Shown piece after piece: positions 1-64,000 of a stretch of DNA of 64,000 bases (position 1 is the first letter of the stretch; each line of letters opens with the position of its first letter). The translations under genes and the position numbers were made by a program. Source of the DNA: Massilia sp. H-1 (GTDB lineage Bacteria > Pseudomonadota > Gammaproteobacteria > Burkholderiales > Burkholderiaceae_D). The stretch is from contig CP087969.1 in assembly GCA_024703915.1 (NCBI GenBank), positions 124,001 to 188,000 on the forward strand. Direction: 5' to 3'. The notes below the pieces were generated by a model, which was not told where the DNA came from, ran no database searches, and was given only the letters and a program-made list of their open reading frames with translations.

Positions 1-428
1 ACGGGCCGTTGTACAGATCTTCAAAGCTGACCAGGGTCGTGTTCGGCGCCCAGTTCTCTTGCACGCGCGTGGAACTGGCCGTCGCCGTTGCGGCTGGCCA
101 GACCGGTGAAGTAGTCGGACTGGGTGTTGTTCACGTGCAGACGGAACACCAGTTCAGTACCCGACGCGAACGCGCCCAGGTTGACCGTGCTGCCCACGGC
201 CGAACCGTGGTTATTGAACAGGAAGATGTCGTTACCGGCGATGCCGTCATCGGTCACCAGATACAGATCGTTGCTGTAGGAAGCCGAATTGCCTTCGTAG
301 GTCGCCACGATTGCTCCGTTGCCAGCAAGCACTTCCAAGCCTTCGGTACCAGGGTCGGCGATCGGGAAAGCGAAGGCGGCGACGGGAGCTGCGAGGAATG
401 CTGCGGCGATGATGTGACGAAGTTTCAT
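1..428 (-). CDS. secreted PEP-CTERM-type protein, 3' part outside window
   Basis: The start codon at 428 follows an AAAGGGG ribosome site and opens with a signal peptide (MKLRHIIAAAFLAAPVAAFA). The mature part is rich in Gly, Asn and Asp. After the residues ASRNGD the reading frame breaks near position 62. In the next frame the sequence continues as VQENWAPNTTLVSFEDLYNG, a conserved stretch of short exported proteins that usually end in a PEP-CTERM anchor, which would lie beyond the left edge. The break fits loss of one CG unit in a CGCGCG run. The function is unknown. The PEP-CTERM assignment is inferred from the family, since the sorting signal itself is not in the window. Confidence 0.6.
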
Positions 429-592
429 TGGTGTTTACCCCTTTTTGAAAAGATGAGGGGACATAAGCACGCAGCGTGCCAGCGTACATACACGGCGAAA
501 AATTCGATATGGATCAATGATTTAGAGCAAGCATTCGTCCGGCATATCGATTTGCTGATTGAAATTGTAAGATTTCCCGACATGCAAGTGCA

Positions 593-624
593 ATAAAAAA
601 CGCGGACGCCTTGCGGGGTCCGCG
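593..624 (-). terminator. rho-independent terminator of dcd
   Basis: The arms CGCGGAC (601-607) and GTCCGCG (618-624) form a GC-rich hairpin. On the minus strand it is followed by a run of T residues (AAAAAA at 595-600 on the plus strand). It lies about 20 bases past the dcd stop. Confidence 0.8.
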
Positions 625-646
625 TTCCGGTCGGCGCCAGGCGCGA

Positions 647-1215
647 TCAGGTTTTTGGCAGCGTCACGCCGTGCTGGCCCTGGTATTTGCCGCCGCGGTC
701 CTTGTACGAGGTTTCGCACACTTCGTCGCTTTCGAAGAACAGCACCTGCGCGCAGCCTTCGCCCGCGTAGATCTTGGCTAAAGCAGCGGCGTGGTGTTGG
801 AGAATTCGAGCGTCACATAGCCTTCCCATTCAGGTTCGAACGGGGTCACGTTGACGATGATGCCGCAACGGGCGTAGGTCGATTTGCCCAGGCAGACGGT
901 CAGCACGTTGCGCGGAATGCGGAAGTACTCGATCGTGCGCGCCAGCGCGAACGAGTTCGGCGGAATGATGCACACGTCGCTCTTGATGTCGACGAAGGAG
1001 TTCGAATCGAAGTTCTTCGGATCGACGATGGTGCTGTTGATGTTGGTGAAGACCTTGAATTCGTCCGCGCAGCGGATATCGTAGCTGTACGACGAGGTAC
1101 CGTAAGAGATGATCTTGCGGCCGTCGGCCTCACGTACCTGGCCAGGCTCGAACGGTTCGATCATGCCGGTGGCCAGGGCCGTGCAGCGGATCCATTTATC
1201 GCTTTTGATTGTCAT
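647..1215 (-). CDS. dcd: dCTP deaminase
   Basis: Deaminates dCTP to dUTP in the cytosol, feeding dTTP synthesis. The reconstructed length, about 188 residues, equals the family's usual size. It begins [19 protein letters not shown] and keeps the core block [19 protein letters not shown] with the catalytic Glu region [20 protein letters not shown]. The C-terminus is [11 protein letters not shown]. One frame break at 777-784 (GCTTTAGC on the coding strand) replaces what should read CCGGCC in the motif PLPAKIY, so the gene is probably intact in the organism. It is a single gene closed by its own terminator. Confidence 0.93.
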
Positions 1216-1305
1216 CGTGGAGATTCTCTAGAGTGGGAGGTGAATTTCCACGATTTTACGCGAAAAGCGGCCTCAAGTCGCCTGTATCGGAGGGACCACG
1301 ACATC

Positions 1306-1382
1306 GCACTCGCGACGGCGGGTGCCCATAGCACGCCTCCGAATCCGGTAAAGCGCCATGGGCACCCGCCTACGCGAGTGCG
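1306..1382. repeat. imperfect inverted repeat overlapping the hydrolase 3' end
   Basis: The inner arms GGGTGCCCAT (1320-1329) and ATGGGCACCC (1358-1367) are flanked by the outer arms CGCACTCGCG (1306-1315) and CGCGAGTGCG (1373-1382). Together they form a long stem-loop that includes the stop codon of the hydrolase gene (1370-1372). There is no U tract, so it resembles a dispersed REP-like palindrome more than an intrinsic terminator. Whether copies exist elsewhere in the genome cannot be seen here. Confidence 0.6.
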
Positions 1383-2197
1383 GTGTGCGTGCGGCTCTGC
1401 CTTTCCAGCAGGCGCGCGATCATGTCGCGCGTCAGGCGCGCGGCCTTTTCCGGCGACTCCATCGGGAACAGGTGCCCGCCTTCGATCTCGCTGAAAAATT
1501 CACCCACCAGCGCGCGTGGCGGTCAGGCTTCTAGCCTGGCGCAGTTCCACCGAATCGGTCCCGCCGACAAAACCGATCGGCACCGGGTAATCGTCGTTCA
1601 TCAGCGAACCCAGATGATGCGGCAGCGCGCGGTAGATCTCGGTTTCGATCTCGCGCTTGAAGCGCAGCTGCACGCCTTCCGGATGCGGTTCGAGGCCTAC
1701 CGCGAGATAGTCTTCCAGCACCCCGGGCGCCCACGCCGCGAACATCGGTTTGCCGATGAAATGGTCGTACGCCGCCTTCGCGTCCGGCCACACGTTGCGG
1801 CGCTTTTGCGAGAACTTGGCCTAGGCGAAAAATTATCGCTCCAGGACTGCTTCTTGGTCACGCGCCACAGCATCGCGCGCCAGCCCGCCACCACGGGCGA
1901 GATCGAGCATCACCACGCAGCGCACCAGCTCCGGGCGCTGCTTGGCTGCCATCAGGCTGAGCATGCCGCCCAGGGAATGGCCGACCAGGATCACCGGCTC
2001 GCGGTATTCTTCGAGCGAGGTAATCAGGTGCTCGACCAGCTTGGGCCAGCCGTCGGTGACGGGAAAGCGCGGATCGTGGCCGTACATGTCGATCGAACGG
2101 ATGTCGAACTCGCCGGTCAGGCGGTCGAAGAATTTGCGGTAGCTGCTTACGCCGGGTAGCTATTGCCATGCGAGAAGTGGATGATCGGTTTGGTCAT
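1370..2197 (-). CDS. alpha/beta hydrolase
   Basis: An alpha/beta-hydrolase fold enzyme of about 275 residues. It starts MTKPIIHFSHGNSYPAGSY, where HGN forms the oxyanion-hole region. It has the nucleophile elbow VGHSLGGML and the downstream block RCVVMLDSP-VVAGWRAMLW. The C-terminus FSEIEGGHLFPMESPEKAA contains the likely catalytic His. Frame breaks are at 2145-2152, about 1902, 1819-1826 and about 1511. At 1527-1535 a GCCGGC-type change is in frame and adds one residue. The substrate is unknown. The gene lies 75 bases downstream of comEC on the same strand. Confidence 0.8.
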
Positions 2198-2271
2198 GGG
2201 GAAATTGTAAGGGGATTCCCCGAAATCCGATCCCCGTTTAGAGGGATTGCACTATTATCAGCCTGGCAAGC

Positions 2272-4614
2272 CTAGCGGCCGTACCAGTAGCGCGCATGCT
2301 CGCGCCGGTATGACACCGGCACCAGGCCGGTGCCGGTATCGAGCATCACCGCGCCCGCCTCGTCGGTCCGTACCCGTTCAATGCCGAGCGCCCCGTAGCG
2401 CTCATAGACTTCGCGCTTCGGATGCCGGTAGCGGTTGCGGTAACCCACCTGGAAAACGGCCACGCGCGGGTGCACCGCACGCAGAAAGTCGGGCGTGGAC
2501 GAGGTTCCGCTGCCATGATGCGGCGCCAGCAGCACGTCGGCCGCCAGTTGTCCGTGCGCGTTCAGCACCAGCTGCGCTTCCTGCGCCGCTTCGATATCGG
2601 CCGCCAGCAGCAGCGAACCGCGCGCGGCCCGGATGCGCAGCGTGCACCCGCGTGCATTCGGCTTGAGCGCGCGGTCGCCGTAGCTTTCGGCTGATGGCTG
2701 CAGCATCTCGAACAGCACACCGTCCCATTGCCACGCCTGGCCGCCGGTGCAGCGCACATGGCGGCTTAGGCCGCCGCGACGACCGGATGGTCTTCCCACA
2801 GCGAGGAAGTCACCCAGCCGACCGGCACTTCGGCCAGCACATCGAGCGCGCCGCCATGCGCTGATCAACGTCGCTGTGACTGACCACCACGCCGTCAAGG
2901 CGGTCAATGCCGCGCGCCTTCAGGTAGGGCAGGATCACGCGATTACCGCCGTTCGAACCAGGGGCGTAGAACGGCCCGGTGTCGTACAGCAGGCGGTGGC
3001 CGCTGGTCTCGATCAGCAGCGCCATGCCCTGCCCCACGTCGAACGCGGTGACCGCCACCTGGCCTTCTTGCGGGTGGGTAGCCTGGCTAAGCCAGCAGCG
3101 GGAACCACGCAACCGCGCCCAGCCAGCGCCGCGGCCAGCCGCGCGGTGCCAGCATCCACACGGTGCCTAAGCCACGGCAAAGCAGAAGACCCAGGGCTGG
3201 GGCACGGGTGCACTCCACACCGCCAGCGGCGAGGCGCTCATCCACGCAAGCACGCCTACCAGGAACGCAACCACGCCGTGGGCGGTGCTCAGCACAAGCG
3301 TCGCCAGTGGCGCCAAGCAGCATGCTGCCAACCAGCGACAGCGGCGTGACCACAAGACTGATCAGGGGAATCGCGAGCGCGTTGGCGATCGGGCTGGCCA
3401 GCGAGAACTGCGAGAACAGCAGCATGGTCAGCGGCACCAGGCCAACCGTCACCACGTACTGGGTGTGGGCGGCGAGCCGCAGGGTCGCCCACAGGCCGGG
3501 CGCCGACGGCCCCACTCGGCCCGTGCCCGCGTACAGGATCATGGCGACCGCCCCGAACGAGAGCCAGAACCCGGGCGCCAGCACCGCCCACGGATCGAGC
3601 AGGATCACCACGCCGAGCGCCGTGCACAGCACATGCGACACGCTGGTGATGCGCCCGAACCAGAGCGCCGCCGCGACCACGCACAGCATGTAGAGCGTGC
3701 GCTGGGCCTAAGCACGCCAAACCCGGCCAGCAGCACATAGGCCAGCGCCGCCACGACGCCTAGCCAGGGCGGCGGCCTTCTGCGCCTAGCAGCAGCAGCG
3801 GCAATTGCGCGCGTGAAGAATGAGCGGCGCCACAGCTGCGATGCCAGCGCCGCAAACAGTCCCGCGACCATGGTGATATGCAGGCCCGAGATCGAGATCA
3901 GGTGCCCGACGCCGGTACGGTTGAACACCTTCCAGTCCGGCTGGTCGATGGCGCGCTGGTCGCCCACCACCAGGGCCACGATCACGCTTGGCGTACTCCT
4001 TGCCTAAGCCAGCGCGTTCGATCCGGGCCCGCAGCGTGGCGCGGCAATGCTCGACGATGTTCGGCACGCTCCACACAAAGGGGGCGATGCGGCCGTCGCC
4101 CGGGCCCGCCGCGCGCACGTAGCCGGTGGCGCGGATGCCCTGCTCGAGCAGCCATACTTCGTAGTCGAAGCCATGGGGATTGGCGTTGCCGTGGGGGCGC
4201 TGCAGGCGCACCGTCAGTTGCCAGCGTTCGCCCGGCTGCACGTCGCCGACTGTGCCCGGACCGTACCAGGCCAGCGCCACGCGGGGCGGGACCGTGCTGC
4301 TTCCTTCCACGGCAAAGTTAAAGCGCACGCCCTGCTCGAAGCGGTAAGGCAGGCTGGCGATGGTGCCGGTCAGTGTGATGTCGCGCCCTTCGTCGGCACG
4401 CGCGAGTTCATGCGACAGCGCGACAGTAGCCAGCAGGCCCGCCCAGCAAAACCCGGCCAGCACGCCGGCGACCGGCCCACGCCAGCGGCCGCGCAGGCAG
4501 CACACGAGCAGCGCCACGCTGGCCAGCGCGGCCATGGTGGCGCCATCGGGCAGCGCGGCTCGCGTTTGCAGCACGTTCGGCACCGGCGGCAAAGCCCAGG
4601 ATCGCAAGGCGCAT
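2272..4614 (-). CDS. comEC: DNA internalization protein ComEC/Rec2
   Basis: Inner-membrane channel for single-stranded DNA uptake during transformation. About 780 residues can be reassembled, a normal size. The N-terminus [12 protein letters not shown] leads into hydrophobic segments and a DUF4131-type domain. The competence domain carries [20 protein letters not shown]. The C-terminal metallo-beta-lactamase-like domain has [24 protein letters not shown] and [11 protein letters not shown]. At least ten frame breaks occur. Most are GCCGGC-type, at 4002-4009, 3787-3793, 3708-3715, 3167-3174, about 3090 and 2764-2771. The TAG stop at 2272 lies inside GCTAGGC, so the true C-terminus may extend about 14 codons further. 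Confidence 0.88.
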
Positions 4615-4683
4615 CGGATCGTTCGCTGTTACACGAAAACCTGTAGTGTCTTGCGCTTGCGGGGATGCGGGCTTGTGAAATGT

Positions 4684-5495
4684 CTAGCCGGGGCCAGATT
4701 GAAGCAATGCGCGAAGGCGCGGCATGGCGGCGAAAGCGTTTTCCATGGTCGCCTCGGCCACCTGCAAGGGCGCCATGCCGCGCAATTGCGCCAGCGCGGC
4801 GCCGATCGCGGGCAGTTGCTCCGGACTGTTACGGGCCGGATGGATCCATGCTGGTGAAATATCGGGCGCATCGGTTTCCAGCACGATGGCGTCCAGCGGC
4901 AGCGTGGCCGCCAGGCGCCGGATCTGCAGCGCGCGTAAAAGTCATCGCGCCGCCGAACCCCAGCTTGAAACCAAGATCGATATAGACCTGCGCCTGCTGG
5001 AAGCTGCCGTTGAACGCGTGTGCGATGCCATGCTACTACTGGATCTGGCGTACATGCTTGAGGATCTGGTCTTGCAGAACGGCGCACGTGCATCAGCACC
5101 GGCAGGTCGAATTCGCGCGCCAGCCGCAGCTGCTCGCGGAAAAAGTGCTCCTGCTTCTCGCGCATGGCCGGTTCGCACAGCAGCGGAATGAAGTAATCGA
5201 GTCCGATTTCGCCAACCGCCACGAACTTCGGATCGGCCAGCGCCGCCTGGATGGCGGCGCGCAGCGCCACCAGATCCGACTCTTGCGCCTGCGGCACGAA
5301 GATCGGGTGAATCCCCAGGGCGTAGCTGGCGTTGGGCGCGTCCGCCGCCAGTTGTGCCACCAGCGCGAAGTTACCCTGCTCCACCGCCGGGATCACGATC
5401 ATGCCCACCCCGCCCTCGCCCGCGCGGCGCGCCACCTCCCCCGATTCGGCGCCGAATTCGTGCGCGTCGAGGTGGCAGTGGGTATCGATCCACAT
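4684..5495 (-). CDS. tatD: TatD family metal-dependent hydrolase
   Basis: TatD-type deoxyribonuclease/hydrolase of the amidohydrolase fold, about 265 residues. Visible metal ligands are the N-terminal [10 protein letters not shown], the Glu in [10 protein letters not shown], the His in [10 protein letters not shown] and the C-terminal [10 protein letters not shown]. Breaks lie at about 5078, 5035 and 4937; the last is a lost GC in ACGCGCGCGCTG. The start lies 2 bases after the reconstructed lolD stop (5498-5500), so the two genes are probably translationally coupled. Confidence 0.9.
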
Positions 5496-5497
5496 GG

Positions 5498-6184
5498 TCA
5501 GCCTAGCCAGGGGATGCAAGCCGTGTTCGGACAAGCGCAGCACGCGGTCGCAGCGCTGCGCCAGTTCATTGTCGTGGGTGACGATCACGAAGGCGGTGCC
5601 GAGCGTGGACGACAGATCGAGCATCAGATCGAAAATCTGTTCGGCGGTGGCGTGATCGAGGTTGCCGGTCGGTTCATCGGCCAGCACGCAGCCTGGCTCG
5701 GTCACGAGCGCGCGCCAGTGCCACGCGCTGGCGTTCGCCGCCGGACAATTCGCCCGGCACGTGAATCGCCCGCTTCGACAGGCCCACGCGTTCCGAGCAT
5801 CGCCTCCGCCCTGGCCACGGCCACCGCCCGCTTTTCGCGCCGGATCAGGAGCGGCATGGCCACGTTGTCGAGCGCCGAAAACTCCGGCAGCAGGTGGTGA
5901 AACTGGTAGACGAAGCCGAGCGAGGTATTACGCAGGTCACCGCGCGCAGTCTCCGACAGCGTCGCAAAATCGCGCCCCAGCAGCGACACCGAACCGGCGG
6001 TCGGCGTATCGAGCCCGCCCAGCAGATGCAGCAGCGTCGACTTGCCAGAACCGGACGCGCCGACGATGGCCACATGTTCGCCGCGGTCGACGCTGAAGTC
6101 GACATTGGCCAGCACCTGGACCTGATAAGCGCCCTGGGTGAAGGTCTTGCCCAGACCACGGCATGCGAGAACCTGATTACTCAT
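5498..6184 (-). CDS. lolD: lipoprotein-releasing ABC transporter ATPase LolD, copy 1
   Basis: ATPase of the Lol complex, which extracts lipoproteins from the inner membrane for transfer to LolA. It has Walker [11 protein letters not shown]-loop [12 protein letters not shown], signature [13 protein letters not shown] and Walker [11 protein letters not shown] with the H-loop IVTHD. The reconstructed length of about 228 residues is typical. The start overlaps the permease stop as ATGAGTAA. The apparent read-through into tatD is due to GCTAGGC for GCCGGC at about 5505; the true end is LHPLAG-stop. Other breaks are at about 5793 and 5708. Long stretches are identical to copy 2; for example 5831-5896 equals 7813-7878. 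Confidence 0.93.
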
Positions 6185-7464
6185 AGCGCAGTGCCTCCGC
6201 CGGTTTGACGCGCGAGGCGGCAAAGCTCGGATACAGGGTCGCAAAGAACGAGAGCACCATCGCCACCACGCCCACGCCGAGGATGTCGCCCAGGCGCAGA
6301 TCGGACGGCAAGGTGCTGATGAAGTAGATGTCCTTGGACAGGAAGTGAATCCCGAACAGGCGCTCGAAGAACGGGATGATCACGTCGATATTGAGCGCGA
6401 CCAGCACACCAAAGCCCACCCCGATCGCGGTCCCCGCAATGCCGACCAGGGCGCCTTGCACCATGAAGATCTTCATGATCGACACGGGCGAGGCGCCGAG
6501 CGTGCGCAAGATCGCGATGTCGGCCTGCTTGTCGGTCACGGTCATGACCAGCATGGCGACCAGATTGAAGGCGGCCACGCCGATGATCAGGCTCAGGATC
6601 ACGAACATCATCGTCTTCTGGCTGCGACGGCGGCGAACCAGATGCTGTTTTGCTTGGTCCAGTCGTGGATGAACAGCTCGCCGCTCATGCTGGCGTGCAG
6701 TTCCTGCGCCACCTGGGGCGCCTGGTGCAGGTCCGCGATCTTCAGACGCAGTCCTCCTGCCTACCCTTCGACCCCGGCCACGTTCTGCGCGTCCGCCAGA
6801 TGCACGAACGCCAGCCCGGAATCGAACTCGAAGTGGCCCACATCGAAGGTGCCCGCCACCGTAAAGTTGACCATGCGCGGCGCCATCCCGGCGTCCGGCT
6901 GCAGCTGGGTCGGCATTTGCAGCCGACAGCGACCGCCATCGTGACCTTGTCGCCCACCTTGAGCGAGAGCGCCTTGGCCAGCTCGATCCCGAGGATGATA
7001 TTGAATTCGCCTGCGCGCAACGCGTCGAAGCTGCCTTCCGTTACATGGCGCGGCACATCCGACACCTTGCCTTCTTCAGTAGGCAGCACGCCGCGCACGA
7101 TGGCCGGACGCATCACGCCGTCGGACATCAGCATGCCCTGGGTTTCCGCGAACGGCGCGGCGCCCGTCACGGCCGGATTGCGCTGCGCCTGGCGCGCCGC
7201 GTCCTGCCAGTCGGGCATGGTGCCGCGCGTCGAACACCTCAACGTGGGCCAGCACCGACAGCATGCGGTCGGTGACGTCCTTCTGGAAACCGTTCATCAC
7301 CGACATCACGATGATCAGCGCCGCCACGCCAAGCGCGATGCAGGCGATCGAAATGAGGGAGATGAAGGAAATGAAGCTGTTGCTGTGGCTGCACTTGCTT
7401 CTACCCCGCGTGTGTAGCGCAGGCCGACAGTGAACTCATACGGCAATTTGTCAAAAACGCTCAT
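6177..7464 (-). CDS. lolC: lipoprotein-releasing permease LolC/LolE family, copy 1
   Basis: Inner-membrane permease partner of LolD, about 429 codons, with the N-terminal FtsX-type segment ([18 protein letters not shown]), a long periplasmic domain and three C-terminal membrane helices. The core block [18 protein letters not shown] is diagnostic, and it ends [12 protein letters not shown]. Breaks are at 7403-7411 (RYTRAG motif), about 7226 (lost GC), about 6922, 6751 and 6620. It sits between the two lolD genes. The start at 7464 lies 13 bases beyond the stop of lolD copy 2. Confidence 0.9.
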
Positions 7465-7477
7465 AGGTTCGGATACT

Positions 7478-8166
<689 letters not shown>

Positions 8167-8174
<8 letters not shown>

Positions 8175-9442
8175 AACGCAGTGCCTCCGCAGGTTTGACG
8201 CGCGAGGCGGCGAAGCTTGGGTAAATGGTAGCAAGGAAGGACAGCAGCACCGCGATGCCCGCAATGGCAAACACGTCCATCCAGTGCAAATCGGACGGCA
8301 AGGCGCTGAACTGATAGATATCCTTGGACAGGATCTGCACCCCGGCCAGCTGTTCGAAGAACGGGACGATGACGTCAATATTGAGTGCGACCAGCACCCC
8401 CATCGCCACCCCGGCGAGCGTGCCCACCATGCCGATCAGCGAACCCTGGATCACGAAAATCTGCATGATCGAGGCGGGGCGAGGCGCCCAGCGTGCGCAG
8501 GATCGCGATGTCGCTCTGCTTGTCGGTCACCGTCATGACCAGGGTCGACACCACGTTGAAAACGGCGACCGTGATAATCAGCGCCATCACGACCATCATG
8601 ACCTTCTTCTCGATCTGCACCGCGGCGAACCAGGTCTTGTTCTGCTTGGACCAGTCGCGCACGGTCAGCGCGCCCGGCATGCTGGCCTGGAGCTGGTCGG
8701 CCACTTCGGGCGCCTTGTGCATGTCGGCGATGCGCAGGCGAATGCCGGATGGCGCGGCCAGGCGCTCCATCTTTTGCGCGTCTTCCATGTGCACGAAGGC
8801 CATGCCGGAATCGAACTCGTAGTGCCCGGCCTGGAAGATGCCGACCACCGTAAACGTGCGCATGCGCGGCACCATGCCATGTAAGTGGCGTGACCGCCGC
8901 CTGGGCCAGCGCCATGGTGACCTTGTCGCCCAGGTTCAGGCCCATCGAACGGGCCAGCGAGTAGCCGAGCACGATGTTGAACTGGCCGGGCTGGAGCGCG
9001 TCGAGGCTGCCGAATTTCACGGTCTTGGCCACGTCCGACACCTTTGGCTCTTCGGTAAGCAGGATGCCGTGGATGACGGCCGGGCGCATGGTGCCGTCGC
9101 GCAGCAGCATGCCCTGGGTCTGGACGAAGGGCGCGCCGCCCTTGACGGCCGGGTTGAGGAAGGCGTCCTGCATGGTCTTGTGCCAGTCGGGCAAGCCGTC
9201 GCCCTGCTGGTCGATTACTTCGATATGGGCCAGCACCGACAGCATGCGGTCGGTGACGTCCTTGCGGAAGCCGTTCATGACGGACAGGACCACGATCAGC
9301 GCTGCCACGCCAACCGCGATGCCGGAGACGGAAATGAGGGAAATGAAGGAAAGGAAGCTGCTACGGCCGCTGCGGCGGCCGCACAGCGTATATAGCGCAC
9401 CCCGACCAGCCATTCGTACGGCATCTGATGGGTGATACTCAT
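8167..9442 (-). CDS. lolC: lipoprotein-releasing permease LolC/LolE family, copy 2
   Basis: First gene of the leftward lolC-lolD-lolC-lolD-tatD-comEC run. It starts MSITHQMPYEWLVGVRY, carries SFLSFISLISVSGIAVGVAAL and [18 protein letters not shown], and ends [12 protein letters not shown] like its paralogue. The periplasmic part differs clearly from copy 1, unlike the near-identical lolD pair. The two permeases may therefore play LolC and LolE roles. Breaks are at about 9383 (RYTRAGRRSGRSS motif), 8880 and 8478. Confidence 0.9.
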
Positions 9443-9608
9443 GAGCTCCGGCAGTGTATTTAAAGTAAGCCCGAAGTGTGCCATACAACGGCGCTTCTTG
9501 ACAGGGTTGCCACAATCGAATCGGCCCCGGCTGCCTGGCGTCCTTACAAAAAAGGTGAACCCGCCGCCGTGCGCGCCAGTCCAACCACCATCAGGGACAG
9601 GAGGACAT

Positions 9609-10800
9609 ATGGCATTCAGCTTATTCGATGCAAAAGGCATCCCGGTGGACAAGCAGCGCTTCACCTGGCGCGATCTGGTCCAAAAGCCGGTCAGCAAACT
9701 GGACGACGATGCATTTACCCGGGTCCGCGTCATCCTCATGAACGGGCTCGAGAACGAGGCCCTGCGTTTCGGCCACATGGCCGCGCTTCAACCAGGATCT
9801 GCGCCTGCCGCTGGCCAAGGTGCGCCGCAGCGAGCAGCACCAGGCCACCATGGTCAACTGGCTCATCGCGGCCGACCACTCGCCGCTGGAAACCACCATC
9901 GCCTACGAACAGGTCGCCATCGAGGTCACCGCCGCCATCAGCAGCAGCGAGCCCGATCCCTACCTGGCCCAGGTGTACCGCTTCGGCCTGCTCGAAGACT
10001 TCGACCACCTGTACCGCTACTCGGCCCTGCTCGACCGGCTCGAGGGCAAGGACGCCAACAATATCCTGCAAAGCTATACCGACGTCCTGCCCGGCCGCCC
10101 CACCATGGAACACCACCGCGCCCCGGCCGACGACCTGCGCAAACCCTACGATGCGAAAAGCGCCGCCTTCCTCACCAAGCTGCACGCGCTGACCGTCCTC
10201 GCGAGCGAATATCAAACGCACGACTACTATATGAATGTCGGGCCGCTGTTTTCCGACCCGGTCGCGCGCCAGCTGTACGCCGAGATCGCCTCGGTCGAGG
10301 AACAGCACGTCACCCAGTACGAATCCATGCTCGACCCGCGCGAAACCTGGCTCGAGCAATGGCTGCTGCACGAGGCAACGGAGTGCTACAACTACTACAG
10401 CTGCGTGGAACAGGAAACCAGCCACCACGTCAAGGCGATCTGGGAACGCTTTCTGGACTATGAACTTGGGCACTTCCACATGGTGTGCGAGCTGTTCCAG
10501 CAGATCGAGCGTCGCGATCCGGCCGCCATCATCACGACCGACTTCGCCGCCCCGCTGGAATTTCGCAGCCAGCGCGAATTCGTGCGCAAGGTGCTCGTCA
10601 ACGAAGTCCATTTCCGGGCAAACGGCATCAACATCGTGCCCAAGGCGCAGGAAAGCGCGGAGTCGCGTCAATACAGGCAGTTGCTCAACGCCGACGGCTC
10701 GCCCAGCGAAGCCGTGGCCTCCAGCTACGTCTGGTCGCCGGGCACCGAGCTTAGCCGCAAGGGCATCGTCAGCGCCGTTGGCGGCGCCCCCATCAAATGA
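9609..10800 (+). CDS. ferritin-like/rubrerythrin-like protein, two helical units
   Basis: About 397 residues, preceded by a very strong AGGAGG site (spacing to the ATG 5-6 bases). The sequence is helical and rich in carboxylate-His pairs: FGHMAARF with EQHQATMV in the first half, and EIASVEEQHVTQYESML and DYELGHFHMVCELFQ in the second. These suggest di-iron or related metal sites. One break at about 9788 is a lost GC in GCGCGC (MAARFNQDL). It is probably cotranscribed with the next gene, which also looks ferritin-like. The exact reaction is unknown; iron storage or peroxide handling is inferred only from the fold. Confidence 0.65.
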
Positions 10801-10811
10801 AAGGAAACACC

Positions 10812-11585
10812 ATGACACTCCAGACTACGCGCATGGGCCGCAACCGCACCGGCATTCAAATGTCGCCGATCGACAGCCAGGCCATGCAAACGGTCGATCC
10901 CGCCATTGCCGGGGCCGACGACGGGGACGAATCGGCGCTGGCCATGGTGCGCAACGACTACATCGCCAATGCCGACGCGCTCGGTTCGGTGCCGCTGCCC
11001 GGCACGCTGCAGGGCGCCGTCACCATGGGCATCAAGACGCTGAGCGGGGACAGCCCGCAAATCCTGCTCGACAAACTCGGCGAACGGCTCGCCTTCGAAC
11101 GCACCGGCACCCGCCTGTACGACGCCCTCATCACCAAGTGCGAAGTCATGCTCGACGGCGACATCAGCATGACCATCGAGGATCTCGAACAAATCCGCGC
11201 CGACGAGGCCCGCCATTTCCGCCTGCTGGCCGAAGCGATCGAATCGCTGGGCGGCGACCCGACCTCGCAAACGCCAAGCGCCGATCTGGCCGGGGTCGAG
11301 TCCATGGGGCTGGTCCAGGTGCTCAACGATCCGCGCGCCAGCATTGCCCAGTCGCTGCACGCGATCGTCACGGCCGAATTGTCGGACAAATCCGGCTGGG
11401 AAACCCTGATCGCCCTGGCCGACGAGCACGACATCCAGAGCATGGTGGACGACTTCACCGACGCCCTGAACCAGGAACGGGAACACCTGGCCCTGGTACA
11501 AACCTGGTACGAGGAAGCGATCGGCCTGACCTATGGCGATGTGGACGTCGATCCACCGCCGGACCAGGCGTCCACCGGCAGTTGA
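10812..11585 (+). CDS. ferritin-like domain protein
   Basis: An unbroken gene of 257 codons. The ATG at 10812 was preferred over an upstream start overlapping the previous gene because it follows AAGGAAACACC. The helical core contains LGERLAFERTGTRLYDALI, ADEARHFRLLAEAIESLGG and a C-terminal NQEREHLALVQTWYEE, each carrying carboxylate and His residues in ferritin-like spacing. It starts 11 bases after the previous stop, so the two form a pair. The function is not known from sequence. Confidence 0.65.
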   Translation: MTLQTTRMGRNRTGIQMSPIDSQAMQTVDPAIAGADDGDESALAMVRNDYIANADALGSVPLPGTLQGAVTMGIKTLSGDSPQILLDKLGERLAFERTGTRLYDALITKCEVMLDGDISMTIEDLEQIRADEARHFRLLAEAIESLGGDPTSQTPSADLAGVESMGLVQVLNDPRASIAQSLHAIVTAELSDKSGWETLIALADEHDIQSMVDDFTDALNQEREHLALVQTWYEEAIGLTYGDVDVDPPPDQASTGS

Positions 11586-11690
11586 GATTGCCGTTTATGC
11601 AACTTTTTGCGTGTTAAACAGGGGGCGGGCCAGGCTTTATGCTGGCTGAATGGCATTTTCCTGGTCTGCCATTTACCCTACAATGCGGGC

Positions 11691-12717
11691 ATGACCCAAA
11701 TTACGCTCGTTCTCCCGTTCGCCCTTCCCCCTGCAGAACTCGCCGCCGACCTGATCCGCGCACTCAAGGCGCTTAGCCCCTGGCCAAGCTTGCTCTCGCG
11801 CGCCAACGCCGAAGAATTGCCTTTCGACCCGGGCCAGCGCGTGCTGCCGCATGAAGCCTGGCTGTCGCGCAAACTCGGCCTGTCGGAGGACGGCCAGCCC
11901 GCCTTTGCCGCCGCGGCCATGCGCGGCCTGGGGCTCGATCCGGGAACCGACAGCTGGTTCATCGTCAACCCCGCGCACGTGGAAATCGCACGCAGCCACC
12001 TGTCGATCACCGACCTGCGTCAGCTGCGCCTGTCCAATGTGCACGCCAAGGAACTGTTCGAGACCGCCAAACCGGTCTGCGACGAAAGCTTGCAAAACCC
12101 TGATCTACGGCGACGCCCACACCTGGTTCATGCGCGCAGCCGACTGGCGCACGCTGCAAACGGCCTCGCCCGACGCCGCCGTCGGCCTCAATCTGACCGA
12201 CTGGCTGCCGACCGGCACCAACGCCGCCGAATTCCGCAAGCTGCAAAACGAAGTGCAGATGCTGTGGTTCGAGCATCCCAGCAATGTCGACCGCGAGTCA
12301 CGCGGCCTGGCCGCGATCAACTCCTTCTGGCCCTGGGGCAGATCGTGCCCGGACGTGACCGTGCCCGCCACGCCGCTGTTTGCCGCCTCGGTGGTGCCGG
12401 GCTGGCTGTCGGCCATCGAGAACTGCCCGGCCACCGACCTGCCCAACCCCTTCAGCGGGGAAGCGGCCGACAGCATGCTGCTGCGCGGCGACCTGTGCGA
12501 AGCGGCCATCGGCGGCGAGTGGGCGGCCTGGCTGGCTTAAGGCATGCAGCGCTTTGAAGAAGCCCTGTTCGCCCCGGCCCTGGCGGCCCTGCGCAGCCGG
12601 CAGCAAAGCGAAGATGACCCTGATCCTCTCGAACCGCCACACCCTCAAACAATTCACCACCTCGACCTGGTCGCAGCGCGCATTCTGGCGCTCGCCATCG
12701 CTGGACCGACTGCTGCC

Positions 12718-12721
<4 letters not shown>
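11691..12721 (+). CDS. RpfE-like conserved protein (phosphoglycerate mutase-like annotation)
   Basis: About 340 residues, beginning MTQITLVLPFALPPAELAAD. It contains SWFIVNPAHVEIARSHL, GDAHTWFMRAADW, LTDWLPTG and INSFWPWGG. This is the conserved protein found next to recJ in many beta- and gammaproteobacteria, called RpfE in Xanthomonas. Some databases label the family as a phosphoglycerate mutase, for which I see no direct proof. Its end overlaps the recJ start (ATGA). Breaks are at about 12096 (an extra A), 12345, 12535-12543 (GCTTAAGGC for GCCGGC in WLAGMQRFEE) and about 12605. Confidence 0.6.
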
Positions 12722-14419
<1,698 letters not shown>

Positions 14420-14430
14420 TCAACGACGCA

Positions 14431-14893
14431 TCAGGGCGCGGGCTTCTTGCAGTCGCACAGGTCCTCGCCCTTGTCGAACACGATCTTCCACTTGCCCGAT
14501 GCTTCGCGGCGCCAGATCGAATTGAAGCGCGGATCAGCTTGCCCTCGGGGTTGTAGGCCGGGGCCGGACGACGCGGCCAGCTTGCCGGAGGCCAGCACCT
14601 CGACCTGATCCGGCTCCCATGAAAACGGCGCGGCCAAACTTGTCGTAGAACTTTTTCCAGAAGTCGCCCACCGCTTTTTCCCGTGCAAGGGTGCCGGGCC
14701 GTTGAAGAACACCGCATCGTCAGCCACAAAGGCAACAAAGGCGGCATGGTCGCGCGCCTTCATGGTGGCGGCGAACGCGCGCTCGGTATCGGACACTTGC
14801 TGCTTGAGTTCGGCATTGCTCAGTGCGGTAGGCGCAGGCTTGGACGGCGCCCAGCAGCAGTCCTGCCATTGCGATAAACTTAATAAAACGCAT
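14431..14893 (-). CDS. SnoaL/DUF4440-like putative lipoprotein
   Basis: About 150 residues with an N-terminal signal MRFIKFIAMAGLLLGAVQAC that looks like a lipobox. An NTF2-like fold follows: DTERAFAATMKARDHAAFVA, DDAVFFNGPAPLHGK, PFSWEPDQVEVLASGKLA and WRREASGKWKIVFDKGEDLC. DUF4440/SnoaL-like proteins bind or modify small ligands, but the role here is unknown. Breaks are at about 14838, 14655, 14630 and 14560. It is convergent with recJ and marks the start of the block lying between recJ and prfB. Confidence 0.6.
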
Positions 14894-14931
14894 CAAATCT
14901 CCTCGTATCAGGCGAAACCATTGAAAGATTA

Positions 14932-14979
14932 CTCCGAAACCGGAGCGCGCTTGCACTTCAAATGGAAATGGAGTATAAA
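14932..14979 (+). promoter_or_regulatory. sigma70 promoter with upstream dyad for the Xre-RES operon
   Basis: TTGCAC (14951-14956) and TATAAA (14974-14979) are separated by exactly 17 bases and lie about 30 bases before the antitoxin ATG. An inverted repeat CTCCG-AAAC-CGGAG (14932-14945) abuts the -35 box. Toxin-antitoxin operons of this type are usually repressed by their own complex, so the dyad is a candidate operator. Confidence 0.6.
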
Positions 14980-15005
14980 GAATCCATAACCGGAGGTATC
15001 GCATC

Positions 15006-15442
15006 ATGAACCTGGCCTACGCCTACCCAAAAAGCCGTTTCGAACCCGCCGTACTGGTCGACCTGAATGCCCGCGCCGAACGCGAGCGCCTCTCCAAGTC
15101 CGCCCTGATCGGCTTTTCAAGCTGGTCGCCGCCTGGAAGTTGCGTGACGAAGACGCGCGCGAACTGCTCGGCGGCTTGTCCTCCTCCACCTTTTACGAGT
15201 GGAAAAAGAACCCCGACCGTGTGCTCGAAGTCGACCGCATCACACGTATATCGTATTTGCTTGGCATCTACAAGTGCCTTCACATTCTGTATGGCGACAA
15301 GCTCGCCGACGAATGGATCACCCTCCCCAACAAGAACCCGGTCTTTGGTGGCCGCACGCCGCTGTCGCAAATGCTGGCAGGCGGACTGCTCGCCATGCAA
15401 ATGGTGCGTAAATTGCTCGACGCCCGGCGCGGAGGTCTCTGA
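15006..15442 (+). CDS. Xre/MbcA/ParS-type antitoxin (DUF2384)
   Basis: About 145 residues with a GGAGG site upstream of the ATG. The C-terminal half shows the DUF2384 pattern: DEDARELLGGLSSSTFYEWK, RITRISYLLGIYKCLHILYG, ADEWITLPNKNPVFGGRTPL and QMLAGGLLAMQMVRKLLDA. It is the antitoxin of a type II Xre-RES module; the C-terminal segment normally blocks the active site of the RES toxin, and the N-terminal part binds DNA. A frame break near 15113 interrupts the N-terminal helices. The stop lies 2 bases before the toxin start. Confidence 0.85.
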
Positions 15443-15444
15443 TC

Positions 15445-16128
15445 TTGCCCGTCGTCCCCAAACTCACCACACTGCGCCAGTTCGATACCTGCCGCCTGAT
15501 CCCGTCCCGCTTTGCCGATGTCGAAGACTCGGTACTGGCGCCGCTGGCCGACAGCGAAGCCGTGCTGCGCGACCTGTTCACGCTCGACAACGCCACCAGT
15601 GAACGCCTGCGCGGCGAGTACGGCGGCCTGCCCGGCATCGGCGTCGACGAACTGGTCTTTGGCGTGCCGAACTTTCGGATCATCAACGCCGCCTATACCT
15701 ATCCGCGCCCCGAAGGCAGCCGTTTCAACGACGGCGAACGCGGTGCCTGGTATTGCGGCTTCGAGGCCGAAACCTCGCTCGCGGAAATCGTGTTCCACAA
15801 GACCGTGGAATACACGGAGATCGACCGCTTCGACGACAGCGTGACCTATCAGGCGATGCTGGCCGACTTTACCAGCACCTTCCACGACATTCGCGGCATC
15901 GAAGCGTATGCAGGCTGCCTTGATCCGACCAGCTACATCGAATCGCAGCAACTGGCCAACGACCTGCTCGACAGCGGCTCGATGGGTGTCATCTACCCGA
16001 GCGTGCGCCAGGACGGCGGCAACTGCCTGGCCTGTTTCCGGCCCGCGCTGGTGGGCAATGTGCGCAAGGGGCAGGCGTACCGCCTCACCTGGTCCGGTTC
16101 GCCAACGCCCGTGATTGAAACCATTTAA
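15445..16128 (+). CDS. RES domain toxin
   Basis: An unbroken gene of 227 codons with a TTG start, chosen because GGAGG (15431-15435) lies at the right distance. The RES domain is recognised by its Arg, Glu and Ser positions in PRPEGSRFNDGERGAWYCG, AETSLAEIVFHKTVEY and SMGVIYPSVRQDGG. RES toxins degrade cellular NAD+ and stop growth until neutralised by the Xre-type antitoxin. It is tightly coupled to the upstream antitoxin gene. Confidence 0.88.
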   Translation: MPVVPKLTTLRQFDTCRLIPSRFADVEDSVLAPLADSEAVLRDLFTLDNATSERLRGEYGGLPGIGVDELVFGVPNFRIINAAYTYPRPEGSRFNDGERGAWYCGFEAETSLAEIVFHKTVEYTEIDRFDDSVTYQAMLADFTSTFHDIRGIEAYAGCLDPTSYIESQQLANDLLDSGSMGVIYPSVRQDGGNCLACFRPALVGNVRKGQAYRLTWSGSPTPVIETI

Positions 16129-16146
16129 TTGTTTGAGAATAGTCCC

Positions 16147-16467
16147 ATGAAAACCAAGCCAGAAAAAGATACCGACCTGCGCATCAAGGTCAACCGTGAA
16201 ACGGCACGCCTGCCGTGGTCCGAACTGCAACGCCATTTCGCGCAGGGCACCGTAATTTATGTCAGCGAAGAGCTGGACCTCGTCGATGTGGCCGTGCGCA
16301 TTTCGCACGATGACAAAGAAAACATCGCCAAGTGGATGGCCGACGGCAAAGTCGGCAAAGTGTCGGATATCCAGGCGCAAACCTGGACCGAATCCGATGC
16401 CACGCTATGGACGTCGGTGGTCAGCCCCTTCGTGCTGGTCCAGCCCGAAAAGAAAAGCGTCCACTAA
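16147..16467 (+). CDS. DUF2288 domain protein
   Basis: 106 codons, unbroken. ETARLPWSELQRHFAQGTVI, LDLVDVAVRISHDDKENIAK and WTSVVSPFVLVQP match the small DUF2288 family, whose function is unknown. The ATG at 16147 is 18 bases after the toxin stop. It may be read through from the toxin-antitoxin promoter, but nothing links it to that module functionally. It is convergent with argP, with only 3 bases between the stops. Confidence 0.75.
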   Translation: MKTKPEKDTDLRIKVNRETARLPWSELQRHFAQGTVIYVSEELDLVDVAVRISHDDKENIAKWMADGKVGKVSDIQAQTWTESDATLWTSVVSPFVLVQPEKKSVH

Positions 16468-16470
16468 GCA

Positions 16471-17377
16471 CTACAGCGGCAGCAAGGCAGCCGTTGCGGC
16501 AGACAACACTGCCCCGCTCAAGCGATCCAGCACACCCGACGCCGCGCGCGATGCTGCCAGTACAGCGGCACATCGAGCGGCGTGTCCGCCACCAGTTCGA
16601 CCAGCGTCCCGCTCGCCAGATGCGGCGCGATCAATGCGTGTGCATGCATGCCCCACCCCATTCCAGCGAGCCCGGCCGTCACGTACGCGTGCGGCGATGG
16701 CAGCGCATGGCGCGGCAATTCCACCGACCGGTGGCACAGGCGCCGCACCCAGCGCGCCTGCAGTTCGTCCTTGGTATTGAACGTCAGGCTGGGCGCCGTG
16801 GCAAGGCTGGCCGCACCGACGCCGCCATCGGCGAAGTGGCGCGCCATGAACGCCGGACTGGCTGCCGCCACATAACGCATCGCCCCCAGCGGCTTAGCTG
16901 TTGCATCCGGACGCGGGATGCGGCGCGCCCGTGACGGCAGCGAGCACCGTTCCGCTGCGCAGCCACGCGGCCGTGTGGTCCTGGTCGTCGACCGTCACTT
17001 CCATCAGCACCGGGTTGTCCGCCGCGAAGCGCAGATGGCTTCTAAGCCCCAGCCAGGTGGCCAGGCTGTCGGCATTGACGGCAACGGGAATCGTGACGCG
17101 GGCAATGCCTTCCTCGGCCAGCGCCTAAGCAAGGCCCCTTGCAGCTCGTGTTCCAGCAGGCGCACCTGGTCCACGTGCTGGCACAGACGGCGGCTTAGCT
17201 TCGGTCGGCTTAGCACGGCTGATCGCGCACCACCAGCGCGCAGCCCGCGCGTTCTTCCAGCAGGCGAATACGCTGAGAAATTGCCGATGGCGTCACGTGG
17301 AGTGCGCGTGCGGCCCGCTCAAAGCCGCCCTCGCGCACGACAGCGGCGAGGGCCGACAAGGCTGCATAGTCGAGCAT
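16471..17377 (-). CDS. argP: LysR-family regulator ArgP (IciA)
   Basis: Lysine/arginine-responsive activator, here divergent from its usual target argO. The N-terminus MLDYAALSALAAVVREGGFE with VTPSAISQRIRLLEERAGCA is the ArgP-type helix-turn-helix. The effector domain keeps RYVAAASPAFMARHFADG, SVELPRHALPSPHAYVTAG and LVELVADTPLDVPLYWQH. Frame breaks include two adjacent GCTAAGC sites at 17192-17199 and 17207-17214, others near 17124 and 16888, and an in-frame insertion near 17041. Confidence 0.88.
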
Positions 17378-17450
17378 AGGATAAGTGTTGCTAATGTTGG
17401 ATTAGATAAATCAGTTTGTCTTCATCGTACCGCGCTGTCAAGATGGCCCC

Positions 17451-18083
17451 ATGAACCTGACTCCCACCTCCGTGTTTCTCACTGGCCTGGCCCTCAGCCT
17501 TGGCCTGATCGTCGCCATCGGCGCCCAAAATGCCTTCGTCTTGCGGCAGGGTTTGCGCCACGAGCATGTCGCCAGCGTCGTCCTGTTCTGCGCCCTGGCG
17601 GACGCTTTGCTGATTGCCGCTTGGCGTCCTGGGTATGGCCCAGGCTCTGGGCGAACATCCCGACTTTGCGCGCGACTGGCGCTGGCGGGGCGGTCTTTCT
17701 CGCGAGCTATGGCTACCAGGCGATGCAGCGCGCACGCCGCCCCGGGCAACTGACCGTCGCAGGGGAAGGCACGGGAATGGGCCGCGCCGCCGTGCTGGCG
17801 CAGGCGGCCGCGTTCACCCTGCTGAACCCGCACGTCTATCTCGATACCGTTTTACTCGTTGGAAGTATTGGCGCGCAACAGCCAGCCGCCTTGCGCGGCT
17901 GGTTCGTGGCCGGCGCCAGCGCCAGCGAGCATATGCTGGTTCGCGGCACTGGGCTTCGGTTCACGCTGGCTGGCGCCCTTGTTTGCCCGCCCCAAAGCAT
18001 GGCAAGTGCTGGACGGATTGATCGGGCTGACCATGTTCCTGCTGTCCGCCCTGCTGGTCAGGCATGCCCTGACGGGATCCTGA
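17451..18083 (+). CDS. argO: LysE/ArgO-type amino acid exporter
   Basis: Inner-membrane exporter of basic amino acids, about 210 residues with six predicted hydrophobic segments. The LysE family signature GLIVAIGAQNAFVLRQGLRH is at the N-terminus, TLLNPHVYLDTVLLVGSIGA in the middle and LIGLTMFLLSALLVRHALT at the end. Breaks are at about 17625, 17680 and 17925. It is divergent from argP across 73 bases that should contain the ArgP-controlled promoter, and its stop abuts that of prfH. Confidence 0.87.
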
Positions 18084-18724
18084 TCAGTCCGCCACGCTCC
18101 TTTCCACAAAGCGCGGGCCGACAAACACCCGCGCCGCGTTGCCGCGCTCGGCTTGCGTATGGCGCAGACGACGTTCCGACTTGCCCTGCTCCGTCGCCGC
18201 CGCCGCAAGGTCAGCCAGTTTGCTGGCCAGCAGCTGTGCCGCCAGCCGCTTGTTGGCATGCTGGCTGCGTTCGCTTTGCACCTTGACCGACAAGCCGCTT
18301 GCCACATGCGTGGCACGAATCGCGCTGTCGGTCTTGTTGACGTGTTGGCCGCCGGGGCCGGAAGCGCGTGGCCTCGTAACGGATCTCACCGCAGGCGGCA
18401 GTATCGTCGGGCGGCACGAAAGCGCTACCACCGAGGAACCAGTTCTTGCGCCTCAACTGCTTGCGATACGGACTCTCGCACACCCAGAGGATGCTGCCGC
18501 ACCAGCGCGCAGCCAGCAACCGTTCCGCGCCACCGGCCGCGGGATCTTCAAGCTCAAGCAACACGGAGCGCAGCGTGCCAGGGCGCTGGCCCGTCCAGCT
18601 GTTCCACGAGGCGGACTTCGACACCGGCCGTACGCGCTTCTGCGTGAATCGCGTCAAGCGCCTTTCTCACGGCGAGGCAGCATTCCACCGGCCCCGTGTT
18701 GGCAGTCATTTGTAGCCAGATCAT
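18084..18724 (-). CDS. prfH: peptide chain release factor homolog PrfH
   Basis: Release-factor homologue of about 210 residues with the GGQ loop ([20 protein letters not shown]) and the C-terminal alpha-helical RF tail. It lacks the normal codon-recognition domain. [20 protein letters not shown] followed by WFLGG is typical of PrfH. PrfH proteins work with RtcB2 to rescue ribosomes damaged in the 16S decoding centre. It overlaps the rtcB stop by one base (TGATG), so translation is probably coupled. Breaks are near 18575 and 18365. Confidence 0.9.
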
Positions 18725-19929
18725 CAGCAGCACTCCCCACGCGTCTTGTAGGTCAGCACGGGCTTGCTGCGCGCCAAAACCCGCACCAGACCGGCACCGA
18801 CCAGGCAGGCGAGGACGCTGTCCACGTTCTTGTACGCTTGCGGCGCTTCCTCGTAGATCAGGGCGCGGTCGTTGCAGATCACGCGTCCACCCATTGCCGT
18901 GCGGCTCAACTGGCCCGGCGTGGCAATGCGTTCCAGGCGTGCCTTGCAATCGGTCCGCTGCCATTTGCAGGCCTAAGCACCATGCGCCAGCGAATACAAG
19001 CTCAGCGAACCTGCCTCGGCCAATGGCGCGATCAGATAGCTGTAGTCGTCCCGCGAGCCCGGCAACATCACCAGGCCCTGGTCGCTCGGCGTTGCTCCCT
19101 TGCGATGCAGCCATCCCTGCTGGCCATCCACGTTGGCCTAAGCAACACGGTGTTGTGGTCGACGTCGAGCACCGGCTTGCCGTCGCAGCGCAGACGCTGA
19201 AAGATGCGGGCCGCGATCAGGAAACGGTTCAGCCGCGCAAATCGCACAGCTGCGTCGTGCTGGGCCAGATAGGCTGCCGCTTCCGGCGTGCCTTCGGCCA
19301 GACCCGCGTGACTGAAAGCGTCGACGTGCGAGCGCAGCACGGCCTGCCCGAGCCCGCGCGGAACCGCTGTGCACCAGCAGCTGCAGGCTTTTCGGCACGA
19401 TGCTTAGGCCTGTGCCACCGTGTCGGCACACTCGAGTTGGTCGACCACCTGCAGCTCGGCAAAATGATTGCCGCGCCCAATGGTACCGAGCGAACGCAGG
19501 TGCGACAGATCGAGCCCGGCCGCCGTCATCGCCGTGGAGACGGCAGCGATGCGCTGCTTGAGTTGCGGATCGCGCCGTTCGAGCGCGGCCCACTCATCGT
19601 CGTCGATGATGTCGTCAAGATTGCCGATCTGCTTGTCGATCTTGTCCAGCCTCGCCTTGCTTAAGCAACGATATCGGTTTGCCACAGCGCCATGCCGCAG
19701 CCAATGTCGTTGCCAACCAGCGCGGGATAGAAGCGACCGGTCGAGAAAAATGCGGCGCCGACCGGATAGCCGCGCCCCGGATGCAGGTCCGGCAGACCGA
19801 CGACGCGCTGCATGCCTAAGCCAGCTGCGACGTGGTTTTGGTTTGTTGTACAGCTGCGTCTTCGAGCCACAGGCGGTCGGACGCGATGATCGCTACACGA
19901 TCAGAAATAATTTGAACAAAATTGCCCAT
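18724..19929 (-). CDS. rtcB: RNA ligase RtcB2 (RtcB family)
   Basis: GTP-dependent 3'-phosphate RNA ligase family, about 400 residues. Visible motifs are GLPDLHPGRGYPVGAAF, metal-binding VGNDIGCGMA, GTIGRGNHFAELQVVD, LVHSGSRGLG, VLDVDHNTVL and SLYSLAHGAG, whose His is the guanylylation site. The tail EEAPQAYKNVDSVL is followed by VGAGLVRVL. Pairing with prfH marks it as the RtcB2 subtype, which reseals nuclease-cleaved 16S rRNA. Breaks are GCCGGC-type: 19814-19821, 19659-19666, 19402-19409, about 19136 and about 18975. Confidence 0.92.
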
Positions 19930-19935
19930 GTGATG

Positions 19936-19992
19936 CCAATCCAAAAGGTAAAACGGAGGATTGGGCGTGGCGGCGGACGGGGGAACCCGTCC
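19936..19992 (-). promoter_or_regulatory. two hairpins in the rtcB2 leader
   Basis: Arms GGACGGG (19975-19981) and CCCGTCC (19986-19992) form a 7-bp stem with a 4-base loop. A second stem, CCAATCC (19936-19942) with GGATTGG (19958-19964), sits just upstream of the rtcB ATG. The only Shine-Dalgarno-like bases (GGAT) before rtcB fall inside the second stem, so translation of rtcB may need the stem to open. This regulatory reading is inferred. Confidence 0.45.
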
Positions 19993-20007
19993 TGAAGGCG
20001 CTAAAGA

Positions 20008-20067
20008 TTAGTGCAGGACGTGACCAGCCAGACCCAGAAAAGGAGTGTTGAACGTAGTTGCTTGCAT
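20008..20067 (-). CDS. 19-residue leader mini-ORF upstream of rtcB2
   Basis: ATG at 20067 follows a near-perfect AAGGAG site (spacing 6) and encodes MQATTFNTPFLGLAGHVLH before a TAA. It lies in the transcribed leader, about 80 bases before rtcB and about 40 bases after the predicted start of transcription. It could be a real small protein or a leader peptide that senses ribosome state. No homologue is known to me. Confidence 0.45.
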   Translation of the reverse strand: MQATTFNTPFLGLAGHVLH

Positions 20068-20112
20068 GGTGACTCCTTTCAAAATAAATGGGTTGGACTG
20101 CTGAGGACGGCG

Positions 20113-20141
20113 ATAGTAAGCGAAAAAAATTACGGTGACAA
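20113..20141 (-). promoter_or_regulatory. sigma70 promoter of the rtcB2-prfH operon
   Basis: On the minus strand TTGTCA (20136-20141) and TACTAT (20113-20118) are spaced by 17 bases. Both hexamers are close to consensus. Transcription would begin near 20106 and cover the mini-ORF, the hairpins, rtcB and prfH. Confidence 0.6.
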
Positions 20142-20161
20142 GCGAAATTTGTGCAAGCCGA

Positions 20162-20425
20162 TCAGGATGGACTGCCGCGCAGCCTGCCCGGTTTGACGAT
20201 CAGGAGCGCGTCGTTTTCATGCCAGCGGCACGCTGTCACGAAAACCAGCGCTGCCTGCAAATCGGCTAGAAACGTGTCGAACTGGACGCGGTCAATCTCG
20301 TAGTATTCCTCGTAGTCCGCGTAAGAATTACTCACTGGGAACGAGATGTAATACCGTCCCGCGTCCTGCTCCACGCCAATCGTAAAGCGCTCGGCCTGCG
20401 ACACAAAAACGTCGTTGAATCGCAT
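20162..20425 (-). CDS. hypothetical protein, 87 residues
   Basis: A short unbroken gene starting MRFNDVFVSQAERFTIGVEQ, with an acidic, Tyr-rich centre (SNSYADYEEYYEIDRVQFD) and a basic end. It has no signal peptide or membrane segment. The pattern resembles small stand-alone immunity-like or conserved hypothetical proteins, but I do not recognise a family. Its start lies 3 bases after the stop of the esterase gene, so it is probably the last gene of that operon. Confidence 0.6.
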   Translation of the reverse strand: MRFNDVFVSQAERFTIGVEQDAGRYYISFPVSNSYADYEEYYEIDRVQFDTFLADLQAALVFVTACRWHENDALLIVKPGRLRGSPS

Positions 20426-20428
20426 CGC

Positions 20429-21260
20429 TTATTGCCGGCGCTGGCGGAAAAGCCAATCCCGCCACCAGGTGCCCGGATACATGTCCGCGTGCAGTTGGTG
20501 TGCAAGACCCTCGTATTCCCGGAAGAGAATGCGCTTGCCGCCGACGTTCATGATCTGCTTCGTCAAGCGGCGGTCGGCAACGATGGGGTTCTCATCGTCG
20601 GCGTTGCCGTGCATGACCCAGATCGGCAAGTCCTTCAGCAACGCTGCGGATTCATTGGCTTACAAGCGATGCCCGAAATCGGCATGATGGCTGCGAACAA
20701 GTTCGGCTTCAAAGTCGGCGCAAGCCAGGCGGCCGAGCCACCCATCGAGAATCCGAGCGCATAGATCCGCTGCGCGTCCACCGGATTTTCCCGGGCAAAT
20801 TTCTCCGTGAGTTCCAGCGCCGCAAGCAAGGCCGTCGAATGCGCGGCAAATTGATCGGCCGATGCCGGACCGTAATTCGCACTCCTGACGGGAAACTGCG
20901 GAACCAGAACATAGGCGCGATAGCGCGCCGGATGTCAGGCATCGCCCATGATTTTGAAAGGCGGTCAAGCTGCTGGCGATTGTCGGTGCCGATACCACCG
21001 GAACCGTGCAATTGCAGTACCAGGGGATAGCGAACACCAGGTTCCGGATCGACGGGCGCCAAGATTCTGTAAGGCATCAGGATGCCGTTCGATGCGGTAA
21101 AGGTCCCCTCACCAAACGAGGCGAGCTCAACGGAGGCAACCACATCACGCGCCATCGTCGGTGCGCCATTGATCAGCTCATGTTTCGGTGGATCTTGTGC
21201 GCAGCCGTTCAACGCGGCGAGAAAGATGAATGCCAGGGGCAAAACGTGTTTGATGTGCAT
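20429..21260 (-). CDS. secreted lipoprotein esterase / polyester-depolymerase-like hydrolase
   Basis: About 276 residues. The signal peptide ends in the lipobox-like LAALNGC (MHIKHVLPLAFIFLAALNGC). The alpha/beta-hydrolase core has YPLVLQLHGSGGIGTDNRQQ (oxyanion region), nucleophile elbow ALGFSMGGSAAW and WVMHGNADDENPIV with the acid residue. The catalytic His is likely in EGLAHQLHADMYPG. This layout is typical of Esterase_phd/LpqC-type secreted hydrolases. Breaks occur near 20930 and 20640. A GCCGGC at 20434-20439 is read normally here. Confidence 0.75.
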
Positions 21261-21280
21261 GAGTCTGAGTCCGTCCTGAT

Positions 21281-22226
21281 CTAGCGTTCGCTGATCGTTT
21301 TCGCATCTGCGGGCGTCAGCATCTGGTCCGCCGCGACATCCGGCTGCGCCAGGATCTTGCTGGCAATGAGCTCATTGCCCGGCGTGAGAATCGAGAAATG
21401 CGACTTCTTCGGCACGGGCAGGAAGCGGATCATCGGATTCTTGTTGGCTTTTGCCATTTCCTGTAAATCTTGCATATTTCCGTCAGCCGCCCCTTCCAGC
21501 ACAAACAAGGGCCGCTTCACCGCATCCATCCAGCGGATAGGCGAGCGCAAGGCGGACTCCTTGGCATTGTCCGGCGCATGGTAGATCAGCGAACTGCCAT
21601 AGTTGTTCGGATTGGTCACCGGGCCAAAGGCAAATACCGCACGGAACACCGACGTCGATTCGGCCACCAGCATGGCGATGGTGCCGCCGGTACTATGCCC
21701 GCCCAAATAAATGCGGTCCGGATCGACATACGGCAGCGTCGCCAGGTAATTTGCGGCCGCGACGATGTCATCAACCTCCCCCAGATAGCCTTCGCGGCGT
21801 CCCGGATTATCGTTCCCGCCACGCAGCGACGGGAACATGGTCACCACGCCTGCCTTGCGGTAAGGGGAAGCCGACTGGTCGTTGGAGCGTGGTTTCGGTT
21901 CCCACATTTCGCTCACCAGAATTGCTGTCGCCACCCGTAATCCAGACAATGGCCGGATGCTTCTTGCCATCGCGCGGATCCGGCGTGACATACGCGGCCA
22001 GCTTGCCAACCGGCGCATCGAAGCGCACCAGGTTGAACACGCCTTTCGGCGGAACCGGCAGCGGCGGCTGTGGCTCGCCAGCCCATTGCAATTGGGTCTT
22101 GAATCCGGCGCGCGCCTGCGTCAGCGCGGTCCCGTTGTCGACCGATTTGGCGGGAGAAACGGCAGGTGCGGCAACGGCGGCAGCGGACAAGGCAAGGGTA
22201 GCGCACAGCGTCAGGCGAGCGAACAT
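21281..22226 (-). CDS. secreted alpha/beta hydrolase (prolyl-oligopeptidase-like)
   Basis: About 315 residues with a cleavable signal peptide ending AAAVAA. The hydrolase motifs are PAIVWITGGDSNS, VVTMFPSLRGGNDNPGRREG, YVDPDRIYLGGHSTGGTIAM (nucleophile Ser) and RPLFVLEGAADGNMQDLQEM. The catalytic His is likely in VPKKSHFSIL. One break near 21905 (an extra base in NSFSEMWEP). It is followed 20 bases later by a second secreted hydrolase, so the two may act on related exported substrates. The substrate is unknown. Confidence 0.75.
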
Positions 22227-22291
22227 AAAGGCTTTCTCAGAAGGGAAACAGGGAGCGGCGCACCTGTCGGTGCGCGCGCATGGAAAGGAAA

Positions 22292-23831
22292 TCAGCGGCG
22301 TTTGAGAATCGAGCCGAGCACACCGCGAATGATCTCGCGCCCGACCGTCGAACCGATGCTGCGCGCGGCCGACTTGACCATGGCTTCCACCGGCGTCTGG
22401 CGCTTGCTGCTGCCACCGCCGAACAAATCGCCAAGGCCGCCGATCATGCCGCCGAAGCCGCCGGACTCAGCTAAGCGCTTCCGCCTGCTTGGGCGGCTCG
22501 GCACGGATTTGCGCTTCCCTTTCGGTCGCCGCCGTGGCAGCGGTTCGCTTGCTAATGATTTCGTAGGCCGACTCGCGGTCGACCGTCTTTTCGTAGACGC
22601 TTAAAGCAACAACCGACTGCCCCATGGCGGCCGTGCGCGCGCTCGCATCGATCGGACCGATCTGCGACGCTGGCGGCAAGATGAATGCACGTTCGACGAT
22701 GTTCGGGCGGCCTTTTTCGTCCAGGAAGGACACCAGCGCTTCGCCCACGCCCAGCTCGGTGATCACCTGGGCCGTGTCGATCGCAGGATTCGGGCGGAAA
22801 GTTTCAGCGGCCGCCTTGACGGCCTTCTGGTCGCGCGGCGTATAGGCGCGCAAGGCGTGCTGGACGCGGTTGCCCAGCTGGCCGAGCACGGTATCAGGGA
22901 ATGTCGAGCGGATTTTGCGTGATGAAGAACACGCCCACGCCCTTGGAACGGATCAGGCGCACAACCTGTTCGATCTTTTGCAGCAGCTGCTTTGGCGCGT
23001 CGGTGAACAGCAAGTGGGCTTCGTCGAAGAAGAACACCAGCTTCGGTTTTTCCAGGTCGCCCACTTCCGGCAAGTTTTCGAACAATTCCGAAAGCAGCCA
23101 CAGGAGGAAGACCGAATACATCGCCGGGGCCATCATCAGCTTGTCGGCCGCGAGGATGTTCACGATGCCCTTGCCGCGCGTCGGTTTGCAGGAGATCGTC
23201 GATATTGAGCATCGGTTCGCCAAAGAACTTGTCGCCGCCCTGCTCTTCGATAGCCAGCAAGCCGCGCTGGATCGCGCCGATGCTCGCTGCAGAGATATTG
23301 CCGTAGGTGGTGCGATAGTCGGCCGCGTTGTCGCCCACGTTCTGCAGCATCGAACGCAAGTCTTTCGTGTCGAGCAAGAGCAGACCATTGTCGTCGGCGA
23401 TCTTGAATACCAGCTGCAACACGCCTTCTTGCGTGTCGTTCAGGTTCAGCATGCGCGACAGCAGCAATGGTCCAAGGTCCGACACGGTGGCGCGCACCGG
23501 ATGGCCTTGCTCTCCAAACACATCCCAGAACGTGACAGGGCAGTAAGCCCAGGCCGGTTCGTCGAGTTCCAGCGCCTGCAGACGCGCCTTCATCTTGTCC
23601 GATGCGGCGCCAGCCTTGACCATGCCCGACAAGTCACCCTTGACGTCGGCCATGAACACCGGCACCCCGATATTGGACAGCGATTGCGCGATCGTTTGCA
23701 GCGTCACCGTCTTGCCGGTGCCGGTTGCCCCAGTAATGCAGCCATGCCGGTTGACCAGGCTCGACAGCATTTCCAGCGCGACCGCCGGTTTGGCGTTCAT
23801 GTTCTTGGCGATCAGGGAGCGATACAGGCAT
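22292..23831 (-). CDS. HerA-like ATPase, DUF853 family (YjgR-type)
   Basis: About 510 residues. Walker [21 protein letters not shown], Walker [21 protein letters not shown] and the helicase-like [14 protein letters not shown] identify the DUF853/YjgR branch of FtsK/HerA ATPases, whose cellular role is not established. The C-terminal tail is Gly-rich ([19 protein letters not shown]) and ends in a basic segment. Breaks are at about 23820, 23190, 22900 and 22478. At about 22595 a GCTTTAAGC insertion is in frame. An Arg/Gln finger cannot be judged. Confidence 0.85.
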
Positions 23832-23880
23832 GGCGGGCTTTCCAGTTTGAGTGTGGGGAAATTCTAACCGAGTTTAGCCC

Positions 23881-24691
23881 TTACTTGGGACCGCCCACGT
23901 TCACCATGCCCTTGAAGTCGTAAGGGATGACCACGGTATGTACTTTACCCTCTGCAATCCCTTCCGCAATCTTCATTTGCGCCTGGGCTTGCATGTAGCT
24001 GATCGCTTGTCAGGCATTGGCGTTCAGCGCAGAAATCCGCTCCGCCTCTTTCTTGGCGATCTGCACTTCGACTTCCTTGGTCTTTTCTTCGTTTTTGGCA
24101 CGCACCAAGTTGTCGGCGCTGGCCTTGACGGCGTCGCTCGGCACCATGCTGAACACGCGTACCTGGGAAATGATGATGCCGTTCAGTTTCTCGTCAGCCA
24201 GCGTCTTGGCCATGCTGCTCTGAATTTCTTCCTCGATCTGGGCCCGGTTGTCGTTCATGTTCAGCGCCTCGTACTTGCGCGCGGTCTTGTACACGGCATT
24301 GCGGGCGGTCTGATAGATATAGGTGTGCATCAGGTAGATGTCGCCCGAATTGTCCACCATGTGGAAGGAGCGGCTTTTGTTGATGTACAGATCCGATACG
24401 GCGGTCGGCACGATGTTGTAGACGACGCTGATGTCGAAATCCTTCATCGTGGAGTTGTCCGAGGCGAGCGGATTCAAATCGCGCACATCGACCGCGACGT
24501 CCTTGATCGGGAAGGTCAGCACCTTGCCAACCATGGTTTGATTGAAGCTGCTTAGCCACCAGTTCCGTGTTGTCGATGGTCTTATCGAAGTTGACGCGCA
24601 AACCGACTTCACCGGTCTCAACAATGGTACAACCGGTGCTCGCCGCGCCTGCGATCAGAGCCAGTGCAACGACGGATATCAATTTTTTCAT
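23881..24691 (-). CDS. SPFH/prohibitin-like putative lipoprotein
   Basis: About 265 residues with a lipoprotein signal (LALIAGAASTGC). A band-7/SPFH domain follows: VETGEVGLRVNFDKTIDNTE, VGKVLTFPIKDVAVDVRDLN and RAQIEEEIQSSMAKTLADEK. A helical tail AKNEEKTKEVEVQIAKKEAE follows. An in-frame TGA at about 24010 (coding strand GCCTGACAA where GCCGGCCAA is expected) splits the tail; the rest reads QAISYMQAQAQMKIAEGIAE. Prohibitin-like proteins scaffold membrane complexes; the partner here is unknown. Confidence 0.75.
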
Positions 24692-24702
24692 TATGTGCTT
24701 TC

Positions 24703-24760
24703 AAGTATAGGTACTGTGCCGACTCAGGCACATCTAAAAAGCAACATTACCTATATACTT
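24703..24760. promoter_or_regulatory. dyad in divergent promoter region
   Basis: AAGTATAGGTA (24703-24713) is mirrored by TACCTATATACTT (24748-24760). Between them is a second small dyad, GTGCC-GACTCA-GGCAC (24716-24731). The region separates the SPFH lipoprotein gene from the GNAT gene, so it could bind a regulator of either. No known site was recognised. Confidence 0.3.
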
Positions 24761-24825
24761 ACAGAATGTAAAGGCGATTCATACCGGCCAGCAACATTCA
24801 TTTATCCGCTTTTTCAGGAGTTATT

Positions 24826-25388
24826 CTGAACACCGAAACGCTGCGCATTCCACCGGACATCAAAATCGTTCCCGTCTCCCCGCATCACGCCCGTCCGCTG
24901 TCGGCGCTGGTCAGGGAAAACCAGGCGCATCTTCACACCTATCTGCCCGCCGTCGTGACATATACACGCTCGAGGCGGCCCAAGCCCACCTCAAGCATGT
25001 GATTGCAGCGGCCGACAACGGCGAGCTATACGAGTGGCATATTTTCCGTGGCGAGCACCTGTGCGGCGCGATCCGGGTCAGCCAGATCGAGCGCGCCAAC
25101 CGCAAGGCTGCGATCGCCTGCTACCTGGCGGCCGATCAGCAGGGCAGCGGCGTCGCCACGTCCTGCCTGCGGGCGGTGATTGCCTACTGTTTCAAGCATC
25201 TGAACCTGAACCGGGTCGAATGGCGCTGTGCCAGCGAGAACGTGGCCAGCCAGCGGCTGGCCAAGCGGCTCGGCTTCACGTGGGAAGGCATGCTGCGCCA
25301 GGCTGAACTGCTCGACGGGATCTTCGTCGACCACTTCGTCCACAGCCTGCTGCGCCAGGACGCCAACCAGCTGGCTCAGTCGGCGTGA
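24826..25388 (+). CDS. GNAT N-acetyltransferase (RimJ/RimL-like)
   Basis: About 187 residues. The acetyl-CoA-binding core is visible: LCGAIRVSQIERANRKAAIA, CYLAADQQGSGVATSCLRAV and WRCASENVASQRLAKRLGFT, ending in EGMLRQAELLDGIFVDHFVH. This arrangement is typical of RimL-like ribosomal or antibiotic-modifying acetyltransferases. The start is uncertain. A CAGGAG site at 24815-24820 points to CTG at 24826, but no ATG, GTG or TTG is in frame there, so either a rare start or a base error is present. One break near 24955. Confidence 0.75.
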
Positions 25389-25839
25389 TGCTGGTGCTTC
25401 ATGGCGTGGGCCAGCACCGCCAGTAAATGGTCGGCCCGCGCCGGATCGCGCTGGTAGCCGGACGCGCCGAGCTGAAGATGCTGCGCCAGCTGCTGCAAGG
25501 CTTGCGGATCCTCCTTGTCGGCGGCGCGTTCAAGCCAGCGGCGCGCCTGCGCCTCGTCCCTGACTGTCCCCTCGCCCGCCGTCAGCATGTTATATAGCGT
25601 GAACATCGCGGGCGGATACGCCGCTTCGGCAGCAAGCGCAATCCAACGGTAGGCCTGCGCACTGTCGCGCCGCACACCGATGCCGTGCCGGTACATGCGG
25701 CCCAGATCGAAGCGCGCTTCGGCCTGCCCGGCCTGAGCCCCTGCGCGCACGGTGGCCAGGTCGCGCGCTTCGAGCGGCCGCGCCGCAGCCGAAGCACGGC
25801 GGCGATCAACAGCGCCAGGCCAAGCGCAATCCATCTCAT
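25376..25839 (-). CDS. Sel1-repeat protein with N-terminal membrane segment
   Basis: About 153 residues: an N-terminal hydrophobic anchor (MRWIALGLALLIAAVL), then Sel1-type TPR repeats AGQAEARFDLGRMYRHGIGV and AAEAAYPPAMFTLYNMLTAG. A third degenerate repeat is QARRWLERAADKEDPQALQQ. Sel1 repeats mediate protein contacts. The ATG overlaps the cpdB stop (ATGA), so it is translationally coupled to that gene. A frame break is near 25790. Its end overlaps the convergent GNAT gene by 13 bases. Confidence 0.75.
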
Positions 25840-27836
25840 TTCGACAGATCGATCTGGTAGAGCGAGAAGCCCTTGCCCTGGCCGTCGTCGGCGCGCAGCA
25901 GCGACACGTTGTCCAGCCCCGCCTCCTTCGCCAGCGGCAGCACGCCGGGGGCGGAACGAAATACCACCGGACCGGCCGTCTGCGCCTTGGCAAAGCGCCA
26001 GCTGCGCTGCTGCGCGAACCGGGCGCGGTCGAGCGACTTCGTCTTGCGGATGAATGCGATCAGAACGTCGCGGTTCGTGTCCGGCGCCGCCAGGACGGTC
26101 TTGCTGCCATCCAGGCCAGGGAAACTGCCGCCGCCGCTGGCCCGGTAGTTATTGGTCGCGACCAGGAAGCTCATGGCCGCCGTCATTGGCTTGCCGCGGA
26201 ACTGCAGCCGGGTGATGCGCTCGCCCACGGGCCGGGTCAGATCGATCTCGAAGCTGACGTCTTTCGACGTCGGCATGTCAAAGTTAAAGGCTGGGTAGGC
26301 GGGATTGAGGAGCTCCTGCGGCTCGCTTGCGGCCGGGTCGATCGTATTGAAACGCGTTGCCGAGCGTTCCAGCCACGCTTTGAACTCGGCGCCGTTCACT
26401 TTGACCGCGTACAGTGTGTTCGGATACAGATACAGGTCGGCGGCGTTATTGAGCGCCATCGGGCTAGGCCGCAACGTCCGTAAAATCGGCGCCGCCCGCA
26501 AAGCCGCTCTTGAATGGCGCGGCCATCGACAGCACCGGCAGCTTGGCGTACTGCGGCAGGCTGGTTTTCACGGCGTGCGCGACGTAATCGGCCTGCGCGG
26601 CGTTGACCACGGCCAGCGCCGAGACGTCGCCCACCTCCGCAAAATAGGACGTCATGCGGAAGGTCGTCTCGCCGACCGGTGTCTTGACGTAGGCGATCGT
26701 CGCTTCGTGTTCCTGGGCGACCAGCGCCGCGATCGACGCGTCCGCGGCGACGAAGGACTTGTCGGCCCGCTGCGCGGCACGCGCTTCGACGGTGGTCTTG
26801 CTCTTGTCGACGCTCCAGTGGGTCCCGTCATGGCTCAGGTGCAGCCCGATCACGCCCAGGTGTTTGCCGAACATATTGGCCATCACGGTCGGCACGCCAT
26901 TGACCAGGCCCTTGGCCTTGTCCACGCCCGGCAGATTGAACTGCGGGACCTTGCTGGCGGCATTCGGGGAACACGTCGTGCGAGTGCCCGAGCAGCATCG
27001 CGTCGATGCCCGGCACCTTGGCCAGGTGCCAGTTCCCGTTCTCCATGGTGGGTGAATAGGCGCTGTCATCGAGGCCGCCGTGCGAAATGACCACCACCAG
27101 GTCGGCACCCTTGGCGCGCATCTCGGGAATGTACTTGTTGGCGCTTTCGCGAGGCCTTCGGTGTAGACCTTCCCGTCCAGCCAGCGTTTGTCCCACGCCA
27201 TGATGGTCGGCTGGCGTAAAGCCGATGATCCCGACCTTGAGCGTGACCGTCATGCTCTGGCCGTCGGCACCCTGGGCCGTGATCTGCTTGTCGATGATGC
27301 GGTACAGGGCAAACAGCGGCTGTTTCGACTTGATGCTGTACACGTTCGAGAGCACCTGCGGAAACGCGGGACCGGCGCAGCGCGGCTTTTTCGGGTCCAC
27401 GCCTAGCCACGTCGAAGCGATTGCCCGTCACTTGCGACAGGTAGGCCAGTCCATAGTTGAATTCATGGTTGCCGATCCCGCCACCGTCGAAGCCCAGCGC
27501 GTTCATGGCCTTGTACACGGCCAGGGTCTTGTCGCAGGCAAGCGGCTTGACCAGGGCTTGGTAGTCGGCCAGCGCGGTGCCCTGAATGGTGTCGCCGTTG
27601 TCGAACAGGAGGTTGTTCGGGTACTGGCGGCGGGCCTCGGCGATCAGCGTGGCGGTGCGCTCCAGGCCAAGCGAGGCGTCGGGCGCGAGCCGGAAGTAGT
27701 CGTAGCCGACCACGTTCGAGTGCACGTCGGTGGTCTCGAGCAGGCCAACCACGGCGGTCGAACCGGCCGGAATGGCGGCACTGGCGCTGGCGGCGCACAG
27801 GAATGCGGCCAGGGAGATGCAATATTGATAACGCAT
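25836..27836 (-). CDS. cpdB: periplasmic 2',3'-cyclic-nucleotide 2'-phosphodiesterase/3'-nucleotidase
   Basis: About 665 residues with a signal peptide (MRYQYCISLAAFLCAASASA). The metallophosphoesterase motifs are LLETTDVHSNVVGYDYF, LLFDNGDTIQGT, GIGNHEFNYG, LVVVISHGGLDD and DAMLLGHSHDVFP. The C-terminal 5'-nucleotidase domain has NNAADLYLYPNTLYAVKVNG and VATNNYRASGGGSFPGLDG. CpdB dephosphorylates extracellular nucleotides for scavenging. Breaks are near 27410, 27205, 27150, 26965 and 26465, several of them GCCGGC-type. It is followed by the coupled Sel1 gene. Confidence 0.9.
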
Positions 27837-27947
27837 GGCGTGGGCTTTTTAACGTTTTTGGGGTACAAAGATGCGCTGATCATACGCAGCGACCCAGGCC
27901 GGGGCAAGCGGAGCGCAGGAAGGGCCATGCCCATGGCGCCGCTGGGG

Positions 27948-27953
27948 TATAAT
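27948..27953 (+). promoter_or_regulatory. TATAAT -10 element upstream of prfB
   Basis: A perfect TATAAT lies 41 bases before the prfB ATG. No good -35 hexamer is seen at the usual distance, so only the -10 box is called. Confidence 0.35.
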
Positions 27954-27993
27954 CGAAGGTTCGATTTAACCAATTCAAGAAGACCGGAACGCC

Positions 27994-29101
27994 ATGGAAG
28001 CCGAACGCATCAACGCCCTCTCCGCCCTGCTCAACGACCTGACCGAACGTCAGGCCGAACTTCGGAGGTATCTTTGACTTCGATAAAAAGTCAGAGAAGC
28101 TCGAACAAGTCAACGAAGAACTAGAAGATCCGACCGTCTGGAACGATCCGAAACGCGCCCAGGATCTCGGTAAAGAGAAAAAGGCGCTGGAAGCGGTCGT
28201 CCACACGCTGATCAAAGCCGCCAACGATCTGAACGACGCGAACGACCTGTTCGCAATGGCGCGAAGAAAACGACGACGACACGCTGGAAGCGGTCGTCAC
28301 CGATTCCGAGGCCATCAAGGGCGTCATCGAAGGCATGGAATTCCGCCGCATGTTCAGCGGCCAGCTCGACGCCAACAACTGCTTCATCGACATCCAGGCT
28401 AGAAAGCGATGGGTACCAGAAGCCCAGGACTGGGCCTCGATGCTGCTGCGTCAATACCTGCGCTACTGCGAACGCAAGGGCTTCAAGGTCGAGATCCTTG
28501 AACAGTCCGACGGCGAGGTGGCTAAGCATCAAGACCGCCACCCTCAAAGTCGAGGGCAGAATACGCCTACGGCCACCTGCGCACCGAAACCGGCGTGCAC
28601 CGCCTGGTCCGCAAGTCGCCGTTCGACTCGGCCAACGGCCGCCACACGTCGTTCACCAGCCTGTTCGTGTACCCGGAAGTGGATGACTCGATCGAGATCG
28701 ACGTCAACCCGGCCGATATTCGCGTCGATACCTACCGCGCGTCCGGCGCCGGTGGTCAGCACATTAACAAAACCGACTCCGCGGTCCGTATGACGCACGC
28801 GCCGACCGGCATCGTGGTTCAGTGCCAGAACGACCGAAGCCAGCACCGCAACCGCGCCGAAGCGATGGAAATGCTCAAAGCGAAGCTGTACGAGCACGAA
28901 CTGCGCAAGCGCATGAGCGAGCAGCAGAAGCTGGAAGACTCCAAGACCGACGTGGGCTGGGGCCACCAGATCCGCTCGTACGTGCTGGACCAGTCGCGCA
29001 TCAAGGACTTGCGTACCAACTTCGAGACCGGCAATACCAAGGGCGTGCTGGACGGCGACCTGGACGACTTCATCTCCGCCTCGCTCAAGCAAGGCGTGTA
29101 A
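27994..29101 (+). CDS. prfB: peptide chain release factor 2, with programmed +1 frameshift
   Basis: RF2 recognises UGA/UAA stop codons. The first 27 codons ([20 protein letters not shown] onward) end at CTT-TGA and the protein continues in the +1 frame as [20 protein letters not shown]. The catalytic loop [20 protein letters not shown] is intact. Other breaks are not programmed: about 28255 (lost GC), 28398-28407 (GCTAGAAAGC inside the conserved GAGGTEAQDW) and 28521-28527. It sits directly upstream of a HAD gene and lysS, as in many betaproteobacteria. Confidence 0.95.
28061..28078 (+). promoter_or_regulatory. prfB programmed frameshift site
   Basis: An internal Shine-Dalgarno-like GGAGGT stands three bases before CTT-TGA-C (28072-28078), as in other prfB genes. 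When RF2 is scarce, ribosomes stall at the in-frame TGA (28075-28077) and slip +1 on CTT. This is genuine recoding, unlike the other breaks in the window. Confidence 0.92.
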
Positions 29102-29104
29102 GCA

Positions 29105-29764
29105 ATGACGAAGCGCGCATTCATCTTCGACATGGACGGCACGATCGTCGACAACATGTCCTTCCACACGGCGTCCTGGATTACGTTCTTCCAGCGCCGC
29201 GGCAAGGACATCGATGCCGACGAATTCTTCCGCACCACGGTAAGCCGCCAGGGCCAGGAAATCATCCGTTCGCACCTCGGCGACGAGCTGCTCGACGATG
29301 AAGTCCACACCCTGAACCTGGAAAAGGAATCGGTCTACCGCGAGCTGTACGAACCGCACCGCAAAACGGTGGACGGCTTCGACGACCTGGTCGGCCAGGC
29401 CAAGCTGCGCGGCGTCGCGCTGGCGGTGGCCACGGCCGCGCCGAACGCGAACATCACGTTCACGCTCGACGGGCTCGATCTGCGCCGCCATTTCGACCAT
29501 GTTGTCGGCGCCGCCGACGTCGCACGCGGCAAGCCGCACCCGGACGTGTTCCTGCTCGCCGCCGAGCGCTGCGGCGTCGCGCCAGAACACTGCATCGTGT
29601 TCGAAGACGCGCCGCTGGGCGTGGAAGCGGCACGCCGCGCCGGCATGCGCTGCGTCGTATTGACCACCACCCTGCCCGCCACGGCCTTTGCCGAATTTGA
29701 CAACGTCATTCACATCGCCAGCGATTTCTCCCAGCTGACGATCGACGAGCTGTTCCCTGCATAA
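29105..29764 (+). CDS. HAD-superfamily phosphatase (beta-phosphoglucomutase-like)
   Basis: 219 codons, unbroken. HAD motif I is FIFDMDGTIVDNMSFHTASW, motif II lies in ALAVATAAPNANI, and motif III/IV reads ARGKPHPDVFLLAAERCGV with IVFEDAPLGVEAARRAGMRC. The helical cap inserted after motif I places it with beta-phosphoglucomutase-like phosphatases; the substrate is unknown. It starts 3 bases after the prfB stop and precedes lysS, so it probably belongs to the same transcript. A GCCGGC at 29639-29644 is read normally. Confidence 0.85.
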   Translation: MTKRAFIFDMDGTIVDNMSFHTASWITFFQRRGKDIDADEFFRTTVSRQGQEIIRSHLGDELLDDEVHTLNLEKESVYRELYEPHRKTVDGFDDLVGQAKLRGVALAVATAAPNANITFTLDGLDLRRHFDHVVGAADVARGKPHPDVFLLAAERCGVAPEHCIVFEDAPLGVEAARRAGMRCVVLTTTLPATAFAEFDNVIHIASDFSQLTIDELFPA

Positions 29765-29788
29765 CCCACAAAACCGAACGAACCCATC

Positions 29789-31324
<1,536 letters not shown>

Positions 31325-31330
31325 GCTGCG

Positions 31331-31807
31331 TCAATGCGAAAAAAGGGCTCCACTGGAGCCCTTTTCCATTACAGCAATAAGCATTTTGCCGAAGCCGATC
31401 GCAAACCGGTTCCAGCCGCCGATGGCCGAGATCAGCATGGTCAGCTCGACCATCTCCTGCGGGCTGAAATGGGCAGCCAGTTCTTCGTACTCGGCGTCCG
31501 ACGGATGCTGCACAGAGACGGCGGTCATGCGTTCGGTCCAGGCCAGTGCGGCCCGTTCGCGCGGGGTGAAGAACGGCGTGTCGCGCCAGACGCTGACCGC
31601 GTACAGACGGCGCTCCGTTTCGCCGCCCTTGCGTGCGTCGGCGGTGTGCATGTCGACGCAGAAGGCGCAGCCGTTGATCTGGGAGGCACGCAGGCGCACC
31701 AGTTCCGCCAGTGGCGTGTCGATACTGCACTCGGCCAGGAAGGTTTCGAGTGCGGTCCAGGCCTTGATGGCTTTTGGGGAGGCGGTGAAGAAATTGAGGC
31801 GTTCCAT
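31331..31807 (-). CDS. carboxymuconolactone decarboxylase/AhpD-like protein
   Basis: 158 codons, unbroken. The AhpD-type redox motif is present in [20 protein letters not shown] (CxxC followed by His) and the family tail in [18 protein letters not shown]. Such proteins are peroxide-related reductases and common targets of ECF41 sigma factors. The gene is divergent from such a sigma gene, with a matching promoter between them. Its last codons run through the lysS terminator hairpin, and its stop lies 6 bases from the lysS stop. Confidence 0.88.
31339..31365. terminator. bidirectional intrinsic terminator
   Basis: GGGCTCC (31345-31351) and GGAGCCC (31355-31361) form a hairpin, with AAAAAA before it and TTTT after it. 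It can end lysS transcription. On the other strand it lies inside the last codons of the AhpD-like gene. Confidence 0.8.
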
Positions 31808-31865
31808 GATGAGTCCTTGTCAAAAGTGGTTTTACAGTCTGCTTTGAAGCGTCTTACATGAATTA

Positions 31866-31892
31866 GACGAAACGGCAGGTCCACTTGTGACA
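31866..31892 (-). promoter_or_regulatory. ECF41-type promoter of the AhpD-like gene
   Basis: On the minus strand TGTCACA (31886-31892) is followed after 16 bases by CGTC (31866-31869). This is the motif described for ECF41 sigma factors. It lies about 60 bases before the AhpD-like start and next to the sigma gene itself. Confidence 0.75.
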
Positions 31893-31908
31893 GCCCGGGC
31901 GAAAATAA

Positions 31909-32797
31909 ATGGAAAACACGCAGCAATCGGCCTTGCGCCACTTTCAGCGGATGCGTCCGCGCATGTTCGGCATCGCCTACCGCATGCTCGGATCGCGGGC
32001 TGACGCCGACGACATCGTGCAGGAAGCCTGGCTGCGCTGGAGCGACGGCGCCGCGCCGGAGTCGTTCGCCAGCGTCGACGCCTGGCTGGTGACCATCGTC
32101 ACGCGCCTGTGCATCGACCGCCTGCGCGGCGCAAAACAGGAACGCGAGGACTACGTCGGCCCCTGGCTGCCGGAGCCGCTGATCACCCAGGCGGCCGATT
32201 CGCCCGAAATGCGCCTCGAATTGTTAAACGATGTGTCGACCGCGTTCCTGCTGATGCTCGAACGCCTGGGGCCCGAGGAACGGGCCGTCTTCCTGCTGCA
32301 CGATATCTTCGACTTCGACTATCCCGACCTCGCCGCCATCGTCGGCAAGAACGAAGCGGCCTGCCGCCAGCTGCTGCACCGGGCGCGCGAACGGGCCCAA
32401 ACCGACAAGCAGCGCTTCACGGTCGCCCCATCGGTGCACCTCGATTTGCTGGGAAAATTCGCCGCCGCGATGCACAGCAACGACCGCGCGCTGATGGCGA
32501 GCCTGTTCACACCGGACGCCCTGTTCTCGGGCGATGGCGGCGGCAAGGCGCTGGCCGTCATGCGCATCGTGCAGGGTGCCGAGCGCATCGCCCGCTTCTT
32601 CGCCGATTTCGCGGCCAGGCATCCGCAGATCGCACTGCAGCCAGGGACCGTCAACGGACTGCCGGGCTTGATCGGAACGGTGGATGGCAAGGTCGATACG
32701 GTGATGTCCCTCGGTTTCGAGGGCGACCGGATCAGCGGGGTTTACATTGGTGCACAACCCGGACAAGCTTGCGCTTGCCGGGATGGCATTGCAGTAA
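31909..32797 (+). CDS. ECF41-family RNA polymerase sigma factor (SigJ-like)
   Basis: About 295 residues. Sigma-2 region: HFQRMRPRMFGIAYRMLGSR and DADDIVQEAWLRWSDG. Sigma-4 region: LGPEERAVFLLHDIFDFDYP and IVGKNEAACRQLLHRARERA. A C-terminal SnoaL-like domain follows (KFAAAMHSNDRALMASLFTP, PGTVNGLPGLIGTVDG), as expected for ECF41, where it modulates activity in place of an anti-sigma factor. An extra base near 32750 hides the true end NPDKLALAGMALQ with stop 32795-32797. Confidence 0.88.
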
Positions 32798-32800
32798 GGC

Positions 32801-34176
32801 TTACTGAATTACTTTATAGCAAGGCGTATACGTCTTGCCCGGCAACTTCATCCTGCTTTGCGCGACAAACGACGCCAGCAAGGAATCCATCGGCCCCATG
32901 ATCGCCGGATCGCCATGGATTTCGAAGTGGCCGAATTTTTCGATCGCGCGAATGCCCTCGTCCTTGACGTTGCCCGCCACCACACCCGAAAACGCGCGGC
33001 GCAGGTTTGCCGCCAGCAGGTGCTTCTCCTGATTCTTGTGCAGACTCAGGTTGCGCATGTTTTCGTGGGTCGGCTTGAACGGACGCTGGAATTCCTCGTC
33101 GATTTTCAGCAGCCAGTTGAAGTAATAGGCATCGCTGCGCGACTTGCGGAATTCACGCACCTGCTTGATCCCGAGCTGCATCTCGCGCGCCACCATTTCC
33201 GGGTCGTCGATAATGATCTGGTAGCGTTTTTGCGCTTCCTCGCCCAGCGTATCGGCGATGAACTGGTTAATCTGGATGAAGTAGTCGCGCGCCGTTTCCG
33301 GACCGGTAAAGATGAGCGGATACGGCATATCGGCGTTATCCGGATGGAGCAAGATCCCCAGGATATACAAGATTTCCTCGGCCGTGCTTAAGCTCTGCCC
33401 GGGAACACGATGATCCCGTGCCCGGTGCGGACGAAGGCCTCCAGCCGTTTTTCGATATCCGGCATGATCACCAGGTCATTGACGATCGGGTTCAGGCGAC
33501 TCGGCCGCGATAATACCCGGCTCCGAAATACCCAGATAACGTCCGCCCGTGAGGCGCTGCTTGGCGTGGCCGATGGTCGCGCCCTTCATGGGGCCCTTCA
33601 TGGCGCCAGGACCGCAACCGGTGCAGATATCGAGGTCGCGCAGGCCCATCTGGTACCCGACTTCCTTGGAATAGTTGTATTCGACCCTGTTGATCGAGTG
33701 GCCGCCCCAGCACACGACCAGGTTGGGATTGCGCTGCGGCTGCAGCACATTCGCATTGCGCATGATGTGGAACACCGAATCGGTGATGCCTTCCGTGCGC
33801 GACATGTCGAACTTGGGATTGTCATTCACTTCACTGCTGATAAAGACGATATCGCGCAGGACCGCGAACAAATGCTCGTGGATCCCCTTGATCATTTTGC
33901 CATCGACAAAAGCGATCATTTAAGCGCGCCCTTGATGTCGAGCTTGATGCCGCGTTCGCGTTGTACGATGCTGATTTCAAACGATTTGTAGCGTTCCAGC
34001 AGCTCCTTGCCATCGTCAATCGAGCTGCCGCAGTTGAGGACCGCAAGCGCGCAGTTACGGAAGATTTGATACAGGCCGCCCTGGCTGGTGTCGAGCAATT
34101 TGAAGACTTCCGCTTTCGACAGTACTTCCAGCTGGCCTTCAGGGGAGATCAGGGTATCGACAACGTCGTGTTCCAT
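32801..34176 (-). CDS. ppnN: pyrimidine/purine nucleotide 5'-monophosphate nucleosidase
   Basis: Hydrolyses nucleoside monophosphates to base and ribose 5-phosphate; the activity is modulated by (p)ppGpp in enterobacteria. About 456 residues. The central LOG-like fold shows [40 protein letters not shown] and [20 protein letters not shown]. The C-terminal PpnN domain ends [18 protein letters not shown] prefer the ATG at 34176 over 34185 because AAGGA then has normal spacing. Breaks are near 33915, 33485 and 33386-33393 (GCTTAAGC for GCCGGC). Confidence 0.9.
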
Positions 34177-34432
34177 GGTGCGCATTCCTTGTATGGTTCC
34201 TAAAAATCAATCTAGCCTGCAATGCCAATATACGACAAGTTCGCTCTGCGCGTGTTGGACTTTAAATTGTGCTTGCGCGTGGTCGTTTATTGGCGCATTT
34301 AGCACACTTTTCAAAAAGTGGCTGAGCGTGCCGGATTTACATTAGAATGCAGCCCTAATGGAATTTCCCGGCCACGAGCCAGGGGCTTTCATCAGAATAT
34401 CCATCCCCATAACCATAATCAGGAGATACCGG

Positions 34433-35953
34433 ATGAGCGGTACCATGACAACACCTAACACGGAAGTAGTCATTCCCGAGTTTAAGCAGATCATGGGGCA
34501 CCCTAGCCCGCTATGGATGCTGTTCATGACCGAATTCTGGGAGCGATTCGCTTTCTATGGCATTCGCTGGGCGCTCGTCCTCTATATCGTTACTCAGTTC
34601 TACGGCGGCAATTCGGCTGGTGAAGCCGACGCCAACCTGACCTACGGTTCCTACCTGGCCCTGGTGTATGCTTAAGCGCCGTCTTCGGCGGCTATGTCGC
34701 CGACCGCGTGATCGGCTATCAACGCTCGATTCTGCTCGGCGCTGTATTTATGGCCGTCGGCCTGTTCATGATCAGCTTCCCGGACAAAGACATCTTCAAG
34801 CTCGGCCTGGCCACCATCATTGTCGGTAACGGCATGTTCAAACCGAACATCTCGACCATGGTCGGCAAGCTGTACGCGCTGAACGACACCCGCCACGATT
34901 CCGGCTTCACGATCTTCTACATGGGTATCAACCTGGGTGCCTTCATGGCACCGATCCTGACCCAGTACCTGGCGCAGAAAATCTTCAACACCGGCGACAC
35001 CCCGGCCTACAAGATCGTCTTCTTCGCAGCCGGTATCGGCATGCTGATCAGCCTGGTCTGGTTCTACTTCGGCCGCGCCACCCTCAAGGGTATCGGCGCG
35101 CCGGAAGGCGAAGCGAAAGATCCGAAGCGCGTGATCATGGTGGCCGTTGGCGCCCTGTTCGTCATTCCGGTCATGTACCTGCTGCTCAAAGCGGGCGCAT
35201 TCAACCTGCAAATCGTGCTGATGGTGCTGTTTGCGGCCCTGGCAGCGATGCTGATGATCGAAGGTATCAAGGACGGCACGATTGCACGCGACAAGACCAT
35301 CGCCATGATGATCATCTTCGCCTTCAACATCCTGTTCTGGGCCTTCTTCGAACAGGCAGGCAGCTCGTTCACCTTCCTGGCTGAAAACATCGTCAACCGT
35401 GTCGGCGCACTCGGCATGGATGTCTTCCCCGACCGCCTACTTCCAGAGTGTGAACTCGGTCGCCGTGATTGCCTGCGCACCGGTGATCGCCTGGGTATGG
35501 GTCGCCATGGGCAAAAAGAACGTGAATCCATCGATTCCACGCAAATTCGGCCTGGGCATTCTGTTCAACGCCGCCGCCTTCGGCCTGCTGTGGTACGCAC
35601 TGACCTACCTGGTCGACACGCAAAGCCTGAAAGTACCGTTCTGGACCCTGTTCGCCGTGTACTGGATCCAGTCGATCGGCGAGCTGTGCCTGTCCCCAAT
35701 CGGCCTGTCGATGGTCACCAAACTGGCACCGGTACGCCTGGTTGGCCTGGGCATGGGCGGCTGGTTCCTGTCGACCGGTATCGGCAACAACCTGTCGGGC
35801 ATCTTTGCCAGCGCCGCCAGCGGCGAAACGGGCATGTCGGTGGCTTCGGCGCTGACCGCTTACACCAACGGTTTCTGGATTCTGACCATTGGCGGCGTGA
35901 TCCTGTTCCTGCTGGCCCCGTACATCCAGAAGTTGATGCACGGCGTTAAGTAA
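34433..35953 (+). CDS. POT family di/tripeptide:proton symporter
   Basis: Inner-membrane MFS transporter, about 505 residues and 12-14 helices. The POT signature ExxER is in FMTEFWERFAFYGIRWALVL, with GGYVADRVIGYQRSILLGAV, IFYMGINLGAFMAPIL and AFFEQAGSSFTFLAENI; the tail is GVILFLLAPYIQKLM. An AGGAG site at 34421-34425 supports the ATG at 34433. Breaks are 34670-34677 (GCTTAAGC in VYAGAVFGG) and about 35430. It is monocistronic, closed by a strong terminator. Confidence 0.9.
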
Positions 35954-35974
35954 ATACAGACGCACCAACGAAAG

Positions 35975-35999
35975 CGGCGGCCCTCGGGCCGCCGTTTTT
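35975..35999 (+). terminator. rho-independent terminator after the peptide transporter
   Basis: CGGCGGCC (35975-35982) pairs with GGCCGCCG (35987-35994) around a CTCG loop, followed by TTTTT. Confidence 0.9.
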
Positions 36000-36010
36000 C
36001 ATTTCCACAA

Positions 36011-36076
36011 CCTCAATCAGGGGTCAGACCTCAATTCTGAAACTATTTCAGAATTGAGGTCTGACCCCGATTGAGG
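36011..36076. repeat. 31-bp near-perfect inverted repeat (REPIN/MITE-like)
   Basis: Left arm 36011-36042 and right arm 36046-36076 are complementary except for one unpaired A, with a CTA loop. The arms contain GGGGTCAGACCTCAATTC and its mirror. GGGGTCAGACC-type palindromes are typical of elements moved by REP-associated (IS200-like) transposases in this group; no transposase is encoded here. Confidence 0.75.
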
Positions 36077-36079
36077 TTT

Positions 36080-36973
36080 TCAGTCGAGGGCGCGTTGCAT
36101 GTCGTTCATTTCGGCGACCAGCCAGGCGCGGAAGCGTTGGACTTTGGGCATGGCTTGCTTGCGCGGGTTGACCAGGAAGCGGTAGCCGCTGCCGAACGGG
36201 GCGCTGCGGCAGTTGATCTTGCGTAGCGAGCCTTTCAGGATGTCCTGGAAGGCGATGCCATACGCAACCAGCGCGATCCCCTGCCCCGCTACCGCCGCCT
36301 GCGCCAGCACGCCCCAGTGGCTGTAGCCGCGCGAGAAGTCGTATTTACCTTTGAGCGCCTTGTTCTCGCTTAAGAGCTTGAGCCAGGATTCCGGCGTCTT
36401 CTCATACAGCAGCGGAAAATTGGGCAGGTCGGCCAGCGTCAGTTCGGCCTGGCCGGGCGCCAGCAGATCCGGACTGTAGACGGCGATCAGGCGTTCGTGG
36501 AACAGAATATCCGGGTCGCCCTCGCTCACGGGCCCGTAACGCACCGCGACGTCGGTCGTATCGTCATCCAGATTGACCGGGGCGTCGTTCGAGTCGAGCC
36601 GGATGTCGAGCTCCGGATACAGCTTGGTGAAGCGGTGCATGCGCGGCACCAGCCATTTGATGGCGAACGAGTGCGTCGTCGAGATGCGCAAAATCGCTTC
36701 CTCGTCCCCGCCCTGCAGCGCGCCCACCTTGGCACTGAGCTCGCCCAGCATGCGCCCCACCGTGATCGCCAGCTCCTGCCCCTTGGCGGTCAGCGTGACG
36801 TGGCGCGGATGGCGGATGAACAGGGCGAAACCCACCGTTTCCTCGAGGTGCTTGACCTGCTGGCTAATCGCGGTAGGCGTCTTGTGCAGCTCCTGGGCGG
36901 CCAGCTTGAAACTGCCCCAGCGCGCCGCACACTCGAAGTCGAGCAGGCCCGACAAGCTGCGCAAATTCTTCAA
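36080..36973 (-). CDS. LysR-family regulator (GcvA-like)
   Basis: 297 codons, unbroken. DNA-binding region LLDFECAARWGSFKLAAQEL followed by HKTPTAISQQVKHLEETVGF. The effector domain has RISTTHSFAIKWLVPRMHRF and LAQAAVAGQGIALVAYGIAF, a GcvA/AmpR-type layout. The start is a TTG at 36973 with no clear ribosome site. Just upstream is ACTTAGCCATG, which may itself be a corrupted site hiding a better start. It is divergent from the epimerase-like gene 104 bases away, a plausible target. Confidence 0.85.
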   Translation of the reverse strand: MKNLRSLSGLLDFECAARWGSFKLAAQELHKTPTAISQQVKHLEETVGFALFIRHPRHVTLTAKGQELAITVGRMLGELSAKVGALQGGDEEAILRISTTHSFAIKWLVPRMHRFTKLYPELDIRLDSNDAPVNLDDDTTDVAVRYGPVSEGDPDILFHERLIAVYSPDLLAPGQAELTLADLPNFPLLYEKTPESWLKLLSENKALKGKYDFSRGYSHWGVLAQAAVAGQGIALVAYGIAFQDILKGSLRKINCRSAPFGSGYRFLVNPRKQAMPKVQRFRAWLVAEMNDMQRALD

Positions 36974-37077
36974 GGAAACACCATGGCTAAGTTTTTCTTA
37001 TTCAAAGCGTCAATTTTTCTCGGTTGTTGAATCTTTCCACTGAGCAGAAAATATACGCGATCAGACAAGGAAAAGCC

Positions 37078-38010
37078 ATGCGCAAGAATATATTGGTTAT
37101 CGGTGGTACGCGGTATTTTGGCAAGCTGCTCGTGCAGCGCCTGCTTGCGGCCTAGCCACCAAGTCACCATCGCCACCCGCGGCCATGCGCCCGATCCGTT
37201 CGGCGAGCGCATTTCCCGTATTCGCGTCGACCGCCGCAACGAGGGCGCGATGCTGGCCGCCTTCCGCGACGCGCCGCCGTTCGACATTGTCTATGACCAG
37301 ATGTGCTATTCCCCGCTCGACGCGGCGATCGCGGTGCGCGTGTTCATGCCTACCGCGTCAAGCGCTACATCGTGGCCTCGACCATCGAGGTCTATCGCGG
37401 CCTGCTGGGCCGTCACGATGCGCCGTTCCTGGAAACGGACCTCAATGTCCTGGCCCAGCCGATCGACACCCAATATCCGTGGCACGACCCGCGCCTTGCG
37501 ACCCAGAGCTATGTCTCGGGCAAGGTGCAGGCCGAGGCTTATTTATACCGGGACGGGTCGCTGCCACTGGTCACAGTGCGCATCGGCCATGTCCTGGCCG
37601 GTTCCGAGGACTTCACCGGACGCCTGGCGCACTATGTGGACCTGGCGCGCCAGTACGGCGCCCTGCGCTACGCCAATGCGGCGGGCGCGAGCTCCTTCAT
37701 GAGCGCGCAGATCATCAGCGATTTTCTGGTGTGGGCCGGTGCCCAGGAATTTACGGGGCCGGTGAATGCGGCCTGTGAGGGCGGCCTGTCGGCCTTCGAT
37801 CTGTATCAGCGCGTGGGGCTGGTGCTCGATGCGCCGGTACGCGCCGTCCCGTCGCGCGAAGCGGCAGCGCCGGGCGAACTGAGTCCGTTCGACTATCCGG
37901 CACCGTTCATGATGGACATGGGCCGCGCCAGCGCGCTCGGCTACCAGTTCGGCCACAGCGACGACTTCATCGACGATCTGATCCGCCAGCACGACCTGGC
38001 TTTCGTTTAA
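37078..38010 (+). CDS. NAD-dependent epimerase/dehydratase-like protein
   Basis: About 310 residues, with AAGGAAAAGCC before the ATG. The Rossmann motif is MRKNILVIGGTRYFGKLLVQ, followed by HQVTIATRGHAPDPFGERI. Extended-SDR features include YIVASTIEVYRG, YVSGKVQAEAYLYRDGSLPL and VTVRIGHVLAGS. It lacks a clear canonical YxxxK in the usual spacing, so it could act as a reductase, epimerase or binding protein. Breaks are at about 37153 (GCCTAGCC for GCCGGCC) and about 37350. Confidence 0.78.
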
Positions 38011-38021
38011 ATCTTCCTGAT

Positions 38022-38043
38022 CGTCCCCGCTTTGGCGGGGACG
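38022..38043. terminator. hairpin between convergent genes
   Basis: CGTCCCCGC (38022-38030) and GCGGGGACG (38035-38043) form a 9-bp stem with a TTTG loop between the epimerase-like gene and the OPT gene. The U tract is weak on both strands, so it is a probable rather than certain terminator. Confidence 0.6.
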
Positions 38044-38049
38044 CTATCT

Positions 38050-40332
38050 TTACTTCGCCGCTTTCTCGCGCGCCACCCAGTACAGCAGCACCATCAGCGC
38101 GGCATACGGAATCAGCGACAGCAGGTCCGAACTGGCACCGGCAAAGAAGGGATTGGCCGCCTCGGACCACTTGGTCATCAGGGTGTCGAAGTCGGTCAGC
38201 ACACCGGCGGTGATGGCGATGATGATGCTTAGGCCAGCGCGCCGCCTGCAATGTAGCCCGACGCCAGCAGCACGCCCGAGCTGCGGTCGCCCGCCTGTTG
38301 CTGCTCTTCTTCCGTCATCACGACGTTGTGCGACAGCTTGTTGTTGCGGCGGTCCACCAGCCAGCGGATCGCGCCACCGACGGCGATCGGCAAGGTCGAC
38401 ACCAGCGGCAGGTACACGCCCACCGAGAACGCCAGCGCCTGCACGCCCGCCATTTCAAGCACCACGGCGATCATCACGCCCAGCAGCACCAGGGTCCATG
38501 GCAGCTGCTGGTCGAGGATGCCCTTGATAATGTAGGACATGAGTACCGCTTTCGGCGCATCGTATTTCTTCACTTCCGAGCCGTCCGGACGCTTGGTGTG
38601 GGTGCCGTTGATGCCCGGGTCGACCAGGTAGACCAGCGAACCGTCGTCGGCCACCAGGTATTTGCCGGACGGGCCGCCCACGGTGTCGGTCTTCTGCCAG
38701 ACTTTGTAGGTCTTGCTGTCGCTGGCGGCCTGCGGGCCTTGCAGCTGGGCCGTCACGGTCAGCTTCGAGGCATCGGTTTTCAGGCCAGGGGCCACTTGCG
38801 CTGCTTAAGCACATACACGGTGCTGGCGTCATTCAGTTTGAGCAGGATCGGGCCGAGAATCAGCGCCGAGGCCAGCGCGCCGCCCAGAATCGCGTACTGC
38901 TGCAGGCGCGGCGTGGCGCCCACCAGGTAGCCGGTTTTCAGATCCTGCGAGGTGGTGCTTAAGCGTTGCTGGCGGCGATGCAGACGATCGCGCCCACCGA
39001 CAGCGCGGTCACGTAGTACTGGCCGCCGGTCCAGCCCATCAGCAGGAAGATCAGGCAGGTAAACAGCAGCGTGGCAACGGCCATGCCGGAAATCGGGTTG
39101 GACGAGGAGCCCACTTCGCCGGTCAGGCGCGAGGACACGGTCGAGAACAGGAAGCCGAACACGAGGATCAGCAGCGCGCCCAGGAAGTTCATGTGCAGCG
39201 GCGTGGCCAGCGAGATCACGGCGATGATGCCCAGGCAGCCGATCACCACCCATTTGAGGGGAATATCGCGGTCGGTGCGGACCGATTCATCGGCCACGCT
39301 GCCCTTGCCCATGCCCGACAGACCGGCTTTCAGGCCTTTCCAGATGGTCGGCATGGCGCGCGCAAGGCTGATCAGGCCACCGGCCGCCACCGCGCTTGCT
39401 GCCGATATACAGCACGTAGGCGCTGCGGATGTCGTTGGCGGTCATGTCGCGGATCAGCATCGTGCCCGGCGAGACCGGCACCGTCAGCAGGTCGCCGAAG
39501 AATTTGATCATCGGGATCAGGAGCAGATACGAGAGCACGCCATGCCTACTGCCATCGTCATTGCGATGCGCGGTCCGATGATGTAGCCGACGCCCAGCAG
39601 CTCGGGCGAAATCTCGGCCCCGACCGAGCTTCTACCTTGAGGGGCGCGCCGAATTCGAAGTTGGAGGTGTCCTTCCAGCCCTTGAACGAGATGTTGGCCA
39701 CCTTGTACAGCAGGCCGACGGCAAAGCCGCCGAAAATGATCATGGCGCGCCGCTTGGCGTCGCGCGCCGCATCCGAGCCTTCGACCCGGCTTTCATGCGC
39801 ATGGCGTCGCGCGAGGTTTCGGTCGCCGCGCACTTGAGCACTTCAGCGCAGGCCGTCCCTTCCGGGTACTTGAGTTCCTTGTGCTGGTCCACGATCATGG
39901 TGCGGCGCATCGGGATCATCATCAGGATGCCGAGCAGGCCGCCCAGTACGCCAACCAGCATGACGCGCGAGATCTCGAGGTCGAAGCCGAGGATCATAAT
40001 CGCAGGCATGGTCACGCCCAGGCCGAAGGCGATCGATTCATTGGCCAGTGAGCGATGGTCTGGGTGATGCTGTTTTCGAGGATGGTCGAATCTTTGCCGC
40101 CCACTTTTTTGGCCAGACCAAACAGGGTGATGGCGATCACGGCCACCGGAATCGATGCGCTCACCGTCAGGCCGACCTTGAGCACCAGGTACAGCGACGA
40201 GGCGCCAAACACCATACCCAGCAGGATGCCCATGATCAGGGCGCGCGGTGTCATTTCAGGCAGGTTTGCCGAAGCCGGAATATAGGGCTTGAAGCCGCTC
40301 GGCGTGGAATCGTATGGCATGGGCTGGGACAT
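38050..40332 (-). CDS. OPT family oligopeptide transporter
   Basis: A large inner-membrane transporter, about 750 residues, with many hydrophobic segments. The OPT hallmarks are the N-terminal [20 protein letters not shown] and [20 protein letters not shown], then [27 protein letters not shown] and [19 protein letters not shown]. The C-terminus reads [21 protein letters not shown] periplasmic insert ([20 protein letters not shown]) is present. At least seven breaks occur, most GCTTAAGC or GCTTAGGC, for example near 38962, 38808 and 38229. Substrates are peptides or metal complexes by family. Confidence 0.9.
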
Positions 40333-40360
40333 CCTTGAAAGGAAAGCAAAATCGTTGGAT

Positions 40361-40366
40361 TATAAT
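40361..40366 (+). promoter_or_regulatory. TATAAT -10 element upstream of mrcA
   Basis: A perfect TATAAT lies about 95 bases before the mrcA ATG. TTGAAA at 40335-40340 is 20 bases away, longer than usual, so the -35 is not called. Confidence 0.35.
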
Positions 40367-40459
40367 CTTCCGCGAGTGGCCGTCAACACCGGAAGCGGCC
40401 TGACAACAGCGAGTACCGATTTGACAACATCAGGCAGATTCCCCTTGCGCTTGCCGCGC

Positions 40460-42768
40460 ATGCGCACCTTAATCACCCTCTTCGTCTTGCTTCTGTGCGC
40501 CGCCCTGCTGGCCGCCGCTGGTCTGGCTGCCTATTTCTACTATGCGATCTATCCGAACGTGCTTAGGCCATCGGCGCGGTCACCGACTACCGCCCCAAGA
40601 TCCCGCTGCGCATATACACGGCCGACGATGTCCTGATCGGCGAATTCGGCGAGGAGCACCGCGACTTCGTGGCCGTGGCCGAGGTGCCGGACATGCTCAA
40701 GAAGGCGGTGCTGGCGATCGAGGACGCGCCTTCTACGAGCATGGCGGCATCGACTGGATTCGCGCCATGGGCGCCGCACGCGCCAATTTGCGCGGCGGCT
40801 TCCGCCAGGGCGCGTCGACCATCACGATGCAGGTGGCCCGCAACTTCTTCCTGTCGCGCGACAAGAAGCTCTCGCGCAAGGCCAATGAGATCGTCCTCGC
40901 CTACAAGATCGAACAGGCGCTGTCCAAGGACCAGATTCTCGAGCTGTACCTGAACCAGATCTTCATGGGCCGCCGCTCCTACGGTTTCAGCAGCGCCGCG
41001 CGCCTACTTCGGCAAGGACCTCAAACAGCTGTCGATCGTGGAAATGGCGATGCTGGCCGGGATTCCGAAAGACCCGGTGCGCCACAACCCGGCCGCCAAT
41101 CCGCACCGCGCCAAGCAGCGCCAGGAGGTGGTGCTTGGCCGCATGCGCGAACTGGGCTTCATCAGCGACGAGCAGTACCAGGCCGCGCTCAAGGAGCCGA
41201 TGCGCATCTCGACGGCGCGCCAGGAGTTCGGCACCCATGCCGAATACGTGGCCGAACTGGTGCGCCAGCAGGTGCTGGCCGAATTCAAGGACGACGCCTA
41301 TACGCGCGGCCTGGTGGTCGTGACCACGATCCGCAAGGCCGAACAGGACGCGGCCTACGATTCGGTGCGGCGCAACGTGCTGGCCTATGACCAGCGCCAT
41401 GGCTACCGCGGACCGGAAGCCTTCATCGAACTTCCCGCCACGCCGGACGAACGCGAAGATGCCATCAACGACGCTGCTGCGCGCGTGGTCAGCGATGGCC
41501 TCATTCCCGTGGTCGTCACGGCGGTCACGCCGACACTGGTCACGGTCGAGAACCTGAACGGCGACCGGATCGAGATTGGCGCCGCCGGTCTCAAACTGGC
41601 CGCGCTGCGCTGCTGGCCGAGAATGCCAAACCGGCGCTGCGCCTGCGCCCCGGCGCGGTGGTGCGCATCGCCCAGGAAGGAAAAAGCTGGGCCATCGTCC
41701 AGGTGCCGCAGGTGGCCGCCGCGTTTGTGGCGATCGATTCGGTCAGCGGCGCCTACCATGCGCTGGTGGGCGGCTTCGACTTCAATCTGCAGAAGTACAA
41801 CCATGTGACCCAGGCCCTGCGCCAGCCCGGCTCCTCGATGAAGCCCTTCATTTATTCGTCGGCGATCGAGCGCGGCTATTCGCCGGGCACCCAGATCCTC
41901 GACGAGCCGCTCGAGTTCCCGCGCGGCGGTCCGAATGGCGGCACCTGGGCACCCCAGAACGACGACGGCAAGTACGACGGCCAGGTCAGCATGCGCCAGG
42001 CGCTCACCCATTCGAAGAACGTGCCGTCGGTGCGGCTGCTGCGCGCGGTCGGCGTCGCCTACGCCCACCCCTTCCTGAGCCGGTTCCGGCTTCACCCCCG
42101 AGCGCCAGCCCAAGAATCTGACCCTGGCGCTCGGCACCGGCGCGGTCACGCCGCTGCAAATGGCGGGCGCCTACGCGGTGTTCGCCAATGGCGGCTACCA
42201 GGTCCGTCCCTACCTGATCGCGGCCATCCGCGACGCGGGCGGCGCGGTGCTGTGGACCAGCCGTCCGGTCAGCACGCCGCCGGAAGACACGCGCGTGATC
42301 GATGCCCGCAATGCCTTCATGGTCGACAGCATGCTGCGCGACGTGACGCGCTTCGGCACGGGCGCCGCGTCCAGCCAGCGCCTGGCCCGCACCGACCTGG
42401 CTTAAGCAAGACCGGCACCACCAGCGACGCGGTGGACGGCTGGTTCATGCCGGCTACGCGGCCAGGGTGGTGGGCGTGGCCTGGATGGGCTACGACGATC
42501 CGCGCTCGCTGGGCGGGCGCGAATTCGGCGCCACGCTGGCGATGCCGATCTGGGTCGATTACATGAAGGTCGCGCTGGCCAAGGAACCGCAGCGCGAGCG
42601 CGCCGCGCCCGAAGGCGTCATGCGCGAGAACGACGACTGGATCTATGCCGAACAGGCGGGCAGCAATGCTTAAGCAAGCTGATCGACATCGACCAGCTGC
42701 CGCCGCCCGAGCCCGAGCCTGGCGCGCCCGAGACAGCGCCATACCACACCCGGCGAATAAAAACATAG
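40460..42768 (+). CDS. mrcA: penicillin-binding protein 1A
   Basis: Bifunctional peptidoglycan synthase, about 770 residues. It has an N-terminal membrane anchor (LITLFVLLLCAALLAAAGLA). The glycosyltransferase domain has RFYEHGGIDW (damaged near 40730), GFRQGASTITMQVARNFFLS and LELYLNQIFMGRRSYGFS. The transpeptidase has PGSSMKPFIYSSAIERGY (active Ser), THSKNVPSVRLL and KTGTTSDAVDGWF. The break at 42400-42407 lies exactly at LAGKTGTT, where GCCGGC is required. The last codons follow another GCTTAAGC at 42668-42675. It is divergent from the OPT gene. Confidence 0.94.
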
Positions 42769-42867
42769 GTTGCAAAGCAATAGTCATTAACAAAAAAGCA
42801 GCGCCCGTGGTAGGATATCTCCTACGCGGTTGTCGACCATGCCGCGGCCGTCTATTCAGGAGCCGCT

Positions 42868-43719
42868 TTGTACGTCTGGAAACCACTTTCGCCCTCGCTG
42901 CCGCAGCATCTTGCTGTCGGCATCGCCTTCGGGATGACGGATATTGGCAAGGTTCGTCCTTCCAACGAGGATAATTTCCTGATCGATTGCCACCTGGGCC
43001 TGGTGGCGGTCGCCGACGGCATGGGCGGCCACGAAGCGGGCGAAGTGGCGAGCGCGGACGCGCTCTTGTCGCTTTCTCACTACATCCGGACGAGTGCGGA
43101 ACCGGACGACGACATCCCGGATTTCATCGCCAGCGATTTCGATCCTGCCGAAGCGGACCGCGGCGAACACTGGTCGCCCGACGCGCTGGCCACCATGACC
43201 ACCCTGCATGATGCGGTTGAGTTTGCGAACGACCGCATGTACCGCCTGAACCGCGAGAACCGGCACGCCGACGGCACCGGCATGGGCACCACCCTGACCG
43301 GCTTTTGGCAGCCCGAGCACAACGGCCCCCTGTTCGTGTTTCATGTGGGCGATTCGCGCCTGTACCGCCTGCGCGACGGCTTGCTGACCCAGCTCACGCG
43401 CGACCAGACCATGTACCAGCACGCGATCGAACTGGGCATGCGCCACAACCTGCCGGGACGCAATCTGCTGCTGCAGGCGCTGGGGCCCTCGTCCTCGATC
43501 CGGCCCGAGCTAAATACCCGCAACACCGCCCCCGGCGACATCTACATGCTGTGCAGCGATGGCTTGCACGGCGCCACCGCGCACGACGACATGGCCGACA
43601 TCCTGCTGCAGGCCTAGCCCGTCCGGACTGGGCGACGCCTGCGCCCAGCTGATTGAACTGGCCAAGCAGGCTTAAGCAGCCACGACAACATCACCGTCGT
43701 CTTGTTGCATTGCCACTAA
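42868..43719 (+). CDS. PP2C-type Ser/Thr protein phosphatase
   Basis: About 280 residues with a TTG start after AGGAGCC. Metal-binding motifs are FGMTDIGKVRPSNEDNFLID, LVAVADGMGGHEAGEVAS, FHVGDSRLYRLRDGLLTQLT and MLCSDGLHG. The end is SHDNITVVLLHCH. It belongs to the Stp1/PppA group and would reverse Ser/Thr kinase signalling. Two breaks near the end (about 43615 and 43670) are GCCGGC-type. The degenerate kinase gene lies one gene away. Confidence 0.9.
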
Positions 43720-43738
43720 GTAATTAAGCCGTCGGACC

Positions 43739-43755
43739 GATCGAAATTTTCGATC
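43739..43755. repeat. 17-bp palindrome upstream of yceI
   Basis: GATCGAAA and TTTCGATC flank a single T. It lies 20 bases past the phosphatase stop and about 95 bases before the yceI ATG. It could be a regulator site for yceI; no known operator was recognised. Confidence 0.4.
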
Positions 43756-43849
43756 ATAGGTGCGCAAATTTTCCGTTTTCCGATTCGTGGCGTGCGGGGC
43801 ATAATTCGCCCACTGTCATTCCATTCACGAATTCGAAACCGGACCCACC

Positions 43850-44416
43850 ATGAAAAAACTGAGCGCCTTCCTGATCGCCGCGAGCTTCTCGCTGTCGGCC
43901 TTTGCCGCATCCGACACCTTTGTCATCGACAACAGCCACACCTTCCCCCGCTTCGAGTACAGCCACTTCGGCTTCTCGAACCAGGTCAGCCGTTTCGACA
44001 AGACCTCGGGCACGATCGTGCTCGACCGCGCAGCCAAGACCGGTTCGGTGGACGTGACGATCGACACGACCTCGGTCAACACGGGGCTTCCCGCTGTTCA
44101 ATGGCCACATCCAGGGTGAAGATTTCCTGGACACCAAAAAGTTCCCGACCATCACCTTCAAGTCGAGCAAGCTGAACTTCAAGGGCGACGCCCTGTCCAG
44201 CGTGGACGGCAGCCTGACCATCAAGGGCGTGAGCAAGCCGGTCACCCTCGAGGTGACGTCCTTCATGTGCATGCCGCACCCGATGCTCAAGAAAGAAGCC
44301 TGCAGCATGAACGCGGTCACCAAGATCAAGCGCAGCGAATTCAATGCTGGCAAGTATGCTCGCACGTGGGCGACGACGTCACCCTGACCATTGCGGTCGA
44401 AGCGGTCAAACAATAA
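43850..44416 (+). CDS. yceI: YceI family periplasmic protein
   Basis: About 190 residues with signal peptide MKKLSAFLIAASFSLSAFA. The YceI lipocalin-like fold is visible: FVIDNSHTFPRFEYSHFGFS, TGSVDVTIDTTSVNTG, GEDFLDTKKFPTITFKSSKL and GSLTIKGVSKPVTLEVTSF. The end is VGDDVTLTIAVEAVKQ. YceI proteins bind isoprenoid-like lipids in the periplasm. Breaks are at about 44090 and 44358. The gene is probably monocistronic. Confidence 0.9.
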
Positions 44417-44423
44417 GCGGGAA

Positions 44424-45207
44424 CTAGCCTGCGGTGCGCACGCCGCGCTTGCAGGCAGCGTCGAATGCGCTGAGCATTTCGAAGGCGCCGGAAAAGCGCG
44501 CGGCCTTGTCGCGCGCCAGCGCCCTGCTGATCAGCTCGTCAAAGCTGGTGCCCAGTCCGGGCGACACCGACGATGGCGGCGGCTGACTGTCCCCGGTCAG
44601 CTGCGGCATGGCGGCCAGCGTGCTGCCCGCGAACGGCGCCTTGCCGGTTAGAATCTGATACAGCACCGCCCCGGCCGAAAACAGGTCGCTGCGCACGTCG
44701 ATCGGTTCGCCGCGCAATTGTTCCGGCGACATGAACTCCAGATTGCCCGTGGCCGCCCGGCCCGGTTCCCCCGCCCGCCGCGCGCTGGCAAAGTTGGACA
44801 GCCGCAAATCCCCTTCTTCATCGAGCAGCATATTGGCGCAACTCAAGTCCGCGTGGATGACATCGTTCGCATGGACGTGCACCAGAGCAAGCAGCAGCTG
44901 GCGGAAATTGAGCAGCTTGAGCGGTTCGTGCGGGCCCGGCACATAGCCGCTGGCCAGCCACAGCACGCCGTTCGCTTCGGCGCACTCGTGGATGCGCACG
45001 ATGTTCGGATGATCGAACACCGCCGCGATGTCGAGCTCGTGCAAGATGCGCGCGCCCTTCCCTGTCCTTTTCGCGGCCCAGCTTGAGCGCCACTTTCTGG
45101 GGCGGCTCGCCTTCAGCTCTACCCCGCGCCAGCCAGGTCCGTGCACGGGCCTGGTCGCCGAGCGGGGCGATCAGGGTGTACGGTCCGAGGCGTTCCGGCT
45201 TTTTCAT
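44424..45207 (-). CDS. protein kinase-like protein with degenerate catalytic motifs
   Basis: About 260 residues in the Ser/Thr kinase fold: start MKKPERLGPYTLIAPLGDQA, ATP-site Lys in QKVALKLG, and activation segment FMSPEQLRGEPIDVRSDLFS with AGAVLYQILTGKAPF. The catalytic loop reads IHADLSCANMLLDEEGD, so Ser replaces the usual Lys after HxDL. The DFG position reads LSNFASAR, so the Mg-binding Asp is Asn. This suggests a weak or pseudokinase. One break near 45063. It is convergent with yceI. Confidence 0.8.
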
Positions 45208-45452
45208 TGGCGAGATATTAATATTCAGTGTCACAATGATACTTGTTGTGCCTGCCGCTGCGTATAGATTCTGTTCCTGAAAACACATATTTTGTGACGC
45301 GAGTGTTAAAAAGGGTGCAGCCGGGAAAAGATAGACGAACTCGGCCGTGTTCCGCTTGACTTTGCTGCAAATTTGGCATCGCCGGACGTGAGCAAAACAC
45401 TTGCTTTAGGGTAAAATCTTGCGTCCAAAGGGGACCTACCGCAGGCAAATTG

Positions 45453-46441
45453 ATGATCAAACACTGGTTCACTGGCAAGAAGAAAAGCAGCGCGGCGGCG
45501 AACCCGCCTGTGCCGCGGCTAGCGCCTGCGGCTGTGCCGGAGCAAGCGCCGCCGCTGTCGCTCGAAGGGCTGGACGCCGACACCCTGTATTACCGCTGGC
45601 TGACGGTCGGCGTGGCCGATCCCGCCAGCGGCGTCAGCGCCACCGTCTTGCTCGACGAATTGCAGCGCCTGGCCGCCTCCCCGGGCGCCGGCGCCCACCT
45701 CGTGCCGCGCGTGCTTAGGCCATCATTCCACAACTGCTGCGCAGCCTGCGCGACGACAATATGTCCATGCTGGCGACCTGTCGCGCCTGCTGTCTCAGGA
45801 CGTGGTGCTGGTGGCCGAAGTCATCCGCGGCGCCAACAGTCCCTATTACAGCCCGAACGCGCCGATCAAGACGATCGAATCGGCCGTCATGCTGCTGGGC
45901 CAGAACGGCATGCGCCTGCTGCTCGCGCGCGTGGCGTTCCGCCCTGTGATCAGCACCCAGACCGGCAAGCTGGCGCGCCTGGCCGCGCCGCTCGCCTGGC
46001 GCCACGCGGAACTGTGCGCCCAGGCGGCCAATCTGCTGGCGCCGCGCCTGCGCGCCAATCCTTTCGAATCCTACCTGGCCTAGGCCTGATGCTGGACGTG
46101 GGCCTGATCGTCGCGTTCCGCCTGTTCGATCAGATCAATCCCGACATGGTGCTGCCGCAGTCCGACCAGTTCCACGACGGCGTGGCGCGCCACGCGCGTA
46201 CCCTGTCGGCGCGCATCGCGGCGATGTGGGAATTCCCGCCCGCCGTGGTGGAGGCCATCACCAGCGCGGCCCAGCCCGGCGGCGCGGCACTGGCGCGCAC
46301 GCTGGCGCTGGCCGACCGGGTCGCCAAGCTGCGCATGCTGGCCGACGCCGAAGCGTGATCGATGCGGCCGATCCGGCCTCCCTGGCCGGGATGGATGCGG
46401 CCACCCTTGCCTGTTTCGAAAAGCTGCAGCTGATCGCGTGA
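45453..46441 (+). CDS. HDOD domain signalling protein
   Basis: About 328 residues. A variable N-terminus with low-complexity Pro/Ala precedes the HDOD core: MSMLDLSRLLSQDVVLVAEV, GANSPYYSPNAPIKTIESAV and MLLGQNGMRLLLARVAF. HARTLSARIAAMWEFPPAVV follows. HDOD proteins resemble HD-GYP enzymes but lack the metal site and act as signalling adaptors. Breaks are at about 45717 (GCTTAGGC), 45777, 46081 and 46357. No second domain is seen. Confidence 0.78.
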
Positions 46442-46501
46442 GTGCACCATGCGCGGCGCTTCCAGGTAGAATCGGCCACCAGCACAGACCGGGGAATACG
46501 C

Positions 46502-47445
46502 ATGCCGTTTGAGATTGAAAACAAACTCGTCATTGGCGTCGCGTCGAGCGCGCTGTTCGACCTGAGCGAATCGCACCAGGTCTATCTCGACAACGGGCCG
46601 GACGAGTACCGCGCTTACCAGGAACGGCATCTGGACACCATCCTCGGCAAGGGCGTGGCCTTTCCCTTCATCCGGCGCTTCCTCAACATCAACAAGTTTT
46701 TCCCGGATGCGCCGCCGGTCGAGGTGGTGCTGTTCTCGCGAACTCGCCGGAAACGGGCATGCGCGTGATGCGCTCGATCGCCCATTACGGCCTGGACATT
46801 TCGCGTGCCGCCTTCATGACCGGCAAGTCGCCCTATTCCTACTTGCTTAACTTTCAATACTGCGCTATTCCTGAGCGCCAACGAGGAAGACGTCAAGAGC
46901 GCCATCGCCGCCAATTACCCGGCTTAGGCCTGGTGCTGCCGTCCAAGATCAGCGATGAAGACGAGGATGCCGAATTGCGCATCGCCTTCGACTTCGACGG
47001 CGTGATCGCCGACGACGAATCCGAGACCATTTTCAAGCGCAACAACGACATCGACGAATTCCACGCCCATGAAACGGCGCATGTGGCCACCCCGCACCAG
47101 CCGGGCCCGCTGGCCTAAGCATGTTCCAGAAGCTGGCGCACATGCAGCGCATGGAAGAAGAACAGCAGCAGCGCGATTGCTCCTACCGCAAGATCCTGCG
47201 CATTGCCATCATCACGGCCCGCAACGCGCCCTCGCACGAGCGGGTGGTCACCACGCTCAAGAGCTGGGGCGTGTCGGCCAACGAGACCTTCTTCCTGGGC
47301 GGGATGAGCAAGGCGCGTGCTGGAAGTATTCAAACCGCATATGTTCTTCGACGACCAGATTACCCATCTCAAGGCCACCCCGGGCGGCACGATCCCGATG
47401 GTGCATGTACCGTTCGGCATTGCCAACCGCCGCCCCGCGCCTTGA
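46502..47445 (+). CDS. cytosolic 5'-nucleotidase (PF06189 family)
   Basis: About 314 residues. The family pattern is visible: start MPFEIENKLVIGVASSALFD, then LFSRNSPETGMRVMRSIAHY, RAAFMTGKSPYSYL, LRIAFDFDGVIADDESETIF (HAD-like catalytic Asp pair), ILRIAIITARNAPSHERVVT and KPHMFFDDQITHLKATPGGT. It dephosphorylates nucleoside monophosphates. Breaks are at about 46738, 46850, 46922, 47115 and 47315. It lies about 60 bases downstream of the HDOD gene and just before the mfd promoter. Confidence 0.82.
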
Positions 47446-47468
47446 CCACGCCGGAAGCGGCCCTACGG

Positions 47469-47474
47469 TATAAT
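47469..47474 (+). promoter_or_regulatory. TATAAT -10 element upstream of mfd
   Basis: A perfect TATAAT lies 39 bases before the mfd ATG. A TTGACC at 47442-47447 is 21 bases away, too far to be a confident -35. Confidence 0.35.
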
Positions 47475-47512
47475 CGACCGCTCTCCTTTTCGCTTTGAGC
47501 TTCGCCGCCTGC

Positions 47513-50500
47513 ATGCCTTTCGATTTAAAGAAATCCCTTCCCAAAGTTTAAGCACCCCGCTTCGCGCTTCCGACCCTGTACGGCTCATCGGACGCGTACG
47601 CGCTGGCGGTAGCGGCGCTCGAACTCAAATCGCGCAAGCAGATGCTGGTGGTGATCGTCGCTGCCGCCAGCGACGGCCAGCGCCTGCTCGACGAAATCCC
47701 CTGGTTCGCCGACGGCAAACTGGCCTGCCACCTGCTGCCGGACTGGGAAACGCTGCCCTACGACGCTTCTCGCCGCACCAGGACCTGGTCTCGGAACGCC
47801 TGGCCACGCTGCACGAAGTCCAGAGCGGCCATTGCGACGTCCTGATCGTGCCCGCCACCACGGCGCTGGTGCGCCTGGCGCCGCCGTCGTTCCTGGCCGG
47901 GTACACCTTCTTCTTCAAGAAGGGTGAAAAACTCGACGAGGCCAAGCTCAAGTCGCAGCTCACGCTGGCTTAAGCTACACCCATAACTCGCAGGTCATGT
48001 CGCCCGGCGAATACTCGGTGCGCGGCGGCCTGATCGACCTGTTCCCGATGGGCTCCGCGCTGCCCTACCGCCTCGACCTGTTCGGCGACGAGATCGAATC
48101 GATCCGCACCTTCGATGCCGACACCCAGCGCTCGCTGTATCCGGTCAACGAAGTGCGCCTGCTGCCGGGCCGCGAATTCCCGATGGACGAAGCGGCCCGC
48201 ACCACCTTCCGCAGCCGCTGGCGCGAACGTTTCGAAGGCGATCCTTCGCGCTCGGTGGTGTACAAGGACGTCAAGAGCGGGATCGCCTCGGCCGGTATCG
48301 AATACTATCTGCCGCTGTTCTTCGAACAGACCGCGACCCTGTTCGACTATCTGCCCAGCGGCGCCAGCGTGGCCCTGGTCGGCGACATCGACGCCGCCAT
48401 CAAGCGCTTCTGGGTCGACACCGAATCGCGCTACCGCTTCCTCAAGACCGACCGCGACCGCCCGATCCTGGCCCCCGACGAGATCTTCCTCAGCGACGAG
48501 ATCTTCTTCACGCTGGCCAAGCCGTACGGCCGCTGGGCGATCGCGCGCGACGCCGACCTGCAGCCGTCCGAACTGTCGGCGCCGATTCCGAACATCGCCG
48601 TCAACCGCCGCATCGACGACCCGCTGACCAATCTGCGTTCCTACCTGCTGCAAAGCGACCAGCGCGTCATGATCTGCGCCGAGTCCAACGGACGGCGCGA
48701 AACGCTGCAGCAGTACTTCAACGAATACCAGCTGGCGCCAAGCCCGGTCGAAGGCTTCGAGGGCTTCCGCCAGTCCGACGCCCGCCTGGCGCTCGGCGTG
48801 GCGCCGCTGCAGGCCGGCTTCTCGCCCTGTCCGAGGCTTAGGCTGCCAAATCTGATCTTCATTACCGAGACCGAGCTGTATGCCGGTTCCGGGCGCCGCG
48901 CCTACAAAAAGAAGCAGGAAGGCGTGACCCAGGTCGAATCCATGGTGCGCGACCTGTCCGAGCTCAAGATCGGCGACCCGGTGGTCCACATCAACCACGG
49001 CATCGGGCGCTACATGGGCCTGACCAGCATGGACCTGGGCGAAGGCGAAACCGAATTCCTGCACCTCGAATACGCCAAGGACACCAAGCTGTATGTGCCG
49101 GTGTCGCAGCTGCACGTGATCTCGCGCTATTCCGGCGCCTCGCCCGAGGACGCCCCCCTGCATTCGCTCGGCTCCGGCCAGTGGGAGAAGGCCAAGCGCA
49201 AGGCGGCCGAACAAGTGCGCGACACCGCCGCCGAACTGCTCAACCTGTACGCCCGGCGCGCTGCGCCAGGGCCACGCGTTCAGTATTCGGCGCACGATTA
49301 CCAGAACTTCGCCGACAGCTTCGGCTTCGAAGAAACGCCGGACCAGGCCGAGGCCATCTCCAACGTCATCCGCGACATGACCTCGGGCAAACCGATGGAC
49401 CGCCTGGTGTGCGGCGACGTCGGCTTCGGCAAGACCGAAGTGGCGCTGCGCGCGGCCTTCATCGCCGTCATGGGCGGCAAGCAGGTCGCCATCCTGGCGC
49501 CGACCACGCTGCTGGCCGAACAGCACGCGCAAACCTTCGCCGACCGCTTCGCCGACTGGCCGGTGCGGATCGCCGAGCTGTCGCGTTTCAGGACCGGCAA
49601 AGAGATCAATACCACGGATCAAGGGCATGGCCGACGGCACGCTCGACATCGTGATCGGCACCCACAAGCTGCTCTCGCCGGACGTCCAGTTCACCCGTCT
49701 GGGCCTGGTCATCATCGACGAGGAACACCGCTTCGGCGTGCGCCAGAAGGAAGCGCTCAAGGCGCTGCGGGCCGAAGTCGACGTGCTGACCCTGACCGCC
49801 ACGCCGATTCCCCGCACGCTGGGCATGGCGCTGGAAGGACTGCGCGATTTTTCGATCATCGCGACCGCGCCGCAAAAGCGGCTGGCGATCAAGACGTTCG
49901 TGCGCAGCGAAGACGGCTCCATCATCCGCGAAGCCTGCCTGCGCGAACTCAAGCGCGGCGGCCAGATCTACTTCCTGCACAACGAAGTCGAGACCATCCA
50001 GAACCGGATGGCGATGCTGACCGAACTGCTGCCCGAGGCGCGCATCGGCGTGGCCCACGGCCAGATGCACGAGCGCGACCTGGAAAAAGTCATGCGCGAC
50101 TTCGTGGCGCAGCGTTTCAACATCCTGCTGTGCACCACCATCATCGAGACCGGCATCGACGTGCCGACCGCGAACACGATCATCATGCACCGCGCCGACA
50201 AGTTCGGCCTGGCCCAGCTGCACCAGCTGCGCGGCCGGGTCGGCCGTTCGCACCACCAGGCGTATGCCTACCTGCTGGTCAATGACGTCACGGGCCTGTC
50301 GAAACAGGCGCAGCAGCCAGCTGGACGCGATCCAGCAGATGGAAGAACTGGGCAGCGGCTTCTTCCTGGCCATGCACGACCTGGAAATTCGCGGCGCTGC
50401 ATGAAGTGCTGGGCGAGAATCAATCGGGCGAGATGCTCGAAAATCGGCTTCCAGCTGTACTCCGACATGCTGAGCGAGGCGGTGCGTTCGCTCAAGGCCT

Positions 50501-50973
50501 AAGCAAGGAACCGGACCTGGCCGCGCCGCTGGCCACGACCACCGAAATCAATCTGCACGTGCCTAGCCCTGCTGCTGCTACCGACTTCTGCGGCGACGTG
50601 CACGAACGCCTGTCGGTCTACAAGCGCCTGGCCAACTGCGGCACCCAGGACAAGATCGACGACATGCAGGAAGAACTGATCGACCGTTTCGGCAAGCTGC
50701 CCGACCCGGTGACGGCGCTGATCGAAACCCACCGCCTGCGTGTCGCGGCCAAGACGGTCGGCATCATCAAGATCGACGCCCATGGCGAAGCGGCCAGCCT
50801 GCAGTTCATGGCCAACCCGCCGATCGACTCGATGCGCATCATCACGCTGATCCAGAAAAACAAGCACATCAAGCTGGCTTAGCCAGGACAAACTCAAGAT
50901 CACGGTCAGCATGCCCGACCTGCCGTCGCGCGTGACCCAGGTCAAGCAGACGATCAAACAACTACTCGCTTAA
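47513..50973 (+). CDS. mfd: transcription-repair coupling factor
   Basis: About 1150 residues, normal for Mfd, which displaces stalled RNA polymerase and recruits UvrA. The UvrB-like module has SPGEYSVRGGLIDLFPMGSA. The RNAP-interacting domain has IGDPVVHINHGIGRYMGLTS. The translocase has VCGDVGFGKTEVALRAAF (Walker A), VIIDEEHRFGVRQKEALKAL and LRGRVGRSHHQAYAYLLV. Breaks include 47530 (GTTTAAGC), 47968-47975 (GCTTAAGC in LTLAGYTH), about 48837, 49258, 49618, 50322, 50400, 50502 and 50570. It is followed 3 bases later by serB. Confidence 0.94.
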
Positions 50974-50976
50974 ATC

Positions 50977-51834
50977 ATGGATATGAATCTGGTTCTGCAA
51001 GGCCCGAAGGCCTCCCAAGACACCCTGGCCCGCATCGCGGCGCTGGCGCAGCCAAGCGCGCACACCGTCGCCGTGGGCGCGCATGCGCTGCGCTGCGAAC
51101 AGGTCGAACTGTCCGACGCCCTGCGCAGCACGATCGAGCTGGCCGCCGCCATGCGCAAGCACGTGGATGCCACCTTCATCGCGCCCGGACGCACGCTGGC
51201 CGATTTCCGGCTGGTGGCCATGGACATGGATTCGACCTTGATCACCATCGAATGCATCGACGAAATCGCCGACATGCAGGGCCTCAAGGCCCAGGTGTCC
51301 GAGATCACGGAAGCGGCCATGCGCGGCGAGCTCGATTTTTCCGCCAGCCTGACGCGCCGCGTGGCGCTGCTCAAAGGCCTGGACGCCAGCGCCCTGGAGC
51401 GCGTCTACACCGAGCGGCTGCGCATCTCGCTGGGCGGCGAAGCCATGCTGGCCGGGATCAAGGCCATCGGCCTCAAGACGCTGCTGGTGTCGGGCGGTTT
51501 CACCTTCTTCACCGAGCGCCTCAAGCAGCGCCTGGGCCTGGACTACACGCACGCCAATGAACTGGAAATCGCGGACGGCAAACTGACCGGGCGCGTGGTG
51601 GGCGGGATTGTCGACGCCGAGGAAAAAATGCGCACGGTGCAGCGCGTGTGCGCCGAGATGGGCATTGAAACAAGCCAGGCGATCGTCATGGGCGACGGCG
51701 CCAACGACCTGAAAATGATGGGCATTGCTTCTAGCCTGTCGCTGGCGTTCCGCGCCAAGCCGGTGGTGCGCGCCCAGGCCAGCATCGCCCTCAATTACAC
51801 GGGCCTGGACGGCCTGCTGAACATTCTCAGCTGA
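50977..51834 (+). CDS. serB: phosphoserine phosphatase
   Basis: Last step of serine biosynthesis. 285 codons, reading frame open. HAD motif I RLVAMDMDSTLITIECIDEI (residues about 79-98), motif II LVSGGFTFFTERLKQRLGL, motif III/IV QAIVMGDGANDLKMMGIA. The N-terminal ACT-like region precedes it. The stretch ATTGCTTCTAGCCTG (about 51727) probably replaces ATTGCCGGCCTG, adding one residue without breaking the frame. The end overlaps the convergent GNAT gene by 8 bases. Confidence 0.95.
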   Translation: MDMNLVLQGPKASQDTLARIAALAQPSAHTVAVGAHALRCEQVELSDALRSTIELAAAMRKHVDATFIAPGRTLADFRLVAMDMDSTLITIECIDEIADMQGLKAQVSEITEAAMRGELDFSASLTRRVALLKGLDASALERVYTERLRISLGGEAMLAGIKAIGLKTLLVSGGFTFFTERLKQRLGLDYTHANELEIADGKLTGRVVGGIVDAEEKMRTVQRVCAEMGIETSQAIVMGDGANDLKMMGIASSLSLAFRAKPVVRAQASIALNYTGLDGLLNILS

Positions 51835-52362
51835 TTTCCTTGCGCATGCGGGTGAGCGCGACCACCACGCCACCCGAGAGCGGCAGCTCGATCCGTTCGG
51901 AGTGGCGTGAATCCATAACGCAGATAGAGCGGCTCGCCCGGCATGGTCGACACCAGTTCCAGCGCCTTGAAGCCGGCCCGGGCCGCAGCCCGCGTGCAGT
52001 GCTCGAGCAGCATCGCGCCCAGCCCCTGGCGCGCCATGTCCGGATCGACAAAGAAGGCACGGATGCGGGCCGGTTCGGTGGCCGGGTCGAGCGGACGGTC
52101 GTTGCCGCTCTTGGCCTGGTCGCCGCCGAAATCGGTGGCCAGCTAAGCTCCAGCCGCCGCAGGCGACAATCCGGTCCTGCGCCTCGATCGCAAAGTAGGT
52201 GCCGTCGGCCACCAGCGCGCTGTCGACCCCGAAGACCTCGCGCGTGATCGCCTCGGCCTGCTGCTCGGTGTAAAAACCGGCGGCCAGGCCGATGCCCGAT
52301 TTGTGTATCAGCGCATTGAGCGCGTTCTTGTCCTTGTCGTGGGCCAGGCGGATGGTAAACAT
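51827..52362 (-). CDS. GNAT-family N-acetyltransferase
   Basis: About 178 residues starting MFTIRLAHDKDKNALNALIH. Family features are FAIEAQDRIVACGGWS, ARIRAFFVDPDMARQGLGAM with the acetyl-CoA loop, LLEHCTRAAARAGFKALELV and MPGEPLYLRYGF. Substrate unknown. Breaks are near 52143 (GCTAAGC) and 51912. It is convergent with serB. Confidence 0.82.
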
Positions 52363-52389
52363 GCGGATCCCTTTATCGGTATCCGTAAA

Positions 52390-53229
52390 TTATATGCGCT
52401 CCGAGAAGGCCCTGCAGCGTCCCGCCTGCAGCATCACGCCATAGGCCGTCAGGGCGCCCGGCGACGCGCTGCGGTCGACCCGGCGCGAAGCGAACCAGCC
52501 GGTCAGGCTGCCATTGTCGTCGTCGACCACCGGGCACGAGGCCGACAGCAGCAGTTCCTGGCCCGGCGCGCCGCGCAAGGCGCCGCCATGCTTACCATCA
52601 CGGCGTTGTTAGGCCGGGGCCCGCACGTGCACGCTCGGGAAACCCGTCATCATGCTGGCGTTGCGGATGATGCGCGCGTCGAATTCCACACCCTGGGTGC
52701 CGCGGATGCCGATCACGAAGGCGGTCACGCGCGCCTGCCCGGCGTCGGACAGGTCCTTGCCGGTCGCGCCCCAGCCGCTGATTTTTCCGTCACGCCCGAT
52801 CAAGGGATAGCTCGAGGTGAGCGCATTGGTGCTGGCCGGGCCCACGCAGTGGTCCTGGGCGCCGCCGCCGGTGCCGATCCAGCGATGCCGAGGCGGGCGG
52901 CCACGCCCGGTTCGCCGACCATCGCGCTGCTGGCGCAGAATACCTGCTGCTCGACCGGCACCGGACGGCCGCCGCGGGTGACCCGGATCCCGATCGCGTA
53001 CACGGCCAGCGGAAACGGTTCGCGGCCCGACGCGGCCCAGCCGCGATAGACGCCGTCGGCGTCGCGCACCGGGTAGCAGGAACTGAGGATGTTGGTGGCG
53101 CCCCCGCCCAGGTCATACGCCCCGCCGCCGGTGAGGGTGTAACCGTCCGGCAGCCAGGCCTGTCCCTGTTCATGCTACCACATTGCCCGCCACTGCCACT
53201 GCCGCAAAACTCTCGATGACCACTTCCAT
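52390..53229 (-). CDS. unknown protein with three tandem ~90-residue repeats
   Basis: About 280 residues with AAAGGGGCG before the ATG. It is built from similar units: LTGGGAYDLGGGATNILSSC with GVYRGWAASG and LAVYAIGIRV; then IGTGGGAQDHCVGPASTNAL with KISGWGATGKDLS and VTAFVIGIRG; then a more diverged unit with LLLSASCPVVDDDN, SLTGWFASRR and LTAYGVMLQAG. Conserved positions are GGGA, a Cys or Ser before YPV/YPL, GW-A-G and the hydrophobic end. No known family was recognised and no signal peptide is certain. Breaks are near 53172, 52885 and 52610. Confidence 0.6.
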
Positions 53230-53418
53230 GCCGCGCCCCTTTAATTTTTTAGTGAATGCCTTGACTAGCCTTTATCGCAACATTCATGCCATGCATGGCA
53301 GGGGCCATGCGCACGGGGCAGAATGGGGATGCGACGTGTAAAACGGATGCCGCTTACACGTCAACGAGCGTGTAATTGACATATAATCTGGCCCAAATCG
53401 CCCTCCAAGGAATGCCGC

Positions 53419-54936
53419 GTGACCGACCCGGACAACACCCTCACCACCCACCTGTTCGCGCGTGAAGGCGGCCCCGGCGCGGTCCTGCTGGGTCTGACGA
53501 TCCTGTGGCATCCCGACGCCAGCCGCATCGGCGAGCAATTCATCGGGCCGGACGGCGAAGGCACGATCGACGTGTCGCGCTATGCGCCGCTGTTCTTCCG
53601 GCCCGGCCAGGACGGCGTGGCGATCGGCCACCGGGCCATCGCGCGCCCCCGCTGCAACTGCGCCGCACCATCGGCGACGGCCTGGTGATCACCCCGCCCG
53701 AAAGCGCCATGGCAGTCGAAGTCAATGGCCAGGTGCTCAACCGCGTGATGCAGTTCGAGCGGACCGACATGGCGCGCGGCCTCGTCATCGGCCTGGGCGG
53801 CCACGTGCTGCTGTGCGTGCACTGGATGACCTCCTTCCCGCGCGCGAACGTCCTGCCCGGCTTGCTGGGCGTGTCGAGCGCCGCCATCGCCACCCGTGAA
53901 CTGATCCGCCAGGTCGCGTCGACCGATCTGGCCGTGCTGCTGCTGGGCGAAACCGGCACCGGCAAGGATGTCGCCGCGCGCCATCCACGCAGGCTAGCAA
54001 GCAAGCGCAGCGCGGCCGCTGGTGGCGGTCAACATGGCCACGCTCAATGAATCACTGGCGGCGGCCGACCTGTTCGGCGCCGTCAAGGGCGCCTACACGG
54101 GCGCCCAGGCGGCGCGCAGCGGCCTGTTCGCCGAGGCCGACGGCGGCACCCTGTTCCTCGATGAACTGGGCGACACATGCCGCCTCGGTGCAGCCGATGC
54201 TGCTGCGGGTGCTCGAAACCGGCACCTACCGTCCGCTCGGCTCGAGCCAGGACGCCACCACCAGCGCGCGCCTGATCGCCGCCACCGACCAGGACCTCGA
54301 CGCGCGCGGATTCAATCAGCCGCTGCTGCGGCGCATGGAAGCGTTTGTGATCCGCGTGCCGCCGCTGCGCGAACGGCGCGAAGACATCGGCGTGCTGCTG
54401 CAGGAAGCGCTGCGCGCCTGCACCCAGGACGCAGCCGAGCAGGCGGCGTTTCCCCCGGCCCTGGTGAGCGAGATGTGCAATTACGACTGGCCGGGCAATA
54501 TCCGCCAGCTGGTCAACGTGACGCGGCGCGCGGTGATGACCCAGCGCGCAGGCGGCGTGCTTAGCTGGGCCAGTTCGTCGACCTGGCGGCGCCCGCGCGC
54601 GCGGACACGCAGGCGGCACCGGCCGAGAAATCGGCGGCGGCCGCGCGGCGCCTTCTGGCCGACATCGGCGACGACGACCTGCTGCAGGCAATGGAAGACA
54701 ATGGCTGGCAGATCAGCGGCGCGGCCCAGCAGCTGGGCATCTCGCGGCCCTCGCTGTACAAGCTGATCGAAGCGCATCCGGGGATCCGGACGGCGGCGGC
54801 CATCGGCGCCGATGAACTGGGCGCGGCCTGGCAAGCCTGCGGCGCCGACCTGGCATCGTGCGCGGCCTACCTGAAAACGCCGTCCGAAGCCCTGCGCCGC
54901 CACTTGCGGGCGCTGGGCCTGGAACGGCAGAGCTGA
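53419..54936 (+). CDS. sigma54-dependent transcriptional activator, FHA type
   Basis: About 505 residues, GTG start after AAGG. The N-terminal ~120 residues resemble the FHA-like input domain of kinase-linked activators ([20 protein letters not shown]). The AAA+ domain has Walker [16 protein letters not shown], the sigma54-contact loop [17 protein letters not shown] and [16 protein letters not shown] Fis-type helix-turn-helix [20 protein letters not shown] is at the C-terminus. The first GAYTGA position has Tyr for the usual Phe, which is tolerated. Breaks are near 53650, 53985, 54175 and 54560. Confidence 0.86.
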
Positions 54937-54937
54937 C

Positions 54938-55597
54938 TTACTTCGGTGGGCTCACGCCGGTACCGACTTCACCTTCAGGCATGAGCATCACCATCGGGGA
55001 CGACAGCGTGCCGAATGCCTCGGACGCCTGAATTTTCGGCGGGCTGACGCCGGTGCCGACCTCGCCTTCCGGATCGAACGAGAAGGCGCGCTGCTCGGTG
55101 GAACCGTCCGCGCGCGTGATTTCCACGGTCAGTACGAAGGCGATTTCCCAGCGCCCGGTGCCCTGGCCGACGGTGAGCTCATTGTTCCACTCGAATGCGA
55201 ACTCGTTGTACTCCGGGTCGTCCGGGTGCACGGCCGAGGGCACGAACTGCGCGGGCGGCAGCGATACGCTGGCGCCGGTGATGCCGATCGCCGCCGTCGA
55301 AACGAAGGGCGAGACGGGCGCGAATTTGGTGGTCGTGCCTTTGCCGATCTGTACCACCTGCGGCATCGTGATCAGGGTGCAGTCGAGCACCTTGAAGCCC
55401 TTGAACCTGGTGTAACTGCTTAGGCCCGCACGCGCACGCGTCAGTTCGCCGACGGTGAAATAGATCCCGCCCGCGTAACGTCCCTTGACCGGATTGCCTT
55501 GACCATCCTTGCGGCTAAAGCGCCATTCGAGCGATTGTCCGACCTGATCGATGTCGAAATTCGCCTCAATCAGCATGGTTGTTGGTTTCTGTTTCAT
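54938..55597 (-). CDS. unknown protein with duplicated C-terminal peptide
   Basis: 219 codons, unbroken. No signal peptide. The body begins MKQKPTTMLIEANFDIDQVG and has a beta-rich look (GGIYFTVGELTRARAGLSSY, GRWEIAFVLTVEITRADGST). The peptide PEGEVGTGVSPPK occurs twice near the end, separated by 21 residues, and the second copy is the C-terminus. Its ATG overlaps the stop of the kinase gene (ATGA), so the two are coupled, and it may be a substrate or partner. No family was recognised. Confidence 0.6.
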   Translation of the reverse strand: MKQKPTTMLIEANFDIDQVGQSLEWRFSRKDGQGNPVKGRYAGGIYFTVGELTRARAGLSSYTRFKGFKVLDCTLITMPQVVQIGKGTTTKFAPVSPFVSTAAIGITGASVSLPPAQFVPSAVHPDDPEYNEFAFEWNNELTVGQGTGRWEIAFVLTVEITRADGSTEQRAFSFDPEGEVGTGVSPPKIQASEAFGTLSSPMVMLMPEGEVGTGVSPPK

Positions 55598-57723
55598 TTA
55601 GCGCTTTCCTTGGTGGGCTGGTGAAAACGGGGATCACGCCGCAGCGCGATCAGGTCAGGCTCTGCATTAATCAAATTGAACGGATAACCGCGCTGCATGG
55701 CCTCCTGCAGTTCGGCCAAGGCTTGCTCGCGCAAGCCCGACAGTTCGAACGCGAGCGCGGCACGGTAGCGGATATCGGCACTGCCTTGTTCCACTTGCAA
55801 CGCGCGGCGCGTCATCTCGGTTGCTTCGGCCCGTTCGCCCAGTCGGGCCAGATACAGCCCCATCCGCGACATGATGGTGGCATCCTTGGGCGAACGCTCC
55901 ATCAAGGGTCTTAGCAAGGTTTGTGCCTGCCGGTAGGCATCGCGCGACGCTTGCTCGCGGCCCGGGATCCAGCGCAGCGTGTCGGCCAGATTGGCCCAGC
56001 GCAGATAGGTATTGCTGTTACCGCGCGACGAAGACACCGCGTTTTCGAAGGCTTGCGCCGCCCCCACGTAGTCGCCGCGGTTGAACAGGGCGTTGCCGAG
56101 ATTGGTGTACAGGCCGCCGCTCGGGCGCACTTGCAAACCCTGCTGGAAGCACTTGCAGCGCCTCGTCGCCGCGGTCCAGGCGCAGCAGCGAGTAACTCAG
56201 ATTGGCGTACGCCATCACGGAGTCGGGTTCGATGGTGATACTGCGCCGGAATGCCTGCTCCGCGCCGCGGTAGTCGCCGTGATCGAACAGCAGGACGCCC
56301 AGCACGTCGCGCAGCTTGTACTCGTTCGGGTGGGCGGCGATCGCCTTGTCCAGGTGCGCGCGAATCGTCGAAGCGGCCCATGCGCATGAGGATGTCGCCC
56401 TTGAGGCACAGCGCGAAGACGTCGAGCGGATCGAGTCGCAGCGAGTGACCGATCAGGCGCAGCGCTTCTTCCTGTTTGCCCTGCGCCAGCCGGACCGCGC
56501 CCTGGGCCGCATACGCCATGGCCAGCTGGTCGTTTGACTTGAGCGCGAGCTGGGCGCTGGCGTCGGCGCGCTGCAACCACGTCTCGTCGCGGTTGTCGCC
56601 GACGTGGCGCATGCTGTAGGCAATCGACAGCCCGGCGGCGGCGGCCGCGTGATTGGGCTTGCGCGCCAGAATCGCATTGAAGCGGTCGATCGCCACTTCC
56701 AGGCTCTCGTCGCGGTCGAAAGTTTTGAGCGCGGTCATGCCTTCGCGCATGGCGACCGCCTCGGAAAAGAACGGCGTGTGCTGGCGATACCAGCCGTCCG
56801 GCACCAGGACCAGGGCGGCGCCCAGGCCCAGCACCAGTGCGCCAGCCGCCAGCATCGCCTTGTTGCGCCAGCGCCAGCAGCCATGCGCGGCCGCCACGGG
56901 AAGCGTTTCTCCACCCAGCGCTTGTATGCCATCGATCACCGCCTGCATGGAGGGCAGGCGCTGGGCCGGGTCGCGCGCCGTCATGGCGCGCACCAGCGCG
57001 GCCACCGCCGGATCGGTCATGCCGCGGGAAATTCCCACAGCGCCGAGGAAGACTGGATATGGGCCGCCGCCAGCGACAGCCCCCGACAAATGCGCGAACG
57101 GGCGCGCGCCCGTCAGCAGCTCGAACATGACCACGCCGAGCGCGTAGATATCGCTCTGGACGCCGGGACTGGTGCCGAGCATCAGCTCCGGCGCCAGGTA
57201 GGCCACGGTGCCGGGCGACTGGTCGACCGGTGCCACTTCGGTGGCGTCGGGGTCGATGCGGCGCGCCAGGCCGAAGTCCAGAATGCGCACCGCGCCGGCC
57301 GGCCGCGTCGAGCATCAGGTTCGACGGTTTCAGGTCGCCATGAATCAGCTTGGCCGCATGGGCTTCGGCCATGGCTTGGGCCACCTGGCCGACAATCGAG
57401 AGCACGCGCGGCAGCGGCAGCGGGCCGTCGGCCATCATGTCGCGCAGGGTGTGGCCGTCGACAAATTCCATGATGATCGACAGCTGGGACGTATCGCCGT
57501 CGATCGAAAAGATGCGCACGAAGGCATGATGGCGCAGCGAGGCGGCCAGGCGCGCCTCGTCAAGCAGGTCAGCGGGCCGGGCAGAAAGCAGATGCGGCTT
57601 GAGCCGCTTGATCGCGACACTGCGCTGCAGCCGGGTGTCATAGGCTTCGACCACCTGGCCAAAGCCGCCTTCCCCCAATACGCGCAGCAGCTTGTAGTGC
57701 CCCAGTTCTTGTTCCAGCTGCAA
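55594..57723 (-). CDS. Ser/Thr protein kinase with C-terminal TPR repeats
   Basis: About 708 residues. The kinase domain is complete: Gly loop VLGEGGFGQVVEAYDTRLQR, Lys in VAIKRLKPHL, catalytic loop LIHGDLKPSNLMLD, ILDFGLARR (DFG) and PGTVAYLAPELMLGTSPGVQ. A transmembrane helix (MLAAGALVLGLGAALVLVPD) separates it from TPR-like repeats such as IAAHPNEYKLRDVLGVLLFD and GLYTNLGNALFNRGDYVGAA. Breaks are at about 57297 (GCCGGC duplicated to GCCGGCCGGC), 56365 and 56147. It is coupled to the following unknown gene. Confidence 0.88.
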
Positions 57724-57896
57724 ATTCGTACTCCGTTGTAATACCGCCAGTAAATATTACTATAGTGTACATTTTTTTACTCTGATCGACGGGGAAAAGT
57801 TTCATGCATACGCGCCGATGTAACAGGCTGTAATTCCGTCACTGGACAGACTAGAATTCTTTATAGTGTGATGATTCGATTGTGGAGGATTGCGTC

Positions 57897-58265
57897 ATGA
57901 AGACCTTGCTTGTCATTGCCGCGGTGGCCGCCCTGGCCGGGTGCGCGGAAGCGCCGATACAGCAGCGCTACGCCCAGCCTAAGCCGATCCCGGTCAATGG
58001 CGCGTGGTGTCGGTCACGCCGGTCGAGCCGGGCACGGGCGCGCGTGGCCGCCGCCTCGCGGGATGGCACGCCGGTCGAGTATTCGAGCGTGCCGGTCAGC
58101 CAGGTGCCGATCTACACGCCGCCGCCGGTCTACGCGCTCGCTCCCGTCTATTATCCGGAACCGGCCTATTACTGGCCGCCTGTTTCCCTCAGCCTGGGCT
58201 TCGTGTTCGGGCGCCACTGGGGCCATGGGCGCGGCCACTACCGTGGCGGCGGACGGCGCCACTGA
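57897..58265 (+). CDS. small putative outer-membrane lipoprotein
   Basis: About 122 residues with GGAGG before the ATG and a classical lipobox (MKTLLVIAAVAALAGC). The mature part is Pro/Tyr-rich (IYTPPPVYALAPVYYPEPAY) and ends in a Gly/His/Arg-rich tail (GRHWGHGRGHYRGGGRRH). Such short lipoproteins are common in Burkholderiales; the function is unknown. The segment near 58000-58045 carries two compensating GC-run errors, so residues 38-50 are unreliable. Confidence 0.65.
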   Translation: MKTLLVIAAVAALAGCAEAPIQQRYAQPKPIPVNGAWCRSRRSSRARARVAAASRDGTPVEYSSVPVSQVPIYTPPPVYALAPVYYPEPAYYWPPVSLSLGFVFGRHWGHGRGHYRGGGRRH

Positions 58266-58288
58266 CCGTTCAGACAGCGTTGACCAAC

Positions 58289-58319
58289 AGGGGCGGCTCC
58301 GGCAGGAGCGCCCCTTTTT
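58289..58319 (+). terminator. rho-independent terminator of the lipoprotein gene
   Basis: AGGGGC-G-GCTCC (58289-58300) pairs with GGAGCGCCCCT (58305-58315), one base unpaired, GGCA loop, followed by TTTTT. Confidence 0.85.
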
Positions 58320-58409
58320 CATGGCGCTTGCTTTAAGCAGCGCAGCGGAACACCCGTTGGACGCGCGTGCGTCTTACAATAACGCTATCGAAAAATCAGC
58401 GGAGAATTC

Positions 58410-58854
58410 ATGAGCGACTCGCAGCACATCGTCTGCCCCACTGCGACGCGGTCAACCGCGTCGCCACCGCGCGCCTGGCCGACCAGCCCGTGTGCGGCAA
58501 ATGCACACGCGAACTGTTCCTGGCCAAGCCGCTGGACGTGACCAGCGCCCGCTTTGCGCGCCACATCGAGCGCAACGACATCCCGGTGCTGGTCGATTTT
58601 TGGGCCGCATGGTGCGGCCCGTGCAAGATGATGGCGCCAAGGCGTATCACCAGGCCGCGCAGCGGCTGGAACCGGCCATCCGCCTGCTCAAGGTCGACAC
58701 CGAAGCCGTGCAGGACGTCGCGGCGCGCTACAACATCCGCAGCATCCCCACCCTCGCCCTGTTCCGCAACGGCCGCGAAGTGGCGCGCCAGCCCGGCGCG
58801 ATGGACACGGCCAGCATCATCGGCTGGGTCCAGTCGCAATTGCGCAGCGCCTGA
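58410..58854 (+). CDS. trxC: thioredoxin 2 (zinc-ribbon thioredoxin)
   Basis: About 147 residues. An N-terminal zinc ribbon ([11 protein letters not shown] with [10 protein letters not shown]) precedes the thioredoxin fold with [14 protein letters not shown] as the active site and [20 protein letters not shown] carrying the cis-Pro. TrxC is a stress-linked cytosolic disulfide reductase. Breaks are at about 58440 (one C lost from CCCCC) and about 58635. GGAG at 58401 supports the ATG. Confidence 0.93.
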
Positions 58855-58877
58855 ACCACCCTCACCCAAGGAGCATC

Positions 58878-59240
58878 ATGAACCAGGACCTGTCGCCCGC
58901 ACGCAGAACCGAAGACGCCATCAATCTGGCGCGCATCCTGTACGCCGCGCATGGCATCACGTTTTTCTTTTCGCTGGGACTGCTGTCGATCATCCCTTTG
59001 ATTGTCAACTACGCCAAGCGGCCCGACGCCGAAGGCACGCTCGCCTACAGCCACCACGGCTGGATGATCCGCTCGTTCTGGTGGTACGTGGTGTGGATGG
59101 TGGTGGGCGGCATCGTGTTTGCCACCTTCATCGGCATTCCCATCGCCATCGTCATCTGGGGCGTGGCCTGGGTCTGGAAAGCCTACCGCCTGATCCGCGG
59201 CTTTGTTGACCTCAACAACAACCGCCAGGCCCCGGGCTGA
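58878..59240 (+). CDS. small membrane protein (DUF4870-like)
   Basis: 120 codons, unbroken, about three hydrophobic segments: [40 protein letters not shown] and [30 protein letters not shown] between helices 1 and 2 is typical of the small DUF4870/TM2-like family. Role unknown. It starts 23 bases after trxC, probably cotranscribed with it, and is convergent with the metC-like gene. Confidence 0.75.
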
Positions 59241-59241
59241 G

Positions 59242-60404
59242 TTACAGCGTCGCCAGCGCCTGTTCCAGGTCGGCGATCAGATCGGCCGGGTCTTCCAGGC
59301 CGATGTACAGGCGCAGCAGCGTGCCTTAGGCCTGGTCCCAGCGACAAGCGCATGGCACCCATCCGGTACGGCACCGCCAGACTGTTGGCGCCGCCCCAGC
59401 TGTAGCCGATGCCGAACAGGGTCAGCGCGTCGACCAGGCGGTCGGTCTCTGCCTCGCTGTAGCGGGCGTCGAACACCACCGAGAACAGGCCATGCGCGCC
59501 CTGGAAATCGCGTTTCCAGCTGGCGTGACCCGGACAATCCTCGAACGCCGGATGCAGCACGCGCACAATCTCGGGGCGTGCCTTGAGCCAGTGCGCGACC
59601 GCCAGCGCACCGGCGCCGTGGGCCTCGAAGCGCAGCTTCATGCTGGGCAAGCCGCGCATCACCAGATAGGCATCATCGGCGCTCACGCCCAGACCGAGGC
59701 GCATGTGCGCCAGGGCCAGCCGGTCATTGAGGGCTTTGTCGCGCGTCACGACCGCGCCCATCAGCACGTCCGAGCCGCCCGACTGGTACTTGGTCAGCGC
59801 CTGCATGACGATGTCGACCCCGTGTTCGAAGCCGTTCAAGGCCAGACCGGCCGACCAGGTATTGTCGAGCGCGACCAGCACGCCGCGTTCGCGCGGCGCG
59901 GCAGATGGCTGGCAGGTCCGGCACTTCCATCGACACCGAACCGGGCGCCTCGGTCCAGACCAGTTTGGTATTGGGCTGAATGTGTTCGGCGATGGCGGCC
60001 CCGACGAGGGGATCGTAGAAGCGCGCACTAATGCCGAAGTCATTGCTGAGCCAGCGGCCCAGTTCGCGGTTGGGCGCGTACACATTGTCGGGCAAGAGCA
60101 CGTCGTCGCCGGACTTGAGCAAGCCGAGGTTGACCATGGCGATCGCCGACAGGCCGCTGGGCGCCAGCAGGCAATGGCTGCCGCCGTCGATGGCGGCCAG
60201 TTTGGCTTCGAGCGTGAACGTGGTCGGCGTGCCGTGCAAGCCGTAGGTATAGCTGCGCTTGTCTTTCCAGCCGCCCGCGCGCAGTGCCGCGACATTGTCG
60301 AACAGCACCGTGGAAGCATGGTGGATGGCCGGCGGGAAGGCGGCAAAGCCTTCCGGCGGCACATAGTCGCTGTGGATCAGCGCGGTTTGAGGCGATTTTT
60401 TCAT
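59242..60404 (-). CDS. metC: cystathionine beta-lyase / trans-sulfuration PLP enzyme
   Basis: About 388 residues of the Cys/Met metabolism PLP family. Features are FPPAIHHASTVLFDNVAALR, KRSYTYGLHGTPTTFTLEAK, LLAPSGLSAIAMVNLGLLKS, LVALDNTWSAGLALNGFEHG and the PLP-Lys in MQALTKYQSGGSDVLMGAVV, where most homologues have GHSD. It most likely cleaves cystathionine to homocysteine; the exact family member cannot be fixed. Breaks are at about 59905 and 59325 (GCCTTAGGC). A GCCGGC at 60328-60333 is read normally. Confidence 0.87.
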
Positions 60405-60428
60405 TCGCCAACTATACCGCGTTCTGTC

Positions 60429-61810
60429 TTAGGCGACCGACGCCCACAGGTCGTGCGCATCGGCAGCGGTCACGACCACGTCGGCGAATTCACCGACCGT
60501 GAGTTTCTTGCCGGGCACCAGCGAACGCTTGATGTGCACGACGCCGTCGATTTCCGGCGCGTCGGCCGAGGAACGGCCGATGGCTTCCTTGGCGCCGACT
60601 TCGTCGATCAGCACGCGCACGGTCTTGCCGACCTTGGCTTGCAGGCGCTTGGCGGAAATTTCTTCCTGCAGCAGCATGACGCGCGCGGCGCTCTTCACGC
60701 AGCTGTTCCGGTACCGGATTGGCCAGCTCGTTGGCGGTCGCGCCTTCCACCGGGGAATACGCGAAGCAGCCGAGACGGTCGATCTGGGCTTCTTTCAGGA
60801 AGTCCAGCAGGTACTCGAATTCGGCTTCGGTCTCGCCCGGGAAGAAGCGATGATGAAGGTCGAACGGATCGTCAGGTCCGGGTTCATGGCGCGCCAGGCC
60901 TGGATGCGATCCAGGTTTTTCTCGCCGCTGGCCGGACGCTTCATGCGCTTGAGCACGTCCGGATGGGCGTGCTGCAGCGGAATGTCGAGGTAAGGCAACA
61001 CGTGGCCGCCACTCATCATCGGAATGATCTGGTCGACGTGCGGGTAAGGATAGACATAGTGCAGGCGTACCCAGGCGCCGTAGGACTTGGCCAGTTCGCC
61101 GAGCGCTTCCACCAGCTGGGTCATGTGGGTCTTGACCGGACGGCCGTTCCAGAAACCGGAGCGGAACTTGACGTCCACGCCGTAGGCCGAGGTGTCTTGC
61201 GAGATGACCAGCAGTTCCTTGACGCTCAGCCTTGAACAGGTTCTCGGCTTCGAGCATCAGGTCGGCGATCGGGCGCGAGACCAGGTCGCCGCGCATGGAC
61301 GGGATGATGCAGAAGCTGCAGCGGTGGTTGCAGCCTTCGGAAATCTTGAGGTAAGCGTAATGCTTGGGCGTGAGCTTGATGCCTTGCGACGGCACCAGGT
61401 CAAAGAAGGGCTCGTGCGGCTTAGGCAGGTGCAAGTGCACCGAGTCCATCACTTCGGCCAGCGCGTGCGGACCGGTCACGGCCAGCACTTTCGGGTGCAC
61501 CTTCATGATGATGTCGTCGCTTCACCGCATCTTTCTTGGCGCCCAGGCAGCCGGTCACGATGACCTTGCCGTTTTCGGCCAGCGCTTCGCCGATGGCGTC
61601 GAGCGATTCCTGCACGGCGGCATCGATGAAGCCGCAGGTGTTGACGATGACCAGGTCCGCGCCGTCATAGGACTTGGCGGTGTCGTAGCCTTCGGCGCGC
61701 AGCTGGGTCAGGATCTGTTCGGAGTCGACCAGTGCTTTTGGGCAGCCAAGCGACACGAAGCCAACTTTGGGAGCGGCGGCAGGGAGGGGGATACGGCGGA
61801 GTTCGGACAT
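60429..61810 (-). CDS. rimO: ribosomal protein S12 methylthiotransferase
   Basis: Radical-SAM enzyme that methylthiolates Asp of ribosomal protein S12, about 455 residues. The N-terminal UPF0004 domain has [40 protein letters not shown] and [11 protein letters not shown]. The radical-SAM site is [40 protein letters not shown] and a C-terminal TRAM domain follow. Breaks are at about 61518, 61230, 60850 and 60700. The stop lies in GCCTAAG, so the last residues could be affected. Confidence 0.92.
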
Positions 61811-61916
61811 GGTAAAGGCACAATAAGGCAGGGTAATCCGCTATTGTACCTTGTTGCCGGTGGCAATTGGTGGTCCTTGGACGTCGCCCCCTGCCTGCGC
61901 GAGGGCGATGTGGCAT

Positions 61917-62467
61917 TTACTTTTTGTCTACGGGCGGGAAAGGAAAGGCGCCGAAGATCGACTTGCTCTGGCTTTGCATCTGTTCCTGCATCTGCACGAA
62001 CAGGTTTTTGCTCTGGTCGATGTAGTTGTTCATCATCCCTTGCATCATCGGGCCCTGAACGTTCATGAACTGGGTCCACATTTCCGGGCTGAAGGGCTTG
62101 CCTTCGAAGGCGCCGGTGGTGCCGCTGGTGAACTTGTTCTGGATGTCGGTGAAAGCCTGGACGTTCTTTTCCAGGTAAGAACCCATCATGCCCTGCATCG
62201 CGTGACCGTAGTAGCGAATGATCTGCGACAGCACGCCCGAGGAAAACATCGGCGCGCCGTTGGCTTCTTCTTCGAGAATGATCTGCAGCAGGATGCTGCG
62301 CGTCAGGTCTTCATTCGACTTGGCGTCGACCACGGTGAATTCGTCGGCGTCGAGCACCAGCTGCTTGACGTCGGTCAGCGTGATGTACGAGCTGGTCTGG
62401 GTATCGTACAGTAGATGGTTCGGGTATTTCTTGATCAGGCGTTCGGTACTCTTTTTGCACTACTCAT
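61917..62467 (-). CDS. phaR: polyhydroxyalkanoate synthesis regulator PhaR
   Basis: About 184 residues. The N-terminal DNA/PHB-binding domain reads RLIKKYPNHLLYDTQTSSYI followed by TLTDVKQLVLDADEFTVVDA and SNEDLTRSILLQIILEEEAN. The C-terminal PHB-accumulation domain has FSSGVLSQIIRYYGHAMQGM and a Met/Gln-rich tail. PhaR represses phasin and PHA genes until polymer forms. One A is missing from an A run near 62450 (SAKKSTERL). It lies downstream of phaC on the same strand. Confidence 0.92.
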
Positions 62468-62512
62468 CTCAAGGTCCGTTTATTGCGCCGCAGCGCTTTT
62501 TGAATAATTACG

Positions 62513-62536
62513 AAAAAAAGCGGACTTCGGTCCGCT
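62513..62536 (-). terminator. rho-independent terminator between phaC and phaR
   Basis: AGCGGAC (62519-62525) and GTCCGCT (62530-62536) close a TTCG tetraloop. On the minus strand a run of seven T residues follows. It should end phaC transcription. Confidence 0.88.
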
Positions 62537-62639
62537 CCTGACAAGCCTACTTTTTGCATTATAGGATGGATATTCGCAAAAATACCACTTTGTGCTGTCC
62601 CGTGCAGCAATTATTGCAACGCACCTAACTATGACTGCC

Positions 62640-62659
62640 GGGGCAACAACGGTTGCCCC
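62640..62659 (-). terminator. hairpin just after the phaC stop
   Basis: GGGGCAAC (62640-62647) and GTTGCCCC (62652-62659) form an 8-bp stem with an AACG loop, 13 bases past the phaC stop. No U tract follows, so it may instead protect the mRNA end. Confidence 0.45.
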
Positions 62660-62672
62660 TCTTTCAATGCGA

Positions 62673-64000
62673 TCAGTCGGCGCGCACCTTGACATAGCGT
62701 CCAGGAGCGGGCTCGACCGGTTTGTAGCGCGTATTTCCGGCTTTTGCAGGGGCTTTGACCATTTTGCCGCCATGATCGGCGAGGAAGGCCGACCATTCCG
62801 GCCACCAGCTGCCAGCGTGCTCGGTCGCGCCTGTCATCCAGGCATCGGCCGAAACCGCCTTCCTGGTCTTGCCATGCCGCATGGTGTCATTGGTCCAGTA
62901 GGAACGCTTTTTCTTCGAGGCCGGGTTGATCACGCTAAAGCGATGTGGCCCGAGGCACCCAGCACGAAACGGTTGTTCTTCGGCTTTTTCGGGTTCAGCA
63001 AGGCCAGCGAGGCATAAGCGGCATGCCAGGGCACGATGTGGTCTTCGCTGAGCCGTAGATAAACACTGGCGCGTCGATGCTGCCCAGGTTGACCTGGGCG
63101 CTTAGCCACCGTCAGCTTGCCCGGTTCGCGCAGGCTGTTTTCGAGGTAAGTGTTGCGCAGGTACCAGCAGAACATCGGGCCCGGCAGGTTGGTGCTGTCG
63201 GCGTTCCAGTACAGCAAATCGAACGGCGGCGGCTCGTTGCCCTTCAGGTAGTTCGACTGCACATAATTCCACACCAGGTCGTTCGGACGCAGGGCCGAGA
63301 AGGTCGTGGCCAGGTCGCGCCCCGGCATCAGGCCATCGGCGATGGCCAGCGCTTGTTCACGCATGGCCACCTGGTTCTCGTCGATGAAGACTTCGAGCAC
63401 GCCGGTCGATTCGAAATCGAGCAGCGTGGTCAGCAGCGTCAGGCTGGCGGCTTAGCTGTTCGCCGCGCGCGGCCAGCACCGACAGCGCCGTGCTGACAAT
63501 GGTGCCGCCCACGCAGAAGCCGAAGGCGTTGACCTTGTCCGAGCCGGAAATCGCGCGCGCCACTTCGATCGCCTTGATCGCGCCCATTTCCACGTAATCG
63601 TCCCAGGTGGTCTTGGCGAGCGACTTGTCGGGATTGCGCCACGAGACCAGGAACACGGTGTTGCCTTGCTCCACGGCGTAGCGCACCAGCGAATTTTCGG
63701 GCTGCAGGTCGAGGATGTAGAACTTGTTGATGCACGGCGGGACCATCAGCAGCGGCACCTGGCGCACGGTCGGCGTGAGCGGCTTGTACTGAATCAGCTG
63801 GAACAGTTCATTTTCGAACACTACCTCGCCGCTCGCGGTGGCCACGTTGCAGGCCGACTTCGAAGGCCGACTCGTCGGACTGGGAAATGCGGCCCTTCTG
63901 CATGTCCTGCAGCATGTTGGCCAGGCCCTTGGTCAGGCTCTCGCCCTTGGTGTCGATCAGCTTTTGCTGGGCTTCCGGATTGGTGGCGAGGAAATTGGTA
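62673..64000 (-). CDS. phaC: class I poly(3-hydroxyalkanoate) synthase, C-terminal three quarters
   Basis: Polymerises hydroxyacyl-CoA into PHA granules. The 5' end lies beyond the right edge. The visible core is VPLLMVPPCINKFYILDLQP and ENSLVRYAVEQGNTVFLVSW, with the lipase-like box AFGFCVGGTIVSTALSVLAA carrying the active Cys. Further on are DLVWNYVQSNYLKGNEPPPF, the catalytic Asp near YGSEDHIVPW and the His in GASGHIAGVINPASKKKRSY. It ends YKPVEPAPGRYVKVRAD. Breaks are 62934-62941 (GCTAAAGC exactly at HIAGV), about 63103, 63452 and 63845. Confidence 0.94.

Follow-up and report, generated by a model that had tools for sequence, protein, structure and literature searches.

Modification-linked misreads of short motifs are known from nanopore sequencing. 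In Listeria, such misreads were found in the consensus of strains carrying a particular modification; replicates and polishing did not help, while whole-genome amplification did (PMC10687267). The mismatches reported there occur at GCAGC or GCTGG and number 1,533-5,670 per genome. In native R10 data from Neisseria meningitidis, the errors described are changes of C/G to T/A, and 152 of 208 discrepant single-nucleotide polymorphisms (SNPs) fall at 5-methylcytosine (5mC) (PMC12506013).

The enzyme NaeI binds GCCGGC (PMC9802373); another string given for NaeI in a review (PMC4081073) is taken here as a misprint. Cytosine methylation at a sequence with the same core has been described for the Caulobacter ScmA/VsrA system, which acts at YGCCGGCR and includes a Vsr-like protein (PMC12907096). 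According to the same report, Vsr repairs the T:G mismatch left by deamination of 5mC.

The stretch analysed here, termed the window, comprises 64,000 nucleotides, bases 124,001-188,000 of the single contig of 5,836,689 bases (5.84 Mb) that makes up the Massilia sp. H-1 assembly. The anomalies in this genome differ from those in Listeria in being mostly insertions with substitution, at an inferred total of roughly 12,000 sites, and in concerning a six-base palindrome. Compared with the hundreds of SNPs in N. meningitidis (PMC12506013), there are thousands of sites with insertions. The genome resembles the NaeI restriction-modification (R-M) system in having a NaeI-family endonuclease with an adjacent C5 methylase and a Vsr gene, its specificity here being taken from homology. 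The Caulobacter system is similar to this cassette in its methylated core and its Vsr-like protein, but as described it has a solitary methylase, a vsr gene located elsewhere and no endonuclease (PMC12907096). The literature, judged by titles and the starts of abstracts, yielded no report of nanopore misreading or base-calling errors at GCCGGC, and a search for frameshifts linked to methylation in Massilia nanopore assemblies found no papers. The kind of artefact is already known; what sets the present case apart is its scale and the fact that no more than the consensus is needed to read it.

Genome-wide loss of GCCGGC

Whole-genome counts were made for Massilia sp. H-1 and 12 genomes of the same genus, with the reversed hexamer as the control. 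GCCGGC occurs 1,645 times in H-1 compared to 9,544-21,427 times in the 12 genus mates, and its ratio to the control is 0.19 (1,645/8,570) compared to 1.46-1.76. When the mean ratio of the genus mates is applied to H-1, about 13,500 copies are expected, which means that about 11,900 (88%) are missing, or one per ~0.5 kb. Conversely, GCTTAAGC is found 1,773 times in H-1 and only 17-41 times in the genus mates. The H-1 assembly also has a given completeness of 48.22%, while the same 12 genomes reach 93-100% and two further genus mates 91 and 81.

An intact part of mfd is most similar to its counterparts in Massilia sp. CF038 and Massilia frigida (89% protein identity each). In a k-mer comparison of 464 kb of H-1 sequence with 400 kb of CF038, no hexamer is more depleted by z-score than GCCGGC, and the most enriched octamers are GCTTAAGC, the overlapping CTTAAGCA, and GCCTAAGC/GCTTAGGC. 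After Markov correction, with CF038 and two other genomes (G207 and G240, described below) for comparison, GCCGGC is the sole strong outlier (z of -19, the next hexamer being at -5.3), and no further hexamer is prominent as a second misread motif. The pattern extends over the genome, with GCCGGC counts of 0-19 and octamer counts of 7-19 in each of twenty 20-kb samples.

The replacement words form a small set. Most keep GC at both ends, while TA-rich letters stand in for the central CG and lengthen the word by one or two bases; CG is often swapped for four letters. Summed over the 464 kb sample, the listed forms explain roughly 490 of 800 missing sites. Retention of GCCGGC varies with the next base, between 0.085 when A follows and 0.225 when T follows, a dependence that fits a reader taking in several bases together.

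Sites within the window

The window contains 12 copies of GCCGGC compared to 75.5 expected from shuffles. An earlier note on this DNA had described about thirty frame breaks in which GCCGGC was replaced by AT-containing words. This number was an undercount, as 9 of 11 searched forms are present in the window with 58 matches in total. The words at all seven intervals that it quoted are present as described, though two details of their spelling need amendment: the word in prfB is GCTAGAAAGC rather than GCTAGAAGC, and that in phaC is GCTAAAGC. Neither GCTTTAGC nor GCTAGAAGC has a match on the forward strand, while their reverse complements have 3 and 2, respectively. Gene names other than mfd are those given in the earlier note.

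All of the following sites are on the forward strand. GCTTAAGC stands in mrcA (42400..42407) and in the POT gene (34670..34677), and GCTAAAGC in phaC (62934..62941); CF038 has GCCGGC at each of these positions. The CF038 stretch aligned with GCTAGAAAGC in prfB (28398..28407) contains GCCGGC, and the counterpart of GCCTAAGC in recJ (12925..12932) is a one-mismatch neighbour of it. The two GCTTAGC forms in argP (17193 and 17208, within 17192..17214) are not aligned to CF038. GCCGGC is also found in CF038 opposite GCTTAGGC at 38227..38234 and 45713..45720 and opposite GCCTAGC at 50561..50567. In mfd, GCTTAAGC occupies the Ala-Gly position of LTLAGYTH (47968..47975). This peptide is readable in 64 of 80 relatives, 53 of which have GCCGGC there; CF038 uses another codon pair, so a single relative understates the case.

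Altogether, 59 sites in the window were listed, of which 55 align to CF038 and 4 do not. At the aligned sites CF038 has GCCGGC in 20 cases, a one-mismatch neighbour in 22 and something else in 13, compared to 53, 404 and 1,355, respectively, among 1,812 random positions. The claim that GCCGGC was replaced in each break is thus too strong, given these 13 of 55.

Frame-changing differences

Sites were aligned with CF038 over ~209 kb. Anchors were required on both sides, and anchorless sites were left out (134 of 391 in the first run). The control pair for these alignments was a one-contig genome, G011, against CF038. Of 256 anchored GCCGGC sites in CF038, only 11 are kept in H-1 and 114 fall within differences that change the frame, compared to 62 of 169 kept and 3 frame-changing in the control pair. 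Two other hexamers were counted between H-1 and CF038: CGGCCG is kept at 57 of 190 sites (30 frame-changing) and GGCGCC at 116 of 271 (32 frame-changing). Frame breaks at would-be GCCGGC sites, as proposed in the earlier note, are borne out far beyond the window.

Frame-changing coding differences amount to 2.87 per kb in H-1 (n = 533) and 0.39 per kb in the control pair (n = 64). The GCCGGC class accounts for 224 of the 533, comprising 120 with GCCGGC in the relative and 104 with a TA-core word in H-1; this two-part class also catches 9 of the 64 control-pair differences (2 and 7, respectively). It is the largest single class, yet it makes up under half of the total. The other 309 are of different kinds (96 in CG runs and 213 in none of these classes), which means that the assembly has further faults.

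The CG-run contractions form a second class of error. Of the 96 in the aligned stretches of H-1, which include the window, 48 are losses of two bases and 25 of a single base; losses of this kind are missing from the control pair, in which 5 differences fall in CG runs. In addition, ten frame-changing aligned segments gain a CATG word.

The NaeI-type cassette

A search with the PF00145 profile found one C5-cytosine methylase gene in the H-1 genome, and its neighbours are a Vsr gene and a NaeI-family endonuclease gene. The search for a GCCGGC methyltransferase that the earlier note had recommended thus produced a candidate, its specificity assigned by homology only. The cassette lies outside the window, at ~3,045,936-3,048,519 of the contig. 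In the coordinates of locus L138, it consists of the methylase (8939-9978, reverse strand, two frames), Vsr (10218-10619, forward strand, PF03852) and the endonuclease (10702-11515, forward strand, two frames, PF09126). Both pieces of the endonuclease match PF09126 above its curated cut-off (8.6e-48 and 1e-12), and the first piece matches NaeI in the PDB (1ev7, 1iaw) at 7.5e-26. Two results speak against a simple classification: no NCBIfam family covers the endonuclease pieces, and the methylase fits best to the PADLOC model DruM of Druantia, which is no partner of NaeI. The predicted NaeI/NgoMIV-like modification is borne out by the methylase with its Vsr and NaeI-family neighbours; the NgoMIV domain (NgoMIV_restric, PF09015) has no match in H-1, and it has none in any control genome either. 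The endonuclease and the company that the methylase gene keeps point to a methylase specific for GCCGGC.

The R-M island (L138 ~8900-11540) has 50% G+C compared to 64% in the sampled genome, and there is no GCCGGC inside it. These two features suggest that the island is a recent arrival. It is flanked by a DUF3103 gene, itself in two frames, on one side and by a short-chain dehydrogenase on the other.

The NaeI-family endonuclease is rare in the genomes surveyed, which were 392 from the family and 369 from the class, both sampled from larger groups. It was found in 3 of the 392 family genomes, namely H-1, G207 and G240 (2 of 391 others), in 1 of the 369 class genomes, which is H-1 itself, and in none of 16 other genus members searched. 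In both G207 and G240, the methylase, Vsr and NaeI are found together. Their methylases are 58% (G207) and 72% (G240) identical to the first piece of the H-1 methylase, and the first piece of the H-1 endonuclease is 65% identical to that of G207 and 32% to that of G240. This piece is also 38% and 43% identical to two plasmid proteins. A Rhodococcus plasmid has a methylase and Vsr beside NaeI, and a Loktanella plasmid has a methylase and NaeI.

GCCGGC is present in ordinary numbers in both of these other carriers: 10,276 copies in G207 (control 5,843, ratio 1.76) and 15,954 in G240 (control 10,790, ratio 1.48), with only 39 and 20 copies of GCTTAAGC, respectively. This means that the NaeI system itself does not erase sites. 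It is our guess that these two genomes were sequenced by short reads or were otherwise free of the error.

Origin of the replacement words

We hold with high confidence that the AT-containing words arose when GCCGGC sites carrying 5mC were systematically miscalled and the errors became fixed in the consensus, and that the genes are intact in the cell. The earlier note had proposed systematic miscalling at modified GCCGGC, and the results support it: the loss is genome-wide, is outstanding for this hexamer alone and does not occur in the relatives that were counted, including the two NaeI carriers. The methylase would place 5mC on both strands of GCCGGC, Vsr would mend the T:G mismatches that arise by deamination, and the endonuclease would cut unmarked DNA. 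If native DNA was then sequenced by nanopore, with a base-caller whose training did not cover the GCCGGC context, the mark would shift the signal. A native long-read platform is suggested by the single 5.8 Mb contig and the CG-run contractions. Since the site is a palindrome, both strands would be misread alike and the consensus would fix words such as GCTTAAGC, GCCTAAGC and GCTTAGC, so that neither depth nor polishing would help. The methylase and the endonuclease are themselves each in two frames in the assembly, which is counted as a point against this explanation.

That the words are real mutations, through decay or a mutational process at GCCGGC, is in keeping with their place in the consensus of a one-contig assembly. 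However, such mutations would have to have struck ~12,000 sites, many of them in genes that the earlier note names as housekeeping, and the other two NaeI carriers show no loss. Deamination of 5mC, moreover, gives single C-to-T changes and not insertions. The 23S genes of H-1 score like those of its relatives, a weak point since these genes do not contain GCCGGC (in the 12 loci read, out of 18 matches across 4 genomes, it occurs in the flanks only). Mutation is thus left with a negligible probability. The same must be said of the idea that the restriction system of the host has selected against GCCGGC, which has scarcely any chance of being correct. Avoidance of a host's own restriction sites is a known phenomenon, and the organism does have a NaeI-family enzyme; avoidance would not, however, create frame-breaking octamers, and the ratios of the other two carriers are inside the genus range. 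Gene decay and site avoidance are therefore both rejected, mainly by the GCCGGC counts in the other NaeI carriers.

The remaining alternatives accept a misread and concern its cause. A DPPY-type methylase, the only PF01555 match, is encoded beside hisD- and hisC-like open reading frames (ORFs) and between them (L139 9359-10165, contig ~2,924,359; best PADLOC model PDLC03320). Its DPPY motif presumably indicates adenine methylation, the NCBIfam families that it matches best are adenine-specific, although the matches fall short of the cut-offs, and GCCGGC has no adenine, which makes it an extremely improbable cause. There is a very slim chance that the reader failed for a different reason, namely that in place of a single plain 5mC the sites bear one larger modified base or a pair of modified bases. 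Native nanopore data from Neisseria gonorrhoeae, in which 32 of the 33 GCCGGC sites in pilE/pilS were called as 5mC (PMC12871193), agree with this possibility, as does the frequent replacement of the central CG by four letters. They indicate that 5mC at GCCGGC is not always a cause of failure, so the outcome here must depend on how old the base-caller is, where the methyl group sits or whether the base is an unusual one. On the other side, six ORFs flanking the cassette were scanned and include no modifying enzyme, the pairing of a C5 methylase with Vsr speaks for 5mC, and base-callers are reported to fail on 5mC in other bacteria as well (PMC12506013). It is likewise doubtful in the extreme, if conceivable, that the NaeI-type cassette itself is responsible, directly or indirectly, for a bulkier modification at GCCGGC, or a double one, instead of a single 5mC; if true, this would explain failure at almost nine in ten sites compared to readable 5mC at this motif elsewhere.

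Implications

The probable base-calling errors at GCCGGC have consequences for the use of this assembly. It is a species-representative genome with roughly 12,000 corrupted sites, and its gene calls and pseudogene counts, like any comparison based on it, will mislead. Its 48% completeness rating is probably due to the GCCGGC errors together with the others. The ratio of a palindrome to its control, combined with TA-core words, could be used to screen other public genomes. The modification motif of a strain can be named from its consensus alone, by the one palindrome that is lost and the words that replace it, and the corresponding enzyme can be located afterwards. In Massilia sp. H-1, it is very probable that the organism's own NaeI-like R-M system methylates GCCGGC, and the genes that look broken in the assembly are almost certainly whole in the organism.
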